A stretch of 64,000 nt of DNA from Rhodococcus pseudokoreensis. GTDB taxonomy: Bacteria > Actinomycetota > Actinomycetes > Mycobacteriales > Mycobacteriaceae. The notes under the pieces are model-generated. The model had not been told where the DNA came from. It did no database searches and saw only the letters and a list, made by a program, of their open reading frames with translations. Positions 1-64,000 of the stretch are shown here, in pieces (within the stretch, counting starts at the first letter, position 1; every line of letters begins with the position of its first letter). The translations under genes were made by a program, and so were the position numbers. The stretch is from the NCBI RefSeq assembly GCF_017068395.1, contig NZ_CP070619.1, forward strand, positions 1 to 64,000. Reading direction: 5' to 3'.

Positions 1-412
1 ACCGAGTGCAGCAGCGTCTTCACCCAAGGCCAGAGGCCTTCGGCGTCTGCGACATCAAGTTCGTCGAAGCAACGAGGCTGCCGACACCCTGGAGCGACAC
101 ATCCAGTCCACACGGATGCCCTTCTCGTCTACAGACACAAATCCGAGACCCATTCGCTGCCGGCCTGACCGACGCCGCAGCAGACGGCACCGCCCGGCCA
201 TCGGCGCACCCTGCACGCTTTCAATACTGCGCGGCCACACCAGCACTTGGACATGTCCACCCAGTCGGCCTGATCCATTTCCGGACGAGCGCAGACACCT
301 GAGCTGGCTCATTTCGTCAGTGCGCGTGTTCCGGACCTGAGATCCGGTCGAGCAAGGCACGCAGGTCGGCCTCGACCTGCAGTGAAAACGCGCCGACTTC
401 CGAATAGGCTGT
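1..412. other. No recognisable gene at the left edge
   Basis: Reading frames stay open here on both strands, as is usual in GC-rich DNA, but none gives a recognisable protein motif or has a convincing ribosome binding site. The stretch may contain the 3' end of something outside the window. I see no hairpin or repeat worth naming. Confidence 0.4.
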
Positions 413-906
413 TCACTGCTGGAGGGTATTGAACAACTTCGTGAGCAGTTCGGACAGCTGGGATTGATCTTCCTCGGACAAACCTGAGACCAGATCAAGC
501 TCGACCTGATGTTGTAACCCGGCTGCCTCCTCGACAGCTTCTTTACCGGCCTCCGTGAGGTCGATCGTGAGTCGGCTTCGATTCTTGGGCTGGACCGTAC
601 GCGTCACATATCCATCGCGCTCGAGGCGGTCGACTCCCCCAGTGATTGTGGGACGGGTCAACTGTAGACTGTCTGCCAATTGGGAGGGTTCCTGGGTCCG
701 AGCACGTAGAGCTGGGACATGATCCGAAACGCTCCCCACGTCCACCCCAGAGGTCGGTGGACCTCGTATTCCATGCGCTTTTCGTTCAGACGGGCGAGGC
801 GGCCGATATGCCATACGATCGCGGCGGCGGTGTAGTCGACCTGGGTCGTCGGGCGCCCCAGCAACCGAAGGGAGGCCTCTTGCCACCGTCGACCCTCGAG
901 CTGCAT
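413..906 (-). pseudogene. MarR-family transcriptional regulator, one frameshift
   Basis: Two consecutive frames together give a MarR protein of about 160 residues. The N-terminal part (from MQLEGRRW near 906) has the dimerisation helices and ends in FRIMSQLYVLG. The C-terminal part begins TQEPSQLADSLQ and contains the winged helix, with LTRPTITGGVDRLERDGYV as recognition helix and wing, then the C-terminal dimer helix. The switch falls near 697-699, where one base appears to be missing: restoring it gives a normal LGTQEPSQLA join. No strong Shine-Dalgarno is visible, so the start is uncertain. It is last in a minus-strand row behind an MFS exporter and an acyl-CoA ligase, both also frameshifted. 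MarR proteins often sense aromatic acids or CoA thioesters. Whether the shift is real decay or a base-call error cannot be decided from one sequence. Confidence 0.75.
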
Positions 907-1239
907 GGGCCTGAGTGTACGAGACCCGACACGTGATGTGGCTTTCGCCCCGTCCGGCTCCCGCGGACAACCCTCCGTCGGGACAATGTCCAACTCCTGC
1001 GTCACCGTTGATGCCCCCATCATCTCGTCCCGTTGTCCCTGCATCGTGCACACCCCGTCACCATCCTCGCCGCACGCTACGGTCAGAAAATGGTGGTGTA
1101 GTCAGAGCCATGGTGGCCGACCGTTGCCACGGAGCCGCACAGGCCCAGATCGACGGCCGCCGTCGAGACCACCGATGTCCTCTCACCAGATGGGCGGCAT
1201 CCGCCGGAAGGCCGGACACGTCTGTGCTGCGGTGGTCAT

Positions 1240-2344
1240 TCACGACGATGCCAGATAGCTGGGACGGCACAGATAGGCGACTACCACCACCGGCAGCGCG
1301 ACTCCGACAAGTGCTGCTGTCACTCCGATCGTGTCGGTGATCCACCCGCTCAGTCCTGCTGCGAACGGACGGGCTCCGACGAAGCCGACGAACCACAGGG
1401 CCATGATCGGCCCCGAAGCTCGTCGGGTGATCTGTTCTGGATCTGCGTAGTAATGCTGGTGAACGCCAGGGTCATCCCGATACCGGACACACCGAATGCG
1501 ATCAACGTGAGAGGGGCGTTGTCCGTTCCTCCCGCGAGCACGAGACCACCTGCGATCAGCAGCAATCCGCCACTGCCCAGACACTCGATCCCCACGGCGC
1601 GGTGCAGCGGACCGAACAGCAAGAAGCCGACGCCGGCACCGATACCGAAGCAGGACGCCATCCATCCGGCCAGAGCCGCTTCGGCGCCGAGTTGCTCCGC
1701 CAATGCCGGCGCCAAAGTGACGGCTGGGTCTACGCCGACTCCAACCGCCGCGATCCCGAGCAGAAGCACGAGCAGCACCCGGTGAGAGTGCCACGGCGGC
1801 ACCCATGGCAGGCCCACCGGCCCTGCCTACCGTGATGGGGACCGTGTTCAGCGACATTGCCGCGGTCATTTCCCCCGGTCTGATCATTGCGGGCACGATC
1901 GATTGCATCGCAGGGCCGCCGATCGCGAAGCCCAGTCCGACGACGACGGAGGACAGCATCACCGGAGTGAGACCTGACAGTCCGTCCACTCCCCCCGGAC
2001 AGCCAGAGCCACAACGCCAGGCCACCCGCGCCGACCCCGGTCAACAACGAACCCGCCACGATCTGGGTGGCGGCCTTGCCACGGTCGGCCAACTGCCCGC
2101 TGAACGGCGCGAAGAGCAGTTGCGGGGCGGAGTGGGCCACCGTCACCATGCCCACGGCCCAGGCCGAACCGCTCAGATCGAATGTCAGGATCGCGGCGAC
2201 CACCACGAAGGTCCACGTGCCGCACGACGAGAGCAGTTTGCCCCAGAAGAACGGCCCGAAGACCGGATCGACGGTTAGCCGGAAGGCCCCTCGACTGCGA
2301 TTCTGCGGGTCGTCGGTCGAGGGATCCACGGGTGCTCGGCTCAA
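1240..2344 (-). pseudogene. MFS transporter (EntS/MFS_3-like), three frameshifts
   Basis: A 12-helix major facilitator is spread over three frames. The N-terminus (from 2344, TTG directly after the ligase stop) has FGPFFWGKLLSSCGTWTF and the loop-2 region SGQLADRG. The middle contains GPAMQSIVPAMIRPGEMTAA. The later part has NRSPDELRGR followed, after another shift, by IMALWFVGFVGARPFAAGL. These are typical of the MFS_3/enterobactin-exporter group. Shift 1 lies in a six-G run of the coding strand near 1990-1995, where five G restore the frame. Shift 2 is near 1780-1800. Shift 3 is a one-base loss near 1407-1411. As written the gene cannot make a full transporter. It probably served as exporter partner of the adjacent MarR regulator. 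Confidence 0.75.
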
Positions 2345-3968
2345 CTACTGGCCCGAATCATTCTCTGCCGAGCCGATGTTCGATGCGAGGCCGCCGTACA
2401 GATCACGCAGTTCACGCTTGAGTACCTTGCCACTCGGGTTCTTCGGCAGCGCGTCGCTGACGACAACATATTTCGGCTGTTTGTAGCCGGCGAGCCGGCC
2501 ACGGGTGTGGTCCTTGATCTGCTCAGAGGTCACTGCCGCTCCAGGTTTGGGGACGACGACTGCGGTGACGGCCTCAACCCAGTACGGATGGCTGATGCCG
2601 AAAACCGCGACCTCGGCGACATCGTCGTGTTCGTAGATCGCTTCCTCGACCTCACGGCTGGCGACGTTCTCTCCGCCGGTCTTGATCATGTCCTTCTTGC
2701 GGTCCACGACCGACAGGTAGCCGCCTTCGGTCATGATGCCGAGATCGCCGGAGTGGAACCAGCCGTCACGGAACGCCTCGGCGGTTTTCTCCTCGTCGTT
2801 GTAGTAGCCGAGTGCGGCCTGCGGGCTTCGGTGCACGATCTCGCCGATCTCGCCGACCGGCACGGGGTTTCCGTCGTCGTCGACCAACCGGGTCTCGACG
2901 TTCAGGGCGGCACGGCCCGCCGACCCGGCTCGTTCGACTTGTTCATGTGGGCGCAATATCGTTGCCAGAGGTGCCATCTCGGTCTGGCCGTAGAAGTTCC
3001 ACAGCTGCACCTGCGGCAGGCGTTGCTGCAACTCCCGGAGGATCTCCACCGGCATGGGCGACGCACCGTAGTAGCCCTTGCGCAGACTCGACAGGTCCGT
3101 GCTGTCGAACGAAGGATGGCGCAGCAACGAGATCCACCGTCGGCGGGCAGAACAGTTTGGTCACGTTCTCCCGGGCGATGGTCTCGAGCAGCACCGCGGG
3201 GTCCGGGGCCGGCAGGATGATGCTGGTTGCGCCGAGGTAGACATCGACGGAGAAGAAGCAATCCAGCTGCGCGCAATGGAACATCGGCAGCGCATGCACC
3301 TCGACATCGTCCACGCTCATTCCACCGTCGATCGCGCAGGAGGTGTACTGGGCTATCAAAGAACGACTGGACAGCATCACGCCCTTGGGGCGCGATTCGG
3401 TGCCCGAGGTGTACATCAGGCGGACCGGATCGTCGTCGGCGACCAGGACGTTCGGTGCCGAGTCGTGACCGGAACGCCACCAGTCGTCGACGTCCTCCCA
3501 CCCGGCGTCGGGTGCTGCCCCTGAGGTCGAGATCCATCCCCGCACACCGTCGATGCGCGCGGTGGCCAGTGCCTTGCCTGCTGTGGGGGCGAGCGTGTCC
3601 TCCACGAGGATCCCACGCGCATCGGCGTGTTGCAGGATGTAGGCGATCTCGTCCGGGCCGAGCATGAAGTTCACCGGCACCAGGACCACGCCCAGCTTCG
3701 CGGTGGCGAAGACGGTCAGAGCGTACTGCCAGCAGTTGTGACTCAGCAGTGCCAGCCGGTCGCCCTTGGTCAGGCCACGGGCGGTCAGCGCATGGGCCAT
3801 CCGGTTGGCCGCGGCGTCGAATTCGGCGTAGGTCACCCGCAGGTCTCCGGCGACGACCGCGAGCTTGTCCGGATACCGTAAGGCGGTACGGTGCAGCAGG
3901 TCTCCGATGGAGTGCTGCCGGGCATCTGCGACGGCAGCGGTGGTCTCCGGTGTGAACGTCGTGTCCAT
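2345..3968 (-). pseudogene. Acyl-CoA ligase (AMP-binding, fatty-acyl/aryl type), one frameshift
   Basis: This is an ANL-superfamily adenylating enzyme of about 540 residues split into two frames. The N-terminal half, from ATG at 3968, carries the P-loop-like motif LMYTSGTESRPKGVM and the substrate region ALPMFHCAQLD. The C-terminal half carries NFYGQTEM, the hinge region GWFHSGDLGIM, VDRKKDMI and the catalytic lysine motif PKNPSGKVLKREL. Frames switch at about 3135-3138. Family members read PPTVWISLLRHP there, and inserting TG into the GTGGATC stretch of the coding strand restores exactly that, so a two-base deletion is likely. The role would be CoA activation of a carboxylic acid. It ends at the start of the MFS gene and follows the FAD hydroxylase after about 50 bases, so it was probably co-transcribed with the ring-degradation genes. 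Unlike the family norm, no single frame spans both domains. Confidence 0.8.
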
Positions 3969-4019
3969 GTGTCTTCTGTCTCCGGTGAAGTGTCGGGGAG
4001 TGGAGAGGAGCGAGCGCGG

Positions 4020-5759
4020 TCAGAGGTGCAGCACAGTCCTCATCACGCGGGAGAGCTCGGCTGCTGCATCCGTCGGACGGTCGACGCTCCTCCAGGTAAC
4101 ATGCCGGTCGGGACGGACCAGCACCGCGCCGGCGTGCCCGACCTCGCGGGCGTCGCTCCATTCCCAGTAGGGGTCGAGGATGTCACCGCCGATCCGATGG
4201 GCGACGACCTGCACCCCGAGTTCGGCCGAGACCTTCTCGGCAGCTTCGAACCAGTGCTCGGCGTCCAGACCGACCAGCAGGGCGAATTCCAACCCGTCGA
4301 CGAGGTCGAGCGTGGAGATCTGCTCCCCATTCCGGATCAGCCGCGCGTGGGGCACACGCGCCCCGGGCCTGGTGGTGGTCTGGAAGTCCAGGACGGGATC
4401 ACCCTCGAACGGAGGGTAGGGCGTCTCGTCGTGCACGAGGGCACCCTCGTCGTAGTGGTATCCGACTTCCAGACCCAATGCGTTGAAACGGTTCTCGTTC
4501 TTGTCGAGGGCAGCGCGCAAAGCCGCGCGCCGTTCATCTCCCAGCGGACCCGGATCCTCGAGGGACGCCAGCGCTTCCCATCCCTCTTCCTCGGAAAGCC
4601 CTTCGTGGAGTCCGACAGCTTCCTGGATCGCCGTTGCCTGGTGCAGGCTCTTGATGGCTCGGTCGACGCCCGTCGCGCCGATGGGCTGGCGCTCACTGTT
4701 GTAGGTGTCCAGCAGCTCGGCACCGGCCTCATCGCGGAGGACGAGTGCAAGCTTCCAGGCCAGGTTGTAGGCGTCGGCCACCGACATGTTCAGGCCGAGG
4801 CCGTTCGTCGGGGGATGGCGGTGCACGGCGTCACCCATGCAGAACACGCCGTCGCGGGCGTACTCGGGGGCGACCTGCGCGTTGACCTTCCACCCCGAGA
4901 TGCCGAGGATCTCGATGTCGTCGACGGGCTCGCCGACGGCCCGTTCAATGTGACCGATCGCCTGCTCTTCGGTCATCTCGGACAGATCCTCGACCTCGGG
5001 GTCGTAGAACCTGTTGAGCACGAACTCGTCGAAGGGGTTCATGCAGATGAACGTGCCGAGCGCAAGCGGCGGTTGCGGGCCGGGGTGCATATTCCAGGTG
5101 AGCACGCCGGGTCGGTGTGCCAGATAGCGGCTGAGGTCGGCCTTGAACCAGATGTTCGCGGCGTGGAACAGCCCCGAGGGTCCCTCGATGTCGAGCCCGG
5201 CGAAGCCGAGCACTTTGGTGCGGGCACCGTCCGCACCGATGACGTAGCGGGAGCGGACCGTCAATGTCGTGCCGTCCTCGCGGTTGAGGATCGTACTGAC
5301 CCAGTGGTCCCCCTCGCGCTCCATCGAGAGGAGTTCACGCTGGAACTGCACGTCGGAGCCGGCATCACGCAGTGCCTCGACCAGGACCGGTTCGAACCGG
5401 GTCTGGGGGCAGTTGATCGAGGGGCAGGGGCTCGCCGCGAGGTAGTCGGCCTTGCGGTGCGGGGAGGTGCCCCATGCTTCCTTGCGGGCGATCTCGGGCT
5501 GGTTCAGCGTGGTGTACCAGACGTGGTGTCGCAGGCGCTCGTGGGGTGAGGACACTGCCTCGATTTCTTCCTGGACACCCAGGTGTCGCATGATCTCGAC
5601 GGTGCGGGGGTTGACGATGTGGGCACGCGGCGAGTGTGCGGTTCCCGGGTACTTTTCGACCAGTACGTGCTCGATTCCGAACTTCGCAAGCGCCAGGGCG
5701 GCGGTCAACCCGGCGGGTCCGGCACCGACGATGAGCACCGGGGTTTCAGCATCAGCCAT
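4020..5759 (-). CDS. FAD-dependent aromatic hydroxylase, TfdB/phenol 2-monooxygenase-like
   Basis: A 579-residue group A flavoprotein monooxygenase. The N-terminal Rossmann motif is VGAGPAGLTAALALAKFGIE (residues about 11-30). The middle DG motif is IGADGARTKV. The GD motif FCMGDAVHRHPPTNGLGLN binds the FAD ribityl and pyrophosphate. A thioredoxin-like C-terminal domain follows, as in TfdB and phenol hydroxylases; the length fits that family (about 580-600). The family uses NAD(P)H and O2 to add a hydroxyl ortho to an existing phenolic OH, giving a catechol. It is the first intact gene upstream of the ligase and lies 130 bases downstream of the FAH pair and extradiol dioxygenase, so the catechol is probably handed to that dioxygenase. 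The exact phenolic substrate cannot be read from the sequence. The GGTGTCC just before the start is only a weak ribosome site. Confidence 0.88.
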   Translation of the reverse strand: MADAETPVLIVGAGPAGLTAALALAKFGIEHVLVEKYPGTAHSPRAHIVNPRTVEIMRHLGVQEEIEAVSSPHERLRHHVWYTTLNQPEIARKEAWGTSPHRKADYLAASPCPSINCPQTRFEPVLVEALRDAGSDVQFQRELLSMEREGDHWVSTILNREDGTTLTVRSRYVIGADGARTKVLGFAGLDIEGPSGLFHAANIWFKADLSRYLAHRPGVLTWNMHPGPQPPLALGTFICMNPFDEFVLNRFYDPEVEDLSEMTEEQAIGHIERAVGEPVDDIEILGISGWKVNAQVAPEYARDGVFCMGDAVHRHPPTNGLGLNMSVADAYNLAWKLALVLRDEAGAELLDTYNSERQPIGATGVDRAIKSLHQATAIQEAVGLHEGLSEEEGWEALASLEDPGPLGDERRAALRAALDKNENRFNALGLEVGYHYDEGALVHDETPYPPFEGDPVLDFQTTTRPGARVPHARLIRNGEQISTLDLVDGLEFALLVGLDAEHWFEAAEKVSAELGVQVVAHRIGGDILDPYWEWSDAREVGHAGAVLVRPDRHVTWRSVDRPTDAAAELSRVMRTVLHL

Positions 5760-5889
5760 GGGAGGTGTCCTTCTCGTGCATCCGTGGGTGAATGAGTGTC
5801 ATTCGTTCGGGCTTCGCGTGTGTCGACGGCGTTGCAGGCGAACAGTGACATCCAGGGGTTTCGGTTGGTGGGGTAGTTTTCGACGCGGA

Positions 5890-6840
5890 TCAGCGGGCCG
5901 CGAGGCGCGATCCGCGCGGTGGGACCGGCACGACCTCCGGACCGGTGACGACGGTGGTCTCGATGCGGCCGAGGCGTTCGACCTCCAGGACTACGGTGTC
6001 GCCCGGAGTGAGCCAGCGAGACGAGGTGGTGTCGAGGCCGAGGTGTTCGAACAGACAGCAGGTGGGCAGGGTGCCGCCGCCGATGACGTCGCCCGGAACC
6101 ACACGGGTACCTCGGGAGGCGTACGCGATCACATCGGCGAAGGACCAGTAGGTGTCGGCCCAGTTGCCTTCGCCGATAACGCTTCCGTTGACGCTGACGC
6201 GGGCGGTGAGGTCATATCCGAGATTGCGGCGCCGATCGGCCAGCTCGTCGGGGGTGACCAGGTACGGTCCGGTGCTGGTGACGGTGTCCTTGCCCTTGAC
6301 CGGTCCCAGGGATCCGGTCATCTCGTGCATCTGCACGTCACGTGCACTCCAGTCGCACAGCACCATGTAGCCGGCGATGCGGTCTTCCGCCTGTTCGGGT
6401 GTCAGGTTCGCGCCGGTCCTACCGACCACCGCTGCGATCTCGAGTTCGAAGTCGAACATCGAGGATCCCGGAGCGATCGGGACCTCGTCGTTGGGTCCTA
6501 CGATCGCCTGAGGGTTGGAGAAGTAGAAGGTGGGCTGTTCGTACCACACCTCGGGTACGGGTCGGTCGAGCCACTTGTTGCAGTTGACGACATGACCTTC
6601 GAATGTCATGCAGTCACGGAAGGACGGAGGCGCCGCGATCGGGGCCTGCATTCGCGCCTCGGTCAGCGGAATGGTCTCGTTGTGCGCCTGGAGGATTCGC
6701 TCACCGGCGATGACGAGGTCCGAGGTTTGCACCAGCTCGAGCAGGGTTGCAGACGCGGGGTCACCGACGATCTGATCGTCCTGCACCACTCCGACGGCGG
6801 TCGAACCGGTCGAGGGCGAAATGTAGGTCACGAATTTCAC
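5890..6840 (-). CDS. FAH-superfamily hydrolase (fumarylacetoacetate-hydrolase fold), copy 1
   Basis: A 316-residue FAH-fold enzyme. The metal-binding signature is visible as FDFELEIAAVVGR (two acidic ligands) and DWSARDVQ about 40 residues later. The C-terminal stretch TPGDTVVLEVERLGRIE is the usual closing strand pair. Family members hydrolyse or decarboxylate C-C bonds in ring-fission products (fumarylpyruvate, 4-oxalocrotonate, 2-oxo-acids) with Mg or Mn. It lies 28 bases downstream of a second FAH gene and upstream of the hydroxylase, in one minus-strand operon with the extradiol dioxygenase. It is clearly diverged from its neighbour (different N-terminus and spacing), so the two are probably successive steps and not a recent duplication. 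The substrate is inferred from context only. Confidence 0.85.
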   Translation of the reverse strand: MKFVTYISPSTGSTAVGVVQDDQIVGDPASATLLELVQTSDLVIAGERILQAHNETIPLTEARMQAPIAAPPSFRDCMTFEGHVVNCNKWLDRPVPEVWYEQPTFYFSNPQAIVGPNDEVPIAPGSSMFDFELEIAAVVGRTGANLTPEQAEDRIAGYMVLCDWSARDVQMHEMTGSLGPVKGKDTVTSTGPYLVTPDELADRRRNLGYDLTARVSVNGSVIGEGNWADTYWSFADVIAYASRGTRVVPGDVIGGGTLPTCCLFEHLGLDTTSSRWLTPGDTVVLEVERLGRIETTVVTGPEVVPVPPRGSRLAAR

Positions 6841-6868
6841 GGTGTGCCTCCTGTCCTTCCGTATGGGG

Positions 6869-7876
6869 TCACGCGCGGGTGATGTGGGTGACCTTGTTCG
6901 TGAGCGTGCCCAGGCCCTCGATCTCGATGTCGATGGTCGGCGTCATGCGGCTCATGTCGATCTCGTGGTGTCCGCGGGGGAACTTCTCGTTGCCCTTCGC
7001 GGCCGTGCCGGTGAGGATGATGTCGCCCGGCTCGAGGGTGAAGTAGCGGCTGGCCCAGGAGATGAGCTTGGCGACTGTGAAGCTGTAGGCGGAGGTGGAG
7101 TCCTCGGCGAACACCTCGCCGTCCGCGTAGCCGCGGACCGCGAGCGCGTCGGGGTTGCTGATCTCGTCGGCGGTGGTGAGCCACGGTCCCATCGGGCCGA
7201 AGGTGTCGGTTCCCTTGGAACGCGTGTGGTAGGTGAGGTACACGGCCAGATCGTCGGGGCCGTTGACCCGGCGCCATGCGAAGTACTCCGAGTAGCCGGG
7301 GGAGTCGGCCTGCTGCCGGCTTACGTCGACGGCGATGGAGTCGCCCCGCTTGAGACCCTGCGAGGTGATGTCGTTGACGATCGTGTAGCCGGCGACATGG
7401 TCGAGGGCCTCGTCCTCGGAGATGTTCTTGGCTTTGCGCCCGATGATCACGCCGACTTCGAGTTCAGGGAAGGTGAAACCGTAGTCGTCGGGGATGATCT
7501 CGATGTTGTCACCGTGGCCGACCATCGCGCTCGGCGGCTTGAGAAAGAACATCGGAGCCGCGGCCTCGACGTGGGCACCGCGGGTGAGCAGCGAGTTGTT
7601 CATCGCGGCGCAGAGAATCTTGCCGGTGTCGGGGACCGGCGGCAGCCAGGTCAGCTCGTCGAGGCTCACCGACGGCGCGTCGGCGATCCCCTGGTAGGCC
7701 TGCCGGACCTTCGCCCATTCGTCGGCGCCTGCCTTCAACAGCGTCTTGACGGTGGCGGGGGCATCACCGAGGCCGGCCTTGGCGTACAGATCGGCGAGCG
7801 TGACCACGCGGTCCTGGTCCGGAACCGCGACCACGACGTGATCGGTGCCCGCGATGGCGACAGAAGCGAGTCTCAT
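6869..7876 (-). CDS. FAH-superfamily hydrolase, copy 2
   Basis: A 335-residue FAH-fold protein with an N-terminal extension, typical of the longer fumarylacetoacetate-hydrolase family branch. The metal site appears as FPELEVGVIIGRKAKN and NDITSQGLKRGD. The C-terminal motif LEPGDIILTGTAAKG is strongly conserved in FAH enzymes and places the catalytic domain in the last 230 residues. The N-terminal 80 residues resemble the small cap domain of the family. It follows the extradiol dioxygenase by 72 bases and precedes the other FAH gene by 28. A plausible role is hydrolysis, hydration or decarboxylation of the ring-fission product. A ribosome site GAAGGAC is visible just before the ATG at 7876. 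Confidence 0.86.
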   Translation of the reverse strand: MRLASVAIAGTDHVVVAVPDQDRVVTLADLYAKAGLGDAPATVKTLLKAGADEWAKVRQAYQGIADAPSVSLDELTWLPPVPDTGKILCAAMNNSLLTRGAHVEAAAPMFFLKPPSAMVGHGDNIEIIPDDYGFTFPELEVGVIIGRKAKNISEDEALDHVAGYTIVNDITSQGLKRGDSIAVDVSRQQADSPGYSEYFAWRRVNGPDDLAVYLTYHTRSKGTDTFGPMGPWLTTADEISNPDALAVRGYADGEVFAEDSTSAYSFTVAKLISWASRYFTLEPGDIILTGTAAKGNEKFPRGHHEIDMSRMTPTIDIEIEGLGTLTNKVTHITRA

Positions 7877-7948
7877 ATTGCTGTCCTTCGATAGTTGTGT
7901 GCGGATATTCGTGCAGTGATGGTCAGATGGAGTCGACGGCGCGAACGT

Positions 7949-8845
7949 CTACTCGACATCCGAACCCAAGGCCGTGGCGGCGCCGGTCAGCGGTCGATGA
8001 CCCCACGACCAGTAGGGGCGGTCGTGCCGTCGTTGCGGCCACGTTCGCTCGTCGATTCGAGTTGTCCCCCATGCCACTTCGACCTCGAAGGCGTCACCCA
8101 TGGGCTGGTAGAACGAGATCACGCCGTCGCCGGGGTGGCGCCCGAGATCACGAGAGATCGGAAATCCTTCGTCGAGAAGCCGGTCTCGGATGGCGCCCAG
8201 AGCATCGAGGTGGTCGACTTCGACTGCGAAGTGCAGCACGCGTGGACGCGCCGACGTCACCTCCGCGAACGCCAGGCTGTGATGTCGCGGATTGCAGCGC
8301 ACCATCGCGACCCGGTTGCCGCCGATGTTCATGGTCTCGGTGACGACCATGCCCAGAACCTCGGTGTAGAAGGCCATCGTGCGGCGGAAGTCGGTCACGC
8401 CGAGCACGAGGTGTCCGATCCCCATATCTCCAATGGAGAAGTCCACGCCGTGGGGAGAGAGGAATCGGTTCCGAACACGGCTCATACGGCCCCAGTACAA
8501 CTCGGCGACGAATCCGTCGGGATCAACGAATGTCACCAGGTCCACCACGCCACGCTCGGCGGCCAGGTCGGGTCGGTCCTTCGGTTGTGCACCCGCAGCT
8601 TCCAACCTGCTGCAGATACCTTTCAATGCCGCTTCGTTCTCGACTTCCCATCCCGCGAATGCAAACGAGTCCTGGGTGGACGAGCGCACCAGAATGCGTG
8701 CGCCGGCTTCGGTGTCGAGCCGCAGGCCCAACGAGTCACCGGTGTCGTCGACGACCACAGCGCCGATCAGGTTGCCCCAACGCCGCCACAGGTCGATGTC
8801 GGTCGTGTCGACACCGATGTGGCCGAGGGCTGTCACCGCCGCCAT
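7949..8845 (-). CDS. Type I extradiol ring-cleavage dioxygenase (VOC fold, BphC-like)
   Basis: A 298-residue two-domain vicinal-oxygen-chelate protein. The N-terminal domain starts AAVTALGHIGVDTTDIDLWRR. The C-terminal catalytic domain has the three Fe(II) ligands in their usual places: His in GIGHLVLGVTD, His in VLHFAVEVDHLD and Glu in AFEVEVAWG. The family cleaves catechols meta to the hydroxyls with O2. The start at 8845 is preferred over longer in-frame starts because GGAGGA sits about 8 bases upstream. It is first in the minus-strand catabolic operon and reads away from a promoter region with two TTAGG-N2-CCTAA palindromes. Likely substrate: the catechol made by the downstream TfdB-like hydroxylase. 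Biphenyl-type or bulkier catechols remain possible. Confidence 0.9.
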   Translation of the reverse strand: MAAVTALGHIGVDTTDIDLWRRWGNLIGAVVVDDTGDSLGLRLDTEAGARILVRSSTQDSFAFAGWEVENEAALKGICSRLEAAGAQPKDRPDLAAERGVVDLVTFVDPDGFVAELYWGRMSRVRNRFLSPHGVDFSIGDMGIGHLVLGVTDFRRTMAFYTEVLGMVVTETMNIGGNRVAMVRCNPRHHSLAFAEVTSARPRVLHFAVEVDHLDALGAIRDRLLDEGFPISRDLGRHPGDGVISFYQPMGDAFEVEVAWGTTRIDERTWPQRRHDRPYWSWGHRPLTGAATALGSDVE

Positions 8846-8974
8846 GTGTACTTCCTCCATTTCTGCCCTGGATCGGGCTTGGGCTGGTGCCTCGGGTTCG
8901 GCCGGTGTTGGGGCGCTTGCACCGCATGCACCGGGAAAGCGATCGGGACTCCACCTGTTACATGGACGTCCATG

Positions 8975-8990
8975 AGTTAGGCACCTAACT
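8975..8990. promoter_or_regulatory. Operator-like palindrome 1 (TTAGG-N2-CCTAA)
   Basis: AGTTAGGCACCTAACT is a perfect inverted repeat with 7-base arms and a 2-base centre. It lies 130 bases upstream of the dioxygenase start. A second site with the same core is at 9120-9131. The pairing within one divergent promoter region suggests a dimeric regulator of MarR, GntR or IclR type controlling both operons. Confidence 0.6.
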
Positions 8991-9094
8991 GCTGATGTGA
9001 ACGAAACCACATTGCCGACCCGGAGTCAAGGGGCGCAGTAGAACTCGAAGCGGACGCGGGAAATTCGATCGGCTTCTTGCCCTATCGGTAGCTA

Positions 9095-9110
9095 TGTGAT
9101 AGACATCACC
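9095..9110. promoter_or_regulatory. CRP/GlxR-like box
   Basis: TGTGATAGACATCACC matches the CRP-family consensus TGTGA-N6-TCACA in nine of ten fixed positions. In corynebacteria and rhodococci GlxR/CRP proteins use this motif to tie catabolic operons to cAMP. It lies about 160 bases upstream of the MHS transporter start and next to the second TTAGG palindrome. Function is inferred. Confidence 0.5.
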
Positions 9111-9119
9111 GGCGTGGTG

Positions 9120-9131
9120 TTAGGTACCTAA
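9120..9131. promoter_or_regulatory. Operator-like palindrome 2 (TTAGGTACCTAA)
   Basis: A perfect 12-base palindrome with the same TTAGG-N2-CCTAA core as the site at 8975-8990, centred about 143 bases away from it. It lies in the 5' region of the MHS transporter operon. Confidence 0.6.
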
Positions 9132-9267
9132 TTCCACCGCGGATCGGGCCCCGGCGGCCGCGGGCCTCGCAGGCCGATACACCGGCACTCCCCCAACCAT
9201 GCGGCCGCACACCACCCCTCCATCAGCATTTTCGGCTGGGCCGAATGCCGCCTTTCAAGGAGATCGG

Positions 9268-10608
9268 ATGTCAGACCACAACACCGCCATGTCCAGGCGG
9301 GTCGCACTCTCAGGCTTCCTGGGAACGACGATCGAGTACTTCGACTTCTACGTCTACGGGACTGTTGCCGCCCTGGTCTTCAACCAGGTCTTCTTCAACA
9401 ACCTCGATCCCCTCGTCGGCACCATCGCAGCCTTTGCCACACTTGCGGCCGGCTACCTGTCCCGTCTGCTCGGCGCGATCATCTTCGGGCACTACGGCGA
9501 CCGTTTGGGCCGCAAATCCGCCCTGCTGATCACCATGATCGTGATGGGTCTGGCCAGCGGCCTCATCGGTCTGCTGCCCACACAGGCACAGATCGGCGCC
9601 GCCGCACCACTTCTGCTGCTGACGTTGCGGTTGGTGCAAGGATTCGCACTCGGCGGCGAGTTCGGCGGAGCCGTCTTGATGACAGCGGAGCATTCCGCGG
9701 ACAACAAGCGCGGACGGACCACCAGCCTCACCGTGATGGGTAACCCTGCGGGTTCGGCCCTGGGCATGCTGTCCGTTCTCACCCTCACCGGCGTGCTCAC
9801 CACCGAACAGTTCCAGGCGTGGGGATGGCGAATCCCGTTCCTCCTGAGCTTCGGTCTGCTGATCATCGGCTACTTCGTCCGTCACAAGGTCGTCGAAAGC
9901 CCGGTCTTCGAGAAGCAGGTCTCCACCGCCGAACCCACCCGAGTACCGGTACTCGAACTCTTCCGGACCCAGCCTCGCAACCTCGTACTCGGCACGCTGA
10001 TCCTGATCGGCGGAGTAGCCGGGACCGGCATCTTCGGCGTCTACATCCTTGCCTACGCCACAGGCCTGGGCCACGAGCGCTCTACCGTGCTGACCGCTGT
10101 ACTGCTGGGCACGATCGGGTCAGCGCTCCTCACCCCTGTCATCTCGTCGTTCTCCGATCGAGTCGGCCGTCGACCCATCCTGCTCGTCGGGACCGCCCTG
10201 ACCGCCGCGGTGTCCTTCCCGCTGTTCTGGGTCATCGACCAACTCAACAGTGCGCTGCTCATCGTGTCGTTGACCTTGTACATCACCTTCGTGATGACCT
10301 GCATCACCGCAGTGGCTCCGGTCCTGCTCAGCGAGCTGTTCCCCACCCATCTCCGCTACACCGGCGTCTCCATGACCTACCAGCTCGGAGCGCTGCTCGG
10401 AGCAGGCCTGATGCCCCTCGCGGCATCCACCTTGGTCGCCAACTCCGGAGGCAACGGATACCCCGTAGCCGCATTGATCGTCGGTGTCAGCGTGATCAGC
10501 TTGATCGCAGTATTCCTCACCCCCGAGACATCAGGGTCCTCCCTGACCGAGACCGACACGCAGTCCGCGCCCTCCGACAGCGCCCGGACAGCCTCCCGCA
10601 TCGCGTGA
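9268..10608 (+). CDS. MHS-family MFS transporter (metabolite:H+ symporter)
   Basis: A 446-residue, 12-helix transporter. The start MSDHNTAMSRR is chosen because AAGGAGA lies 6 bases upstream; a longer frame to 9199 has no ribosome site. The opening VALSGFLGTTIEYFDFYVYG is the helix 1 signature of the metabolite:H+ symporter group (ShiA, ProP, KgtP and aromatic-acid carriers). The loop 2-3 motif GHYGDRLGRKSAL is present, as is the second-half repeat SDRVGRRPILL. It is transcribed away from the ring-cleavage operon across a shared regulatory region and opens the plus-strand operon. It most likely imports the carboxylate or aromatic acid that the surrounding genes degrade. Confidence 0.88.
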   Translation: MSDHNTAMSRRVALSGFLGTTIEYFDFYVYGTVAALVFNQVFFNNLDPLVGTIAAFATLAAGYLSRLLGAIIFGHYGDRLGRKSALLITMIVMGLASGLIGLLPTQAQIGAAAPLLLLTLRLVQGFALGGEFGGAVLMTAEHSADNKRGRTTSLTVMGNPAGSALGMLSVLTLTGVLTTEQFQAWGWRIPFLLSFGLLIIGYFVRHKVVESPVFEKQVSTAEPTRVPVLELFRTQPRNLVLGTLILIGGVAGTGIFGVYILAYATGLGHERSTVLTAVLLGTIGSALLTPVISSFSDRVGRRPILLVGTALTAAVSFPLFWVIDQLNSALLIVSLTLYITFVMTCITAVAPVLLSELFPTHLRYTGVSMTYQLGALLGAGLMPLAASTLVANSGGNGYPVAALIVGVSVISLIAVFLTPETSGSSLTETDTQSAPSDSARTASRIA

Positions 10609-10808
10609 CCTCGACCCGGACGGCGATTCACCGTCGCCGCCCGGTCCGTCTCGTCGGGTCCGCCCGACGGCGCGCACCGGTCCCGAGACACGCAGCGAAC
10701 GAGTCCGCCCGGCCCGAAACCACAGCGCAATCCCTCCGAGCGCCCCGAGACCGAACCACTCCCCTCCCCGGATCCTTTCGAGACCGAACGAACCAGGACA
10801 GCCCACCC

Positions 10809-12167
10809 ATGGCCCCCGAAGACGAACTGATCGAGTTCATCCACGACACTCACCTCCGGGATCTGTCCCTCGACGCGCGCCACACCGTCACCACGATGAT
10901 CGGTGCCAATATCGGCACCACCGCAGCCGGCGCTGCCGAGGACGGCTGCACCCAGCTACGCCACTTCCTCCTCGCTCGCGGCGGCCGGGAAGAAGCGACC
11001 GTCCTTGTGTACGGCGATCGCCTTCCTGCGACCGCAGCCGCCCAACTCAACGCCACCATGGCCCGGGCCCTGGACTACGAAGACGCGATGGTCCCGGGAC
11101 TCCACCTCGGTGCCGCACTGATCCCCACCGCCCTTGCCTGCGCCGAACTTCGCGGCGGCGTGGACGGGACCGAGTTCCTGACAGCGGTGGCGATCGGCGC
11201 CGAGGTCGGAGCGCGGATCAATCTCCCCGATCGGCTCTACAACGGATTCGACCCGACAGGAATCGCCGGCCCCATCGCCGCCGCCGCGACGGCCTCCCGG
11301 CTCCTCGGGTTGTCACCCGAGCGTATTAGTCAGGCACTCGGGCTGGCTTTCAACAGGACCGCCGGAAGTTTTCAGAGCAATATCGACGGGTCGCTCGCCG
11401 TGCGCCTGATTCAGGGCTGGGTCGCCGAGAGCGGGGTTCTGTGCGCCCAACTGGCTCAGGCCGACTTGACCGGACCGACAGGATTCCTCGACGGACTGTA
11501 CGGATATGCGCATCTCTACGCCCGCAACGAAATCGCAGGCGCCCAGATGACAGCCGACCTGGGAAACCGTTGGGAACTCACCAATACCGGCTTCAAGAAA
11601 TATCCCAGCTGCGGGCTCACCCAGGGCACTACCGAGTTGGCTCTGCGCGCCTACGCGGACGGTGTCCGCCCGAACATGATCGAGAACATCGAGGTAACCA
11701 TGACACCATATGGTCACCGCCTCGTCGGCCACCCCTTCAACCCCGGCGAAAACCCGCGTGTTGCAGCACAGTTCAGCGCATCCTACTGTGCTGCAGGAGC
11801 GCTTCTCCACGGTGCGGCGCGATTGGAGCACTTCAGGCCTGATACGATTCTCGGTGCCGACGTACAGGAGCTGGCGAGCAGGACTATCGTCCGCGCCGAT
11901 CCGAGTCTGGATGAATGTGGCCCCGGTGCAACACGACTGACAGTTCACGCCACGAACGGCGACGTTCTCGGCTATGGTATCGACGCGCCGCCCGGATTCC
12001 CCGGAAATCCTCTGAGCCCGGACGATCACGAGAATCGCCTACGCGACTGCCTGTCGGCAGCACACGGCCCGACGATCTCATCACGCACCGAACGGCTCGT
12101 CGAATCACTCAACCGACTGGACCAACTCGACAACGTCTCCACGCTGATCGAGCTCCTGACAGCCTGA
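10809..12167 (+). CDS. MmgE/PrpD-family protein (2-methylcitrate dehydratase fold)
   Basis: A 452-residue MmgE/PrpD protein. The all-helical N-terminal domain includes LNATMARALDYEDAM, where the family normally has a conserved H-x-D-D/E pattern. The segment NTGFKKYPSCGLTQ corresponds to the KPYPCCRY-like active-site region, and the alpha/beta lid domain follows. Known members dehydrate 2-methylcitrate or isomerise/decarboxylate tricarboxylates (IDS-epimerase, cis-aconitate decarboxylase), but many in catabolic operons are unassigned. There is no clear Shine-Dalgarno; ATG at 10809 is the first start fitting the family N-terminus. The 200 bases separating it from the MHS gene contain a weak CGGCGA/TCGCCG hairpin near 10620. 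RidA follows after 20 bases. It probably acts on a ring-fission-derived di- or tricarboxylate. Confidence 0.82.
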   Translation: MAPEDELIEFIHDTHLRDLSLDARHTVTTMIGANIGTTAAGAAEDGCTQLRHFLLARGGREEATVLVYGDRLPATAAAQLNATMARALDYEDAMVPGLHLGAALIPTALACAELRGGVDGTEFLTAVAIGAEVGARINLPDRLYNGFDPTGIAGPIAAAATASRLLGLSPERISQALGLAFNRTAGSFQSNIDGSLAVRLIQGWVAESGVLCAQLAQADLTGPTGFLDGLYGYAHLYARNEIAGAQMTADLGNRWELTNTGFKKYPSCGLTQGTTELALRAYADGVRPNMIENIEVTMTPYGHRLVGHPFNPGENPRVAAQFSASYCAAGALLHGAARLEHFRPDTILGADVQELASRTIVRADPSLDECGPGATRLTVHATNGDVLGYGIDAPPGFPGNPLSPDDHENRLRDCLSAAHGPTISSRTERLVESLNRLDQLDNVSTLIELLTA

Positions 12168-12187
12168 CCGAAAGGACCTGAACAACC

Positions 12188-12577
12188 ATGACTCGTCGCT
12201 CCGTAGAAGTCCCCGGACTGCACCACGGCGGCCTGCCGATCCCCCAGGCCTGCGTGGTCGGAAACCTCCTCGTATCCGGAGGTATCGTCGCCCTCGACCC
12301 GGAGAAGAACGACGTACCGACCGACACCGAGGCCCAGGTCGAACTCGTCTTCGCCAATCTCCGCCGCACCGTAGAGGCGGCGGGTGGTCGAGTCGAGGAC
12401 GTCGTGAAGTGCACCGTTTTCGTGCGAGACAAGTCCATCCGTCCCATCATCGACAAACACTGGGTCGAGATGTTCCCGGACGAGACCAGCCGTCCGGCCC
12501 GACATACGCTCCGCATCGACCTTCCTGAACCCCAGCAGATCCAACTGGAGATCATGGCGGTTCTCGGAGAAGGCTGA
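12188..12577 (+). CDS. RidA/YjgF/UK114-family protein
   Basis: A 129-residue single-domain protein of normal RidA length. Family features are VVGNLLVSGGIVALDP near the N-terminus (GQI-like core), the helix ANLRRTVEAAGGRVEDVVKCTVFVRD, and the C-terminal basic segment PARHTLRIDLPEPQQIQLEIMAVL. RidA proteins deaminate reactive enamines/imines; relatives in catabolic operons hydrolyse enamine or amide intermediates of ring cleavage. It starts 20 bases after the MmgE/PrpD gene with AAAGGA as ribosome site and is in the same operon. Whether it is a scavenger or a dedicated pathway hydrolase cannot be settled here. Confidence 0.9.
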   Translation: MTRRSVEVPGLHHGGLPIPQACVVGNLLVSGGIVALDPEKNDVPTDTEAQVELVFANLRRTVEAAGGRVEDVVKCTVFVRDKSIRPIIDKHWVEMFPDETSRPARHTLRIDLPEPQQIQLEIMAVLGEG

Positions 12578-12654
12578 TCTACCCGAATATTCCTTTGGCA
12601 CATTGATTCCGGAAGGACTTCCCGCGATGGTTGCATCCTCGGCCGGCGTGCGCG

Positions 12655-13122
12655 CCGAACTCGGCCCGGGGCCGGATCCATCACTGCATGCGCCTGAACG
12701 GGATGGCCGAACGCGCCATCGCCCTGATGACCGACCGCGCCCGCACTCAGGCCGCGTTCGGCCGGCCTCTCGCCGACGAGGGCGTCGCACAGGCCACCAT
12801 CGCCGATGCACGGATCAAGGTCGATGCGGCACGGCTGATGGTGCTGCGCGCCGCCTGGCGGATGGACGTCGCCGGCCCCAAGGAAGCTCGTCACGACATC
12901 GCCGCCACGAAGGTCGTGGTCCCGCAGACGGTCGAGTGGATCATCGACGAAGCCATCCAGATCTTCGGTGGTGCCGGTCTGTCCCAGGACATCCCGCTGG
13001 GCATGTTCTACTCCCAAGCACGTTTTCTGCAGATCGCCGACGGCCCCGACCAGGTCCACCGCCGCTCACTTGCGCGCACCGAGCTCTCCGCCACCCCGGC
13101 GCTCCGCGAAGTCCGTGGATAG
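12655..13122 (+). pseudogene. Acyl-CoA dehydrogenase remnant (C-terminal domain only)
   Basis: Only the last 145-150 residues of a roughly 400-residue acyl-CoA dehydrogenase remain. The piece begins around ELGPG, then after a frame change reads RIHHCMRLNGMAERAI, RARTQAAFGRPLADEG and IQIFGGAGLSQDIPLG, the FAD-binding helical C-terminal domain ending in VHRRSLARTEL. The N-terminal and beta domains are absent and the preceding 50 bases do not encode them. Loss probably came from an internal deletion between RidA and the CoA-transferase genes. It is flanked on both sides by intact genes of the same operon, so the deletion seems not to have stopped selection on the rest. Confidence 0.8.
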
Positions 13123-13202
13123 CTTCCGCGGTATGCCGAATGCAACCTGATCGACCAGCAACCCCGGCTCGTTCGTGAGCCCTCCCCGAGGAAAGAACCC
13201 GC

Positions 13203-13919
13203 ATGCCCGTTCTGCATAACTCTCCCACCGCATCCCTGTCCGACCTGTTGTTCGACGGCATGACCCTCGCCGTCGGTGGGTTCGGTCTCAGTGGTGTGCC
13301 TGTCGACCTCATCGATGCCGTGTGCGCCTCCGGTGTGAAGAACCTGACCGTGGTGTCCAACAACATGGGCATCGACGGCAAGGGCCTCGGTCTCCTCCTC
13401 GAAAAAGGACAAGTGAGTAAGGTCATCGCGTCCTATGTAGGTGAGAACTCCTTATTCTCCGAGCAATATCTCTCCGGCGCACTGGAAGTCGAGTTCAATC
13501 CGCAAGGAACTCTGGCCGAACGACTGCGCGCCGGCGGTGCGGGTATCCCGGCCTTCTACACGGCGACCGGTGTCGGAACCGACCTCGCCGAAGGTAAGCC
13601 GCACGCTGAGTTCGACGGCCGCACCTACGTTCTCGAACGCGGCATCGTCGCCGACGTGTCACTGGTCCGTGCGCACATCGCCGACACCGACGGCAATCTC
13701 GACTACCGCTATACCGCACGCAACTTCAATCCTGTCGTCGCGGCGGCCGGCCGGGTTACGGTCGCCGAAGCCGAGACGATCGTCGAACTCGGCGACCTCG
13801 CTCCCGATAGGGTGACCACCCCCGGTGTGTACGTCCAACGGGTCGTACGCGCCGCCGAGCGCGTCAAGGACATCGAACAGCGCACCGTGCAGCCCCAGCC
13901 GGCCGCCGCATCCGCGTGA
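13203..13919 (+). CDS. 3-oxoacid CoA-transferase, alpha subunit (ScoA/PcaI-like)
   Basis: A 238-residue alpha subunit of family I CoA-transferases. It shows the family's GGFGLSGVP loop (residues about 24-32), the segment [21 protein letters not shown], and [20 protein letters not shown]. It ends with the typical acidic/Pro tail. The enzyme transfers CoA from succinyl-CoA to a 3-oxoacid such as 3-oxoadipate or acetoacetate, working with the beta subunit that starts 29 bases downstream. The ribosome site GAGGAAAG precedes the ATG. With the thiolase that follows, this gives the last two steps of a beta-ketoadipate-like or beta-oxidation route. Confidence 0.92.
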
Positions 13920-13948
13920 TCGCACTTCCTGCAGAAAGGAGCGGCATC

Positions 13949-14602
13949 ATGCCGTGGACCCGAGACGAGATGGCCGCGCTGGCAGCCTCCGAACTCAATG
14001 ACGGCGCCTACGTCAACCTGGGGATCGGGATCCCCACCTTGGTGGCCAACAATCTCCCCGAGGGACGCCGAGTGATCCTGCAGAGTGAGAACGGCCTGCT
14101 CGGCATGGGACCGTTCGCGTACGAGGGTGAGGAAGACGCCGATCTCATCAATGCCGGAAAGCAAACCGTGACGATCACGCCGGGTGGCAGCATCTTCGAC
14201 TCGGCAGAGTCCTTCGGCATGATCCGCGGCGGTCACGTCGCGGTCGCCATCCTCGGCGCGATGCAGGTCTCCGCGTCCGGGGACCTCGCGAATTGGAGCA
14301 TCCCCGGCAAGCTCGTCAAAGGCATGGGCAGTGCCATGGATCTCGTGGCCGGCACCCCACGAGTCATCGCCCTGACCGAGCACGTCGCCAAGGATTCCAG
14401 CCCCAAGATCGTCGAGACGTGCACGTTGCCGTTGACCGGCGTGGGCGTGGTCGATCGCATCATCAGCGACCGCTGCGTATTCGACATCGAGAACGGCGGC
14501 TTGGTGCTTCGCCGGATCGCTCCCGGCGCCACCGTCGACGAACTTCGCGAGCTCACCGGCGCGTGCTTCAGCATGGACCTCGACGAGGAGCGGGCCGCAT
14601 GA
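13949..14602 (+). CDS. 3-oxoacid CoA-transferase, beta subunit (ScoB/PcaJ-like)
   Basis: A 217-residue beta subunit. The active-site motif [14 protein letters not shown] contains the catalytic glutamate that forms the glutamyl-CoA intermediate. [14 protein letters not shown] is the conserved N-terminal loop and [14 protein letters not shown] the core strand. The start [10 protein letters not shown] at 13949 is preferred because AAAGGAG lies 8 bases upstream. Its stop overlaps the thiolase start (ATGA), which implies translational coupling. Subunit pairing and order match pcaIJ and scoAB. The SENG motif argues for a true transferase, not an IpdAB-type hydrolase. Confidence 0.92.
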
Positions 14603-15783
14603 GCCTGCACAACCGTTTCGGCACCGATGTGCTCATCACCGGCTGGGGGCATTCGCAGTTCGGCAAGCTCAACGACGAGACCGTGGAATCACTCATCGTC
14701 TCCGTCGCGCGGGAAGCGCTCGACAGTGCAGGTATCGAGCCCCGTCAGGTCGATGAGGTCTATCTCGGTCAATTCAATTCCGGGATGCACCCGTTGGGTT
14801 TCGCGTCCTCGCTTGCACTGCAGCTGTCCGACGATCTCGCGGGTGTTCCGGCCACGCGGGTCGAGAACGCCTGTGGATCCGGCAGCGCCGCTGTGCACCA
14901 GGGAATCCGGGCGCTGCTGGCGGGAACCGCCCGCACGGTGCTGGTGATCGGTGCGGAGAAGATGACCCATGCCGGCTCCGACGTCGTAGGGGCAGCGCTT
15001 CTCGGCGCCGACTACGAATCGGCCGGCAAGGAATCGACGACGGGTTTCGCCGGGCTGTTCGCCCGCGTCGCAGACGCGTATGCGGATCGATACGGCCCGG
15101 TCGGCGACACGCTCGCCCATATCGCTGCGAAGAATCACCGCAACGGTGTGCTCAATCCGTACGCGCAGCTGCGCAAGGATCTCGGATTCGACTTCTGCGC
15201 AACAGTGTCGGACCGGAATCCGATCGTCGCAGGACAGCTCCGCCGTACCGACTGCTCCCCCATTTCCGATGGTGCGGCAGCCCTCGTACTGACCACGGCG
15301 CCGACGACGTCCGCGCATACACGGGTCCGCATCACCGGATTCGGTCAGGCCAACGACTTCCTGCCCGCTTCCAAACGTGATCCCATCGAATTCGCCGGTA
15401 GCGTCACAGCCTGGCAACGCGCACTCGACATGGCCGGCGCCGGACTCGACGACCTCGACTTCGCCGAAGTCCACGATTGCTTCACCGTCGCCGAACTGGT
15501 CATGTACGAAGTCATGGGCCTGACCGAACGCGGCAAACGCCGGCAGGTACTCGACGACGGAACAGTGCTCCCGGGTGGCCGATTGCCGGTCAACCTGTCG
15601 GGCGGGCTGAAGTCCAAAGGGCATCCTGTCGGCACCACCGGGGTCTCCCAGCACGTTCTCGCCGCCATGCAACTGAGCGGCACGGCAGGACACATACAGC
15701 TGAACTCACCGCGGCGCGGCGTGGTGCACAACATGGGCGGACTGGCGATCGCGAACTACGTCAGTGTCCTGGAATCACTCTGA
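14599..15783 (+). CDS. Thiolase (SCP-x/acetyl-CoA acetyltransferase type)
   Basis: A 394-residue thiolase. The nucleophilic cysteine is in [16 protein letters not shown] (near residue 93). The second active-site group is [10 protein letters not shown], and the glycine loop is [16 protein letters not shown]. These motifs place it in the SCP-x/degradative thiolase branch used for branched or aromatic-derived acyl-CoAs. It starts inside the stop of the CoA-transferase beta gene by a 4-base overlap and ends the operon. It would cleave the 3-oxoacyl-CoA made by the transferase to acetyl-CoA plus a shortened acyl-CoA. Confidence 0.9.
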
Positions 15784-16017
15784 CTACCGTCACGAGCAAT
15801 GGATCCGACCGACTTCGCAGCCCACCCACGGCCGGGCAACGAGAAGCTCTCGCACATCGAATGGCAGACGGCGAAACCACTCCGATCCGTGTGATCGACG
15901 GGTACCACTCGATGTGACTACCCCCAAGTCAGTTCCACCAATCTGCCTGCAACCCAGAACAGTACGGCATAGGTGAACACCTCCCCGCCGCGATTGTCGG
16001 CACCCGCACACCGGGTA

Positions 16018-16195
16018 TCAGGTCAGATCCTCGGTCGGAGCGGACGCGGCATTGTCCTTGATCGACGCAATCCCGTTCTGCGCCGCCGCCTTCGAGGTGT
16101 AGCCCTGGCTGGCCGCGATGATCTCCCCATTGGCCGCCTTCAGATGAAACCGGAACTTTCCCTGTGTCCTTGAACAGTTCGAACTTCGCAGTCAT
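16018..16195 (-). pseudogene. DUF1508 (YegP-like) small protein, one frameshift
   Basis: The protein begins MTAKFELFKDT with GGAGGAGG as ribosome site. After a frame change near 16165 it continues FHLKAANGEIIAASQGYTSK and AAQNGIASIKDN, the two signature strands and helix of DUF1508. The intact product would be about 59 residues. The 178-base span is not a multiple of three, consistent with a one- or two-base indel in the ACACAGGGAAAG stretch. YegP-type proteins are small and of unclear function. The motif match is strong despite the shift. Confidence 0.75.
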
Positions 16196-16489
16196 CGCCC
16201 CTCCTCCGCGTAGGCCCACGACGGTCGCAGACACCGTCCCCTCCCGGTAAGCCCACGACCCACTCCTCGGCGACGGAACCACCCGTTACGGCGGCGCTCG
16301 CCGCACCCTCCGGAATACGTCAACGTCGCTGGTCACACGATTCGCCCCTGGACCTCCCTCGAGTCGCCCGTCCTCCGTGCAGCGGTTTACCGTCGACGTC
16401 CTCGCCCGGTACCGCGGGCATCGCGGGAGCCGCCCGTGCTCCCACGACCCCCGCAACTGCCTCGCCATCGATTTGCTAGAAAATGATCC

Positions 16490-17137
16490 GTGGATTCCGA
16501 ACAGGTCTTCGGTGGCGGTGAGCCGCAACGGGTCGGTGCCTTCCGCTTCTTCCTGGACGGGCAACGGTGGGAATGGTCCGATGCCGTCGCACAGATGCAC
16601 GGCTACCGGCCCGGCGAGGTCACTCCGACCACTGAACTGCTGCTGTCCCACAAACACCCCGAGGACCACCCGCACGTCGCACGGGTCCTGGACCGGATGA
16701 TCAATGACGCCGAACCGTTCTCCAGCAAACACCGCATCATCACCGCCACCGGCAAGGTCCGCCAGGTCGTGGTCGTCGGCGACCGCATGCACGACGACGC
16801 CGGCGCCGTGATCGGCACGAGCGGGTTCTACATCGACATCACCGACTCCCACCGCAGCGACGTCAAGGACTCGGTCGACGAAACCGTCGCCGAACTCGAG
16901 CAATCGAGGGCGGTGATCGAACAGGCCAAGGGGGCGTTGATGCTGGTCTACGGTATCCCCGCCGACCGCGCGTTCGACATCCTCACCTGGCGCTCACAGG
17001 AAACCAACACCCGGCTCCGCACGATCGCCGAACACATCGTCGCCGCATTCGACGAACTCGAACCCGACACCGGCCTGCGCACCCGATTCGACCACCTGCT
17101 GCTCACCGCCCACCAACCGTCCCGCCGACCGCAGTAA
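16490..17137 (+). CDS. PAS-ANTAR domain regulator
   Basis: A 215-residue protein read from GTG at 16490. Residues about 15-115 form a PAS domain with PAC segment (FFLDGQRWEWSDAVAQMHGY, TSGFYIDITDS). Residues about 125-190 form an ANTAR domain (AVIEQAKGALMLVYGIPADRAFDILTWRSQETNTRLRTIAE). ANTAR domains bind paired hexaloop hairpins in nascent RNA and act as antiterminators. PAS-ANTAR proteins are common in mycobacteria and rhodococci. No ribosome site is evident, so leaderless initiation or a slightly different start is possible. The gene stands alone with degraded DNA on both sides. Its RNA target is not obvious nearby. Confidence 0.85.
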   Translation: MDSEQVFGGGEPQRVGAFRFFLDGQRWEWSDAVAQMHGYRPGEVTPTTELLLSHKHPEDHPHVARVLDRMINDAEPFSSKHRIITATGKVRQVVVVGDRMHDDAGAVIGTSGFYIDITDSHRSDVKDSVDETVAELEQSRAVIEQAKGALMLVYGIPADRAFDILTWRSQETNTRLRTIAEHIVAAFDELEPDTGLRTRFDHLLLTAHQPSRRPQ

Positions 17138-17835
17138 CGGACGGGGGCGCGGGCTGTTCAGGGTGAACCCGCAGGGCCTGGACCGGATGACCCGCCCGGC
17201 CGAACAACCTCCACCGCGGTCAGCGGGGGCTTACCGCGGCCGGTGTTCTCACCGACGAGGTGCCCTGCCGTTCGCTTCCGCCACTCCAGCACACAGCGAC
17301 GAGTCCGCAAATAGTGCGATGGTATGGATCACAATCCCTGGACTTGCACTCGGCGGCTCACGAAGGTCACTACTGCGCCGCACACCACTCGTGCAGGTTG
17401 ACCGTGTAGCGCCCCTGCCATCTGATATCCATCGTTGGCGGGGCTGCGCTTGGCCGCGTGCGCTACCCCATTCCCCACCGCCACTGCCGCTCAGGCCGAT
17501 ACCTCTATCCGGTGTCACGCCCGCTGTAGGCGCTCAACGTGCCCCATGCCACGGCAACGCCGGGGGCCTTGGCCTTGGTAGCCGCATCGGACGAGTCCGA
17601 AGACCGCGGCATCACTGAAATCGGAGACCACCCGGACCGCGACCACGGCGCGTAGCGCGCCCCGACAGGTGCCGCGACCAGGGCAAGACCGCGGGCGTTC
17701 GGTGTCGGTCAGTGCCTGCTCGTCGACGCTTTGCAGCACCGGCGATCTCATGTGTGCGTAGGGTGATCGAGCACGCCGCTGGGTGTTCCTGCTGGAGTCG
17801 CTCAGTGTGAGCGTTGCCCCTTCCTACCTCGGTCG
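17138..17835. other. Stretch without a convincing gene
   Basis: I see no intact gene in these roughly 700 bases. The minus strand around 17515-17740 reads VVAVRVVSDFSDAAVFGLVRC, which looks like former coding sequence, but no start, domain or neighbour supports a call. Confidence 0.35.
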
Positions 17836-18530
17836 AGCCCCCTCCTCCTCGTAGTCGCGCCGCGCGGGTGTGACGAACCGATCTGCTTCCTCCCGAGTCG
17901 GGCCCACCCAGGTGAACAGGGCCGGGTCGACGTCCTCGTCGATCACGGTGATCGGCAAGTTCCATGGTCTGCTCGCCGGCGGACCTCGTCAGAGCGATAC
18001 CCAGCTCCGCGTCGATCACATAGGTCACCTGACCGCCGAAGGTGGCGTCGAGGAAGCCCACCGCCACCCCGAACGGCTACGCATCTGCACCTGGTGTGGC
18101 CGGCTCGGCTGGATCAGCCTCGGCGCCATCCCACCGCGGTCATCGAGCGGCCACATCGAGTATGCCTGTAAGAGAATAGAAGGAGTGCCCCCGAGGGTCA
18201 TGACCATACGGTGGGGGGACTTGATCGCATGCACCATCACCGCGTCGTCGGTTTGGCGGTGTCGTTCTCGATGCGGGTCGGTTCGCCGTTCGGGTCTTCG
18301 ATCCGCCACGACGTGGGCGGCAGGAACCACACCCGCCCCGCACAGGCGCCCTCGCTCCACAAACCGGCGTGAACAGTCCGCCCCATCGTGCCGTAGTTCA
18401 GACCCCGCACCTGCGGCCACCTCATCCACCCTAGTCCCCCGGTCCGCGCACCAGAGTGCGCGCAACGCGGGGACATTCGGCCGCACCTGATGTTGGTGGA
18501 ACAGGACCCGCTCGCGTCGTCCTCGCCCAC
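17836..18530 (-). pseudogene. Degenerate LolA-like/lipoprotein-carrier-like hypothetical gene
   Basis: At least three frames must be joined. The first reads VRGLNYGTMGRTVHAGLW, then RVWFLPPTSWRIEDPNGEPT. The second reads VMVHAIKSPHRMVMTLGGTP and LLQAYSMWPLDD. The third reads VGFLDATFGGQVTYVIDAEL, and finally LPITVIDEDVDPALFTWVGP with an EEADRFVTPARRDYEEEG tail. The pattern (a W-x-R-P-P-x-x-W-R-like strand, then a predicted beta-sheet ending in DPALFTW) resembles actinobacterial LolA-like carrier proteins, but that assignment is inference. Each segment keeps GC-rich third positions, so decay is recent, or the sequence has several base-call errors. Confidence 0.45.
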
Positions 18531-18751
18531 TAGCCTTTCTAGCGTCTGCGCAAGATACGGCTAGATTTGCCGGCGGACGCGACGCACGGCGCAGGCATCA
18601 GAGCGGGGGGAAGAACTACCCCGCCGACCCGAGCGTCACGGCAGATCCCTCCCACCCACACAGGGCTACTTGAATCGTTTCGGGTGCTTCATCGGCGGCC
18701 GTTCCACGACCTGACCGGCGCCCGCCACCGACAAATGAGAGGACTTGGCTC

Positions 18752-19009
18752 GTGACGACACTCGACGAGGCAGATCTCGGTACCGACGTGGCCGAGCGCA
18801 CCAACATGTGCCTGATAGTCGGACTGTTCAGCGCCCTGACCGGCTTGTTCATCCCGGCACTGGCATTCGGTGCGATCGGCTACGTCGAGACCGGCGGGCG
18901 TGAACACGAAACCGGCTCCGGACTCGCGGTTACTGCACTAATCCTGGGTGCCATCGAACTGATAGCAGTCGTGCTGACCGCCGTCGTCCTACTCGTTTCC
19001 ATGCGATGA
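18752..19009 (+). CDS. Small DUF4190-like membrane protein
   Basis: An 85-residue protein from GTG at 18752, with GAGAGGA 8 bases upstream. Residues about 18-45 (MCLIVGLFSALTGLFIPALAFG) and 58-83 (LAVTALILGAIELIAVVLTAVV) are two transmembrane helices joined by a short polar loop, the usual layout of DUF4190 proteins. The family is of unknown function and common in actinobacteria. It stands alone; the upstream 200 bases hold no gene and the downstream 440 bases none either. Confidence 0.7.
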   Translation: MTTLDEADLGTDVAERTNMCLIVGLFSALTGLFIPALAFGAIGYVETGGREHETGSGLAVTALILGAIELIAVVLTAVVLLVSMR

Positions 19010-19453
19010 AGGCGACAACAACGCACGGGCGGAACAGCGCGTCGGGTCCTACCCTGCTGCAGGCCTGTGGTGTGCGTTGATCGCCGCGTAGGCGCCGATG
19101 CCGGCCCCGTGCTGTACAGCTCATCACCTCCCGGATATAAGTCAGTACCGAAAGCCCCCGCCTGGGAAAGATATACGCGCAAGCCATCACCGACATCGAC
19201 TCCACGGTCCGGCCAGGCAACCCAGGATGCCTGGGTCGCAGGCGCCGATCACCAACGACAACCAGGTGAACCTCAATGGGTGGGGTTCGGGCAGCCAAGA
19301 CGACCACATCACCGCCTTCGAACGTGCAGTGAAGTGGCGATTCAGGATCCGGCGCCTCATCCACTCACCCCGTAGCCGTTGCGGGCTCATCCGGGCGCAA
19401 CGCAGTCCACCTGCCCGGGGCGTGTCTGACCAGCCGAATACACTGCGTGGCCA
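19010..19453. other. Stretch without a recognisable gene
   Basis: Open frames exist on both strands but none shows a motif or a good start. No repeat or terminator hairpin stands out. Confidence 0.35.
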
Positions 19454-20407
19454 ATGGACAGCGCACGCATCACCACAATGCCCGCCCTCGGCATCATCAT
19501 CGCCGACGACCTGGTCAACCTCGACAGCGACTGGGTCGACTCGGTCCGCAGTCATTTCGTCTGCGAAACCGACGGATGCGACGCACGCGTCGTCGCTGTC
19601 ATCGGACGCACCCCGCCACTGCGCCGAGCACCGCACTTCCGCTCTCACACCGACGCAATACACGATCCGCAATGCCCCTGGGCCGATGTCGTCGTCGAAG
19701 CCACCGGCAACGGCGGCGATCCCGAGAATCCGCTCACCGGCCAGCACTCCTACCCTAGCCGGCTCGTACCCCTCACCGAGCGAACCATCGCGACACCCGA
19801 CGGTGTCACCGCTGTCGGCAGCAGCCGCGGCGGATCGGCCTCACGCCGCACGAGAGGAACCGGCTCCGGCACCGTCGATCACCGCACCCGCGGGATCGCC
19901 CGCACCATCCGCCCGCTATGCCGTGCCTTCATCGCCCACCCCACCCATCGCCGAGACATGCTCATCGAGATCCCCGACATCGACGCCACCCACTATCAAT
20001 TCGCGTTCAAACGCCTGCGCGACACCACCGAACGCATCATCCGAGAGCGATACCGTCGCATCTTCTACGCGCCGCTGCGCATCTACGACCGACCTGAGGA
20101 AACCGAAGACCAGACCGTCATCACGCTCCACGCCGGACGGCGCGACCCCGCGCACAAGCGCATCAACCAGCCATATCGCATCCTCGTCGACCACACCAAC
20201 TGGACCGACAGTCGCATCCGCACCCTCCGACGTGACCTACGCGATGCCCGAGCCGAAGCGAAAGACGCCTATCACGCCCACACCGCGGCGAAAACGTGGG
20301 CATTCTTCATCGGATTGCAGGACACCGACGACTCTGCCACCTTCTTGGTCGACGCCCCCGTCCACATTTGCTTCATCACCGCCGAGATCACCCATTCCCC
20401 TTCCTGA
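19454..20407 (+). CDS. Hypothetical protein with a CoiA-like Cys/His module
   Basis: A 317-residue protein of no family I can name. Residues about 36-76 have CETDGCDARVVAV, then APHFRSHTDAIHDPQCPWAD. The spacing (C-x4-C-x20-HF-x6-H-x3-C) resembles the N-terminal zinc module of CoiA-like and related nuclease-associated proteins. Residues about 95-140 are low complexity (Ser/Arg/Thr). The C-terminal part is charged and probably helical (RRDLRDARAEAKDAYHAHTA), then LLVDAPVHICFI-like strands. No catalytic motif is visible. The frame is long and GC-rich in third positions, so it is probably a true gene. It is isolated in a region of gene remnants, which suggests mobile origin. Confidence 0.6.
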   Translation: MDSARITTMPALGIIIADDLVNLDSDWVDSVRSHFVCETDGCDARVVAVIGRTPPLRRAPHFRSHTDAIHDPQCPWADVVVEATGNGGDPENPLTGQHSYPSRLVPLTERTIATPDGVTAVGSSRGGSASRRTRGTGSGTVDHRTRGIARTIRPLCRAFIAHPTHRRDMLIEIPDIDATHYQFAFKRLRDTTERIIRERYRRIFYAPLRIYDRPEETEDQTVITLHAGRRDPAHKRINQPYRILVDHTNWTDSRIRTLRRDLRDARAEAKDAYHAHTAAKTWAFFIGLQDTDDSATFLVDAPVHICFITAEITHSPS

Positions 20408-21020
20408 CCAGCATCGGCCAGGGCCGAGCCGCGAGGACGCACGCGGCCTTATCTGTCGGAGCGACACCGTAAGCGGCAGCCATCGCCGTCACCTCTCTGC
20501 GAGCAGAACAGCCGAGCCACGGGCTTCGTCCAGGGCCGGTTCAGCTTCGACATGTACGGTCACCCGTGGCGAATAACCCACCGAGTCACGAGTCGGACTC
20601 GATCGGCGACCTCGACTCAATCGGCAGGCACGGGGGCTGATACTCGCCTGGACCAGCGGTCATCGCACGGCAGACCACCTCAGAGGACTGGGTGCCTGAA
20701 TCGTGGGTGCGGACACACTGGGTGGATCTGACGCCCGTCCAGCCGATCAAATACAAGGAAGTCCGCGAAGGCCACGCCCCTGGCCGAAGCATGTGGGGGG
20801 AACCGCGATCGGCGCTCGCTGCTAGCCCGGTCGAACCTAGTAGCGCACTCGCTAGTCTCACTCACCAGCGTCTCCTCACACTGATTTGATTAGCGCCGTC
20901 AGAGACCCGAGAGCGGCCAGGCATGTGCTGCTAGATCTGCTCGGCACAAGTAGCCGCATCGCATCTCCCACCTCATCGACAATGGACCCCTCGAACCGCA
21001 TCCCGGCGGAAACCGATGGG
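20408..21020. other. Stretch without a convincing gene
   Basis: About 600 bases with short frames on both strands and no recognisable domain. The segment 20692-20790 has a plausible plus-strand reading (WVRTHWVDLTPVQPIKYKEV) but no start or neighbour to support it. Confidence 0.3.
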
Positions 21021-21023
21021 CGG

Positions 21024-21212
21024 TGTCGTCGACCGAGTCCGATCGTCTACGTCATCAGCAACCAAGGCGCCCTCGGCCCCAACGCCTTCAAGATCGGCAC
21101 GACCTGGCACCTCGACCGCACCGACCGGGTCCGCGAACTCGGCAGCGCCTCCGTGCCTTCGCCCTTCCACACCCATGCCCGCTACTTCTCCCACGCCAGA
21201 CGGCTAACGTGA
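21024..21212 (+). pseudogene. T5orf172/GIY-YIG-like domain remnant
   Basis: The frame reads IVYVISNQGALGPNAFKIGT, then RTDRVRELGSASVPSPFHTH and ARYFSHA. This matches the first half of T5orf172 domains (VYV-x-SN-x-GAFG-x-KIGMT-x-RL-x-P-x-DRV-x-ELG-x-ASVPF), a GIY-YIG-related fold found with DUF4041 in phage-associated proteins. The usual upstream coiled-coil/DUF4041 part is missing, and the C-terminal half is cut off by a stop at 21212. It is a fragment, probably left by phage-related DNA. Confidence 0.65.
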
Positions 21213-21251
21213 GCACACGCTTTCGCACGTTCCCCGACCAAGGAGTCCGAC

Positions 21252-21680
21252 ATGCCCCTGCCCATCCCCACCGGACGGCGTACCGGCACCGCTCTCGCCC
21301 TCGCCGCGGCAACGGTGCTGATCGGCTCAACCCCCGCCGGCGCCGACCCCGCCACCCCACCGATTCCCCGCGGCTCCCAAGTGTTCGTCCACGACGTGCT
21401 CGGGCCGCAGGACCCCGGCTTCTTCAACCCCGACGTCCGAGGAACCCGCGTCCTGACGCCCGTCGAGCCCGGGGTCAGCGTGGTGTGCACAAGCGGCTTC
21501 GAACCCACCCCCGGGTGCTCGACACTCGACATGCGCGACTGGTCCTCGCCGCAGCGCTCCCTCGTCTTCGTCGACGTACCCGTGATCGGACGGCCACCCC
21601 TGCGCGTGTGGATGGACATCCTCCCCCGCCTGGACGAGGGCGCCCTGGGGCAACTGATGGAACACCTCTACCCTCGGTGA
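21252..21680 (+). CDS. Small secreted protein of unknown function
   Basis: A 142-residue protein with a Sec signal peptide: a basic start (PTGRRTG), a hydrophobic core (TALALAAATVLIGS) and an AGA-D cleavage site near residue 31. The mature part is proline-rich at first (PATPPIPRGSQVFVHD), contains two cysteines (VVCTSGFEPTPGC) likely to form a disulfide, and ends in a helix (LDEGALGQLMEHLYPR). It starts about 40 bases after the T5orf172 remnant, with AAGGAG 8 bases before the ATG. I cannot assign a family. Similar short secreted proteins are common in mycolata. Confidence 0.7.
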   Translation: MPLPIPTGRRTGTALALAAATVLIGSTPAGADPATPPIPRGSQVFVHDVLGPQDPGFFNPDVRGTRVLTPVEPGVSVVCTSGFEPTPGCSTLDMRDWSSPQRSLVFVDVPVIGRPPLRVWMDILPRLDEGALGQLMEHLYPR

Positions 21681-22032
21681 CACCGGGTCTCAGGTGCGCG
21701 CGAGCCGCCACCCTCGGTGGGTGCGGGTACGAGGAGCCGTGACATCGCCGCCATCGGCACGAACACGCGCCCACCAACAGCCAGAGCGAACCGGCGGGCC
21801 GGCCGTCAGAGCCGTCACCAGCCCACACACCACCACCAGCACGGCCGGTGATCGCCAGCTCACCCGATACCCGGTGTCGGCGGTGGATCCGCTCCACGGA
21901 CATACCTGCCGGCATCGACCGATCGGCACACAGGCCGGGCTCGGCTTCTCACTGGTCAACCAGGCGTCGCACCGCGAAGGGCCCCGCCGATCAGGTCGGA
22001 TGCGACCGGGGCACATCCCGATCACCGGACAA
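21681..22032. other. Stretch without a gene
   Basis: About 350 bases between the convergent secreted-protein gene and a minus-strand hypothetical gene. I see no gene and no clear terminator hairpin. Confidence 0.4.
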
Positions 22033-22608
22033 TCACACCTCCTCGACGAGGGTCCCGTCCGCCTCACGGATAAGCCGATAACCCGTGCTCGTGGGCCTGA
22101 ATCGCCGAACCGAGATCCGCGTGGCGTGACCCGTTCGGCTCTCCGGAGAGTCGAACGGCGCAGCAAGGACACGGCACAGTGCCTTCTCCCCCTCGATTGC
22201 CTCGACCTTGACCGTGCGGCCCTTCACCCGAGGATCGTTGTCGCCCCACACCTGACCGACCCGCAAAGACATATCCGCGTCCGGCCACGTTCCAGAATGC
22301 GTTGGTGTAGTCGATATTTCACCGGACTCAGCTACGTCGGCCGCAGCATTCAGAACCACCGCCAACTGACGCGCGAACGCCGGCGTGAGCTGACCCAACG
22401 CGCCCTCATGCGCGTAGATGCCCACGTACTCGGGAACCACCCGCGTCCCCGGCTGGTCCCGCATCTGACGCGTATAGGCCGACACATCAATGTTCCCGTC
22501 GCGCAGAATCCAATACGCCCGGTTCCCGACCCGGCCGGTGGGTTCGTTCACAACAATGTCCCTTCCTGAACAATGGGCAAGACAGTCCTGCAGCGTTTCC
22601 TGATCCAC
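22033..22608 (-). CDS. Hypothetical protein, possible DUF6354-like C-terminus
   Basis: A 191-residue protein. The C-terminal half begins DMSLRVGQVWGDNDPRVKGR and continues TVKVEAIEGEKALCRVL, then RTGHATRISVRRFRPTSTGY, a small beta-rich module seen in short actinophage and plasmid proteins (DUF6354-like, from memory). The N-terminal half (VGNRAYWILRDGNIDVSAYT, LGQLTPAFARQLAVVLNAAA) looks like a separate alpha/beta segment, so this could be two phage modules in one chain. It follows the small HTH gene after 21 bases on the same strand and the two probably form an operon. The ribosome site GAAGGGA precedes the start. Confidence 0.6.
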   Translation of the reverse strand: MDQETLQDCLAHCSGRDIVVNEPTGRVGNRAYWILRDGNIDVSAYTRQMRDQPGTRVVPEYVGIYAHEGALGQLTPAFARQLAVVLNAAADVAESGEISTTPTHSGTWPDADMSLRVGQVWGDNDPRVKGRTVKVEAIEGEKALCRVLAAPFDSPESRTGHATRISVRRFRPTSTGYRLIREADGTLVEEV

Positions 22609-22629
22609 ATCGGCAAAGCTGGCCGCCTT

Positions 22630-22863
22630 CTACCCGGTCGACGGCCAACCGCCGTCATGGCCCCACCGCTGGATGGTGTTCGTCGACATGCCGGTCACTT
22701 CCGCCATCTCCCGCACCGAACTCCCGGCACGAAGACCCGCCACAACAGCAGCCCGCAACTCCACCTCCGCAGCGGCACGCGATTCCAGCGCCGCGAGGAT
22801 CCGCTCACGTTCGGCATCGGGGATCACACAGCTAACGCAATCCAGAACTACACATCGGTCCAC
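22630..22863 (-). CDS. Small helix-turn-helix protein
   Basis: Up to 77 residues. A helical N-terminus (ERERILAALESRAAAEVELR) leads to a helix-turn-helix, GSSVREMAEVTGMSTNTIQR, ending WGHDGGWP. The family start is probably the GTG giving VIPDAERERI about 36 bases inside the longest frame. Such small HTH proteins occur in phage and plasmid regions, often next to short unknown genes as here. The DNA target is unknown. Confidence 0.6.
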   Translation of the reverse strand: MDRCVVLDCVSCVIPDAERERILAALESRAAAEVELRAAVVAGLRAGSSVREMAEVTGMSTNTIQRWGHDGGWPSTG

Positions 22864-22946
22864 CTCACCGCTCCGAGCAGCGACATCTCTTGCTGATACG
22901 GCAAGAATGCTCGCCGAAACCGTCGGTCCTGTTGCACTGTGTTGGT

Positions 22947-23711
22947 ATGGACGAAGCAGGCGAAGTCACCGAGGTCACGACGACATCAAGCGAAGCGGAC
23001 GAGTGGGATGCGCGCTACAGCGAGCACGATCGCGTGTGGAGCGGAGAACCCAACGGCGCACTTGTCGACGAGATGACCGGCGCACGGCCGGGACGCGCCC
23101 TGGATGTCGGATGCGGTGAAGGCGCCGACGCACTCTGGCTCGCCCGCCAGGGATGGGCCGTCACCGCGCTGGACGTTTCTCGAATCGCCCTCGACCGGGC
23201 CGCGGCCCACACCGACCCGGAAGGCACCGCCGTCACCTGGGTGCTGAGCGGACTGCTCGATGCCGATTTGCCCGCCGGTGGTTTCGACCTGGTCTCAGCC
23301 CAATACCCCGCGTTGCGCAGCACCGCGGACCGTGCCGCCGAACGTGCATTGATCTCCGCCGTCGCACCGGGCGGCATCTTGCTGGTGGTGCACCACGACA
23401 TGCGCGACGCGGATACGGCGCGCGAGCACGGCTTCGACCCCGACGATTGGGTCACACCCGGTGACGTGGCGGCACTACTCGATGACAACTGGCACATCGA
23501 CATCAACGAGGTACGGGAACGTTCGATCAGCGGCGGCGCGGGAGCACACCACACCCACGACGTGATCCTGCGCGCGCACAGACTGCCCCAGCCTTGCCCG
23601 TCCATCGGACACCGGACGGCAAACGGCCACTCACACGATCGCACCCGCTACTGGAACCACCGAGAGGCGCGGTGGTCAAGCACCACACCAACCAGCCCTC
23701 CACGTCAATGA
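22947..23711 (+). CDS. Class I SAM-dependent methyltransferase
   Basis: A 254-residue protein read from ATG at 22947. The SAM motif I is ALDVGCGEGADALWLARQGW. The acidic post-I residue is in VTALDVSRIAL, motif IV-like is GGFDLVSAQYP, and the later strand is APGGILLVVHHD. The family includes TehB/thiopurine S-methyltransferase-like enzymes that act on small molecules. The family usually ends near VILRAHRL; here about 35 further low-quality residues follow, which suggests that the original stop was lost. The gene stands alone on the plus strand, divergent from the HTH pair. The substrate is unknown. Confidence 0.8.
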   Translation: MDEAGEVTEVTTTSSEADEWDARYSEHDRVWSGEPNGALVDEMTGARPGRALDVGCGEGADALWLARQGWAVTALDVSRIALDRAAAHTDPEGTAVTWVLSGLLDADLPAGGFDLVSAQYPALRSTADRAAERALISAVAPGGILLVVHHDMRDADTAREHGFDPDDWVTPGDVAALLDDNWHIDINEVRERSISGGAGAHHTHDVILRAHRLPQPCPSIGHRTANGHSHDRTRYWNHREARWSSTTPTSPPRQ

Positions 23712-23748
23712 CTTGAACGATGAACATTGTGTCGAAGTAATGCGTATG

Positions 23749-23936
23749 GCGTACGACTGGCGTGTAGTACTGGGTCGGCGCGGCCACGTGATGTACGACC
23801 ACGGTTGGTGCTACACGGCCACGTCGAGAACGGGCACCCGCGTTCGATGCACACCGCACGGTTGCGTGCTGTTGCTGCCGCTATCGCGTGGGACGGCACC
23901 GGTTCACCGGACGGTTACGACACGCAAGCATGCTGA
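23749..23936 (+). pseudogene. Short hypothetical gene, frameshifted
   Basis: The first frame reads YDWRVVLGRRGHVMYDHGWC. Near 23815 the coding signal moves to another frame reading HGHVENGHPRSMHTARLRAV, then AAAIAWDGTGSPDGYDTQAC and a stop at 23936. Third-position GC bias is maintained across the switch, so I read it as one broken small gene. No family recognised. Confidence 0.35.
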
Positions 23937-24279
23937 TAACCTCTCAGCGTGTTGAAGGTGTCGGGCGCAACGGTGTGTGGACCGATTTCCCGCTGACGTA
24001 GAAGTGCTTGCCGACGAAGCCCCACTGCCGATGGACACCTCGCACTCACGTCCCCACCGACGCGGTCATCCCGTGTTCGGCCTTGGGCATAGGGAGTTTC
24101 GGGCCCATGGCGGCGCGTCGGTTGCGTGCTCTCCCCCGGTGCAGTTCATTGCTCTCGCTCGTCGAGAAGATTCGAGGTCCGTTTGCCTTGCCGAAGACTT
24201 CGTCGGATCACCTGGTGTACATGAGGTTTGACACGTGCATGACCGCACTCACGCCGGGAGCGGCGATGTCGGCGTGTTG
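23937..24279. other. Stretch without a gene
   Basis: About 340 bases. No frame with a recognisable motif and no repeat was seen. Confidence 0.35.
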
Positions 24280-24693
24280 TCAGTGGCGAATATCGAGAGG
24301 ACGTGTGAGTGCGGCGGCGACGACCGGGGCGTGCATCAGCGCGCAGATGACCGCCGCGAAGGCCGGCGCACCGGCGGATTCGAGTTCCGCAGCCAAGTTT
24401 AACGGACCACTTCGGCGTCGGCGGTAGTCGATCTGCTCGAGCAATACCTCCTGAACCGCCGCCGGTGAGCTGCGGTGCACCAGCATCAGGAAGTCGTCGG
24501 CCGTGTAGACCTCGTAGTCGAGGTCGTCGTCGTGGGCCTGAGCGAATGCCAGGAAGCCGCGGCCGTTGGGGACCACGTACTCGACACCGCCGTGGATGGC
24601 GGCGGCATGCAGGTGGGCGTCGTAGTCGTCGGTGTAGGCCAGGTCCGGATCGATCCGGTACCCGGCGATACGACCGTGCGGGGCGACCAACAT
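24280..24693 (-). pseudogene. PIN-domain protein lacking its N-terminus
   Basis: About 137 residues match the C-terminal two thirds of a PIN-type RNase (VapC-like or larger PIN_3 type). The segment YTDDYDAHLHAAAIHGGVEY corresponds to the third conserved acidic cluster, VVPNGRGFLAFA to the T/N-x-D region, and DYEVYTADDFLMLV to the final strand. The first strand with its catalytic aspartate is missing, because an in-frame stop lies upstream. Also, the usual aspartate after VTN is replaced by GRG here. No antitoxin gene is adjacent. It is most likely inactive. Confidence 0.55.
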
Positions 24694-25138
24694 CAGGCGG
24701 TCACGAACACCGCCGACCTGAGCGTCGGACTACCGCCTCGGCCCCGTTCCACGGAAAGTACACGGACACTTCACCCCTGGACCGCCGAGCCGGCTATCGC
24801 GCTAACCGCCCGAGATATGGGGTGGGCGAAGAGTCAGACGATATCGAGGCGATGACCGAACCTCCTCGGCGCGGCTACCTGGAGCGGACCGACGTCGCCC
24901 GAGGTGCCCCACAGCGACGAGGCGGCGCCCAACGAAGACTCTGCAACGACGGTACCGCTGGTCGTGGACCCCGGTGTTGCCACCAGAAGTTGCGGACCAG
25001 GTTCAAGGGCGGCCACGGTCGGCCGGCTCGATTCGGAGATGCGATGGTCGTGCGAATCACGCCGCGGCGCTCACCGCCACCGATTGTGCAGGACCACCGA
25101 TTCGGTACCGTTCGGGGGCGACCCGCGACCGCGAGGTC
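24694..25138. other. Stretch without a gene
   Basis: No recognisable gene. Plus-strand readings such as EDSATTVPLVVDPGVATRSC near 24910-24990 look coding-like but match nothing I know. Confidence 0.3.
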
Positions 25139-25330
25139 ATGTCGGCCGGCTCTACACATCCGAACTGTGGGAGGTCTTTCGGGGCTGGTGTACTCGTCGC
25201 CCTGCTCGACGGATGTCGCGGCACTCGCGAAAGCGACCGCGGCATCCATCGACGACATCGGAGCCGCAGCCGGCAACGCCGGCGTGAAGGCAGCCGGAGT
25301 GGTCGTCGACGACAGCGACTGCAGGTCGAT
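25139..25330 (+). pseudogene. DUF808 (YedI-like) remnant
   Basis: After a broken start, the frame reads TDVAALAKATAASIDDIGAA followed by AGNAGVKAAGVVVDDS. This is the conserved N-terminal stretch of DUF808 membrane proteins, which normally opens with LLDDVAALAKAAAASIDDIG. The frame changes within GCTCGACGGATGTC and homology stops after VVDD, so more than 250 residues are missing. A short relic only. Confidence 0.65.
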
Positions 25331-25417
25331 CACCCACGGCCCGGGTCGGTGCGTGACCACCTTGCCGTGGGAGGTCCTTCCGGGACGGAAAACACTGTCG
25401 TGCAGGGCCTACGATCT

Positions 25418-25430
25418 CCCCCCCCCCCCC
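25418..25430. repeat. 13-base poly-C tract
   Basis: An uninterrupted run of 13 C lies 41 bases beyond the 3' end of the DHA2 exporter gene. Long C/G homopolymers can slip during replication and also cause assembly error. It is not inside a recognised gene. Confidence 0.9.
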
Positions 25431-25470
25431 ACCGGCGGCGGGCTGCGGGTGGCCGCCCAGCCCGCCTCGT

Positions 25471-27006
25471 CTATCGCCGAATGGCAACCGCTGCCTCGGC
25501 GTCGACCTCGTCGACCTCGTCGATCGTGTGCTCGATACGCTCCTCGGCCTCGCGGGCGGCTCGGGTCGGGATGAGGAGGGCGAGGAGTGCGGCGACCGCG
25601 GCGACCGCGGCTCCGATGAGCAGGCCGACCTGGAACCCGGACTCGCTCGGGAGGGGGACACCGCCGAAGTCGGTGGTGGTCATGTGGGCGAGGACCACCC
25701 CGACGACGGCGGCCGAGGCAGAGGTGCCGATGGAGCGCATCAGGGTGTTGAAGCTGGTGGCGGACCCGGTCTCGGAGATCGGGACCGAGCCCATGATGAG
25801 GGCGGGCATGGCGCCGTAGGCGAAGCCGACACCACCGTTGGTGATGCAGACCGCGACGAGGAGCCCCCAGGTCGAGCCCATGAGGCCGACCGCGGCCAGG
25901 TAGCCGACGGCCACGACGGCCGCGCCGAGAGCGAGGGTGGTCTTGGGACCGCGAGCATGCGAGATGCGTGCCCCGACCGGTGATAGCAGCATCATCATGA
26001 AACCGCCCGGCGCCATCCACAGACCCATCTGGAGCATGTCCTGGCCGAGGCCGTAGCCGGTCTCGGTCGGCAGCTGGAGAAGCTGGGGCACGATCAGCGA
26101 CTGGGCGTACATCGCGAAACCGATGACCACCGAGGACAGGTTCGTCAGCAGCACGACCGGCCGAGCGGTGACGCGCAGGTCGACCAGCGGGTCGCGGGTG
26201 CGCAGCTCGAACCAGCCCCAGGCGAGGAGGACGACGACGGCGCCGACGAGCAGGCCGAGGGTGGTGCCGCTGGTCCAGCCCCAGTCGGCACCCTTCGAGA
26301 CGCCGAGCAGCAGGCAGATCAGGCCGATGCCCAACCCGATCGCCCCCACGGGGTCGAACGTGCCGCGTGCGGTCACGGGGGTGGCGGGGATGAGGAAGTA
26401 GATGAGCGCCGCGATGGCGACGGCGAGGACGGTGGATCCCCAGAACAGCGTCCGCCAGTTCGAGTACTCGGCGACCGCCGCGGCGATCGGCAGGCCGAGC
26501 GCACCGCCGATGCCCATGGACGCACTCATCAGGGCGATCGAGGTGCCGAGCTTCTCGGGAGGCAGCAGGTCACGCATCGCGCTGATCCCCAGCGGGATCA
26601 GGCCCATGGCCAAGCCCTGGAGTGCCCGGCCGGTGATCATCGGGACCACCGACGTCGACAGGGCACAGACCAGCGAGCCCACGACGAGCAGTGCCGAGCA
26701 GGCCAGCATGATGCGGCGTTTGCCGTACAGGTCGCCGAGGCGTCCGCTGATCGGGGTGGCGACGGCGGCGGCCAGCAGGGTTGCGGTGACGACCCAGGTC
26801 GCGTTCGAACGCGTCGTATCGAGCAGCTCGGGCAGCTCGCCGATCAGCGGCACGACGAGCGTCTGCATGACCGCGGCAACCACGCCGGCGAAGGCGAGCA
26901 CGGCGACCACGGCATTGGTCCGAACCGCAGGCCCCTGGTTGTGGGCAATCGGGATCGGATGCGGGAAGCCATCCGGCCGCGCGGAAAGGGAGGGAGAATC
27001 AGTCAC
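25471..27006 (-). CDS. DHA2-family MFS drug exporter (14 TM)
   Basis: A 511-residue drug:H+ antiporter-2 family protein. It has 14 hydrophobic segments, the loop 2 motif GRLGDLYGKRRIML and the helix 4 motif GRALQGLAMGLIPLGISAMRD. Motif C-like SIALMSASMGIGGALGLPI is in helix 5. The C-terminus is acidic (EERIEHTIDEVDEVDAE). It exports hydrophobic or cationic drugs by proton antiport. It is divergent from a MarR gene, with two palindromes between the two starts, which is the classic MarR-repressed exporter layout. Confidence 0.9.
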   Translation of the reverse strand: MTDSPSLSARPDGFPHPIPIAHNQGPAVRTNAVVAVLAFAGVVAAVMQTLVVPLIGELPELLDTTRSNATWVVTATLLAAAVATPISGRLGDLYGKRRIMLACSALLVVGSLVCALSTSVVPMITGRALQGLAMGLIPLGISAMRDLLPPEKLGTSIALMSASMGIGGALGLPIAAAVAEYSNWRTLFWGSTVLAVAIAALIYFLIPATPVTARGTFDPVGAIGLGIGLICLLLGVSKGADWGWTSGTTLGLLVGAVVVLLAWGWFELRTRDPLVDLRVTARPVVLLTNLSSVVIGFAMYAQSLIVPQLLQLPTETGYGLGQDMLQMGLWMAPGGFMMMLLSPVGARISHARGPKTTLALGAAVVAVGYLAAVGLMGSTWGLLVAVCITNGGVGFAYGAMPALIMGSVPISETGSATSFNTLMRSIGTSASAAVVGVVLAHMTTTDFGGVPLPSESGFQVGLLIGAAVAAVAALLALLIPTRAAREAEERIEHTIDEVDEVDAEAAVAIRR

Positions 27007-27014
27007 GAATGTGC

Positions 27015-27028
27015 ACGATACACATCGT
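27015..27028. promoter_or_regulatory. MarR operator candidate 1
   Basis: ACGATACACATCGT is a perfect inverted repeat (5-base arms, 4-base centre) placed 9 bases before the exporter start and 86 bases before the MarR start. The position suits repression of the exporter by blocking its promoter. Confidence 0.5.
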
Positions 27029-27051
27029 ATGCACCATGCACAACCGTTGTA

Positions 27052-27061
27052 CTATGCATAG
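27052..27061. promoter_or_regulatory. MarR operator candidate 2
   Basis: CTATGCATAG is a perfect 10-base palindrome between the divergent exporter and MarR genes. ATGCAC repeats around 27029-27040 share part of its sequence, so the whole 27011-27061 stretch may be one compound operator. Confidence 0.45.
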
Positions 27062-27113
27062 CGCCGACGTGGAACGCGGCCGCGACGGACGGAGCAGTGT
27101 GAAGGTGACCGAC

Positions 27114-27575
27114 ATGACAACGCGCACACGACACGACGCACTCGAGCTCGAGACGATGCTGCTGACGCGCTACCTGCTTCCGAACCGCCGATTCGCCAGC
27201 GAGCGCACCCGATATCTCGAACGCAGCGCCTACACGTTGCTCAGTCGCGTGGCGGCCCAGGGCCCGATGTCAATCGGTGAGTTGAGCGACGCGCTCGGCC
27301 TGGACGTCTCCACCCTGAACCGGCAGACCGCGGCGATGACCAAGACCGGCGACCTCGCGCGCATCCCCGACCCCGAGGGCGGGATGGCCCGCAAGTTCCA
27401 GGCAACGGCCACCGGCAAGCAACACCTCGAGGCCGACCGACATGCCAACGCCGAAGGTCTCAGCACGGTCGTCGCCGACTGGCCACCAGAAGACGTCGAC
27501 ACCTTCGTCGCGCTTCTGCGACGGTTCAACACCGACCTCGAGAACCTCGACGGCCGTCCCTGGCCCCGAGAATGA
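27114..27575 (+). CDS. MarR-family transcriptional regulator
   Basis: A 153-residue MarR protein. The winged helix is residues about 50-100 (MSIGELSDALGLDVSTLNRQ as helices 3-4, then IPDPEGGMARKFQATATGKQ as the wing). Helices 1 and 5-6 form the dimer interface (LELETMLLTRYLLPNR, PEDVDTFVALLRRFNTDLEN). The ATG at 27114 has AAGG 8 bases upstream; earlier in-frame starts would run through the operator region. It most likely represses the divergent DHA2 exporter and itself, released by an exported compound. Confidence 0.88.
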   Translation: MTTRTRHDALELETMLLTRYLLPNRRFASERTRYLERSAYTLLSRVAAQGPMSIGELSDALGLDVSTLNRQTAAMTKTGDLARIPDPEGGMARKFQATATGKQHLEADRHANAEGLSTVVADWPPEDVDTFVALLRRFNTDLENLDGRPWPRE

Positions 27576-27589
27576 TCTGCCCCCCGCCA

Positions 27590-27790
27590 GGTGACGATGT
27601 TGAGGACCGACGTGTCCGAGATGACCTCGTAGGTGACGCTATTCCCGGCCTTGGTCACCGGCTTTGGCGCCGAGCGGTGGGATCGCGGTAACCGGTGTGC
27701 GGGCGGCCGGTTGTACGCCGTCGTGGGAGAGGCGGGGCGAGGTGTAGGCGTGTAGATTGCGGCCGTCTCCTGAAACGTCGCCGCCACGGT
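27590..27790 (-). pseudogene. MmpS-like protein remnant
   Basis: The minus strand reads a proline/threonine-rich linker (ETAAIYTPTPRPASPTTAYN) and then PVTKAGNSVTYEVISDTSVL followed by NIVTW. This resembles the start of the MmpS beta-sandwich domain (TVTYEV-x-SDSG-x-x-NVTY). Homology then ends at the 3' end of the MarR gene. More distal parts in other frames (27800-27975) may be the N-terminus. It is broken at both ends. Confidence 0.4.
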
Positions 27791-27968
27791 GGTGGTGGGC
27801 GGCGTGTAGGGGACATAAGCGGGCGACCGTTCCGGGTCTCCACGGTTGTCGTCGCTGCCAGCGCTGCGACTGATCTGGCCGAGACATCCGCTGCGCGGTC
27901 CCTTTGCACCTCCTCGTTAACACTCAGAGCGGTGGCGACCAGGCAGACGGCGTCAACGCCCTTCCCGA

Positions 27969-28175
27969 ACACCGACCGCGGTCGGCAGCAACGTCACCTC
28001 CTGCGAGTTCTCCGAAGAGGTCCGGTTCGAGTACATCAGTCAACCGCAGCGCGGCGGCACCGTCACCGTCACCGCAACCAGCCCGGTCACCCGCCAGACC
28101 TACACGATGACCTGCGCAGGATCGAAGGTCGTGACCTGCACCGGCGGGAACAACGCGGTGGTCTATGTGTTCTAG
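27969..28175 (+). pseudogene. C-terminal piece of a small secreted protein
   Basis: The frame reads TPTAVGSNVTSCEFSEEVRF, then PQRGGTVTVTATSPVTRQTY and TMTCAGSKVVTCTGGNNAVV, ending YVF and a stop at 28175. The pattern (T-S-C-x-F-A-x-N-V near the start, SPVT-x-x-x-YTM-x-C, VTCTGG-N-AVVY) is that of small secreted proteins common in mycolata. The N-terminal part including any signal peptide is in other frames or lost. It overlaps the start of the following lipoprotein remnant by 11 bases, as if once an operon pair. Confidence 0.5.
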
Positions 28176-29063
28176 CCGGGTCCTGTCTTTTGTAGCCGCC
28201 GCGGCGGTCGCCGCCGCAGCGCTGTCGGCGTGCACCATCCCCCACGCTCCGGCGACGCAAATACAGCGCCGGGTAAACGATCACCCAGATCGTGGTCGTC
28301 CCACCGGAAAGCACCACGCCACTCGTCCCGGCGGCGCCCCGGCCGCGGCCGGCCAGGGCCCGCTGGACGGATTCGACACCCTCGCTGCTCAACTCGGCGG
28401 CGACACCGGAATCGCCCTCGCCCCCGTCGGAGGCGGTCAATCGATCGTGGCCGGCACCTACAAACCGGGCCCGCGTGGTCGACGATCAAGGTTCCACTGG
28501 CCACCGCAGTACTCACCGCACCTCAGGAAGCGCACAAACTCACCTCCGCCGCACAGGCCATCACCGCATCCGACAACGCCGCTGCCGAACAACTCTGGGA
28601 CTCGCTCGGTGCACCCCCGGTCGCCGCCACCCAGGTAAAGGCGGTGCTCCAATCATTCGGGGATACGGCCACCGTCGTCGAATCCCGCAAGACCCGTCCC
28701 GGGTACAGCGCCTTCGGGCAAACGGTGTGGCCACTCGCCGCGCAGACACAGTTCGCCTCATTTCTGCGTGCCACACCGAAGCCGCCCAAGTCCTCGGATA
28801 CATGGACGACATCACCGGCGACTAGCGGTGGGGTCTGGGCACCCTGCTCAACACCTCCTTCAAAGGCGGCTGGGGACCGGACGAGCAGGACCGCTACCTC
28901 GCGCCAGTTCGGCATCATCAGCACCGGCAGCGGACAACTCGCCGCTGCCATCGCGGCGGAAGCGTCCTCGGGATCCTTCAACGACGCAGCAACGATGCTC
29001 ACCCAGATCGCCCAGTGGATCAGCACCCGCGTCGCCACGGTGACATCAGGAGCCTCCTGCTGA
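28165..29063 (+). pseudogene. Lipoprotein with serine beta-lactamase-like domain, multiply frameshifted
   Basis: The start is a clear lipoprotein signal: VLSFVAAAAVAAAALSAC, with the lipobox LSAC. Later segments in changing frames read GPLDGFDTLAAQLGGDTGIA, AWSTIKVPLATAVL (SxxK motif STIK, Ser codon at 28479) and ITASDNAAAEQLWDSLG (SDN motif, codons from 28569). Then QVLGYMDDITGD is followed by an in-frame stop near 28825, a WGLGTLLNTSFKGGWGPDEQ segment, and QFGIISTGSGQLAAAIAAEA. SxxK plus SDN at the right spacing identify a class A beta-lactamase/penicillin-binding fold. At least four frame changes and one stop make a product impossible as written. Confidence 0.7.
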
Positions 29064-29293
29064 ACCATGCGCTGCCGCACCCAACATGCTCCGCGGTGCA
29101 CACAGGCCTCCGTGCGTCGGAATCTCGCCTTTATCGTTGCGCGGTGCAACCCAGCACTTCGCTTGGCGGAAATCCCGCCGGAGCCGAACCTGCAACGCCG
29201 CCGAGAGAACCGCCGATAGACAAGGCAAGAACGGAATCGGCGCACCTCGGCGCCGCCTCCACAATCGCGATGATCGACTGAACGAGAACAACG

Positions 29294-29857
29294 ATGAATT
29301 TCAAACACTTCTTTCTCGCGGCCGTGTCGATCAGCGCACTTGTCCTGACAGCGTGCGGCACCGAGGACACCTCACCCCAGACGCCCGCGCCATCGTCTCT
29401 TGCCTCGTCACCCGCCTCACCAACTCCACCGCAGGCGCCGTCGAGCGAGCCGGTGGCTGTGCCCGCACCGCCGCCAGTCACCTTCGAGTGCGGTGACCTG
29501 GCCGTCTACGAGTCCGGCACCGCCCTGTACTCGGACGGGACCGTGGGCTATGAAGCGGTATGTGATACCTACGTTCCCCCGGCCGAGCCAGTTCTGCAGT
29601 ACTGCGATTACGGGGGCGTAGCGGTCTACACCGACGGATCCTCCTCTGCGACCGATCCGGCATGTGCCAGCGCGGCCGATCCCGGTAGCGGTGCGTCAGG
29701 CTATCCGTACGATCCCTCCCAGGACCGCAATGGTGATGGGGTCGTCAACGGATACGAACGATGCGGACTCGCCTGTGGGGAGGACCCGACAAGCGGCGAG
29801 ATCCAAATGCAGTACGGGTGCGAACAGGGATACATTACCGGCCCCCAGTGCAATTGA
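29294..29857 (+). CDS. Lipoprotein with calcium-loop-like motif
   Basis: A 187-residue lipoprotein. Signal peptide KHFFLAAVSISALVLTACGT has the lipobox LTAC, so lipidation is expected at Cys21. A Pro/Ser/Ala linker (residues about 25-60) follows. The mature domain has paired cysteines (FECGDLAVYESGTALYSDGT, VCDTYVPP, QYCDYGGVAVYTDGSSSATD) arranged in two similar halves, i.e. an internal repeat of C-x-x-x-x-AVY-x-x-G. Near the C-terminus, DRNGDGVVNGYE is an EF-hand/dockerin-like D-x-N-x-D-G loop that probably binds calcium, followed by three more cysteines. Family not recognised. Ribosome site weak (GAGAAC). Confidence 0.72.
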   Translation: MNFKHFFLAAVSISALVLTACGTEDTSPQTPAPSSLASSPASPTPPQAPSSEPVAVPAPPPVTFECGDLAVYESGTALYSDGTVGYEAVCDTYVPPAEPVLQYCDYGGVAVYTDGSSSATDPACASAADPGSGASGYPYDPSQDRNGDGVVNGYERCGLACGEDPTSGEIQMQYGCEQGYITGPQCN

Positions 29858-29962
29858 CCAGAACTCACAACTGGCTCCTCGCGGGCATCGGGCTACGGGT
29901 AGGCAACAACAGAGAAATACCCTCCACCATTTCTAGCGAAAGACTCTTCTGGTATTAATTTG

Positions 29963-30064
29963 TTAGTTGATGTAGTTCCCCCACGCTTCCAACAGCGGTC
30001 TCCACACCGGCTCCGTGACCGACCAGAACCAGTACCAGCCCGGAGTATCGTTGTAATAGAACAT
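29963..30064 (-). CDS. Tiny Trp-rich peptide (33 aa)
   Basis: ATG at 30064 is preceded by a perfect GGAGGA at 5-base spacing, the best ribosome site in this part of the window. The 33-residue product begins MFYYNDTPGWYWFWSV and ends PVWRPLLEAWGNYIN, with five tryptophans and no signal peptide. Upstream on the same strand lie three further short frames with similar aromatic tails. The DNA is AT-richer than its surroundings. I know no family with this sequence. Possibilities are a membrane-active or channel-forming peptide (mycolata make very short leaderless porin peptides such as PorA/PorH), a leaderless bacteriocin, or a toxin. All are speculative. Confidence 0.55.
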   Translation of the reverse strand: MFYYNDTPGWYWFWSVTEPVWRPLLEAWGNYIN

Positions 30065-30066
30065 TA

Positions 30067-30142
30067 TTATCCTCCAAACAGCGAGAACAGTTGGATGATG
30101 AAGTCACCGAAGATGTTCCAGGGCTCACAACCAGTTGCTCAT
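30067..30142 (-). other. Short aromatic reading frame, possible broken tiny peptide
   Basis: ATG at 30142 overlaps the stop of the preceding short frame (ATGA) but ends after MSNWL. Deleting one T at about 30127 would join it to EPWNIFGDFIIQLFSLFGG, giving a 24-residue amphipathic aromatic peptide that stops at 30067, within the ribosome site of the next peptide. Without that correction the second part has no start codon. Confidence 0.3.
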
Positions 30143-30237
30143 AACGGATTCCACCAGTTGATGAATGCTTGCCATAGTGATCCCTGCCGAAAGCCAGTGT
30201 CCCCTATTCCGAATAAGATGTCAGGAAAGCGTCCAAT
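30139..30237 (-). other. Short aromatic reading frame with ATT start
   Basis: AAGGAG lies 8 bases before ATT at 30237, from which 32 residues can be read: GRFPDILFGIGDTGFRQ and SLWQAFINWWNPL, stop at 30139. ATT is a very rare start codon. One base change (ATG) would make it ordinary, so this is either decay, a base error or a rare start. The tail resembles that of the upstream frame (SNVWNMFARWFNQF). Confidence 0.35.
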
Positions 30238-30249
30238 CGCGACTACTCC

Positions 30250-30339
30250 TTAGAACTGATTGAACCACCGAGCAAACATGTTCCAGACATTGCTAGGGAA
30301 GTACAAATCCCCACCGCTGAAATTTTGGACCGCGCCCAT
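30250..30339 (-). other. Short aromatic reading frame, upstream member
   Basis: ATG at 30339 gives 29 residues, MGAVQNFSGGDLYFPS then NVWNMFARWFNQF, stop TAA at 30250. The stop is followed directly by AAGGAG, the ribosome site for the next frame. No good ribosome site precedes its own ATG; a longer reading from TTG at 30468 is possible but its N-terminal part looks non-coding. Confidence 0.35.
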
Positions 30340-30528
30340 CAACCGGCCGACCGGTGTCCGTGCTCCGGCCGACAATGCCCGACTGATTCGGTTGGGCTGG
30401 CGTGGTTCTCCCCCTGCTCGGCATATCAATAAGGTGGACTTCTTCGCAGGGGTGCCTGTCGGGACCAACGCGGGACGAACCGGTTTTCCGCGTGGATGAC
30501 GCGCTCCGTCATCTGAGGAAAGTCAGAT

Positions 30529-30541
30529 ATAGTTAAACTAT
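30529..30541. promoter_or_regulatory. Palindrome upstream of pucR-like gene
   Basis: ATAGTTAAACTAT has perfect 6-base arms around one base, in an AT-rich stretch about 165 bases before the PucR start. It is a candidate operator or promoter element for the regulator or for the divergent tiny peptides. Confidence 0.4.
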
Positions 30542-30706
30542 GTTGTCAATGTTTTAACGTGAGGCGGGCGACCTCACCGCACTACACGCTGCCGCGTTCT
30601 TCCACCACCCGACGGGGCGTTCGGTAGGCAGATCAGCCCCTAGAATCGCCGGGACGAATAGTTGCCTGACCGTGCTCGACGGGTAACCAGAGAGGAGAGT
30701 GACACC

Positions 30707-32269
30707 GTGTCGCTCACAGTGCGTCGACTGACCCAACACAGCGACCTGGGGTTGTCACTCGTGGCAGGCCGCGAGGGCGCCGATCGTGTGATCGATTGGG
30801 CACATCCCATCGAGCTCGCCGATCCGACGCCGTGGATCTCCGGTGGGGAGTTGGTCATGACGACCGGCCTGAAGATCGGCCCCACCGCCGAGGAGCAGTT
30901 CGACTACGTGGCCCGACTGGTCCAAGCCGGTACCGTCGCCCTGGCGTTCGACACCGGCACGACCTTCGAGCGGGTACCCGCTGGCGTCCTGTCCGCCGGC
31001 GACGCCTTCGGCCTGCCGATCCTCGCGGTACCGGCCTCGACACCGTTCATCGCCATCACACGAGTAGTGATCGACGAGTTGACCGCCGATCAACTCCGCG
31101 GCATTCAACGGGTGGTCGACCACCAGGAAAAGCTCGCCCGCGCCACGCTGCGCGGTGGCATACCCGCGGTCATCTCGATGCTCGGTCGGGTCCTGTCGTC
31201 GACCGTTGCCGTAATCGACTCCGACAGTCACGTCCTGGCCGTGCACGGAGCGGATTCGGTGCGGGTAATTCGTCACACCCGCGAGGTGGCCGGTACGGCG
31301 CTGTCGGCGCCGGGCCGGAGGCGTCCGACCAGCAAGGTCATCGCCGACGATCACGGATACTGCACGGTGCAAACCGTCTCGGCGGCACAGGATCTCCACG
31401 GCTACCTCGCTGTCAGCTCCGATGATCTCCTGTCTGCGTCCGACCGACTGCTCGTCGCCCATGCGGTGTCCTTGGTATCGATCGAATTGGGCAAGCCCGC
31501 CAAGGTCGTCGATACAGAACAGCGGCTCCGGGCGGCTGTGACCCGAGCTCTGCTCGATCTCGGCGGCGACCTCGATGTCAGCTTGCTCCGATACTTTGGA
31601 TTCGACACAGACTCACAGGTGGTCGCGCTCGTACTGACCAACGTCGGCCCGCTGCTCGCTGCCGAACGGCAAATAGCCGCGGCACTGACCGGGCAGTCCA
31701 CTCCGTACCTGATGGTGCCGACCGAGAACGATTTGATCGTGATCGTCCCGGAAGAACGCTCCCTGGAAGTGGGGCCGCACCTCCAGCATCAGGTAGGTGC
31801 GCAGCTGGAACGAGCACTGAGAGGAGGGAGGGGCCTGCCCACCCCAATCTTCACCGCCGCGTCGAGCGTGCGACAAGCGACCGCCGCGGCCCGCGCCGGG
31901 CGTCTGCAGATGGATCGGATCACCGACTTCGCCGAACTCGGCACCTTCTCCTTGCTCCTCGGCAGCCAGAGCCCCGCCGAACTGCGCGCGTTGGAACAGT
32001 CCATGCTCGCAACTGTGGACACCTACGATGCCGCACACCCGGCGTCGAGCAGTTTGGTGTCCACCCTCACTGCGTTCCTCGAGCACAACGGCCACACCGA
32101 GACCGCCGCGGCGGCGCTCGGAGTTCATCGCCACACCTTGCGCAATCGGCTCGTCAAAATCTCCGATCTGACCGGGCGAGAGCTCGACTCAGCGCACGTC
32201 CGGGCCGAACTGTGGATCGCCGTCCAAGCGCGCGAACTCCTCCGAACCATGGGAGAGGAAGGACGCTGA
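30707..32269 (+). CDS. PucR-family transcriptional regulator
   Basis: A 520-residue regulator read from GTG at 30707, with GAGAGGAG 8 bases upstream. The N-terminal PucR ligand domain (residues about 1-125) has DWAHPIELADPTPWISGGEL and VPASTPFIAITRVV. A GGDEF-like/CdaR middle domain follows (VALVLTNVGPLLAAERQIAA). The C-terminal HTH_30 (LTAFLEHNGHTETAAAALGV, HRHTLRNRLVKISDLTG) binds DNA. PucR/CdaR proteins activate catabolic operons for purines, GABA, polyamines and similar nitrogen compounds. The adjacent amine-catabolic operon to the right, ending at 33028, is the natural target, although it also has its own GntR regulator. Confidence 0.9.
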   Translation: MSLTVRRLTQHSDLGLSLVAGREGADRVIDWAHPIELADPTPWISGGELVMTTGLKIGPTAEEQFDYVARLVQAGTVALAFDTGTTFERVPAGVLSAGDAFGLPILAVPASTPFIAITRVVIDELTADQLRGIQRVVDHQEKLARATLRGGIPAVISMLGRVLSSTVAVIDSDSHVLAVHGADSVRVIRHTREVAGTALSAPGRRRPTSKVIADDHGYCTVQTVSAAQDLHGYLAVSSDDLLSASDRLLVAHAVSLVSIELGKPAKVVDTEQRLRAAVTRALLDLGGDLDVSLLRYFGFDTDSQVVALVLTNVGPLLAAERQIAAALTGQSTPYLMVPTENDLIVIVPEERSLEVGPHLQHQVGAQLERALRGGRGLPTPIFTAASSVRQATAAARAGRLQMDRITDFAELGTFSLLLGSQSPAELRALEQSMLATVDTYDAAHPASSSLVSTLTAFLEHNGHTETAAAALGVHRHTLRNRLVKISDLTGRELDSAHVRAELWIAVQARELLRTMGEEGR

Positions 32270-32525
32270 CGCCGCTCCGGCATGTGTGAGGGGACGAACC
32301 GGTAACCCTTGCGGGCCTACGTCACAAGGTGCCGCGGGTGGTTCTGGCCTGCGCCAACGCCATCACCGGGACCAGTCCGGCGGTCGACGCGAGATTGGGG
32401 TCGTCGAACGTCGCCGCAGCGACGGGTCGGGTGTGAGGTAGTTGCATCTGCGAGATGCCCTCCGGGTGGTGTGAAGTGATCCCCAGACAAGGTCGATTCT
32501 CTCACCACGGCACGGCATTTCGTGT
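32270..32525. other. Stretch without a gene
   Basis: About 250 bases beyond the PucR gene. No gene was recognised. Confidence 0.35.
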
Positions 32526-32860
32526 CTACGCCCCGCGATCATCCGTCACCAGATCGGTGTATCCAGGCTTAGTCATGTAGTCGTCGGCGCCGTGATCGAA
32601 CGCGTCGACCATGGCGCCGACCTCGTCGTGGTCGTAGAGAACAACGACCGGCACCCGGGTCCGGGCTCGCAGTTGTTCGAGCTGGCCTAATGCGATTCGG
32701 TCGGTGGAGCTCGCTCCAGTCCGACAGGATGACATCGGGATGCAGGGAGGTCACGTCCCGGACAGCGTGGTCTCCCGGCACGGATGTCGCCAGATTGTGG
32801 CCATGGTGACCCAGTGCCTGGTGCAGGTATCGGAGAATCCGGATCTCGCGCCAATCGCGA
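32526..32860 (-). pseudogene. Response-regulator receiver domain remnant, frameshifted
   Basis: Two frames together give a receiver domain. The first reads EIRILRYLHQALGHHGHNLA and LHPDVILSDWSELHRP, where SDW holds the phospho-acceptor aspartate region. The second, from about 32700, reads IALGQLEQLRARTRVPVVVL, then DHDEVGAMVDAFDHGADDYM and TKP, the conserved lysine loop of KdpE/OmpR-type receivers. A stop follows soon after and no DNA-binding domain remains. No partner kinase is near. Confidence 0.65.
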
Positions 32861-33027
32861 CGATGTTTGTCACGCGAATTCCGTTCGGTTGGAGCGGTTG
32901 CCGTGCATTTCACCACTTCGCAAACTGGCCTGGTGTGGGCTGCATGGTGCTGTGTCGGTGGGGAAGGTTTGGTAGTGGATGCACGCCGACGACACTGGCG
33001 GCGTGCATCCCCGGCCGGAACTCGGTT

Positions 33028-34533
33028 CTACAACTTCATCCAGGTGCTCTTGAGCGTGGTGTACTTGTCGAGCGCGTGAAGTGATTTGTCGTGGGCACCG
33101 AACCCCGACTGCTTGTATCCCCCGAACGGGACGGTGATGTCGCTGCCGTCGTAGTTGTTGACCCACACCGTTCCCGCACGCAGCGCGCGAGAGACGAGGT
33201 GCGCTTTCGACAGGCTGGTGGTCCAGACCGCCGCGGCGAGGCCGAATTGCGTACTGTTCGCGATCCGCACACCCTCGTCGATGTCGTCGAAGGTCAGGAC
33301 GGAGAGCACCGGGCCGAACACTTCCTCGTTTGCGATCGTCATCTCCGGGGTGACGTTGTCGAAGATCGTGGGTTCCACGTAGTACCCGCCGGACTCGATC
33401 CGCGCCTGGGATCCACCGGTGAGGGTGGTCGCGCCCTCGTCGGTGGCTGTTGCAATGTATCCGAGGACGCGATGCAGGTGCTTCTCCTCCACCAGTGCGC
33501 CGACGGACGTCTGCGGGTCCAGGGGATCACCGACTGTCATCTTCGCGGCGGCTCGGAGCAGGTGCTCGATGAGTTCGTCCTTGCGGGACCGATGAACGAC
33601 GAGCCGGGACCCGGCCGAGCAGACTTCCCCTTGGTTGAAGAAGATCCCACTCGCAATGGATACCGCGATGTTGTCGAGTCCGGTGGCGTCCTCGAGAACC
33701 AATTGGGCGCTCTTCCCGCCGAGTTCGAGGGAGACCTCTTTCAGGTTCGAATCGGCGGACGCACGCAGCAGGGTCCGCCCGACCGGACCGGACCCGGTGA
33801 AGGTGATCGCATCGACGTCAGGATGAAGGCCGAGCGCGGCCCCGGCTGTGGCCCCGAAACCGGGGACGACATTGAGAACGCCGTCGGGTAGGCCGGCCTC
33901 GGCGGCGAGTTCGGCGAGCCTGATCGCAGTGAGCGACGAGGCTTCGGCCGGTTTGAGGACAACGCTGTTGCCGACCGCGAGGGCGGGGGCGAGTTTCCAG
34001 GCCGCAAGCATGAGCGGGAAGTTCCACGGCACGATCGCGGCGACCACACCATAGGGCTCGCGGGTGATGGTCGCGAAGGTGGTGCTGTCGGTCGGGGCGA
34101 CCTCGTCGTAGCGTTTGTCGATCGCCTCGGCGTAGAAGTCGAAGCACTGCACCGTGACCCGGATGTCGACGGCTCGGGCGTCGGCGACCGGCTTGCCCAT
34201 GTCCAGCGACTCGAGCAGGGCGAGTTCGTCGCCGTGTTGCTCGATCAGCCGCGCGAGGGCCTGCAGCACCCGGCGGCGGTCACGGGGATGTTGCTTGGTC
34301 CAGCGGCCGTCTTCGAAGGCGCGACGCGCCGACCGGACGGCGCGGTCGATGTCCCCGCGGTCGCCTTCGGCGATGGTGGTCAGGACCTGGCCGTCGCGGG
34401 GTGAGGTGCAGTCGAAGCGCCTGCCGGCGAGGGCGGGCACGAATGTGCCGTCGATGAAGGCATCGGTTCGCAGAGTCAGGCTCCGGGCCGTCTCGAGCAG
34501 GCGGTCCACCTCGGTGGGCACGGTGGTGGTCAT
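33028..34533 (-). CDS. Aldehyde dehydrogenase (PuuC-like) of the amine operon
   Basis: A 501-residue NAD(P)-dependent aldehyde dehydrogenase. The NAD-binding region includes VVAAIVPWNFPLMLAAWKLA and TFTGSGPVGRTLL. The general base is in LELGGKSAQL and the catalytic cysteine in NQGEVCSAGSR. EVFGPVLSVLTF and GGYKQSGFG close the active site. It starts 2 bases after the gamma-glutamyl hydrolase stop with GAAGGAGA as ribosome site, and is last in the operon. The PuuC group oxidises gamma-glutamyl-aminoaldehydes. Here the likely substrate is the gamma-glutamylated omega-amino aldehyde produced after P450 ring opening. Confidence 0.92.
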   Translation of the reverse strand: MTTTVPTEVDRLLETARSLTLRTDAFIDGTFVPALAGRRFDCTSPRDGQVLTTIAEGDRGDIDRAVRSARRAFEDGRWTKQHPRDRRRVLQALARLIEQHGDELALLESLDMGKPVADARAVDIRVTVQCFDFYAEAIDKRYDEVAPTDSTTFATITREPYGVVAAIVPWNFPLMLAAWKLAPALAVGNSVVLKPAEASSLTAIRLAELAAEAGLPDGVLNVVPGFGATAGAALGLHPDVDAITFTGSGPVGRTLLRASADSNLKEVSLELGGKSAQLVLEDATGLDNIAVSIASGIFFNQGEVCSAGSRLVVHRSRKDELIEHLLRAAAKMTVGDPLDPQTSVGALVEEKHLHRVLGYIATATDEGATTLTGGSQARIESGGYYVEPTIFDNVTPEMTIANEEVFGPVLSVLTFDDIDEGVRIANSTQFGLAAAVWTTSLSKAHLVSRALRAGTVWVNNYDGSDITVPFGGYKQSGFGAHDKSLHALDKYTTLKSTWMKL

Positions 34534-34535
34534 GG

Positions 34536-35291
34536 TCAGTTCTCCTTCGTTCGGACGAGGGCGCGGCCGAGTTCGTCGCGTCGTGCCCGGGCGATTCGAG
34601 CGCGCTCGACCGTGGTGTCGAACAGTGCTTGCTGGTGTGGTGCGGTGTCGGCGTTGTCTTCGGGGTGCCACTGCACGCCGAGCATCGGGGCACTTTCATG
34701 CTCGAGCACCTCGATGCAGCCGTCCTCGGCGCGGCCCACGACCTGCAGCCCGGCACCGAGCCGGTCCACGGCCTGGTGGTGATAGGAGGAGACCTCGACG
34801 ACGTGGCTGCCCATCGCTTGTGCGACCGCCGAGCCCGATTCCATCCAGACCTGGTGCATGCATTCGCGATGCCAGATGTGGCTGTCGGGTAGGTGCTGGA
34901 CCAGGGTGCCGCCGAGCGCCACGTTGACCACTTGCATGCCGCGGCAGATCGCGAGGAAGGGCAGTTCGAGCTCGATCACCGCCCGCGCGGTGGTCAGGTC
35001 GAACTCGTCCTGCACCGGATCCGATGCCTCCGTGCGGGGGTCACGTTCGGCGCCGTAGGTGGCGGGGTCGAGGTCGGCGCCGCCGGGCAGGACGACGCCG
35101 TCGAAGATCGTCAGGCGGTGGGTGATGGCGCGCCCCGGGGGCACGATGACCGGGTCGCCCCCTGCCCGGACGATCGCCTCGAGGATCTTGTCTGCGGCGA
35201 CCGTTCCGGAGCGTCGCAGACCGGCAATGGAGGCCGAGCGAATGCCGGGGACGGCAATCAGCGGCCGGGCATGGCCGTTGGCCTCACTCAT
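34536..35291 (-). CDS. Gamma-glutamyl-amine hydrolase (PuuD-like, class I GATase fold), copy 1
   Basis: A 251-residue peptidase C26 protein. The nucleophile elbow is LAICRGMQVVNVALGGTL, with Cys in CRG. The catalytic His/Glu pair lies in GVQWHPEDN. The N-terminal oxyanion region is DGVVLPGGADLDPATYG. PuuD-type enzymes hydrolyse gamma-glutamyl-GABA and analogues to free amino acid plus glutamate. The start overlaps the preceding solute-binding gene by 8 bases and the stop is 2 bases before the aldehyde dehydrogenase, so translation is coupled. A second, diverged copy is at 43472-44302. Having one in each arm of the cluster suggests two different gamma-glutamyl substrates. Confidence 0.9.
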   Translation of the reverse strand: MSEANGHARPLIAVPGIRSASIAGLRRSGTVAADKILEAIVRAGGDPVIVPPGRAITHRLTIFDGVVLPGGADLDPATYGAERDPRTEASDPVQDEFDLTTARAVIELELPFLAICRGMQVVNVALGGTLVQHLPDSHIWHRECMHQVWMESGSAVAQAMGSHVVEVSSYHHQAVDRLGAGLQVVGRAEDGCIEVLEHESAPMLGVQWHPEDNADTAPHQQALFDTTVERARIARARRDELGRALVRTKEN

Positions 35292-35991
35292 CGGCGGTGA
35301 GCGGGAAGGGCAGGTCCGACATCCACCGCTTCCACTCGACCTCGAGCGATCCGTCGGCGACGACCTTGTTCAGGGCCGCGTCGAGGTCGGTCCGGAGCGC
35401 GTCGTTGCCCTTGGCTACCGAGACACCCCACCGGTTGCGGGTGGCGACGGTGAACGCGACCGACAGATCGGCCTGCTCCCCGAGCGGTACGAGGGCGACA
35501 TCGTCGTCGACGACAGCGTCGACCTCGCCGTTGCGGAGGGCCTGGACCATGTCCCCGAGCACGTCGTCGGTGGCGCCGTCGAAGGGCACGGTGGTGACGT
35601 CGGGGAAGGTTTCGGCGAGGGCCAGGTTGGTGCTGCCGGCGATCGCCCCGACTCGCTTTCCGGCCAGGTCGCTTTCGGAGCCGATGCCGCTGTCGGCGAG
35701 AACGAGTACCGATTCGTCGAAGATGGCGTAGGGGCGGGTGAAGTCGACCAACTCCGCCCGAGTGGGGGTGATGCCCTGGCCGCACCAGATGCCGTCGCCC
35801 CGACCCTCCTGCAGGGCGGGCACCATGTCACTCCAGGAGGTGACGACCCACCGGATGGTCTTACCGAGCACTCCTGCGACGAGTTCAGCGGCTGAGGGCT
35901 CGTAACCGGTGCGGGTGCCGTCGGGGGCCGCCTTGTCGAACAGCGGCGGCGCGGGCAGGTCGACGCAAATCAGTTTCAGTTCGTTGCTCAC
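35284..35991 (-). CDS. Solute-binding protein family 3 domain without signal peptide
   Basis: A 235-residue SBP_bac_3 (amino-acid-binding) fold: VDLPAPPLFDKAAPDGTRTG at the start, GYEPSAAELVAGVLGKTIRW, the LTRAELVDFTRPYAIFDES-like hinge (PTRAELVDFTRPY), SDLAGKRVGAIAGSTNLALA and RNGEVDAVVDDDVALVPLG. It starts at GTG, whose last bases overlap the GlnA-like stop (GTGA), leaving no room for a signal peptide or lipobox. No ABC permease or ATPase gene is in the window. It therefore probably stays in the cytoplasm, where it could bind an amine or amino acid intermediate, for instance as an accessory or sensing subunit. Relatives in other gamma-glutamylation operons may exist, but I cannot verify this. 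Confidence 0.85.
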   Translation of the reverse strand: MSNELKLICVDLPAPPLFDKAAPDGTRTGYEPSAAELVAGVLGKTIRWVVTSWSDMVPALQEGRGDGIWCGQGITPTRAELVDFTRPYAIFDESVLVLADSGIGSESDLAGKRVGAIAGSTNLALAETFPDVTTVPFDGATDDVLGDMVQALRNGEVDAVVDDDVALVPLGEQADLSVAFTVATRNRWGVSVAKGNDALRTDLDAALNKVVADGSLEVEWKRWMSDLPFPLTADE

Positions 35992-37355
35992 AGGAACTCC
36001 AGGTACATATCGCGGTCGAAGTCGGTCACGGCGCCGCACGCGCGGGCCCATTCGTCGAATTTCAGAGCCGAGTACTGATCGGCCAGTTCGGGGTCGAGAC
36101 TGCCTCGAATCACCGGGCTGTCATTGAACGCCTTCACCGCATCACCGAGGGTGAGCGGCAACGTTTCGTAGGTCTCGTCACCGTAGCTACTGCCGATCTG
36201 GGGGTCTCCCGGATCGGTGGCGTTGTCGAGGCCGTCCTTGATGGCGGCCAGCAGCACGGTGTGGGAGAGGTAGGGATTGACGCTGGCGTCGGGGATCTTG
36301 TATTCGAGCCGGCCGACGGCGGAGAGCCGAACGGTGCAGGTCTTGTTGTCCATGCCCCAGTTCACGGCGGTGGGGGCGAACTGGCCACCGTCCCAGAATC
36401 TCTTGTAGGAGTTCACCGTCGAAGCCATGATCGCTATCGATCCGGAGGCGTGGGCGAGCATGCCGCCGAGGGCGTGCTGGCCGATCTTGCTCAGGTGCAG
36501 TTCGCGGCGGCCCAGCTCTTCGAGGACGTTCTCGTCGCCGTTCCACAGGCTGACGTTGTGGTGGCAGCCGTTGCCCATCGACCCGGTCGCGGGTTTGGGC
36601 ATGAAGCTGGCAATGACGCCGTGTTCCTTGGCGACCTGGTGGCAGATCTGCCGGTACGTGATCAGCCGGTCCGCGGTGTCGGTGCAGCGGTCGAATTGCC
36701 AGTTCAGTTCGAGCTGCCCGGGATCTTCGTAGTCTCCCTCGATCATGTCGAACCCGAGGGCATGGGCGTAGGTCATGATGCTCTGGTAGATCGGGCGCAT
36801 CAGTTCGAGGTTCGCGGTCTGATAGGCGGCGCTGCCGCCCGCGCGGACCTTGACCTCGACACTTTCGCCGAGCCAGGTCATTTCCGGTTCGCAGCCGCTC
36901 TTGAGGACCAGACCGGTGTCGGCGGTGAACTGGTTGTGCGCCCGGATGAGGGTGCTGCGGGTGTCGGTGGCGAGGTAGTTGCCACCGATCTCGGGGATGT
37001 GGTCGGGTTCGTAGGTGGTGCAGAAGAACCGCGCGACAGTGGTGTCCCAGGGAAGCACCGCGAAGGTGTCCAGATCGGGGATCGCGGTGAACTCGGCCGC
37101 GTCGACACCGCCACCGAGCAGTTGTCCGGTGCGGTCGGTGTGCAGGTCGACCATGGCGGTGCGGTGGAACTGTACGCCCTTGACGAGGTTGCGGCGAAGG
37201 TGCCGGGCGGGGACGACCTTGGCGACGGTTCGGCCGGTGAGCGTCACGACCTGGTAGTAGATGTATTCGACACCGGCAGAAGCGATCTGCTTCTCGATGT
37301 CTGCGATGCGGGCATCCGAAGAATTGAGTTCTCGGTGCTGATCCAATGGCGTCAT
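35988..37355 (-). CDS. Glutamine-synthetase-like gamma-glutamyl-amine ligase
   Basis: A 455-residue type III/PuuA-like glutamine synthetase homologue. Recognisable motifs: the N-terminal beta-grasp (GVEYIYYQVVTLTGRTVAKV), the metal site ESEF-equivalent GCEPEMTW, the latch-like GNGCHHNVSLW (ATP and substrate), and the glutamate/ATP region NKTCTVRLSAVGRLEYKIPD. It joins glutamate to an amine with ATP. In polyamine and cyclic amine pathways this protects the amino group and the reactive aldehyde. ATG at 37355 has AAGGAG 7 bases upstream, so longer frames are not used. A GS-like gene beside a P450 is reported for mycobacterial morpholine (mor) loci. It overlaps the solute-binding gene by 4 bases and follows the reductase by 35. 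Confidence 0.9.
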   Translation of the reverse strand: MTPLDQHRELNSSDARIADIEKQIASAGVEYIYYQVVTLTGRTVAKVVPARHLRRNLVKGVQFHRTAMVDLHTDRTGQLLGGGVDAAEFTAIPDLDTFAVLPWDTTVARFFCTTYEPDHIPEIGGNYLATDTRSTLIRAHNQFTADTGLVLKSGCEPEMTWLGESVEVKVRAGGSAAYQTANLELMRPIYQSIMTYAHALGFDMIEGDYEDPGQLELNWQFDRCTDTADRLITYRQICHQVAKEHGVIASFMPKPATGSMGNGCHHNVSLWNGDENVLEELGRRELHLSKIGQHALGGMLAHASGSIAIMASTVNSYKRFWDGGQFAPTAVNWGMDNKTCTVRLSAVGRLEYKIPDASVNPYLSHTVLLAAIKDGLDNATDPGDPQIGSSYGDETYETLPLTLGDAVKAFNDSPVIRGSLDPELADQYSALKFDEWARACGAVTDFDRDMYLEFL

Positions 37356-37390
37356 CGGATGTCTCCTTGTGGTGTGGGTAGATCGCGGGG

Positions 37391-38659
37391 TCAGGATGTG
37401 AGGACTGCGGCGCGGGAGGTTTCGACGGCCTCGCGGTAGTTGCGGGCGGTGACCGGCGAGGGCGAGAGCATGACCACTCCGACCAGTCGGCTTCCCTGGT
37501 AGTAGCCGACCACGGTGCCGTCCAGCGCGGACGGATCCTGATCGACCGGCGCCGACAGGTCCCCCTCGAGCACCGAGATGTGGTCGGCGTCGCCGGGTGA
37601 GCCGTACCCCTGCAGCCGGAGCCCGAACTGGTCGCTCCAGAACGAGGGCAGTGGGGAGAAGGGGACGTCCGGGCACGGTTCGTCGCTCAGATGTGCGATG
37701 AGCGTGGCTGCGGCGCGTTTGGCGGTGTCGGTGGGGATGCACCAGTGTTCGATGCGGCGCGGGATGTTCCCGGTGGCGGGGTCGGGGAACCGGGCGATAT
37801 CGCCGACCGCGACGACTTCGGGGCGGGATTCGACGCGCATGTGGTTGTCGCAGAGAACACCGTTGCCGAGGTCTAGGCCGTTACCGTCGAGCCACTCGAC
37901 GTTCGGGTGCGAGCCGACCGATTCGACCAGTACGTCGGCGCCGAGTCGGGTGCCGTCGGTCAGGATCACCGCGGACAGTCGGCTGGTGTCCTCGGCGGCG
38001 GCCACCACTGCTTCGACGGATAGCCCGGTGTGAATGTGCACGCCGGACGCTTCGTGCACGCGTCGCAGTGCGTTGCCGAATTCCTCCCCGAGGGGGCGGA
38101 TCATCGGGACGGCCATCGGCTCGACGATGTGGACCTCGCACCCGAGTTTGCGGGCGGTCGCTGCGGTCTCGCAGCCGATGAATCCTCCGCCGACGACGAT
38201 CACCCGGGTTCCCGGGTGCAGCTCGGCGCGCAGTCCGATGGCGTCGTCGAGGGTGCGGATCACGTGGCGCCCGGACTGTGGGCCGGGCAGGTCCAGACGC
38301 CGGGGGCGCAGGCCGGTGGCGACGACCAATCCGTCGTAGTTCAGCACCTCGCCGTCGGCGAGGGTGACGGTCTTGGCCCCGAGATCGCTGGAGACGGCCG
38401 GGGATCCGAGTCGCCAGCGAACGTCGGCGATGCTTTTGCGCTGCCGGAAGGCAACCGAGGAATGCCAGTGGTCGAGGGTGGAGTTCTGGTCGTCGCGTTC
38501 GGCGGCGAGCACGTCCTTCGACAGGGGCGGGCGGTTGTACGGCATATGCTTTTCGTCGCCGACGATGGTGACGACTCCGTCGAACTTGTTGGCGATCAGC
38601 TGTTCGGCTGCGCGCAGACCGCCCATCGATCCACCGACGATGACCACGTGCGAAGGCAT
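37391..38659 (-). CDS. Ferredoxin reductase (FAD, NADH) of the P450 system
   Basis: A 422-residue pyridine-nucleotide-disulfide-type ferredoxin reductase. The FAD Rossmann motif is HVVIVGGSMGGLRAAEQLIA at residues 4-23. The NADH Rossmann motif is VIVVGGGFIGCETAATARKL near 150. The second FAD motif is VVAVGDIARF, and YNRPPLSKDVL is typical of the BphA4/PdR class. C-terminal reductase domain ends FRSP-like. It is preceded by the ferredoxin gene after 4 bases and supplies electrons from NADH through ferredoxin to the P450. Order P450-ferredoxin-reductase is the same as morABC. Confidence 0.92.
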   Translation of the reverse strand: MPSHVVIVGGSMGGLRAAEQLIANKFDGVVTIVGDEKHMPYNRPPLSKDVLAAERDDQNSTLDHWHSSVAFRQRKSIADVRWRLGSPAVSSDLGAKTVTLADGEVLNYDGLVVATGLRPRRLDLPGPQSGRHVIRTLDDAIGLRAELHPGTRVIVVGGGFIGCETAATARKLGCEVHIVEPMAVPMIRPLGEEFGNALRRVHEASGVHIHTGLSVEAVVAAAEDTSRLSAVILTDGTRLGADVLVESVGSHPNVEWLDGNGLDLGNGVLCDNHMRVESRPEVVAVGDIARFPDPATGNIPRRIEHWCIPTDTAKRAAATLIAHLSDEPCPDVPFSPLPSFWSDQFGLRLQGYGSPGDADHISVLEGDLSAPVDQDPSALDGTVVGYYQGSRLVGVVMLSPSPVTARNYREAVETSRAAVLTS

Positions 38660-38663
38660 CGGG

Positions 38664-38855
38664 TCAGCTCTCGTCGAGGAAGATCGCTTGCACGGGGCAG
38701 ACGTCGGCGGCCTCTTCCACCTCGTCGCGCTGGGAGTCCTCGGGGTGCTTGTCGTACACAAGCTTCCCGTCGTCGCCCATCTGGAAGACCTTGGGCGCGG
38801 CGATGGCGCACTGCCCGTGGTCCTGGCACATTCCGTAGTCGACGCGAACGTCCAT
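38664..38855 (-). CDS. [3Fe-4S]-type ferredoxin
   Basis: A 63-residue bacterial P450 ferredoxin. Cysteines are at 10, 16 and 53 (GMCQDHGQC and DVCPVQAIF). The fourth position of a [4Fe-4S] motif is occupied by His13, so a [3Fe-4S] cluster is expected. The acidic C-terminal half (EDSQRDEVEEAADVCP) suits docking to reductase and P450. It is 43 bases downstream of the P450 and 4 upstream of the reductase. AAAGAGAGGT-like sequence precedes the ATG. Small ferredoxins of this kind are dedicated to neighbouring P450s in actinobacteria. Confidence 0.93.
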   Translation of the reverse strand: MDVRVDYGMCQDHGQCAIAAPKVFQMGDDGKLVYDKHPEDSQRDEVEEAADVCPVQAIFLDES

Positions 38856-38898
38856 TTCTTTACCTCTCTTACCGAAAACGAAGTGATGGTGGTGCGTG

Positions 38899-40098
38899 TC
38901 AACCGCGCTCGAACGCGATCGGCAGGAAGATCGGGCCGGTGTTGCCGCTGAGCGGCAGCCAGGTGGCGATACCGTCGATGGTCGGATTCTTCAGCCGCTG
39001 GGCGAGCAGGGGCAGTGCCTCGCTCATGTCGGAGCGGGCGACGAAGTGTCCGAGACAGTGGTGTGCGCCGCCACCGAAACCGAAGTGCGGCACCCGCTGA
39101 GCGGTCAGATCGAAGGGCTCGCCCTCGATCACTCGCGGGTCGGTACCGGCGGATTCGGACAACAGATGGATGGTGGTGCCGGCCTTGATCTCGAGCCCTT
39201 GGTACTCGAAGTCCTCGAGCGCCTCGCGGGTCACCCAGGTGACGGTCGGGTTGACGCGCATAACCTCTTCGACCGCCGCCTTGCCCAGCTCTGGGCGTTC
39301 GGCGAGCAGCTTCCACTGGTCGGGGTACTTCATGAACGTTTGCAAAGCGAGGCCCAGCTGGTTGCGGGTGGTGTCCATCCCGCCGAAAATCAGCAGGACC
39401 AGCGACACACGCAGCTCGTCGTGGCTGAGGTGTTCGCCGTCCCGTTCGGCCAGTACGAGCCGGCTGACGAAGTCGTCGCCCGGGTTCTTGCGGCGGTCGG
39501 CGATCAGTTCGTCGGCATAGGCGTATAGGCCTTCGAGCGCGGCCTCGACCTTGGCGAGGTCCTGCTTGAGCGTGACTCCCAGGGCCAGGCCGATGTCGTT
39601 GGACCAGGCGGCGATCTTCTTCCATTCGCTCTCGGGGATGCCGAGCATGATCGCGATGACGCGGGCCGCGTAGGGTTCGGCGAACTCGGAGGCGAAATCG
39701 CATCGGCCGCGGTCGTGGAACTCGTCGATCAGCTCGTTCGCGAGCGACTGGAACCTGGGAACCAGGCCGCCGATGAGCTTCGGGGAGAACGCGGGGTTCA
39801 TCAGTCGGCGCAGGCGATGGTGGTCGTCGCCCTCGAGGTTGAGCAGCGCGCTCGACCACCAGTGTGCGAACGGGCCTTCGTTGACTCCGTTGTGCGCCGG
39901 CCAGGCCCAGCTGCCCTGCCGCAGGCGCCTGTCCTTCATCAGCTTGCTGACCTCGTCATACCGCAGGACGGCGAGTCCGTAGCTGGTGTGGGCGAACCAG
40001 CTGGCCTCACGCGCCTGGCGGACGGCATCGGACTGGACCGAGAAGGTGGGGTCCGCCAGGTTGAGAAACGGTGCGTCGGTCAGTTGATCAGTGGGCAT
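38899..40098 (-). CDS. Cytochrome P450, CYP151-like (cyclic amine hydroxylase, inferred)
   Basis: A 399-residue soluble P450. The I-helix is LLIFGGMDTTRNQLGLAL (GMDTT at 240-244), ExxR is EVMR at 278-281, and the heme loop is FGFGGGAHHCLGHF with Cys348 as heme ligand. ATG at 40098 has AGGAG 8 bases upstream and overlaps the permease stop by 11 bases. Neighbours (dedicated ferredoxin and reductase, GS-like ligase, GntR regulator) match mycobacterial pip/mor loci, where CYP151 hydroxylates piperidine, pyrrolidine or morpholine next to nitrogen and causes ring opening. The RLRQGSWAWPAHNG region also seems CYP151-like to me. Family assignment and substrate are inferred; the P450 identity itself is certain. 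Confidence 0.93.
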   Translation of the reverse strand: MPTDQLTDAPFLNLADPTFSVQSDAVRQAREASWFAHTSYGLAVLRYDEVSKLMKDRRLRQGSWAWPAHNGVNEGPFAHWWSSALLNLEGDDHHRLRRLMNPAFSPKLIGGLVPRFQSLANELIDEFHDRGRCDFASEFAEPYAARVIAIMLGIPESEWKKIAAWSNDIGLALGVTLKQDLAKVEAALEGLYAYADELIADRRKNPGDDFVSRLVLAERDGEHLSHDELRVSLVLLIFGGMDTTRNQLGLALQTFMKYPDQWKLLAERPELGKAAVEEVMRVNPTVTWVTREALEDFEYQGLEIKAGTTIHLLSESAGTDPRVIEGEPFDLTAQRVPHFGFGGGAHHCLGHFVARSDMSEALPLLAQRLKNPTIDGIATWLPLSGNTGPIFLPIAFERG

Positions 40099-41707
40099 CG
40101 GTGGCTCCTGCGGGTTCGGGCTGAGGGTCGGGAGAAGTCGAGTGGGTGAGGCTGGGACGCTTGGGGATCGCGTCGCCGAAGGGCGCGGTTCCGTTGCTGT
40201 GGGAGCGGGCGAGGGCCATGTAGAGCAGGCCGGAGCCGATGACCGCGGCGCACAGCAGGGCGACGACGTAGTTGTCGTACCAGGGAGCGTCGGGTGTGCG
40301 TGGCCAGCTGATGTTGACGATGGCGGCGACGCCGTAGACGAGTGCGCCGACGTTGACCGGCATGGCCCACTTGCCGAGCTGGTACTTGCCGTTCGGGGTC
40401 CAGCCCTTGACGCGGGCACGCAGCGCGGCGAAGACCACCATTTGGAAGGCGATATAGATGCCGATGGCGCCGAAGCTGATCAGCTTGGTCAGGGCGTCGG
40501 TGGACACCGCCGACCCGATGATCAGGATGCCGGGGACGACTGCGGCGAACAGCAGCGCGTAGGGAGGGACGGCGCGGCGGTGATCGAACTTCGACCAGAG
40601 CCTGCTGCCGACGATCATTCCGTCGCGGGCGTAGGAGTAGATCAGTCGGCTCGCCGCCGCCTGCAGGCTCAGTGCGCAGGAGACGAACGAGATCAGCACG
40701 ACGACAATCACGATCTTAGAGCCCACCGGACCGAACGCGTCGCTGAGGATTGTCGCGACCGGATCCGCGTCCTCGCCGCTGATGACGGCGCCGAAGTCGA
40801 CCACGGACAGGATCAGGCTCAGGCACACGAAGGTCGCCGCGGCGCCGCCGATGTAGATGGTGCGGCGCATGGACTTCGGGATTTGCAGGCCGGGGTTCTC
40901 GACTTCCTCGGCGACGTCGCCGCAGGCCTCGAAACCGTAGTACTGAAAGACGCCGATCAGGCTGGCGGCGAGGAACGCATACAGGAAGCTGTGCGATCCT
41001 TGCGCCCCGAAACTGTCGAAGAGGACTCCCAGTCCGTGGTGGCGCTCGGTGAACAACAACCAGATTCCGACAACGAGCGCGCCGAGAAGCTCAGCCCCGA
41101 ATCCGAAGATAGCGGCGTAGCCCAGGACCTTGGTACCACCGAAATTGATGACGGTTGCCAGAATCAGCACTGCGAGGGCACACGTGATGGTCGTGGTCAC
41201 CGAGGGCGTAAAACCGACCACGGTGGCAACGAACGGACCCGCGCCGTAGGCGACGCCGGCGATCGTGGCGAGCAGGGCGAACAGGTAGACCCAGCCCGTC
41301 ATCCACGCCCACTTTCGGCCCCACAGGCGGCGCGCCCAGGGGTAGACACCGCCGGCTACCGGGAATTGTGCGACGACCTCGCTGAAGACCAGGGCCACCA
41401 GGAATTGGCCGATACCGGCGATCAGCAGGCTCCAGATCATCGGCGGTCCGGCAGCGACCAGCGCGATCGCGAAGACGGTGTAGATGCCGACCACCGGGGA
41501 CAGATAGGTGAAGCCGAGGGAAAAATTCGCCCACAGGCTCATATCTCGTTTGAACTCGGATTCGAAGCCGAGGGCGGCAAGTTGGGCGTCGTCGTCGGAA
41601 ATGGCGTCGTCAGGACGCAGGGGAGGCATTTGGGACACGGGACTCGTTCTTTCGTCGGGGGTACCGCGGGGCCGTGAGGGGGTGAACGGTTTTGTGGGGC
41701 CGGTCAC
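40088..41707 (-). CDS. APC-family amino acid/amine permease
   Basis: A protein of up to 539 residues with 12 hydrophobic helices. The APC signature in helix 1 is FSLGFTYLSPVVGIYTVFAI, followed by FPVAGGVYPWARRLWGRKW and the long loop YGFEACGDVAEEVENPGLQI with PKSMRRTIYIG. The 60 N-terminal residues are polar. The frame opens at GTG 41707, inside the left operator arm region, so a start nearer GTG of VSQMPPLRPD (about 41638) is also possible. It is first in the operon and overlaps the P450 by 11 bases. Likely role: uptake of the amine substrate, as in eukaryotic-type choline/GABA permease relatives. It is divergent from the GntR gene. Confidence 0.88.
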   Translation of the reverse strand: MTGPTKPFTPSRPRGTPDERTSPVSQMPPLRPDDAISDDDAQLAALGFESEFKRDMSLWANFSLGFTYLSPVVGIYTVFAIALVAAGPPMIWSLLIAGIGQFLVALVFSEVVAQFPVAGGVYPWARRLWGRKWAWMTGWVYLFALLATIAGVAYGAGPFVATVVGFTPSVTTTITCALAVLILATVINFGGTKVLGYAAIFGFGAELLGALVVGIWLLFTERHHGLGVLFDSFGAQGSHSFLYAFLAASLIGVFQYYGFEACGDVAEEVENPGLQIPKSMRRTIYIGGAAATFVCLSLILSVVDFGAVISGEDADPVATILSDAFGPVGSKIVIVVVLISFVSCALSLQAAASRLIYSYARDGMIVGSRLWSKFDHRRAVPPYALLFAAVVPGILIIGSAVSTDALTKLISFGAIGIYIAFQMVVFAALRARVKGWTPNGKYQLGKWAMPVNVGALVYGVAAIVNISWPRTPDAPWYDNYVVALLCAAVIGSGLLYMALARSHSNGTAPFGDAIPKRPSLTHSTSPDPQPEPAGATDAH

Positions 41708-41709
41708 AT

Positions 41710-41755
41710 CGATGTCTTAAACATATACAGTAATAGTTCATATTTCAAGACATCG
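41710..41755. promoter_or_regulatory. Wide-spaced inverted repeat in the divergent promoter
   Basis: CGATGTCTT at 41710-41718 and AAGACATCG at 41747-41755 are perfect 9-base inverted arms separated by 28 AT-rich bases (which include TATACAG and TAATAG). The region lies between the divergent permease and GntR starts. Two half sites spaced so widely suggest either two operator halves bridged by a GntR tetramer or a stem formed in the leader transcript. A decayed copy of this region lies at 53.03-53.08 kb. Confidence 0.6.
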
Positions 41756-41796
41756 GCGTTACGATCTTGTTAGCTCGACGACCTCAGGGGGTACCG

Positions 41797-42549
41797 GTGC
41801 CGATCGACCAGCTCGGAGGCTTGACCGCGCTCGGCGCTGTCCTCTCCCCGCTCGATGGCGGCGGCCCCCGCACGGATGCGGTCGTCCAGCGCATCTCCGC
41901 CGCTATCGGGCTCGGCGTGATGGTCGACGGCGAGCAGCTGCCGCCCGAATTGGACCTCGCCAGCCAACTCGGCGTCTCCACGGTGACCCTGCGCGAGGCG
42001 CTGGCGGTGCTCCGCAACGAGGGGCTCGTGTACACCAAGCGCGGACGCGGCGGGGGCAGCTTCGTCAAGGCATCGGCCGACGTCGTCCAGAGCAACTCGC
42101 TGACCAGGCTGCAGCAGCTGAGTGTGGAGGAACTGCGGGACATCGGTGACGAACACTTCGCGGTCTCCGGCGCAGCCGCCGCCCTGGCGGCCCGTCGGAG
42201 CCTGACCACCGACGTGGCCCGGTTGCGGGGTCTGGTGACCCGAATGCGGGAAACTGCCGAACCGTTCCAGTGCCGGCGCGCCGACAGCCGCTTCCACATC
42301 GAGGTCGCGGTGAGCTCGCAGTCGTCGCGATTGACCCGGACCGAGGTCAGCCTGCAAGCTGAGTTGTCGGCAATGATCTGGCTTCCGCAGGTTGCAGTCG
42401 ACCCGGCCGCGGAAGCCGATTCCCACCATGCTCTGGTGGATGCGATCGAAGCCGAGAATCCGGATCTGGCACGGGAACTGGCAGAATTCCACAGCACCAC
42501 CCACCTTCGCAGCCTGATCAAACTACGTATGGAGCTGAGGAACGAATGA
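41797..42549 (+). CDS. GntR-family (FadR subfamily) regulator, PipR-like by position
   Basis: A 250-residue regulator from GTG at 41797, with AGGGGG 6 bases upstream. The winged helix (residues about 30-85) includes LPPELDLASQLGVSTVTLRE, ALAVLRNEGLVYTKRGRGGG and SFV. The C-terminal all-helical FCD-type sensor has RRADSRFHIEVAVSSQSSRL and DSHHALVDAIEAENPDLARE, whose histidines commonly bind a metal in this family. It is divergent from the P450 operon and overlaps the Cache gene by 4 bases (ATGA). By position it resembles PipR, the GntR repressor of mycobacterial cyclic amine P450 operons. Repression through the nearby inverted repeat is inferred. Confidence 0.88.
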   Translation: MPIDQLGGLTALGAVLSPLDGGGPRTDAVVQRISAAIGLGVMVDGEQLPPELDLASQLGVSTVTLREALAVLRNEGLVYTKRGRGGGSFVKASADVVQSNSLTRLQQLSVEELRDIGDEHFAVSGAAAALAARRSLTTDVARLRGLVTRMRETAEPFQCRRADSRFHIEVAVSSQSSRLTRTEVSLQAELSAMIWLPQVAVDPAAEADSHHALVDAIEAENPDLARELAEFHSTTHLRSLIKLRMELRNE

Positions 42550-43286
42550 GTCCCGTCGATGACTCTCGGCTGCAGGCAGCGGTCGACTCGGTCGGGGAAG
42601 CGACGACGGACCTCGTCGAGGTCATCTACACTTCCCTCGTCGCGATCGGCGACGCATTGATCGAGCTGTGGACCAGGCTGCAGGCCGACGGAACGTCACC
42701 CCGATCGTCGGATCTCGAGTCGCTCAAGAGCACCGTGGTCGGCGAACTCGACGCCCGGGGCCCGCTGTTCAACGGCGCGGGCGTGGTCATGGCCGTTGGC
42801 AGCCTCGCCGATCGGCGACGATATCTCGAATGGTGGCGCGCCGACGGGGGCGGCCGCCCCGTTTCACAGCGGCTGGTTCTCGACCTCAATCCGCGCAGTG
42901 AGTACTACTACGACTACTCCGACATGGAATGGTTCACCATTCCCCGCGATCGGAACGAGAAGTGGGTCTACGGACCATATCTCGACTACACCGGCGTCGA
43001 CCTGTATGTGTGCACCTTCGCGGTTCCGATCAGGCTCAGCGATGGAACATTCCTGGGTGTCGCCGGCGCCGACGTGCCCGTGGCCAGCATCGAATCAAGG
43101 CTGTGGCCGCAGTTCCGCCGCGCGGAATCCGGTCTGGTCCTCGTCAATGCCGACGGTCGGGTCATCGTAGGTAACGATCCGGAGTACATCACTGGTTCGA
43201 AGGTCGCTTCCGTGGCCCGTTCCGGCGCAGCGGTGCCGGTGCGGGCCACTCCGTGGTCGCTGGTACCGCTTCACTCGGCGGACTAG
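42546..43286 (+). CDS. Stand-alone Cache-domain sensor protein
   Basis: A 246-residue protein with a Cache-type fold and no transmembrane helix, signal peptide or output domain. After a helical N-terminus (residues 1-65) comes YYYDYSDMEWFTIPRDRNEK followed by WVYGPYLDYTGVDLYVCTFA, then VPIRLSDGTFLGVAGADVPV. These are the signature strands of Cache domains that bind amines and amino acids. SGLVLVNADGRVIVGNDPEY is the membrane-distal style strand pair. It overlaps the GntR gene by 4 bases, so the two are made together. I infer that it senses the amine in the cytoplasm and acts on or with GntR, since Cache domains are usually extracellular parts of receptors. Confidence 0.82.
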   Translation: MSPVDDSRLQAAVDSVGEATTDLVEVIYTSLVAIGDALIELWTRLQADGTSPRSSDLESLKSTVVGELDARGPLFNGAGVVMAVGSLADRRRYLEWWRADGGGRPVSQRLVLDLNPRSEYYYDYSDMEWFTIPRDRNEKWVYGPYLDYTGVDLYVCTFAVPIRLSDGTFLGVAGADVPVASIESRLWPQFRRAESGLVLVNADGRVIVGNDPEYITGSKVASVARSGAAVPVRATPWSLVPLHSAD

Positions 43287-43406
43287 ACCCGACACGAGGT
43301 GGTCGACTTGCCGCGGCCACGGACATCGATCGCCGTCATCCTGCACTCGGACCATGGCGGCGAAATCATTGGCCACCCGATTCTTCGGACCGGGTGTAGA
43401 CGACGT

Positions 43407-43442
43407 GAGGCCGGGCGCGCTGATCGAGCGTCGCCCGGCCTC
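43407..43442. terminator. Bidirectional terminator hairpin
   Basis: GAGGCCGGGCG and CGCCCGGCCTC are perfect 11-base complementary arms around a 14-base loop, between the convergent Cache gene and the PuuD-like gene. No U-tract follows on either side, as is common in actinobacteria. Confidence 0.8.
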
Positions 43443-43471
43443 AACCAGGGATCCAGTTGTGCTGGAGTTCC

Positions 43472-44302
43472 TTACACCGCGGGTGTGGTTCGGCTTCCGC
43501 ATTTCGCCGCGGCATGCGCCGTTGAATGCTCGACGAACGAGCGGAACAAAGCCTCTCGATCCTCAGCCGACCCATCCGTGTCTTCCGGATGCCACTGCAC
43601 ACCCACGATCCATTTGCTTTCGTGTTCCACTGCCTCGACCACACCGTCTACACCACGGGCCACCACCCGTAAGCCCGCACCGACCTCGTTGACTGCCTGG
43701 TGATGTCCGTTGCGGACGATCATTCGCGATCGTGACAGGATCCGCGCAAGGCGCGAGTCTTCGGCAAGGATGACCGTGTCGTCGAGAAACATCGGCTCGC
43801 CGTCACGGCCCCGGTGGATGTTGTGTTCCCCCAGGTCCGGGATCAGCGTTCCACCACACGCGAGATTGATCATCTGCGAGCCGCGGCAAATGCCGAGTAT
43901 CGGCACCTCGAGCCCGAGCCCGGCGTCGATCGCCGCGAGAGTGCGTTCGTCGGTCCCGCGGTCGACGCCGTAGAGATTGCCGACGAAACCGGTATGCCCA
44001 TACAGGGTGGGATCGACATCTCCCCCGCCGAGCAGCATCACTCCGCCGGCCTCCTCGTCGATGGAGAAGGGCGCATCACGGGAGATGTCGATGACGTCGA
44101 CCCGAGCCCCCAGCTCGACCAACATGGTCAGCGCGGATCTGGTGAAACGTACGACGAGTGAGCGAGTCTCGGTCGTCAGACCAGGAAAGTTCAGGGGCAC
44201 CACGACGGTGATCAGTGGGCCGCATCCGTGCCCCGCACCTTCGGGGAGAACGTCGCCGAGAGTGATCGGGTCAATGCTCGGGCCAGTGGACATCGGGCTC
44301 AT
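43472..44302 (-). CDS. Gamma-glutamyl-amine hydrolase (PuuD-like), copy 2
   Basis: A 276-residue peptidase C26/class I GATase-fold enzyme. The nucleophile is in ILGICRGSQMINLACGGTLI, and the catalytic pair is in IVGVQWHPEDTDG. The glycine-rich oxyanion loop is GVMLLGGGDVDPTLYGHTG. It is clearly diverged from the copy at 34536-35291 (different N-terminus, RGS in place of RGM). Its ATG overlaps the stop of the aldehyde dehydrogenase upstream (4 bases), so it is the last gene of the right-hand operon. Predicted to release glutamate from a second gamma-glutamyl intermediate. The tail (AHAAAKCGSRTTPAV) runs close to the terminator hairpin. Confidence 0.9.
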   Translation of the reverse strand: MSPMSTGPSIDPITLGDVLPEGAGHGCGPLITVVVPLNFPGLTTETRSLVVRFTRSALTMLVELGARVDVIDISRDAPFSIDEEAGGVMLLGGGDVDPTLYGHTGFVGNLYGVDRGTDERTLAAIDAGLGLEVPILGICRGSQMINLACGGTLIPDLGEHNIHRGRDGEPMFLDDTVILAEDSRLARILSRSRMIVRNGHHQAVNEVGAGLRVVARGVDGVVEAVEHESKWIVGVQWHPEDTDGSAEDREALFRSFVEHSTAHAAAKCGSRTTPAV

Positions 44303-45765
44303 ATCCGGGCCTGCCCGCCCCGTAGGTACACCGTGGTGGTGTGGGTGAAGAATTCTCGCGCCGAGCGACCCTGTTCCTTCGGTCCGTATCCGCTCTTCTT
44401 CGCACCTCCGAACGGCACGTGCGGGTCGGCACCGGCGGATTCGGAGTTGATGTGCAAGATGCCGACGTCCAGGTCGTCGATGGCGTCCAGGGTGCGCGTG
44501 AGGTCCTGGGTGAAGACGGCGGCAGAGAGCCCGAACTCGCTGTCGTTCACCAGGGCGAAGGCCTCGTCGACGCTGCCAGCTCGCCGGACCGCCAATACCG
44601 GACCGAACAGCTCATCACGCCAGAGGTCGGGCGAGGGCGAGGGCAGCTCGAGGATGGTCGGGGGAACGAAATACCCTGCCGTCAAGGCGCCCTCGGAGTA
44701 GTCGTGGCCACCGGCGATGCGCTGCGCCCCTTGTTCGAAGGCACGATCGATCCCCGCCCGGATCGAGGAGCGGGCGGCCGCGTCGACCACCGGCCCCATC
44801 TCGATGCCGTCGTGAACGGGGTTGCCGACATTCAGTGCGTCGGCGCGCTTGCCGAGTTCGGCGAGGAAGTCCTCGGCGATGTCGTCGGTGACGATCAGCC
44901 GGGACGTCGCGGTGCACTTCTGCCCCGTCGAACGGAAGGCCCCCAACATCACCTGCTCGGCGGCCAGCTCGAGATCGGCGTCACCGAGGACGACGGCGGC
45001 GTTCTTGCCGCCCATCTCGGCCTGCACCGGGACACCGCGGGCGGCGCCGGCCGCGGCGATCCTGCGGCCGACACCGGTGGAACCGGTGAACGTGACCGCG
45101 TCGATGCCGGGATGCTCGACGATGCCGTTGCCGACAGCGCCGTTCCCGATCACCAGATTCAGTACACCGTCCGGCAGGCCCGCGTCGGTGAGTGCCTGGG
45201 CCAGGCGCATCGCCAGGAGAGGCACGGTGCTGGTCGGCTTCCAGACCACCGTGTTGCCGTAGGTCAGGGCCGGGGCAATCTTCCATGCCGGGATGGCGAT
45301 CGGGAAGTTGAACGGGGTGATCACCCCCACCACGCCGAGCGGTTTGCGGGTGACCATGATGCGTTCCCCGCGGCGCGGGGAGGAAAAGACCTCACCCGCG
45401 TCGCGGTCCGCGTCGTTGCCGTAATAGCGCAGGATCTGGGCCGCGCGCAGGACTTCACCGATGCCTTCGGGCTTGGTCTTGCCTTCTTCCCGGGCGAGTT
45501 CGGTGCCCCAGTCCTGGGCCGCGTTCTCCACGACCGCCGCCGCACGCACGAGGATCGCGCCCCGCTCGTGTGCGGGGGTGCGGGCCCATTCCCGCTTGGC
45601 CCGTTGGGCTGACGCGACCGCCCCGTCGAGTGCGGCGGTGTCAGCCAGTCGTCCCTGGGCGACGACGACGCCCGGCTCGGCCGGGCTGGTGCTGACGAGG
45701 ATGTCGCCGGCCCCGTCGAGCCATTGTCCGTCGACGAGATGGTGCAGTTGCGCGGGTGTAGTCAT
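44299..45765 (-). CDS. Aldehyde dehydrogenase (semialdehyde type), right-hand operon
   Basis: A 488-residue NAD(P)-aldehyde dehydrogenase. NAD-binding: VVGVITPFNFPIAIPAWKIA and VTFTGSTGVGRRI. General base: VQAEMGGKNAAVVLG. Catalytic cysteine: RSTGQKCTATSRLI. ELFGPVLAVRRAGS and PFGGAKKSGYGPKEQGRSA close the fold. The sequence has the character of the alpha-ketoglutarate/succinate/glutarate semialdehyde group. It lies 71 bases after the aminotransferase and overlaps PuuD copy 2. Likely role: oxidise the semialdehyde made by the aminotransferase (succinate or glutarate semialdehyde) to the dicarboxylate. Confidence 0.9.
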   Translation of the reverse strand: MTTPAQLHHLVDGQWLDGAGDILVSTSPAEPGVVVAQGRLADTAALDGAVASAQRAKREWARTPAHERGAILVRAAAVVENAAQDWGTELAREEGKTKPEGIGEVLRAAQILRYYGNDADRDAGEVFSSPRRGERIMVTRKPLGVVGVITPFNFPIAIPAWKIAPALTYGNTVVWKPTSTVPLLAMRLAQALTDAGLPDGVLNLVIGNGAVGNGIVEHPGIDAVTFTGSTGVGRRIAAAGAARGVPVQAEMGGKNAAVVLGDADLELAAEQVMLGAFRSTGQKCTATSRLIVTDDIAEDFLAELGKRADALNVGNPVHDGIEMGPVVDAAARSSIRAGIDRAFEQGAQRIAGGHDYSEGALTAGYFVPPTILELPSPSPDLWRDELFGPVLAVRRAGSVDEAFALVNDSEFGLSAAVFTQDLTRTLDAIDDLDVGILHINSESAGADPHVPFGGAKKSGYGPKEQGRSAREFFTHTTTVYLRGGQARI

Positions 45766-45836
45766 GTCGGGTTCACCTCAGGGTGCGGGTTGGGTGGCGA
45801 GAGTGGGCAGATCGGTCAGCGGACCATGTGCCGGGT

Positions 45837-47195
45837 TTACAGGGCCCCGACGGCGTCCCGGAGCACGGAGAAACCTTCGATGAGGAGTTCGTCCGAGATC
45901 GACAGCGGGGGCAGGAATCGCAGGACGTTGCCGAAGGTGCCGGCGGTCAACGTGAGCAGACCGTGGGCGAGGCAGTACCGGTTGATCGCGGCGACGGCCT
46001 CACGGTTGGGAGTCTTGGTGCCGGGCTGGACGAGCTCGATCGCCACCATGGCGCCGCGGCCGCGGATGTCTCCGATGATGTCGGTCTGGGCGGCGATATC
46101 GCGCAGTTCGCGGAACATGAGGTCGCCGATGACCTGTGCCCGCGCGAGCAGGTGGTCTTCCTCGATGGTGTCGAAGACTCCGAGAGCCGCCTCGCAGGCG
46201 GCGGGATTGCCGCTGTAGGTGCCGCCGATCCCGCCGGCGTGCGCGGTGTCCATGATCTCCGCACGGCCGGTGACGGCCGCGAGCGGCATCCCGCCGGCCA
46301 ACCCCTTGGCGGTCACGATCAGGTCCGGGACGACGCCCTCGTGCTCGGAGGCGAACCAGGTACCGGTGCGCGCGATGCCGGCCTGCACCTCGTCGGCGAC
46401 GAACACGATTCCGCGGTCCCGGCAGAAGTCCGCGATGCGGCGCAGGAAGCCCTCGGCCGGGACGATGAACCCACCCTCCCCCTGAATCGGCTCCACCACG
46501 ACGCAGGCCACCGCGTCGGCGCCGATCTGCGAGTCCACCAGCATCTCGAACTGGGCGAACGCCTCGTCCGCCGCATTCTCGGCGCCGCTCGGCCACCGGT
46601 ACGGGTATGCCATCGGCGCCCGGTACACCTCGGGGGCGAACGGACCGAACGTGCTCTTGTACGGCTGGTTCTTCGCCGTCATGGTCATCGTCATCAACGT
46701 GCGTCCATGGAAGGCGTGGTCGAAAGTGACCACGGCGGGCCGGCCGGTGGCCGCCCGCGCGTACTTCACGGCGTTCTCCACCGCCTCGCTGCCGGTATTG
46801 AACAATGCCGTCCGCTTCTCGTGATCGCCCGGGGTGAGCCGGTTGAGCGCCTCGGCGACCTCGATGTACGGCTCGTACGGGGTCGCGAGGAAACACGTGT
46901 GCGTGTACTTCGCCAACTGGCGGGACGCGCGCTCGACCACCCGTGGAGCCGCGTTACCGACCGTGGTGACCGCGATACCGCTGCCGAAATCGATGAACGA
47001 ATTACCGTCGACGTCGACCAGCACGCCGCCGCCCGCGGCCGCGGTGTAGATACCCGCACCGCTGGTCAACCCCGCCGGCAGAGCGGAGGATCGGCGGGCA
47101 GCGAGTTCCTGGGACCGGGGTCCCGGTACCTCGGTGACGATGCGGCGTACCTGCTCGAGCTGCGGTCCGCCAACGGGTGTGTGCACAGCAGTCAT
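45837..47195 (-). CDS. Class III omega-aminotransferase (GabT-like)
   Basis: A 452-residue PLP aminotransferase. The phosphate loop is NTGSEAVENAVKYARAATGR. The PLP ring is stacked by FDHAFHGRTLMTM and held by VFVADEVQAGIARTG (Asp of DEVQ). The Schiff-base lysine is in LIVTAKGLAGGMPLAAVTGR. This is the GABA/5-aminovalerate class. ATG at 47195 has GGAGG 8 bases upstream. The amino group from the omega-amino acid goes to 2-oxoglutarate, and the resulting glutamate is oxidised by the divergent glutamate dehydrogenase. It leads the right-hand minus-strand operon. Confidence 0.92.
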   Translation of the reverse strand: MTAVHTPVGGPQLEQVRRIVTEVPGPRSQELAARRSSALPAGLTSGAGIYTAAAGGGVLVDVDGNSFIDFGSGIAVTTVGNAAPRVVERASRQLAKYTHTCFLATPYEPYIEVAEALNRLTPGDHEKRTALFNTGSEAVENAVKYARAATGRPAVVTFDHAFHGRTLMTMTMTAKNQPYKSTFGPFAPEVYRAPMAYPYRWPSGAENAADEAFAQFEMLVDSQIGADAVACVVVEPIQGEGGFIVPAEGFLRRIADFCRDRGIVFVADEVQAGIARTGTWFASEHEGVVPDLIVTAKGLAGGMPLAAVTGRAEIMDTAHAGGIGGTYSGNPAACEAALGVFDTIEEDHLLARAQVIGDLMFRELRDIAAQTDIIGDIRGRGAMVAIELVQPGTKTPNREAVAAINRYCLAHGLLTLTAGTFGNVLRFLPPLSISDELLIEGFSVLRDAVGAL

Positions 47196-47358
47196 GTCGT
47201 GTCCTCCAGTCGGTTTACCGAGACTGTAGGAGCGAGGCCTCATCGACAGATATGGCCGAGTCGTATAACTACAAGTCTACTCATGGCCCAATTGGCTAAT
47301 CCCCATTTCGGCGTATCGCCCGCACACTTGCTGCACCGAGACTTGGAAGGAAACTGCG

Positions 47359-50300
47359 ATGGGCAACGGCGCCGCAATGGCAGATCGACTCGCATCACCC
47401 TTGGCTGTAGACGAACACGAGGCCATCGGCCGACTGCTGCTCACCAGCAGCGACCGAACGGAAACGCCGCGCATGGTATTCCTAGCCGATACCGTGAGTA
47501 ACGACGCCGTTGAGGCTGTAATTCTGTGGCCGAATGGGACACCTCTTCTCTCGGACGTCGCAAACGTCTTCGAGCACTTCGGACTACGGGTCGCAGACCG
47601 TGACACCATCCCGCTGCCGCCCGGCATGTCGGCCGACGCCGCACTCCACAAATTCATCTTCCGGGCACCACGGATATCAGCACCCCAGTCGCTCATCCGG
47701 GTCGCGGAGGCCTTCGAGGCGCAGACACTCCACGACTTCGAGGTCGATGACTTCGGCAAGTTGATCGCCGCTGTCGGCCTGTCCTGGCGGGAGATCGTTT
47801 TCGTCCGCGCCGCCAGCCGGTTCGTCCGCCAGGCCGGGCTCGGGTTGTCCGAGAGCTATGTCATCGACACCCTTCTGCAGCACACGCAGTTCGTCGAGTC
47901 GCTGGTCCGATACTTCGGCGCGCGGTTCGATCCTGAGCTGGTCGACCGCGGCGCGGTAGTCGCGGAAGCCGTTGCCGCAGTCCACGAACACCTCGATGCA
48001 GCAACGACCTTGGACGAAGACCGGATCATGCGGTCGCTGGAGTCGTTCGTCACCGCCTGCCTGCGGACGAACTGGTACCAACTCGAAACCGCCGGCATAC
48101 CGAAGCCCTACGTCTCGTTCAAACTCGACTCGAGCAGACTCGCTCTCACCGGACCCGTCGTTCCCTACCGCGAGATCTACGTGTACGCCAACGACGTCGA
48201 GGGCATCCATCTACGCGGCGGTGCCGTCGCGCGGGGCGGGCTGCGGTTCTCCGATCGTCCCGAGGACTACCGCACCGAGGTGCTGGGATTGATGAAAACC
48301 CAGACGGTGAAGAACTCCCCGATCGTGCCGGTCGGGGCCAAGGGCGCCTTCGTCCGAAAGAACCCGGATATCAGCCCTGCAGAAGCATATTCGACGTTCA
48401 TCAGGGGACTTCTGGACGTCACCGACAACATCGTCGACGGTCACACCGTTCCACCGGAACGGAGCGTCGCGTACGACGACCCGGACACCTACCTCGTCGT
48501 CGCCGCAGACAAGGGAACGGCATCATTCTCCGACCTGGCGAACGACATCGCCCTCGACGCCGGTTACTGGCTCGGCGACGCATTCGCCTCCGGCGGCTCG
48601 CGCGGATACGACCACAAAGCCATGGGAATCACCGCACGCGGCGCCTGGGTCTCGGTGCGCAGGCACTTCGACGAACTCGGCGTCGACGTGCACGGCGACC
48701 CGTTCACCGTCGTCGGTATCGGCGACATGTCCGGTGACGTCTTCGGCAACGGGATGTTGTTGTCCGAGTCGATCAAGCTCGTCGCGGCCTTCGATCATCG
48801 GCACATCTTCATCGATCCCGACCCCGATCCGGCCCGTTCGTTCGCCGAGCGCACACGTCTGTTTGCGCTTCCCGGAACCACCTGGGATCACTACGATCGC
48901 AACGCCCTGTCCACCGGTGCCGGTATCTGGCCGCGCACCGCCAAGCAGATCTCGCTCTCTCCCGAGGCCCAGCACGTACTCGGACTGCAGCAAAACCTGA
49001 TTTCACCGAACGAGCTGATCAAGGAAATCCTGACCGCCCGCGTCGACCTGCTGTGGAACGGCGGAATCGGTACCTATGTCAAAGCATCGACCGAAAGCCA
49101 CTCCGAGGCCGCCGATCCGGTCAACGACTCGGTGCGCGTGAACGCCGTCCACCTTCGCTGCGCAGTGATCGGCGAAGGCGGCAATCTCGGGTTGACGCAG
49201 CGAGCGCGAATCGAATACGCCCTCAGAGGTGGTCGGATCAATGCCGACTTCATCGACAACGCCGCCGGAGTCGCCACCTCGGACCTCGAAGTCAATCTCA
49301 AGATTGCACTCGATGTCGCGGTGCACAACGGACGAATCGACCGGGAAGAACGTAATGCGCTACTGGCTTCCTCCCGCCCAGATGTCGCCGACGCAGTTCT
49401 CAGAAACTGCGAGAGTCAAACGCTGGCAATCAGTCTCGCCGCATCTCAGGCACCGCAGCTGTTGAATCGGCACGAGCGGCTCATCGACAACCTCGAACAC
49501 AACAACGGCATCAACCGGGTAACCGAGGTGCTGCCGACGAAGAAGGAGCTGGTGTCGCGGACCCAGGCAGGCCTCGGACTCACACGCCCTGAGATCGCCG
49601 TCCTCCTCGCGCAGTCGAAGAACGTGGTGCAGGCGGACCTGCTCCACTCATCCGTTCCGGACGAACCGGTCTTCGCCACCGCCTTATCGGCATACTTTCC
49701 GCCCCGGATCCGCGCGCAACTCTCCCAGAAGGGAATCCGCGACCACCGCCTGGCCCGCGAGATCATAGCGACGAAGATCGCCGACGACCTCATCAATCAC
49801 GTGGGCCCCGGTCTGATCTATCAGCTCGACGAACGCCTCGGCGTCAAAACCCCGGCGGTCGCCAGGGCCTATGCGGTTGTCCGGGCTGTGTTCGACGTCG
49901 ACGAGCTGTGGGCGGACGCCGAACTTCGCACCGACATCACGCAGGCCGAACGCTGGGATCTCCTCCGCAATCTCCAGCACTTCATCGAGCGCACGGCCTC
50001 CTGGATCTTGCGCCGCCGCGCCTCGCCGCTGAACGTCGAAGCGGAGATCGATCGGTATCGCCCCAGCGTCCGTGAATTGGTCGCGAACCTTCCTCACCCG
50101 ACCACGATCGTCGAGACCACTGAGCGAATGCGATTCCTCTGCGAGGTGCTGGACCTGATCGAGACCGCCCGGCGCTGCTGCTGCCCTGTCGACACCGCCG
50201 CAGCCGTCTTCGCCCGAACGGACTCCCTGCTCGGACTGACCTGGTTGACCGGGCGCCTCGAGCACCACGCCACGAACAACTGGTGGGATGCGATGGCGGC

Positions 50301-50559
50301 CGCGACAGTGCGCGGCGACCTGGCCGAACGCCATCATGCGCTGGTCGGAGCCATCCTCGATCTCGACACCGGACACGAAGACCAGGTGCTCGTCTGGCAG
50401 GAACGCGCGGCAGACGCCATCAACCGCTTCTCCCGTATCACCGCCGAACTCCGGCGCGACGGCGTGGTCGACGTCTCCCGTGCGTGCACAGCCGGTGCCG
50501 AGCTGAAGCTGCTGGTCCGGAGCACCGGTGCTGGCGGAGCCGGGGATACCACCGCATGA
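47359..50559 (+). CDS. Large NAD-specific glutamate dehydrogenase, short (about 115 kDa) form
   Basis: A 1066-residue NAD-GDH. The catalytic core includes RGGLRFSDRPEDYRTEVLGL followed by MKTQTVKNSPIVPVGAKGAF (glutamate-binding lysines), DKGTASFSDLANDIALDAGY and VVGIGDMSGDVFGNGMLLSE (NAD-binding). A helical C-terminal domain follows (LTRPEIAVLLAQSKNVVQAD, LPTKKELVSRTQAGL). The common mycobacterial form has about 1600 residues with several N-terminal ACT-like repeats; here most of that regulatory N-terminus is absent. The ATG at 47359 has GGAAGGAAA 7 bases upstream, so the short form seems genuine. Placed divergent from GabT, it would regenerate 2-oxoglutarate and drain ammonia from amine breakdown. 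Confidence 0.9.
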   Translation: MGNGAAMADRLASPLAVDEHEAIGRLLLTSSDRTETPRMVFLADTVSNDAVEAVILWPNGTPLLSDVANVFEHFGLRVADRDTIPLPPGMSADAALHKFIFRAPRISAPQSLIRVAEAFEAQTLHDFEVDDFGKLIAAVGLSWREIVFVRAASRFVRQAGLGLSESYVIDTLLQHTQFVESLVRYFGARFDPELVDRGAVVAEAVAAVHEHLDAATTLDEDRIMRSLESFVTACLRTNWYQLETAGIPKPYVSFKLDSSRLALTGPVVPYREIYVYANDVEGIHLRGGAVARGGLRFSDRPEDYRTEVLGLMKTQTVKNSPIVPVGAKGAFVRKNPDISPAEAYSTFIRGLLDVTDNIVDGHTVPPERSVAYDDPDTYLVVAADKGTASFSDLANDIALDAGYWLGDAFASGGSRGYDHKAMGITARGAWVSVRRHFDELGVDVHGDPFTVVGIGDMSGDVFGNGMLLSESIKLVAAFDHRHIFIDPDPDPARSFAERTRLFALPGTTWDHYDRNALSTGAGIWPRTAKQISLSPEAQHVLGLQQNLISPNELIKEILTARVDLLWNGGIGTYVKASTESHSEAADPVNDSVRVNAVHLRCAVIGEGGNLGLTQRARIEYALRGGRINADFIDNAAGVATSDLEVNLKIALDVAVHNGRIDREERNALLASSRPDVADAVLRNCESQTLAISLAASQAPQLLNRHERLIDNLEHNNGINRVTEVLPTKKELVSRTQAGLGLTRPEIAVLLAQSKNVVQADLLHSSVPDEPVFATALSAYFPPRIRAQLSQKGIRDHRLAREIIATKIADDLINHVGPGLIYQLDERLGVKTPAVARAYAVVRAVFDVDELWADAELRTDITQAERWDLLRNLQHFIERTASWILRRRASPLNVEAEIDRYRPSVRELVANLPHPTTIVETTERMRFLCEVLDLIETARRCCCPVDTAAAVFARTDSLLGLTWLTGRLEHHATNNWWDAMAAATVRGDLAERHHALVGAILDLDTGHEDQVLVWQERAADAINRFSRITAELRRDGVVDVSRACTAGAELKLLVRSTGAGGAGDTTA

Positions 50560-50814
50560 GCCAGCCCTATAGCTAGGCATCGGAATGCTACCGGCGACGG
50601 AACTCGAAATGAGGTCGTGCGTGCCGCTGTGGGCGTCATCGACACGGCGGTTGCGGGCACGAAGAAGTGGCGGTTGCTTGGCAGCGGTTGCCAATCCGGC
50701 AGGAGTTGTCGCACATATGAGAACCGATACCTCCGACAATACTGTCCGCCCTCGACAACCTGGATGCATGAATCGCCGTCGGGGTTTCCCCCCTGAGTGA
50801 GAACATCGTGAACA
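50560..50814. other. Short stretch without a gene
   Basis: No gene or clear terminator hairpin was seen beyond the glutamate dehydrogenase stop. Confidence 0.4.
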
Positions 50815-51250
50815 CTGAGGGGGGAGCCCCCGGTTCCACGCCTTCTTCACCGCCACCGGCCCGGCTGTCCTGGACACGGTCGCCGCGGACAAGGTTCACC
50901 GCGGACACGCTGCGAAGCCCGGATCCGCATCCTGAAAGACACCGGCCTCGAGAATTTTCCGTCGGGGTCGGTTCGCCGCCAACAGTGCCTGGCTGGTGCT
51001 GGCGGTGATGGCGTTCAATCTCACCCGCGCCGCCGCCACCCTGACCGGGACCCGCCTGATGCGGGCGACGACCGCCACCATCTGCCGGACCCTGATCTCG
51101 GTTCCGGCCCGGATCGCGTCGTCGGCCCGCCGGCTCACTCTGCACCTGCCGCGGCACTGGCCTTGGGAATCGGAATGGAACCAACTCTTCATCCACAACC
51201 GGGGTCGAAAACCCCAGGCCACCTATACCGCCCGGCCCCGACCCGAAACC
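50815..51250 (+). mobile_element. IS1380-family transposase remnant
   Basis: Translated in two frames, the segment reads RFHAFFTATGPAVLDTVAAD and KVHRGHAAKP, then ILKDTGLENFPSG. After a frame change near 50965 it continues RFAANSAWLVLAVMAFNLTR, AAATLTGTRLMRATTATICR and ARIASSARRLTLHLPRHWPW. This is the C-terminal third of an IS1380-type DDE transposase (HAIIEQV-x-x-DLK region partly deleted). The N-terminal two thirds are gone and I found no terminal inverted repeats. It sits next to the duplicated control region at 53 kb and may have taken part in that rearrangement. Confidence 0.72.
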
Positions 51251-51421
51251 CAGTGGAACAAACCGACACTCAGGTCGGACGAGCACCCACACCCTGACAG
51301 CCCATCAACGCCCGCAACCGGACTCATCACTCAGCCCAACCTCGATCGGTGGATCGAGGCTTGGAGCACTGCGCAGTCGAGCGGGGTGATGTGTGACTGA
51401 TCGGGCACCCCGCTCGAGCTG

Positions 51422-52819
51422 TCACTCCGGGATAGGTGTCCCGGTTGGGGCGGTCACGATCTGCTGGGTCGGCAATGCCGAGCGGTCGACAGCTACGCCT
51501 TCCTTGTAGATCGCTGCGATGTCTCGTAGATTCTCGGTGTCCGCAAGCGGATCTGAGTTGAGCAGCACAAGATCCGCGACCTTACCTACCTCGACGGTGC
51601 CAATCCTGTCGAGCTTCCCATAGGCCTCGGCGACGTTATGTGTGAGAGCCTGAATAGCTCCCATCGCGTTCAATCCTCGACCCTGTAATGCCTTGACCCA
51701 GGTGAAATGGTCTTCCCCAAGCGTGGTCGGCCTATCTTCCCATAGGTCGTGACCCAGGTCTTGGAGTACGTCGTGTGATGTGCACCCGGCATCGGTGGCC
51801 ACCATCACGTTCGCGCCGGCATCGATGAAGTTGCGTTCGTTCTTTTGGTGCTCGGGGCTGTTGAGTGCTCCCCAGAAGTTACCGTGTGCAAGGAGTTTCA
51901 CGGAATAGTCATCGGTCATGGGCTGGATCCCCACGCCAATGCGACGGTCCGCGATTCGACGTACCAGCTCGTCCGGGATGACCTGATTGAACGTCCAAGT
52001 CGGATGAATCATGACGTCGACCTCGACGTCGGTCGCGATCTCCAGGGCTGGGACTGCAAGAGTGTGCGACAAGAAGGGAAGCCCTTCGGCGTGGGTGTCT
52101 TCTGCCATCCAGCGAACCCACTTCTCCGGGAAGGTGTGATAGGTCCGCATCGAGACCGGATCGAGGTGCGCTGTGAGGTGATCACTGATTGCGACCTTGA
52201 CCATGTCTACCCCAGACTGGACGTAGTCCCTGAAACGTGCGCGGACCTCCTTCTCCTGGAACAGTGTCAGTTCGGCACCGACACCAGCGGAAAAGAGCGC
52301 GTCGATGCGATTCGCGAACGTCGGCGAGATAGACTGGCGTGCATTGAAGTTGAAGTCTGGACTGAACGGGCCACCCATACCGACGATGTTGCCAGCCGCG
52401 AAGATTCGGGAACCTTGCGAAGCTCCCGAGTTGATCCGATCCCGAGCCTCGAGGACCGGATCGCGGGCGTCCCACGTGTCGAAAACCGTCGTGACGCCGT
52501 TTCGGAGGGACAACTGTGCACCCTCCTCGATCACCTTCACAAAGGATCCTTCGTATCGAGCAAGATATTCGACGCCGCCTACGCCCATCATCATGACGCC
52601 GTCCAGGAGGTGGATGTTGCCGTTGATGTAGCCGGGCAGCAACCACTTGCCGGAGACATCGAGGACTTCAGGACCCGAAGATGCGTCGTACTGTGACGTC
52701 GGGACGATGCGGGTAATCACTCCATTTTCGACGACGACGGTCCTTTCCGTCAGCGGACTACCGCCACGACCGTCGATCAGCGTGGCTCCAGACAAGGCAA
52801 ATGTGGACACAGGGGTCAT
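51422..52819 (-). CDS. Amidohydrolase-superfamily enzyme with altered first metal motif
   Basis: A 465-residue amidohydrolase. The beta-sandwich ends (STFALSGATLIDGRGG, GKVADLVLLNSDPL) flank a TIM barrel. Strand 1 reads PGYINGNIHLLDG: the usual HxH is N68-x-H70. Other metal or catalytic positions look normal: Lys in MVKVAISDH, His in FLSHTLAV, His in DVMIHPTWT and Asp in MVATDAGC. Loss of one strand 1 His could mean a mononuclear or otherwise altered centre. The start is uncertain: 52819 has AGGAAG 9 bases upstream, and 52876 is the longest frame. Codon use is less GC-rich than its neighbours, suggesting separate origin. Substrate unknown; imidazolonepropionase/aryldialkylphosphatase-like enzymes are the nearest type. 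Confidence 0.8.
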   Translation of the reverse strand: MTPVSTFALSGATLIDGRGGSPLTERTVVVENGVITRIVPTSQYDASSGPEVLDVSGKWLLPGYINGNIHLLDGVMMMGVGGVEYLARYEGSFVKVIEEGAQLSLRNGVTTVFDTWDARDPVLEARDRINSGASQGSRIFAAGNIVGMGGPFSPDFNFNARQSISPTFANRIDALFSAGVGAELTLFQEKEVRARFRDYVQSGVDMVKVAISDHLTAHLDPVSMRTYHTFPEKWVRWMAEDTHAEGLPFLSHTLAVPALEIATDVEVDVMIHPTWTFNQVIPDELVRRIADRRIGVGIQPMTDDYSVKLLAHGNFWGALNSPEHQKNERNFIDAGANVMVATDAGCTSHDVLQDLGHDLWEDRPTTLGEDHFTWVKALQGRGLNAMGAIQALTHNVAEAYGKLDRIGTVEVGKVADLVLLNSDPLADTENLRDIAAIYKEGVAVDRSALPTQQIVTAPTGTPIPE

Positions 52820-53013
52820 CCTCTCGGTCTTCCTATGGTGCCGATCACTCCATGAACATGGAAATGCATGGTTCATGGTTCAACGCTTTTAAGTTTCGAC
52901 ATTGTTACCGCCGCACTCGCGAGTCGAGCGTGACGCGCGCGACCGAGTTGTCCAGTCCGGCAAGGTGACATCCAGGACGTGCGGGTCGGAAACCCGACGG
53001 GTTCGGCCGCCCG

Positions 53014-53470
53014 CTTTGTGGGGTCAGTCACAACGCCACTTAAACATATACAGCAATAGTTCATAGTTCAAGACGTCGGCGTTACGATTGTGTTCAGCTC
53101 TACGACTCTGCAGGGCACCGGCGCCGATCGACCAGCTCGGAGGCTTGACTACACGCGGGGCCGTTCCGGCGAATCAGAGCCGATACCGGCTACTCCCTCG
53201 TCGCTGGTACCGCTTCGACAGGCGGACTGAAGCCGACCGTGAGGTCGGGCACGCCCGGCCCCAATCCGGGATCCACTTGCACTGGACTTCCTTAACCCGT
53301 GGGTGCGGTTCGGCTTCCGCGTTTCGCCGCAGCATTCGCCATGGAATGCTCGACGCGAGCGGGCCGTCTCCCGCAAACTTGACCGACGGCACTGACCGTC
53401 TGGTGATGCACATGGCGGGCGCTCACACGCACCAGCGACAGGATCTGCACAAAAGCGCGAGCCTTCGTTC
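53014..53470 (+). repeat. Decayed second copy of the GntR/Cache/PuuD control region
   Basis: Three blocks match the intact locus in order. 53014-53155 matches 41690-41832 (permease/GntR promoter and the first codons of gntR). 53200-53370 matches 43258-43545 (end of the Cache gene, terminator and the 3' end of PuuD copy 2). 53385-53470 matches 43680-43770 (middle of PuuD copy 2). About 1.4 kb of gntR and cache between the first two blocks is missing. In the copy the GTG start is GCG, the left operator arm is lost, and the right arm is AAGACGTCG. No protein can be made. The amidohydrolase occupies the place that the permease has in the intact locus. Confidence 0.85.
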
Positions 53471-53754
53471 GCCAACCTCGCATGGGGAATCCGACCGCCA
53501 CATTTTTTTCCACCGCAATGCTGCTGTGGTGGCTGTGGATCTAACACGACCATCGAGTGCGCCATTTGAGCCTCGATCGAAGTCGCCGTCGACACAGCTA
53601 CCGTCACCGAACGCGGGATCAGAACAGCCGATCTCGGCGGTAACGCTCAACCAGAACATTCGTCGACGCCATCACGCACTATTCAGCAGGTCACCATGCT
53701 TTGACATCGACGATGCGGCGATCTAAACGAGTCATCACACGCACAGCTCAACAC
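53471..53754. other. Stretch without a gene
   Basis: About 280 bases of lower GC content. No recognisable gene or further match to the amine cluster was seen. Confidence 0.4.
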
Positions 53755-53781
53755 ACCAATCGGTTTACCTAACCGATTGGT
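53755..53781. promoter_or_regulatory. TetR-type operator (ACCANNNGGTT inverted pair)
   Basis: ACCAATCGGTT and AACCGATTGGT form a perfect inverted repeat with 11-base arms and a 5-base centre, 139 bases upstream of the hydratase remnant. Each arm is itself ACCANNNGGTT. The same 11-base pattern occurs twice before the TetR gene at 55473-55500. Confidence 0.75.
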
Positions 53782-53919
53782 ACTGATAGATTCGAGGCGC
53801 CGCGCCTCGGCCGTCCCTGTGCGCCGGTCCGTCACAGCGGCTTGTCCATGGATGACCCAAGCACGTAGCGACACCTCGAGCTACCCGATCAGCACCATTC
53901 GAAGCGCGAAAGACATCTC

Positions 53920-54395
53920 ATGACTCCCTTCGTGACCTACCGAGGCAAGGTCTCCGTACTCGACCTCGGTGACGACGAGAACCGCTTCTCGTTGCCCTGG
54001 GTCGACACGGTCGACCGGATCCTGCGCGATGCCGATCGGGGCCGAACGCATGCCCTGGTGACGACGGCGACGGGCAAGTTCTACTCCAACGGCCTGGACC
54101 TGGAGTGGCTGTCGAAGCACTCCGATCGCCTCACGTGGTACGTCGACCGCGTCCAGGCCCTCCTTTCCAAGCTCCTGACGCTGTCGGTGCCCGACGTGGC
54201 AGCCATCGACGGCCACGCCATTCGGAGCTGGGGCGATGCTCGCGATCGCACACGACTACCGAGTTATGCGCGCGGACCGCGGATACCTCTGCTTCTCCGA
54301 AGTGGAAATCGGCATCCCCTTCACCACAGGAATCGCCGCTCTGATGCAGGCGAAGCTCTCCCCGCAGACAGCTGTCATCGCGATGACGACCGGCC
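53920..54395 (+). pseudogene. Enoyl-CoA hydratase/isomerase remnant, frameshifted and truncated
   Basis: The first frame, from ATG at 53920, reads VTYRGKVSVLDLGDDENRFS, TATGKFYSNGLDLEWLSKHS and VPDVAAIDGHAI. After a shift near 54230 the next frame reads MLAIAHDYRVMRADRGYLCF then SEVEIGIPFTTGIAALMQAK. This is the crotonase fold: oxyanion-hole segments KFYSNGLDL and GHA-GAG-MLAIAHDYR are both visible. The C-terminal third is missing; sequence switches near 54396 to part of an unrelated enzyme. A TetR-type operator lies upstream, so the intact gene was probably in a fatty-acid or acyl-CoA regulon. Confidence 0.78.
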
Positions 54396-54678
54396 ATCTT
54401 TACGACACCTCTTCACCGGAGTACACGGCAACTACCTGCGCGGCAGCATCGAAGCCGCCGGACTCGACCCCAACAACCTCGCCGTCGCCGACCCCACCGC
54501 CATGGACTTCGGCGTCGGCGAAGACGCCGACACCAGCACGAGAACGGAAGCCAAGCCCTGGCGCGACATCTGGGGCGCCGGACAGGGCATCGGCGCCATC
54601 GACGCAATCGTCCCGGCAGCACAGATCGTCGAACGCCTCAGCCGTGAGTACACCGATGCGAGAGCTCACCTGCTCTAG
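54396..54678 (+). pseudogene. Nitronate monooxygenase C-terminal remnant
   Basis: The frame reads LFTGVHGNYLRGSIEAAGLD, then PTAMDFGVGED, AKPWRDIWGAGQGIGAIDAI and AAQIVERLSREYTDARAHLL. This is the tail of 2-nitropropane dioxygenase/nitronate monooxygenase-like flavoproteins, which usually close with K-x-WRD-x-WG-x-GQG and an acidic helix. The FMN-binding barrel is absent. It continues in frame 1 of the preceding hydratase piece, so the deletion has nearly fused two genes. Confidence 0.72.
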
Positions 54679-54829
54679 GCGCTCCACCCCGGACGATGAT
54701 CACTATCGGCACTGACAGCCGGTGGTGACACCACAGCGCCACTCGGTAGCGCTCCCTCATAACCCGCCCCGAGGAGCACTGCCGGGCGTTCCCTGCCGGC
54801 GGGCCGCCAACGGGCCGGTCAGGCGGCTG

Positions 54830-55432
54830 TTACCGAATGCTGGGCCTGCTTGCCAATTCGACAGTGAAGTCGAACGCTTTGTCGACGCGGGCGCGGTCCC
54901 CGGTCACAAGGAGATCAAGTTGTAGACCGCGGATCTGCGCCAGAACCATCGTTGCCAGCACAGACACTTCCCCCGGTGACCGGCCGTCCCGCGTCAAACG
55001 CTCCTCGATGGGAATCAGCCAGTCGCTGACGATGGACTGGACCAGGTTGCCCGTACGCTCCGGCTCTCGCGCGGCGCGACCTACCAGTTCAAACAGCAGC
55101 ACGAACTGGCGTTGTTCCTCCGGTTCACACAATCGGCGCCACACCGTCCGCAGAAACTCTGGGGTCGATTTGGCGGCGCGCAGGTCTTCATCGTGCTCCA
55201 GCCGAACCAGGAAGTCCGAGTGGATCTTTCCCACAACCTGGAGAAGCAACTCTTCCTTCGACGAGAAGTGCCGCAACAAGGTCGCATGAGTAATACCGAG
55301 CGTGAGGGCAATCGGACGTAAGGAGACGTCACCAATGCCGTGGTCGAGGACATACTCGGTCACCGCCGCCAACAACTCCGGCTTCCGATGCTGATGGCGA
55401 AGCGTACGACCGTCGATGCGTCTGGAGTTCAT
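54830..55432 (-). CDS. TetR-family transcriptional regulator
   Basis: A 200-residue TetR protein. The HTH (residues about 20-65) reads LLAAVTEYVLDHGIGDVSLR, then PIALTLGITHATLLRHFSSK and EELLLQV. The helical ligand domain includes LRTVWRRLCEPEEQRQFVLL and ATMVLAQIRGLQLDLLVTGD. ATG at 55432 (MNSRRIDG) fits the family; an upstream start at 55477 would place the protein start on the operator. Its promoter has two ACCANNNGGTT sites, shared with the hydratase promoter 1.7 kb away, so it probably represses both itself and that unit. The ligand is likely an acyl-CoA or related lipid compound. Confidence 0.88.
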   Translation of the reverse strand: MNSRRIDGRTLRHQHRKPELLAAVTEYVLDHGIGDVSLRPIALTLGITHATLLRHFSSKEELLLQVVGKIHSDFLVRLEHDEDLRAAKSTPEFLRTVWRRLCEPEEQRQFVLLFELVGRAAREPERTGNLVQSIVSDWLIPIEERLTRDGRSPGEVSVLATMVLAQIRGLQLDLLVTGDRARVDKAFDFTVELASRPSIR

Positions 55433-55472
55433 CGCCTGAATCTTAGCGCTCAGCTCGTCCGAATTTATCCAC

Positions 55473-55500
55473 ACCATATGGTTGTAGTAACCATTTGGTT
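55473..55500. promoter_or_regulatory. TetR operator pair (ACCANNNGGTT x2)
   Basis: ACCATATGGTT at 55473-55483 and ACCATTTGGTT at 55490-55500 lie 17 bases apart, 40 bases upstream of the TetR start. The first contains the perfect palindrome ACCATATGGT and the second is part of AACCATTTGGTT. They match the arms of the 53755-53781 repeat. Confidence 0.7.
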
Positions 55501-55705
55501 CTGATAAATTTCACACAATGCCAGTGAGAGCCATCACACATTTGTTTCCAGCCCAAACGCCCGGTCCACCGGAAACGTCACTCGGGGACCGAGTGAGCGC
55601 AATCGCTCGCATGGCCACAGCTGTCAGCACGGCCAGCCAGTCAACTGGAAAGCCACCCCGCTGCCGGTGTCACAGCTACCACCGCAACCACACCCGAGGA
55701 TCACC

Positions 55706-56857
55706 ATGACCAATCAGATCGAAACGCTTGCTGCCATGGGCTTGTTCACCGGCGCCCCCCAGCACGAGAACTTTTGCCGACTGTCGAGCCTGCTTCCCAG
55801 CAGCACACTCGCGCCGTCGTCGACGCCGCATGAGTGGCCCCAGGGCGCCCCGATCGAACTGCCGATGAGCTACGAGTACGCCGGTGCAACCAGGTCGCTC
55901 GAGCAGTTCTTCGTCGACACCGACACCGCTGCGCTTTTGGTCCTCGAAAACGGCGCCGTCCGGTACGAACGCTACGCATTGACCGGTGGCCCCGACGTTC
56001 CGTGGATCTCCATGTCCGTGGCGAAGAGTTTCATTTCGACCCTGATCGGGATCGCAATCGCCGACGGCAACATCGGCAGCATCGACGAACCGATCAGCGA
56101 CTACGTGCCGGTCAATCCCGGCTCGGCCTACGACGGGGTGTCGATCAAGAACGTGCTGCAGATGTCTTCCGGCGCAGGGTGGAACGAAGACTACAGCGAC
56201 ACCACATCGGACATCTTCCAGCTCAACGCCGCCATGGCCGGTGTAGGTACCCTCGACGACTTCGTCGCCGGTATGGTCCGCGAGAACAGGCCGGGAACAG
56301 TCTGCCGCTACAACTCCGGAGACACTCAGGCCCTCGGGGCCCTGCTCGCCCGGGCGACCAATCGCTCGATCACCGACTACATGCAAGAGAAGTTGTACGA
56401 ACCGCTCGGAATGACTTCGCCCGGCTACTGGCTCGTCGACGCAGCCGGCCGGGAAGTGGCATTCGCGGGACTGAACATGACCGCACGCGACTTCGCCAAG
56501 CTCGGCGAGCTCTACCGCAACGGCGGAGTGTGGCACGGAAACCAGATCGTCCCGGAACCGTGGGTCCGCGCCTCGATCACACCGGACGCCCCCCACCTAC
56601 GGCCGGGACAACCGATCGTCGGCACCCACCACTTCGAACTCGGCTACGGCTATCAATGGTGGCTCCCCGACAGCGACCGAGGAGAATTCAGCGCAATCGG
56701 CGTGTACAACCAATTCGTCTACGTCGACCCGACACGCAGTCGGGTCATCGTCAAACTCTCCGCCAACCGCGCCTACGGAACCACCGATGACGAATCCACC
56801 AACCGAGAGTCCGAAACGGTCGCCTTCCTACGAACTGTCGCCGCTGCCGTCGCATAA
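55706..56857 (+). CDS. Class C beta-lactamase-family esterase/amidase (EstB/NylB-like)
   Basis: A 383-residue serine hydrolase. SxxK is S104-V-A-K107 in ISMSVAKSFIST. The Tyr motif is YNSGDTQALGALLARATNRS. The C-terminal HxG/KTG-equivalent region is GYGYQWWLPDSDRGEFSAIG. There is no signal peptide, so it is cytoplasmic. This matches 6-aminohexanoate-dimer hydrolase (NylB) and EstB-like esterases, which hydrolyse small esters and linear amides. ATG at 55706 has GAGGA 7 bases upstream. The 3' end overlaps the convergent folP gene by 30 bases. The natural substrate cannot be told from sequence. Confidence 0.88.
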   Translation: MTNQIETLAAMGLFTGAPQHENFCRLSSLLPSSTLAPSSTPHEWPQGAPIELPMSYEYAGATRSLEQFFVDTDTAALLVLENGAVRYERYALTGGPDVPWISMSVAKSFISTLIGIAIADGNIGSIDEPISDYVPVNPGSAYDGVSIKNVLQMSSGAGWNEDYSDTTSDIFQLNAAMAGVGTLDDFVAGMVRENRPGTVCRYNSGDTQALGALLARATNRSITDYMQEKLYEPLGMTSPGYWLVDAAGREVAFAGLNMTARDFAKLGELYRNGGVWHGNQIVPEPWVRASITPDAPHLRPGQPIVGTHHFELGYGYQWWLPDSDRGEFSAIGVYNQFVYVDPTRSRVIVKLSANRAYGTTDDESTNRESETVAFLRTVAAAVA

Positions 56858-57820
56858 CTGAGTCCGTCCGTGCCCCTCGCCCGACGGATCTTTTATCTGG
56901 TTTTCAGGGGGCACCCGAGACCGCTTTGTTGGGCCTGGCGGACGTGGGGCGTGTCGCACTTTCTCAGCCACGCGGAGGGCATCGATCGTACCGGGAACGT
57001 CGTGGACCCGGACACCCCACGCGCCACGGTGTGCCGCGAGAGCGGAGATGACTGCGGTGGCGGTGTCACGGCCCACGGTGGGGCGGTCCTGGCCATCTTC
57101 TCCGAGTAGTGCACCGAGGAAACGTTTTCGGGACGCCCCGATGAGAACCGGGTACCCAAGTGCACACAGTCGAGGGAGATGGGTCAACAGCGCCCAGTTG
57201 TCGTCACTGCTCTTGCCGAAACCCACGCCAGGATCGACGATCACCGATTCCGGAGAGACGCCCGCGGCGAGCGCGCGAGAAACCATCGCGGCGAGGTCGT
57301 GGAGGACTTCGGTGACGATGTCGCACGGCCGTGGCCGCCCCGAGTCCGACATGCTGTGCCAGTGGTTGATGATCAGTCGAACTCCAGTTTCTGCTGCAAC
57401 GTCAAACATTTCCGGGTCAGCGCCACCACCGGACACGTCGTTGATGTAGGTGGCACCGGCGCGGATTGCTGCCGCGGCGGTGTCGGCTCGCATCGTGTCG
57501 ACGCTGACCGTGACGCCGCGCGCAGCCAGTGCCTCGACGACGGGGATCACTCGGGCCTGCTCGGCCTTCCCCGGTACTCGGTGTGCCCCAGGGCGGGTGG
57601 ATTCACCACCGACATCGACCACGTGTGCGCCCGCTCGGTGAAGGCGGAGTCCGTGTGCGACGGCCGAGGATCGGGCGAGAAACCGACCCCCGTCGGAGAA
57701 GGAATCGGAGGTGACGTTGAGGATGCCGACCGCGGTTGTCCCGACCGCTTGGGCGCCAGCGGTAGTGGTGGAGTCGGGTGTGTGCGGGTTGGCGAATCGC
57801 GGCGAACAGGATCGGCTCAT
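56828..57820 (-). CDS. folP: Dihydropteroate synthase, probably a second copy
   Basis: A 330-residue DHPS. Family motifs: [14 protein letters not shown] (usual TPDSFSDGG; here Ser for Pro), [47 protein letters not shown] and [13 protein letters not shown]. The enzyme joins 6-hydroxymethyl-dihydropterin diphosphate and p-aminobenzoate. The C-terminus after [20 protein letters not shown] has about 40 extra residues that run over the end of the convergent esterase gene. Its start overlaps the folD stop by 4 bases. It stands outside the usual folE-folP-folB-folK cluster and beside C1 genes, so it is probably a paralogue that increases folate supply for demethylation. Altered motif 1 leaves a small chance of a different function. 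Confidence 0.88.
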
Positions 57821-58701
57821 CGCGTCGGGAATGCTCGTTCGGCGGCGTCGACGATGTTGACCAACAGCATCGCGCGGGTCATCGGCCCGACACCGCCGGG
57901 CATCGGGGTGAGGTGGCCGGCGATCCCCCAGGCGTTGGGGGCGATGTCCCCGATGATGCCGTTCTCGGTTCGTGTGATACCCACATCGAGGACCGCGGCG
58001 CCCGGTTTGATGTCGGAGCCGTCGATCAGGGCTGCGCTGCCGGCCGCGCCGACGACGATGTCCGCCTCGCGCAGGTGCTTGCGCAGGTCCCGGGTTCCTC
58101 GGTGGCACAGGGTGACCGTCGCATTCTCTGATTCGCGGGTGAGGAGCAGGCCGAGGGGACGCCCGACGGTGATGCCACATCCGACGACGACGACCTCGGC
58201 CCCGTCGAGCGGAACACTGTACCGGCGGAGGAGTTCGACGATGCCCTGGGGCGTGCACGGCAGTGGTCCCGGGGCGCCGAGAACCAGCCGGCCGAGGTTG
58301 ACCGGGTGCAGGCCGTCGGCGTCCTTGTCCGGATCGATCCGCTCGAGGAGCGCGGCCCGGTCGACATGCGCAGGCACCGGGAGTTGCACGATATATCCGG
58401 TGCACGCCGGCTCGCTGTTGAGGTCGTCGAGTGCGGCGAGGGCGTCGGCGGTGCTCGCGCCGGCCGGAAGGGTGATCTTGAACGAGGACACACCGATCTC
58501 GGCGCAGTCCCGGTGCTTGCCGGCGACATAGGCCCTGCTGGCCGGGTCCTCGCCGATCAGGACCGTCCCGAGTCCGGTCGCGACCCGCCGAGCGGCCAGC
58601 GCCGAAACTCGTTCGGTCAGCTCACGCCGGATGTCCCTGGCTGTCGCCTTGCCGTCGAGTACCACCGTGGGCTCGGTCATCGTGGACGAGAGTGCGCTCA
58701 C
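57817..58701 (-). CDS. folD: Methylene-THF dehydrogenase/methenyl-THF cyclohydrolase
   Basis: A 294-residue FolD (287 if ATG 58680 is used). The catalytic region has [13 protein letters not shown] (active-site Lys) and [26 protein letters not shown] is the conserved loop. The NADP fold is [18 protein letters not shown] (Rossmann), and [14 protein letters not shown] is the C-terminal signature. GTG at 58701 is favoured because GAAAGGGG lies 9 bases upstream; ATG 58680 has no ribosome site. FolD interconverts methylene-, methenyl- and formyl-tetrahydrofolate. Next to PurU it probably runs in the oxidative direction, turning C1 units into formyl-THF for release as formate. Confidence 0.92.
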
Positions 58702-58918
58702 CGAACATGCCCCTTTCGAGAGAGTGACGCAGGAGGTCGTGGATGACGCGTCCTGCGGAAGGCGTGCGTGTCGCGGCGCCTGCTTCGCTGTCAACGCTAA
58801 GGGGGCCCGCACTCGTTCGGCAGTGGCGTCCGACGGGAAAAACCTGCCGATCGCGGCGGGCATCACTAGGTCAATTGACGCGCCGCCCGCCGACTCGACT
58901 GTTCCGTGGCGTCCTACC

Positions 58919-60436
58919 ATGAATCAGGTGAACGGTAGATCGATCGTGGACGCAATCGCCATCGGGGTTGCGGTCGTCGACGACGCCGGCCGCTTCGTCT
59001 CGACCAATTCCGCCGGCGCGGTCATGCTCGGCGCCAAAGACACGGGTGAACTGCTGGGGGTGCAGAGCCCGTTCGACATCGGCGCCGATCCAGCCGGGGC
59101 GGACACAGAGGCCGATGCTGCTGCCGAGCGGGTCGGCTACTGGGACGTCGGTCTCGAGGACTTCGTGACGCTGTCCTACCAAGTCGGCTCTGCGGTGGCC
59201 GGCGGAACCGTCGTCACCTACCGGGACGTCACCGATCAACGGCGGCAACAAGGTCGCGTCGCCGCGTTGGCCCGCACGGCAGCAAACATGGCATCCCAGC
59301 ACTCGGTGGCCACCGTGCTCGATGCGATGGCGTGGGAAGTCCAGCAATCCGAGGGCGTCGCCGCGACCCAGTTCATCACCGTCGCGCCTGCCAGCAGGCG
59401 GCTGCAGGTGATGGGGGCTGCCGGGTTCTCCGAGGTGCACACGTTCTTCGACCTGCTCATGGCCTCGCACCGCCGGGGTGCGACCCTGGCCACCTACGAG
59501 GTGATGGACAGCGGACGGCAGATCGTCTACCCGAACCGGAAGGCCGCCATGCTGGCCGATCCCAATTGGCAGCCGCTCCACGAGTATGTCTCACAGATCG
59601 AGTGGGATGACTTCGTCTGCACACCCTTGGTGACCCGCGGCAAAGCGGTCGGCGTCCTCAACGTCTACATGGAACCGAGCTATCACGCCGGACAGACCAT
59701 GCTCGACTTCTTCACCGCGATGGCGGACCAGGCATCGCTGGCGATCGACTACGCCACTCTGCTGGAACGTGATCGCATCGCGGTGCGCAGAGAAGAACGC
59801 AAACGCCTGGCCCGCGATCTTCACGATTCTGTTGTGCAGCAAGTATTTTCGATCGGCATGCAGGCACGGGCCCTGGAGCGGATGGGCGCCAAGGCACCCG
59901 AGCCTCTCGCCACGGACATCGCCCGGATCGCCGCGGAGGTCGCCGAGCTGAGTCTGGCGGTGCAACACGATCTACGTGGGGTCGTCCTCGCACTGCAGCC
60001 GTCGATGTCCGCCGAGATGGGGCTCTCGGCGGCATTGCAACTGCTCGTCGAGAAGATCACCCGCCGCACGGACATCCGGATCGAATTGTCCGTCGGACCG
60101 GAACTCGACGAGGACGACACCGACTTCATCGAGGACGTCTACCAGGTTGTCAGCGAATCCCTGCACAATGCTGTCAAGCACGCGGCACCGTCCACCGTCG
60201 CGGTGAGCGTGGATGTATCCGAAGGCCCTCGCCTGGTGCGGGTCGACATCATCGACGACGGTACCGGTCTGACGGCCGCAGCCTCGACCACGGACGGCTA
60301 CGGACTGACATCCATGCGGGACCGGGTCGGCAGGTGGTCCGGGCAGCTTCACGTCACGACGAACGACTCCGGCCGCGGCACCCACGTCAGCGCGTCCCTC
60401 GTGCCGCCCCCGCCACATCCCGCCCACAGGAAGTAG
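58919..60436 (+). CDS. Cytoplasmic sensor histidine kinase (PAS-GAF, HisKA_3)
   Basis: A 505-residue kinase with no transmembrane helix. Residues about 5-105 are PAS-like ([40 protein letters not shown]). Residues about 120-275 are a GAF domain ([40 protein letters not shown]). The H-box is [20 protein letters not shown]. The ATPase has [19 protein letters not shown] and [12 protein letters not shown]. This is the NarX/DesK-type class that pairs with LuxR-type response regulators. The start is uncertain, since no ribosome site precedes ATG 58919. It is divergent from folD and 6 bases upstream of its response regulator. A cytoplasmic aromatic or redox signal is plausible because of the GAF domain. 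Confidence 0.88.
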
Positions 60437-60442
60437 GACGCC

Positions 60443-61105
60443 ATGGACGAGTCGGCCACAACGATTCGTGTACTCCTCATCGACGATCACGCGGTCGTCC
60501 GGCGCGGAATCACCAGCTTCCTCGCCTCCACCGACGACATCGTCGTCGCGGCCGAAGCCGGCGACGGCGTGGAAGCCCTGGAGAAGCTCGCCGACATGGC
60601 GGCACACCAGCAGCTGCCCGACGTTGCCCTGCTCGACCTCGTCATGCCCCGAATGGACGGGGTGGAGACCGCCAAGGAAATCGCGGCCCGCTACCCCACT
60701 GTCCGGGTCGTCGTCCTGACCAGCTTCGGGGAGACCGAACGAGTGCACGCCGCGCTCGCCAACGGCGCCTCCGGATATCTCCTCAAGGATGCCGATCCGT
60801 CCGAGGTCGAGGCTGCGATCCGCGCCTCGACCCGCGACGAGGTGTTCCTCGACACCGCGATCGCCCGCCAACTGACCCACCAGATGATCACGCCCGCAGC
60901 CGGACTGCGAGCGTTGAGTGCCCGCGAACGCGACGTCCTCATCCTCGTCGCCCGCGGCATGTCGAACCGTGCCATCGCCACGGAGCTGTCGATCAGCGAA
61001 CGCACCGCGCGCACCCACGTAGGCAACGTGCTGGCGAAGATGCACCTCAACTCACGCACCCAGGCCGCACTCGTCGCGGTCCGGGAGGGCCTCGTTCAGC
61101 CCTGA
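60443..61105 (+). CDS. NarL/LuxR-type response regulator
   Basis: A 220-residue response regulator. The receiver has IRVLLIDDHAVVRRGITSFL (acidic pair DD), the phospho-acceptor in DVALLDLVMPRMDGVE, and the conserved lysine in GYLLKDADPSEVE. The LuxR HTH is LSARERDVLILVARGMSNRA followed by IATELSISERTARTHVGNVL. It begins 6 bases after the kinase with AGGAAG as ribosome site, so the two form one operon. Neighbouring one-carbon genes on both sides are the likely targets. A bidirectional terminator follows. Confidence 0.93.
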   Translation: MDESATTIRVLLIDDHAVVRRGITSFLASTDDIVVAAEAGDGVEALEKLADMAAHQQLPDVALLDLVMPRMDGVETAKEIAARYPTVRVVVLTSFGETERVHAALANGASGYLLKDADPSEVEAAIRASTRDEVFLDTAIARQLTHQMITPAAGLRALSARERDVLILVARGMSNRAIATELSISERTARTHVGNVLAKMHLNSRTQAALVAVREGLVQP

Positions 61106-61139
61106 CCCGGACGGGTGTCGCGGCTCGCGTACGACGAAT

Positions 61140-61165
61140 CGGCTGGAGGCGTGTGCCCCCAGCCG
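61140..61165. terminator. Hairpin between convergent response regulator and purU
   Basis: CGGCTGG and CCAGCCG are perfect 7-base arms around a 12-base loop, centred between the two convergent stops. No U-tract on either side. Confidence 0.6.
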
Positions 61166-61178
61166 GCTCGTTTCCCGC

Positions 61179-62039
61179 TCAGTCGGGGAAGACCACCGTC
61201 GTGCCGGCGTTGGTCAGCACCCGCCCGGTCAGATGATGGTGGACCGCCGAGGCGAGCACGCGGCGTTCGATGTCGCGGCCCTTCCGCACGAGCTGGTCCG
61301 GGGTGTCGCGGTGACTGACCGGCTCGACGTCCTGCACGATGATCGGCCCCTCGTCCAGATCCCCGGTCACGTAATGCGCTGTGGCGCCGATCAATTTGAC
61401 GCCCCGCGCGTGCGCCTGGTGATAGGGCTTCGCACCCTTGAATCCCGGCAGGAACGAGTGGTGGATGTTGATGCACTTGCCGGCCAGTTTCGCCGACACG
61501 TCGTCGGACAGGATTTGCATGTAGCGGGCGAGGACGACGAGGTCGACCTGGTATTCCTCGACGATTCCGAGCAGCTTGCTCTCCTGCTCGGCTTTGGTGT
61601 CCTTGGTGACCGGAAGGTGGTGGAACGGCAGGTCCCCGAGGTCGATGTTCTGATACACCTCGCGGGGATGATTCGACACGATACCGACCACATCCATCGC
61701 CAACTCCCCGGTCCGCCACCGATACAGCAGGTCCACCAGGCAGTGATCGAGCTTCGACGCCATGATCAGCACCCGCATGCGCTCCTCCGTGCCGCGGATC
61801 GCCCACGTCGCACCGAACGAGGCCAGCACCGGCGACAGCCCCGCGGCCACCTCGGACTTCTCCAAGTCGGCGCGCACGGTGTCGAACTGGATCCGCGAGA
61901 AGAACCGCCCGGTCAGCTGATCGTCGAAATGCTGCGCGTCGGTGATGGTGCAGCCCAACTGCAGCAGAGCGGTCGAGACGGCGCTGACGATGCCCGGCTC
62001 GTCGACGCACGAAAAGGTCAAGACATAGGAATGGGTCAT
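61179..62039 (-). CDS. purU: Formyltetrahydrofolate deformylase
   Basis: A 286-residue PurU. The N-terminal ACT domain is SYVLTFSCVDEPGIVSAVST. The formyltransferase-fold hydrolase domain contains MRVLIMASKLDHCLVDLLYR and NHPREVYQNIDLGDLPFHHL. The active site is in CINIHHSFLPGFKGAKPY and IGATAHYVTGDLDEGPIIVQ, with the conserved Asn, His and Asp. It hydrolyses 10-formyl-THF to formate and THF. It lies 33 bases downstream of the THF-dependent demethylase-like gene, so its job here is probably to release C1 units and return free THF. Start ATG 62039. Confidence 0.94.
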   Translation of the reverse strand: MTHSYVLTFSCVDEPGIVSAVSTALLQLGCTITDAQHFDDQLTGRFFSRIQFDTVRADLEKSEVAAGLSPVLASFGATWAIRGTEERMRVLIMASKLDHCLVDLLYRWRTGELAMDVVGIVSNHPREVYQNIDLGDLPFHHLPVTKDTKAEQESKLLGIVEEYQVDLVVLARYMQILSDDVSAKLAGKCINIHHSFLPGFKGAKPYHQAHARGVKLIGATAHYVTGDLDEGPIIVQDVEPVSHRDTPDQLVRKGRDIERRVLASAVHHHLTGRVLTNAGTTVVFPD

Positions 62040-62072
62040 GATGACGGCTACTTCACATTCTGGGAGAGAGGC

Positions 62073-63356
62073 TTAGGCGGTGCGGAGGTCGGCGCGGCGG
62101 CGGTCCGGCTTGTACGGCGCCGGGGCCACGGTGGCACGGATCGCCTTCTGCGGGCCGTCCGGGCGACCCCAGTGCACGGTCAGTTCGGTGCCCGGTTCGC
62201 TGTGGGCGACGTCGATCGTGCTGAGCGAGAGCATCTGCCGGTAGTAGTAGCTGTAACCTCGGGAGGTCGCGACACCCACCAGGTCGTCGCCGGCGGTCAC
62301 CTTGTCCGCCCACATGAACCCGCGCTGGTCCCGTGGCATCTCCATGTAGGGGTAGTTCTCCCCCGGCCGGAACAGGGACGCGAAGACGTCCTGGACGTCG
62401 TCGGCATCCCACACCAGTGTGCGGATCACCCGACGAGGGTCGGCCTTCTCCGCCTCGAGCGCGGCACGACCGAGGAAGTCGTGGTCGAAGTTGATGTTGC
62501 GAGCCCAGCCGAGCTCGACCGGGCTCCGGTAGTACTCGCTGATCTCGCGGCCGTCGTAGCTGCCCGCGATGTACGCCGGCTGCGCGAACGAGGGCATCGA
62601 GGAGGAGAACACCTCCAGGTACTCGGCCATGTCCTCGTCGAAGATCGCGGGGATGTAGTCGGTGGCGATGGTGGGGAAACACGCCTCGAGGTGATTGATC
62701 ATCGCGACCCGGCCGCCGAGCTTGCGGATCCCGAACTCCTGACCGGCCTCGACGATGACGTCGTAGATCTCCTGCCCGTACTCCTTCGGTCCCTGCAACT
62801 CGAACCCGATCTCACCGGACATGCCCTGCCGCAGCGCCCAGATCTTGTGGCCGGCGACCGTGATCGGATGCAGCCGCATGAATCCGGTGTCCCGCAGACC
62901 GGTCTGGCCGCTGACCTTCTCGAGCACCTTCACCGAGTTCGGGCCGGAGACCTGGTAGATGAACCAGTCCTCCTGCTGCACCTTCACGTCGTAGTCGGTG
63001 CGGCCGAGCTGATAGCTGGCCCAGAAACCGCCACGACCGTGCAGCATGTAGTCGTCGTCACCGAACCGGGTCAAAATCCCCTCGTGGATGACCTTGCCGT
63101 TCGTGTTCGTGTGGATCAGGTGCTTGGACTGGCCGTGGTCGAACTTGGCGAAGCTGTTGACGGAGATGTCCGAGAACAGCCGCAGCGCGTCCGGGCCGGT
63201 GAACCGGTGCTGCCACAGAAACGACCAGTCGCCGATATAGCAGGTCTCCTTCCACGACATGCTCTCGTCGAGCCAATCGGTGTACTCGGGCTGCCCGAAC
63301 CGGCTCCACGCGTACACCTCGGGTGCGGTGCGCATTCCATCAACACTGAAAGTCAT
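62073..63356 (-). CDS. GcvT-family THF-dependent demethylase (LigM/DesA/DmdA-like)
   Basis: A 427-residue aminomethyltransferase-fold protein. The folate-binding domain has GDWSFLWQHRFTGPDALRLF, HTNTNGKVIHEGILTRFGDD, and DWFIYQVSGPNSVKVLEKVS. The conserved folate glutamate lies in RQGMSGEIGFELQGPKEYGQ. The GCV_T_C domain has SPVELGWARNINFDHDFLGR. It is much longer than GcvT (about 370) and fits LigM/DesA O-demethylases and DmdA. ATG at 63356 has GGGAAG 3 bases upstream. It would move a methyl (or C1) group from an O-, N- or S-methylated compound to THF. PurU downstream and FolD nearby suit disposal of the C1 unit. There is no MetF, which would be needed if the product is 5-methyl-THF. Confidence 0.85.
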   Translation of the reverse strand: MTFSVDGMRTAPEVYAWSRFGQPEYTDWLDESMSWKETCYIGDWSFLWQHRFTGPDALRLFSDISVNSFAKFDHGQSKHLIHTNTNGKVIHEGILTRFGDDDYMLHGRGGFWASYQLGRTDYDVKVQQEDWFIYQVSGPNSVKVLEKVSGQTGLRDTGFMRLHPITVAGHKIWALRQGMSGEIGFELQGPKEYGQEIYDVIVEAGQEFGIRKLGGRVAMINHLEACFPTIATDYIPAIFDEDMAEYLEVFSSSMPSFAQPAYIAGSYDGREISEYYRSPVELGWARNINFDHDFLGRAALEAEKADPRRVIRTLVWDADDVQDVFASLFRPGENYPYMEMPRDQRGFMWADKVTAGDDLVGVATSRGYSYYYRQMLSLSTIDVAHSEPGTELTVHWGRPDGPQKAIRATVAPAPYKPDRRRADLRTA

Positions 63357-64000
63357 TGTCTTCCCATCACTCCTACAGGCGAGATCGTGCACCTGAGTTC
63401 GTCGTATCTCCACGGTAGGACCGCGACACCGACCGGCGACACACTCGTATGACTCCGATCACGACGCTTCATGACCCGCCCCGGCTACGTCATTTGACCC
63501 GAGTCCGGGCGTTTGATGGGCCCAACAGAGATACACGTCCCGAACCCCGCACACCGATCCGTCGCAGAAACAGCGTCCACCGCGAGGGCAAGGACGTAGG
63601 CACTGTGATCCGACCTAGACGAAGGGCCTCGAACTGCTGACAGCAATGCCCGACTCGAAGTCGATGCAACCCGAGAACGTTCGACCAATTCCCGCATTCG
63701 TAGATATCAAACGATGCGACACCGCACGTTGGTAGGCAGTCAAGCGTCTTTCGATGGATAATAGAACTACACGGTCGGATGTACTTCGACGTCGTCTCCT
63801 CCCTCGAAATACGATGGCATCTATGGCGAACAACAGGTGAGGATGTTCCCCAACTGGAGGCGTGTGACATGACTGGATCCTGCGCGATGGACGTCAACGG
63901 CACCTGAGGACTGACCCCTTTCCGGCAGGCGGATTCAAGGGTGGATTCGAGTAGTCGTCGCAACACTGTCGGTTCATGGTGCCAGACCCTCGGCGAAAAC
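63357..64000. other. Right-edge stretch without a recognisable gene
   Basis: About 640 bases upstream of the demethylase gene, with lower GC content towards the end. No frame gives a recognisable motif. It should contain the promoter of the demethylase-purU operon in its left 150 bases, but I cannot name a specific site. Confidence 0.4.

Follow-up and report, generated by a model that had tools for sequence, protein, structure and literature searches.

To our knowledge, the role of the GS-like gene that lies beside CYP151 has so far been unsettled. We take morABC-orf1' to share the layout P450-ferredoxin-glnA. This is the layout published for CYP151 in the consulted sections of PMC10516948. 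MorA with its ferredoxin and reductase is reported to oxidise morpholine, and pipA to be induced on piperidine (excerpts of PMC9477822). The regulator of piperidine and pyrrolidine use, MSMEG_6700, is described as a FadR-like GntR protein (excerpts of PMC2018728). Operons of an intracellular dCache_1AM protein and a transcription factor are reported in Rhodococcus and other Actinobacteria according to the sections of PMC10104139 consulted. The words "P450" and "glutamine" are absent from the main text of that paper, and the link between the intracellular dCache/GntR pair and a P450 module is drawn here.

The window is the whole stretch of DNA analysed, the first 64,000 nucleotides of contig NZ_CP070619.1 of the soil bacterium Rhodococcus pseudokoreensis. 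A first-pass annotation of this stretch had listed a permease, P450, ferredoxin, reductase, ligase, two hydrolases, two aldehyde dehydrogenases, GabT and GDH, and each of these genes is present where it had been placed (Table 1). It overlooked the SBP_bac_3 and dCache genes, both of which are among the better conserved components. The GntR/FCD and PucR-type regulator genes were likewise absent from that inventory. The 3' end of the permease gene overlaps the start of the P450 gene. When read on the DNA, the GS/SBP junction is GTGA, with the GTG start of SBP overlapping the GS stop, the SBP/hydrolase 1 overlap is ATGAGTGA, and the GntR/Cache junction is ATGA, with the Cache ATG overlapping the GntR stop.

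Table 1. Genes of the amine-type P450 locus, with positions in the window
Feature	Position	Strand	Basis and remarks
PucR-type regulator near ALDH1	30662-32269	+	Pfam PucR, HTH_30
Aldehyde dehydrogenase 1 (ALDH1), PuuC-like	33028-34533	-	best NCBIfam match PuuC, 579 bits
Hydrolase 1 (GAT1), Peptidase C26 / PuuD-like gamma-glutamyl	34536-35291	-	Pfam C26 178.5 bits; Cys116, HPE
Leaderless SBP_bac_3 protein, 235 aa	35284-35991	-	GTG start
Putative GS-like gamma-glutamyl-amide ligase, 455 aa	35988-37355	-	Pfam Gln-synt_C; relative 9qur
FAD/NAD(P)H ferredoxin reductase, 422 aa	37391-38659	-	Pfam Pyr_redox_2 213.9 bits
[3Fe-4S]-type ferredoxin, 63 aa	38664-38855	-	Cys 10/16/53; Pfam Fer4_13/Fer4_15
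Cytochrome P450, predicted CYP151/PipA-type, 399 aa	38899-40098	-	Pfam p450, 70% identities, quick tree
Permease, APC-family amino acid/amine type	40088-41638	-	Pfam AA_permease_2; GTG start
GntR regulator with FCD domain (FadR-like, PipR-like in kind)	41767-42549	+	Pfam GntR+FCD
Solo dCache_1 protein (dCache_1AM-like, candidate amine sensor)	42546-43286	+	Pfam dCache_1, AF2 model
Hydrolase 2 (GAT2), Peptidase C26	43472-44302	-	Pfam C26 131.9 bits; Cys139, HPE
Aldehyde dehydrogenase 2 (ALDH2), semialdehyde DH-like	44299-45765	-	best NCBIfam match alpha-ketoglutaric semialdehyde DH
GabT, 4-aminobutyrate:2-oxoglutarate transaminase	45837-47195	-	TIGR00700, NF004714 above cut-off
NAD-type glutamate dehydrogenase (GDH), 1066 aa, divergent from GabT	47359-50559	+	Pfam Bac_GDH_CD 747.1, GDH_C, GDH_HM3

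The P450 carries the motifs ExxR, GGMDTT and FGFGGGAHHCLG, and the ferredoxin has exactly three Cys. Identity was 70% both to the M. smegmatis P450 P0141, found by its source name in the homology search (397 aligned positions), and to Q5EGS5_9MYCO P0159 (386 positions). P450 enzymes share a family above 40% identity and a subfamily above 55%, and by this rule the identity to both references places the enzyme in CYP151. Mycobacterial matches at E<=1e-80 had identities of 51-86% within its own clade where the gene was in one piece and of 38-40% otherwise, and two genomes had split in-clade matches of 65-73%. In a quick tree, which carried a long-branch warning and from which L012 was left out, the window P450 clustered with rows of 51-95% identity, apart from five other P450s of its own genome, and its subclade was separate from the pip-type mycobacterial rows. 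The sequence thus points to a CYP151/PipA-type P450 of a separate subclade, with the references taken as PipA and MorA-type by species name and clade, and the grouping proposed in the first-pass annotation, with CYP151 and away from terpene and steroid enzymes, held. As the window P450 has its own subclade, its substrate may differ from those of PipA and MorA. A terpene or steroid P450 was rejected on the best NCBIfam match, pentalenolactone synthase, at 125.5 against a cut-off of 700. The nearest solved structure was 3p3l, which we take to be the biosynthetic P450 AurH.

The two closest solved relatives of the ligase were a glutamate-methylamine ligase (9qur) and a type III glutamate-ammonia ligase, with 179.8 and 170.8 bits respectively against 156.2 bits for true GS, a modest separation. 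Where B. subtilis GS has the Asp of its FDGSS motif, the ligase has an aligned His. Both C26 hydrolases keep the CRGxQ nucleophile motif and HPE. The first-pass annotation had put forward a gamma-glutamyl route. The enzymes for it are present and the ligase lies near glutamate-methylamine and type III ligases, but the equivalog cut-offs were missed by the ligase (gamma-glutamylputrescine synthetase, PuuA, 203.1 against 650; type III glutamate-ammonia ligase, 280 against 470), by ALDH1 (PuuC, 579.4 bits against 850), by ALDH2 (alpha-ketoglutaric semialdehyde DH, 495.9 bits against 770) and by both hydrolases, for which PuuD was the best NCBIfam family (84.5 and 69.1 against 266). The PuuA, PuuC and PuuD equivalog scores were therefore reached by none of the ligase, ALDH1 and the hydrolases. 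GabT exceeded its cut-offs (TIGR00700, 575.7 against 506.65; NF004714, 710 bits), and GabT and GDH also adjoin in five mycobacterial loci (L078, L079, L081, L091 and L093).

Conservation was counted over 80 loci that were chosen by, and anchored on, the P450. GS was present in 72/80, SBP in 65/80, GntR/FCD in 63/80 and Cache in 61/80. At least one C26 hydrolase occurred in 59, a permease relative in 56 and both C26 hydrolases in 45 of the 80 loci, while GabT, ALDH1-like and PucR genes were rarer at the thresholds used, with 20, 19 and 17 loci respectively. The complete route is not universal, given the low counts of ALDH1-like and GabT genes. Similar gene orders appeared across many actinobacterial genera, which argues that the cluster is more than chance, and the cluster type is widespread, not rare. 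The combination of Puu-type and P450-type pathways with two hydrolases had been called unusual at first; this was not supported, as both hydrolases occur together in the 45 loci counted above and the Ipu pathway is a published precedent (PMC6776027). A related GntR-Cache-P450-GS set was also found next to a gene pair on plasmid pGKT2. We take this pair to be xplB-xplA and pGKT2 to be the RDX plasmid.

Among the regulators, the dCache_1 fold was found in the solo Cache protein and no membrane anchor was seen. Its AF2 model had a pLDDT of 92.9, and its leading fold matches were mostly amine receptors (PacA, McpU, McpX, TlpQ, PctD, MkcA, CqsR and 3lib). At the position aligned with the Arg of PctA, presumably R126, the protein has M127, and across the alignment this position is Met in 26/35 and Arg in 2/35 sequences. 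D147 and D176 are conserved in 35/35, and W129, F130 and Y145 are kept too. The positive charge of the amino-acid motif is thus lost while the aromatics and the final Asp are kept, as expected of an amine sensor under the dCache_1AM motif description in the consulted part of PMC10104139. W96, T157 and D176, each present in 35/35, may match W155, S217 and D235 in the AM motif, which in full also includes R103 and D133 of PctD. GntR occurred without Cache in L048 and L050. No FadR-like operator (TNGT-N2..4-ACNA) was found between the permease and GntR genes in positions 41401-42000. An inverted repeat noticed by eye in this interval, GATGTCTT/AAGACATC, is not conserved in R. wratislaviensis. A PucR relative retains its position beside ALDH1 in R. 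wratislaviensis, and the PucR-type protein is a possible second regulator of the cluster.

From gene content, domains, motifs, conservation and two model folds we infer the reactions, their order, the substrate and the SBP ligand. The locus is probably an amine-induced catabolic module that uses gamma-glutamyl intermediates, with its steps in either order. The permease would import a small amine, and the cytosolic dCache protein would sense the free amine and, with its GntR/FCD partner, turn on the divergent operon. The P450, supplied by its own ferredoxin and reductase, would oxidise the carbon adjoining the nitrogen, and in the case of a cyclic amine the product would open to an amino-aldehyde. 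The GS-like ligase would then glutamylate the nitrogen and keep the amino-aldehyde from re-closing. ALDH1 would yield the gamma-glutamyl omega-amino acid, from which the C26 hydrolases would free glutamate and the amino acid, the latter being GABA in the case of pyrrolidine. GabT and ALDH2 would convert this amino acid to a dicarboxylate, GDH would regenerate 2-oxoglutarate, and the leaderless SBP would bind gamma-glutamyl intermediates in the cytosol. As for the substrate, the GABA arm would fit pyrrolidine.

Given amine catabolism through gamma-glutamyl intermediates, we consider it reasonably likely that oxidation precedes ligation. The opposite order, as in Ipu, is a real but lesser possibility. 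The free amine, whether cyclic or like isopropylamine, would first be taken by the ligase; the P450 would then hydroxylate the gamma-glutamyl amide, from which the hydrolases would set free an amino alcohol or an amino acid. In the consulted part of PMC6776027 this order is assigned to isopropylamine in A. aurescens TC1, where pTC1 genes 65-69 are the amidotransferase, P450, ferredoxin, reductase and IpuC. With a cyclic amine the N-acyl hemiaminal would, moreover, open to the same gamma-glutamyl aldehyde. The likeness to TC1 is one of gene inventory. Against this order, free morpholine is reported as the substrate of MorA (excerpts of PMC9477822).

The SBP_bac_3 gene recurs with the P450. Of 395 mycobacterial genomes, exactly the 51 with this P450 clade carry it, at a separation of <=4.1 kb. 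By start position, hydropathy and charge, no secretion signal or lipoprotein anchor was found. Starts were checked for 62 of 66 SBP matches, the remaining four (L030, L057, L087 and L088) having no GS just upstream. In the 62 relatives, which adjoin GS, the earliest in-frame start falls between -15 and +3 nt relative to the GS stop and <=22 residues (median 1) ahead of the SBP domain, and at least four charged residues fall within the first 30 in 61/62. Within the first 60 residues of the window protein, hydropathy over 19 residues peaked at 0.97. None of the 20 ORF products scanned between 30.6 and 55.5 kb had an ABC permease or ATPase domain.

R76 and D161 of the SBP are invariant (40/40) and align with an Arg and an Asp in 4zv1, an ancestral Arg-binding protein. 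In this fold the Arg holds the alpha-carboxylate and the Asp the alpha-amino group of the ligand. Gamma-glutamyl amides have free alpha-amino and alpha-carboxyl groups that fit this conserved pair, which suggests that the SBP binds such intermediates in the cytosol. More tentatively, the dCache and SBP proteins may be two normally extramembrane ligand-binding folds relocated to the cytosol in one amine operon; dCache would read the free amine for GntR, and SBP would capture gamma-glutamyl amides, either as a carrier between ligase, P450/ALDH and hydrolase or as pathway feedback.

For the SBP only, a role as a pathway enzyme such as a dehydratase, rather than a carrier or sensor, appears somewhat doubtful. 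The fold has yielded an enzyme, cyclohexadienyl dehydratase, which is among the fold matches together with its ancestral precursor AncCDT-1; C7, C68, N120 and E29 are also invariant (40/40), and the SBP gene comes after the P450 gene, and not after GS, in L030, L087 and L088. Yet the Arg and Asp typical of amino-acid binders are conserved throughout, and the best fold matches, which tie with one another, bind amino acids or opines. That the SBP serves the GS-like ligase as a regulatory subunit or allosteric partner is unlikely. While the median spacing of GS and SBP genes is 2 nt across 62 loci, 58 of which have <=40 nt, no fusion was seen, the two lying in different open frames wherever both were found. 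L030 has SBP and P450 with no GS match, the SBP gene stands apart from GS in L087 and L088, and eight loci (L097-L101 and L103-L105) have GS without SBP, so that tight coupling of the two is disfavoured. Binding of gamma-glutamyl amides is the preferred reading for the SBP.

That the whole cluster is a plain Puu pathway for putrescine or other polyamines, with the P450 in an unrelated role, is very improbable. In its favour, the cluster has PuuC-like, PuuD-like and GS-like genes as well as GabT. Against it, the ligase scores 203 against the gamma-glutamylputrescine synthetase cut-off of 650, 72 of the 80 P450-chosen loci have GS near the P450, and P450 and SBP co-occur in 51/51 mycobacterial genomes.

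GS, SBP and C26 hydrolase genes often stand in one block, which makes gamma-glutamylation the leading, testable answer for the GS-like gene beside CYP151. The reading joins two separate published stories, that of the CYP151 oxygenases acting on amines and that of the dCache/GntR pairs that sense amines inside the cell, and the pGKT2 set bears on the assembly of xenobiotic degradation genes. If the SBP does bind pathway intermediates inside the cell, a transport-receptor fold would have been put to a new use, and under the dCache/SBP reading actinobacterial CYP151-type amine catabolism would come with a protein that carries or senses gamma-glutamyl metabolites inside the cell. Most parts of the cluster resemble known amine pathways, the new point being a conserved and apparently intracellular SBP. 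SBP or Cache genes beside CYP151 are not described in the portions of the CYP151 literature consulted.

Compared with the CYP151 mor/pip loci (Mycobacterium PipA/PipR, MorABC and the GS-like gene), the Rhodococcus locus shares a P450 at 70% identity, the P450-ferredoxin-glnA layout and a FadR-like GntR. The gene order anticipated from these loci, P450, ferredoxin, reductase and GS-like gene, was recovered along with a GntR/FadR-type regulator. It differs in the separate subclade of its P450 and in the hydrolases, ALDHs, GabT, GDH, SBP and Cache seen at the locus. With the Puu pathway for putrescine (PuuA/C/D, GabT) it shares, by family, ligase, aldehyde oxidation, C26 hydrolysis and transamination. 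The Puu oxidase is the flavin oxidase PuuB, whereas Rhodococcus has a P450 system and a ligase far below the gamma-glutamylputrescine synthetase cut-off. The Ipu inventory for isopropylamine in A. aurescens TC1 and Pseudomonas KIE171 has the same permease, P450, ferredoxin, reductase, gamma-glutamyl ligase, amidotransferase and ALDH in a comparison of gene lists alone (consulted part of PMC6776027), but unlike the Rhodococcus proposal its substrate is linear and its ligase precedes the P450. As in the actinobacterial operons of intracellular dCache_1AM and a transcription factor, within the sections consulted of PMC10104139, a stand-alone Cache gene overlaps the GntR gene.

The gene inventory of the first-pass annotation held when domains, starts and catalytic motifs were re-read, but it was incomplete, as a leaderless SBP_bac_3 protein (SBP) and a solo dCache protein (Cache) had been overlooked. 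From the permease down to the first aldehyde dehydrogenase (ALDH1), the minus-strand genes are tightly packed. The host genome measures 9.87 Mb, same-genus genomes range from 2.8 Mb (75% complete) up to 10.3 Mb, and no tRNA was found in the window with ARAGORN. The AT-rich stretch between the permease and GntR genes (41700-41765) holds an inverted repeat spotted by eye, GATGTCTT/AAGACATC, which is not kept in R. wratislaviensis, where the inner part of the stretch is similar. An amidohydrolase-family gene past GDH (51422-52876, minus strand) was used as a query alongside the module proteins.

Genes of the putative amine cluster in the window
Feature	Coordinates	Strand or orientation	Evidence
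ALDH1	33028-34533	minus	domain search
C26 hydrolase (GAT1)	34536-35291	minus	domain search, catalytic motifs
SBP	35284-35991	minus	domain search
GS-like ligase (GS)	35988-37355	minus	domain search
Reductase	37391-38659	minus	domain search
Ferredoxin	38664-38855	minus	domain search
P450	38899-40098	minus	domain search, catalytic motifs
Permease	40088-41638	minus	domain search
GntR/FCD regulator	41767-42549	divergent from permease-ALDH1 group	domain search
Cache	42546-43286	divergent from permease-ALDH1 group	domain search
C26 hydrolase 2 (GAT2)	43472-44302	minus, second group	domain search, catalytic motifs
ALDH2	44299-45765	minus, second group	domain search
GabT	45837-47195	minus, second group	domain search
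GDH, 1066 aa	47359-50559	divergent from second minus-strand group	domain search

The proposed CYP151-like nature of the P450, which the first-pass annotation had named as the point on which its reading could fail, was supported by 70% identity over 397 aligned positions to a clade member from M. smegmatis by source name (P0141). Q5EGS5_9MYCO (P0159) is likewise 70% identical to the window P450 and 87% to P0141. We infer P0141 to be PipA by species and clade, since publications describe CYP151-fdx-glnA operons in PAH-degrading Mycobacterium (PMC10516948) and a FadR-like regulator for piperidine/pyrrolidine, MSMEG_6700 (PMC2018728); the window GntR/FCD gene is also FadR-like. Matches at E<=1e-80 occurred in 54 of 395 mycobacterial genomes and formed two groups with a gap between them: clade members in 51 genomes with 51-86% identity to the window P450, and one match each, at 38-40%, in the other three. 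Two of the 51, G406 and G441, also have an SBP match; their P450 match comes as two separate fragments of 65-73% on the contig, which suggests a disrupted gene or sequencing frameshift. Among the matches listed, the nearest named relative was that of Rhodococcus wratislaviensis (95%), which, with the same-genus genome sizes, points to a Rhodococcus as host. A quick tree placed the window P450 in a supported six-row subclade with R. wratislaviensis, a Rhodococcus MAG, two Mycobacterium and Millisia brevis (L030), separate from a larger set containing the pip-type mycobacterial rows and a second M. brevis P450 (L043). The window P450 thus belongs to the family, but its substrate need not be that of PipA.

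Partners were counted with window proteins as queries at chosen score thresholds in the best 80 of at least 488 P450 relatives; as these loci are P450-selected and mutually related, and 20 of them span less than 21 kb, the figures are minimum values for the partners and not independent. GS occurred in 72, SBP in 65 (64 with both), GntR in 63, Cache in 61, ferredoxin in 60, permease in 56 and reductase in 51 loci. GAT1 and GAT2 occurred in 55 and 49 loci, with at least one hydrolase in 59 and both in 45, followed by GabT (20), ALDH1 (19), the PucR-type regulator near ALDH1 (17), ALDH2 (13) and GDH (6). Hosts were Rhodococcus, Mycobacterium, Streptomyces, Nocardioides, Arthrobacter, Brevibacterium, Kineosporia and Actinomadura, as well as Halomonadaceae and other Pseudomonadota. 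Nine mostly alphaproteobacterial loci (L010, L014, L097-L100, L103-L105) gave no SBP or Cache match with these queries, and in each two GS-like matches, one weak (46-59 bits) and one of about 350, adjoin the P450 relative. After L010 comes an ABC transporter, annotated as such, that has a substrate-binding protein of its own. In L030, L087 and L088 the gene preceding SBP is that of the P450, unlike the usual GS-SBP order, and L030 has no GS match within its 21 kb.

GabT and GDH, the second arm, are also present in five Mycolicibacterium loci (L078, L079, L081, L091, L093), which are mosaics: permease, GntR, Cache, GabT and GDH are near those of the window, while P450, GS, SBP and hydrolases are of the pip-type lineage instead. 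Sensor, uptake and product arm look as though they travel as a set, which hints that the GabT/GDH arm suits the imported amine.

Three further loci of note lie on plasmids. On Gordonia sp. KTR9 pGKT2 (L009, 10482-17493), GntR, Cache, a P450 (67% by alignment) and a GS-like match lie directly upstream of a FAD oxidoreductase and second P450, presumably xplB and xplA; the genes for explosive degradation seem to have been added to a copy of the amine module. Paracoccus sp. TOH p2 (L014, 11962-14883) carries an apparent P450-reductase fusion, in which a single stop-free frame of 974 codons spans both the P450 relative and a flavoprotein of the sulfite-reductase type, annotated over the flavoprotein part only. 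In Streptomyces sp. NBC_00111 (L012, 9354-13089), a 47% P450 relative, ferredoxin and reductase are flanked by the ectA and ectoine synthase genes, within an apparent biosynthetic cluster.

The best solved relatives of the ligase were glutamate-methylamine ligase (179.8 bits), a type III glutamate-ammonia ligase that we take to be GMAS (170.8 bits) and archaeal GS (156.2 bits). A ligase His aligns with the FDGSS Asp of 4s0r, which we take to be B. subtilis GS with this Asp at the ammonia site. This fits an amine, of whichever kind, rather than ammonia as acceptor.

The gene inventory would allow a Puu-like route entered via the P450. For pyrrolidine, ring opening would give 4-aminobutanal, then gamma-glutamyl-4-aminobutanal, gamma-glutamyl-GABA and GABA, which would pass through succinic semialdehyde to succinate. 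Ligation could instead precede P450 oxidation, as in the Ipu scheme described in PMC6776027; oxidation first is favoured by a published statement that free morpholine is oxidised by MorA together with its partners (PMC9477822). The catabolic reading is weakened as the ALDH1-like gene is below threshold or absent in most loci, and both ALDHs and both hydrolases score under equivalog cut-offs.

The earlier interpretation was largely right in kind, but the core is ordinary: judged by sequence, the cluster belongs to a CYP151-type amine module that is widespread. Its interest is raised by the leaderless SBP and the putatively amine-sensing Cache/GntR pair. For the core, Ipu provides a precedent, the likeness being drawn from its published description.
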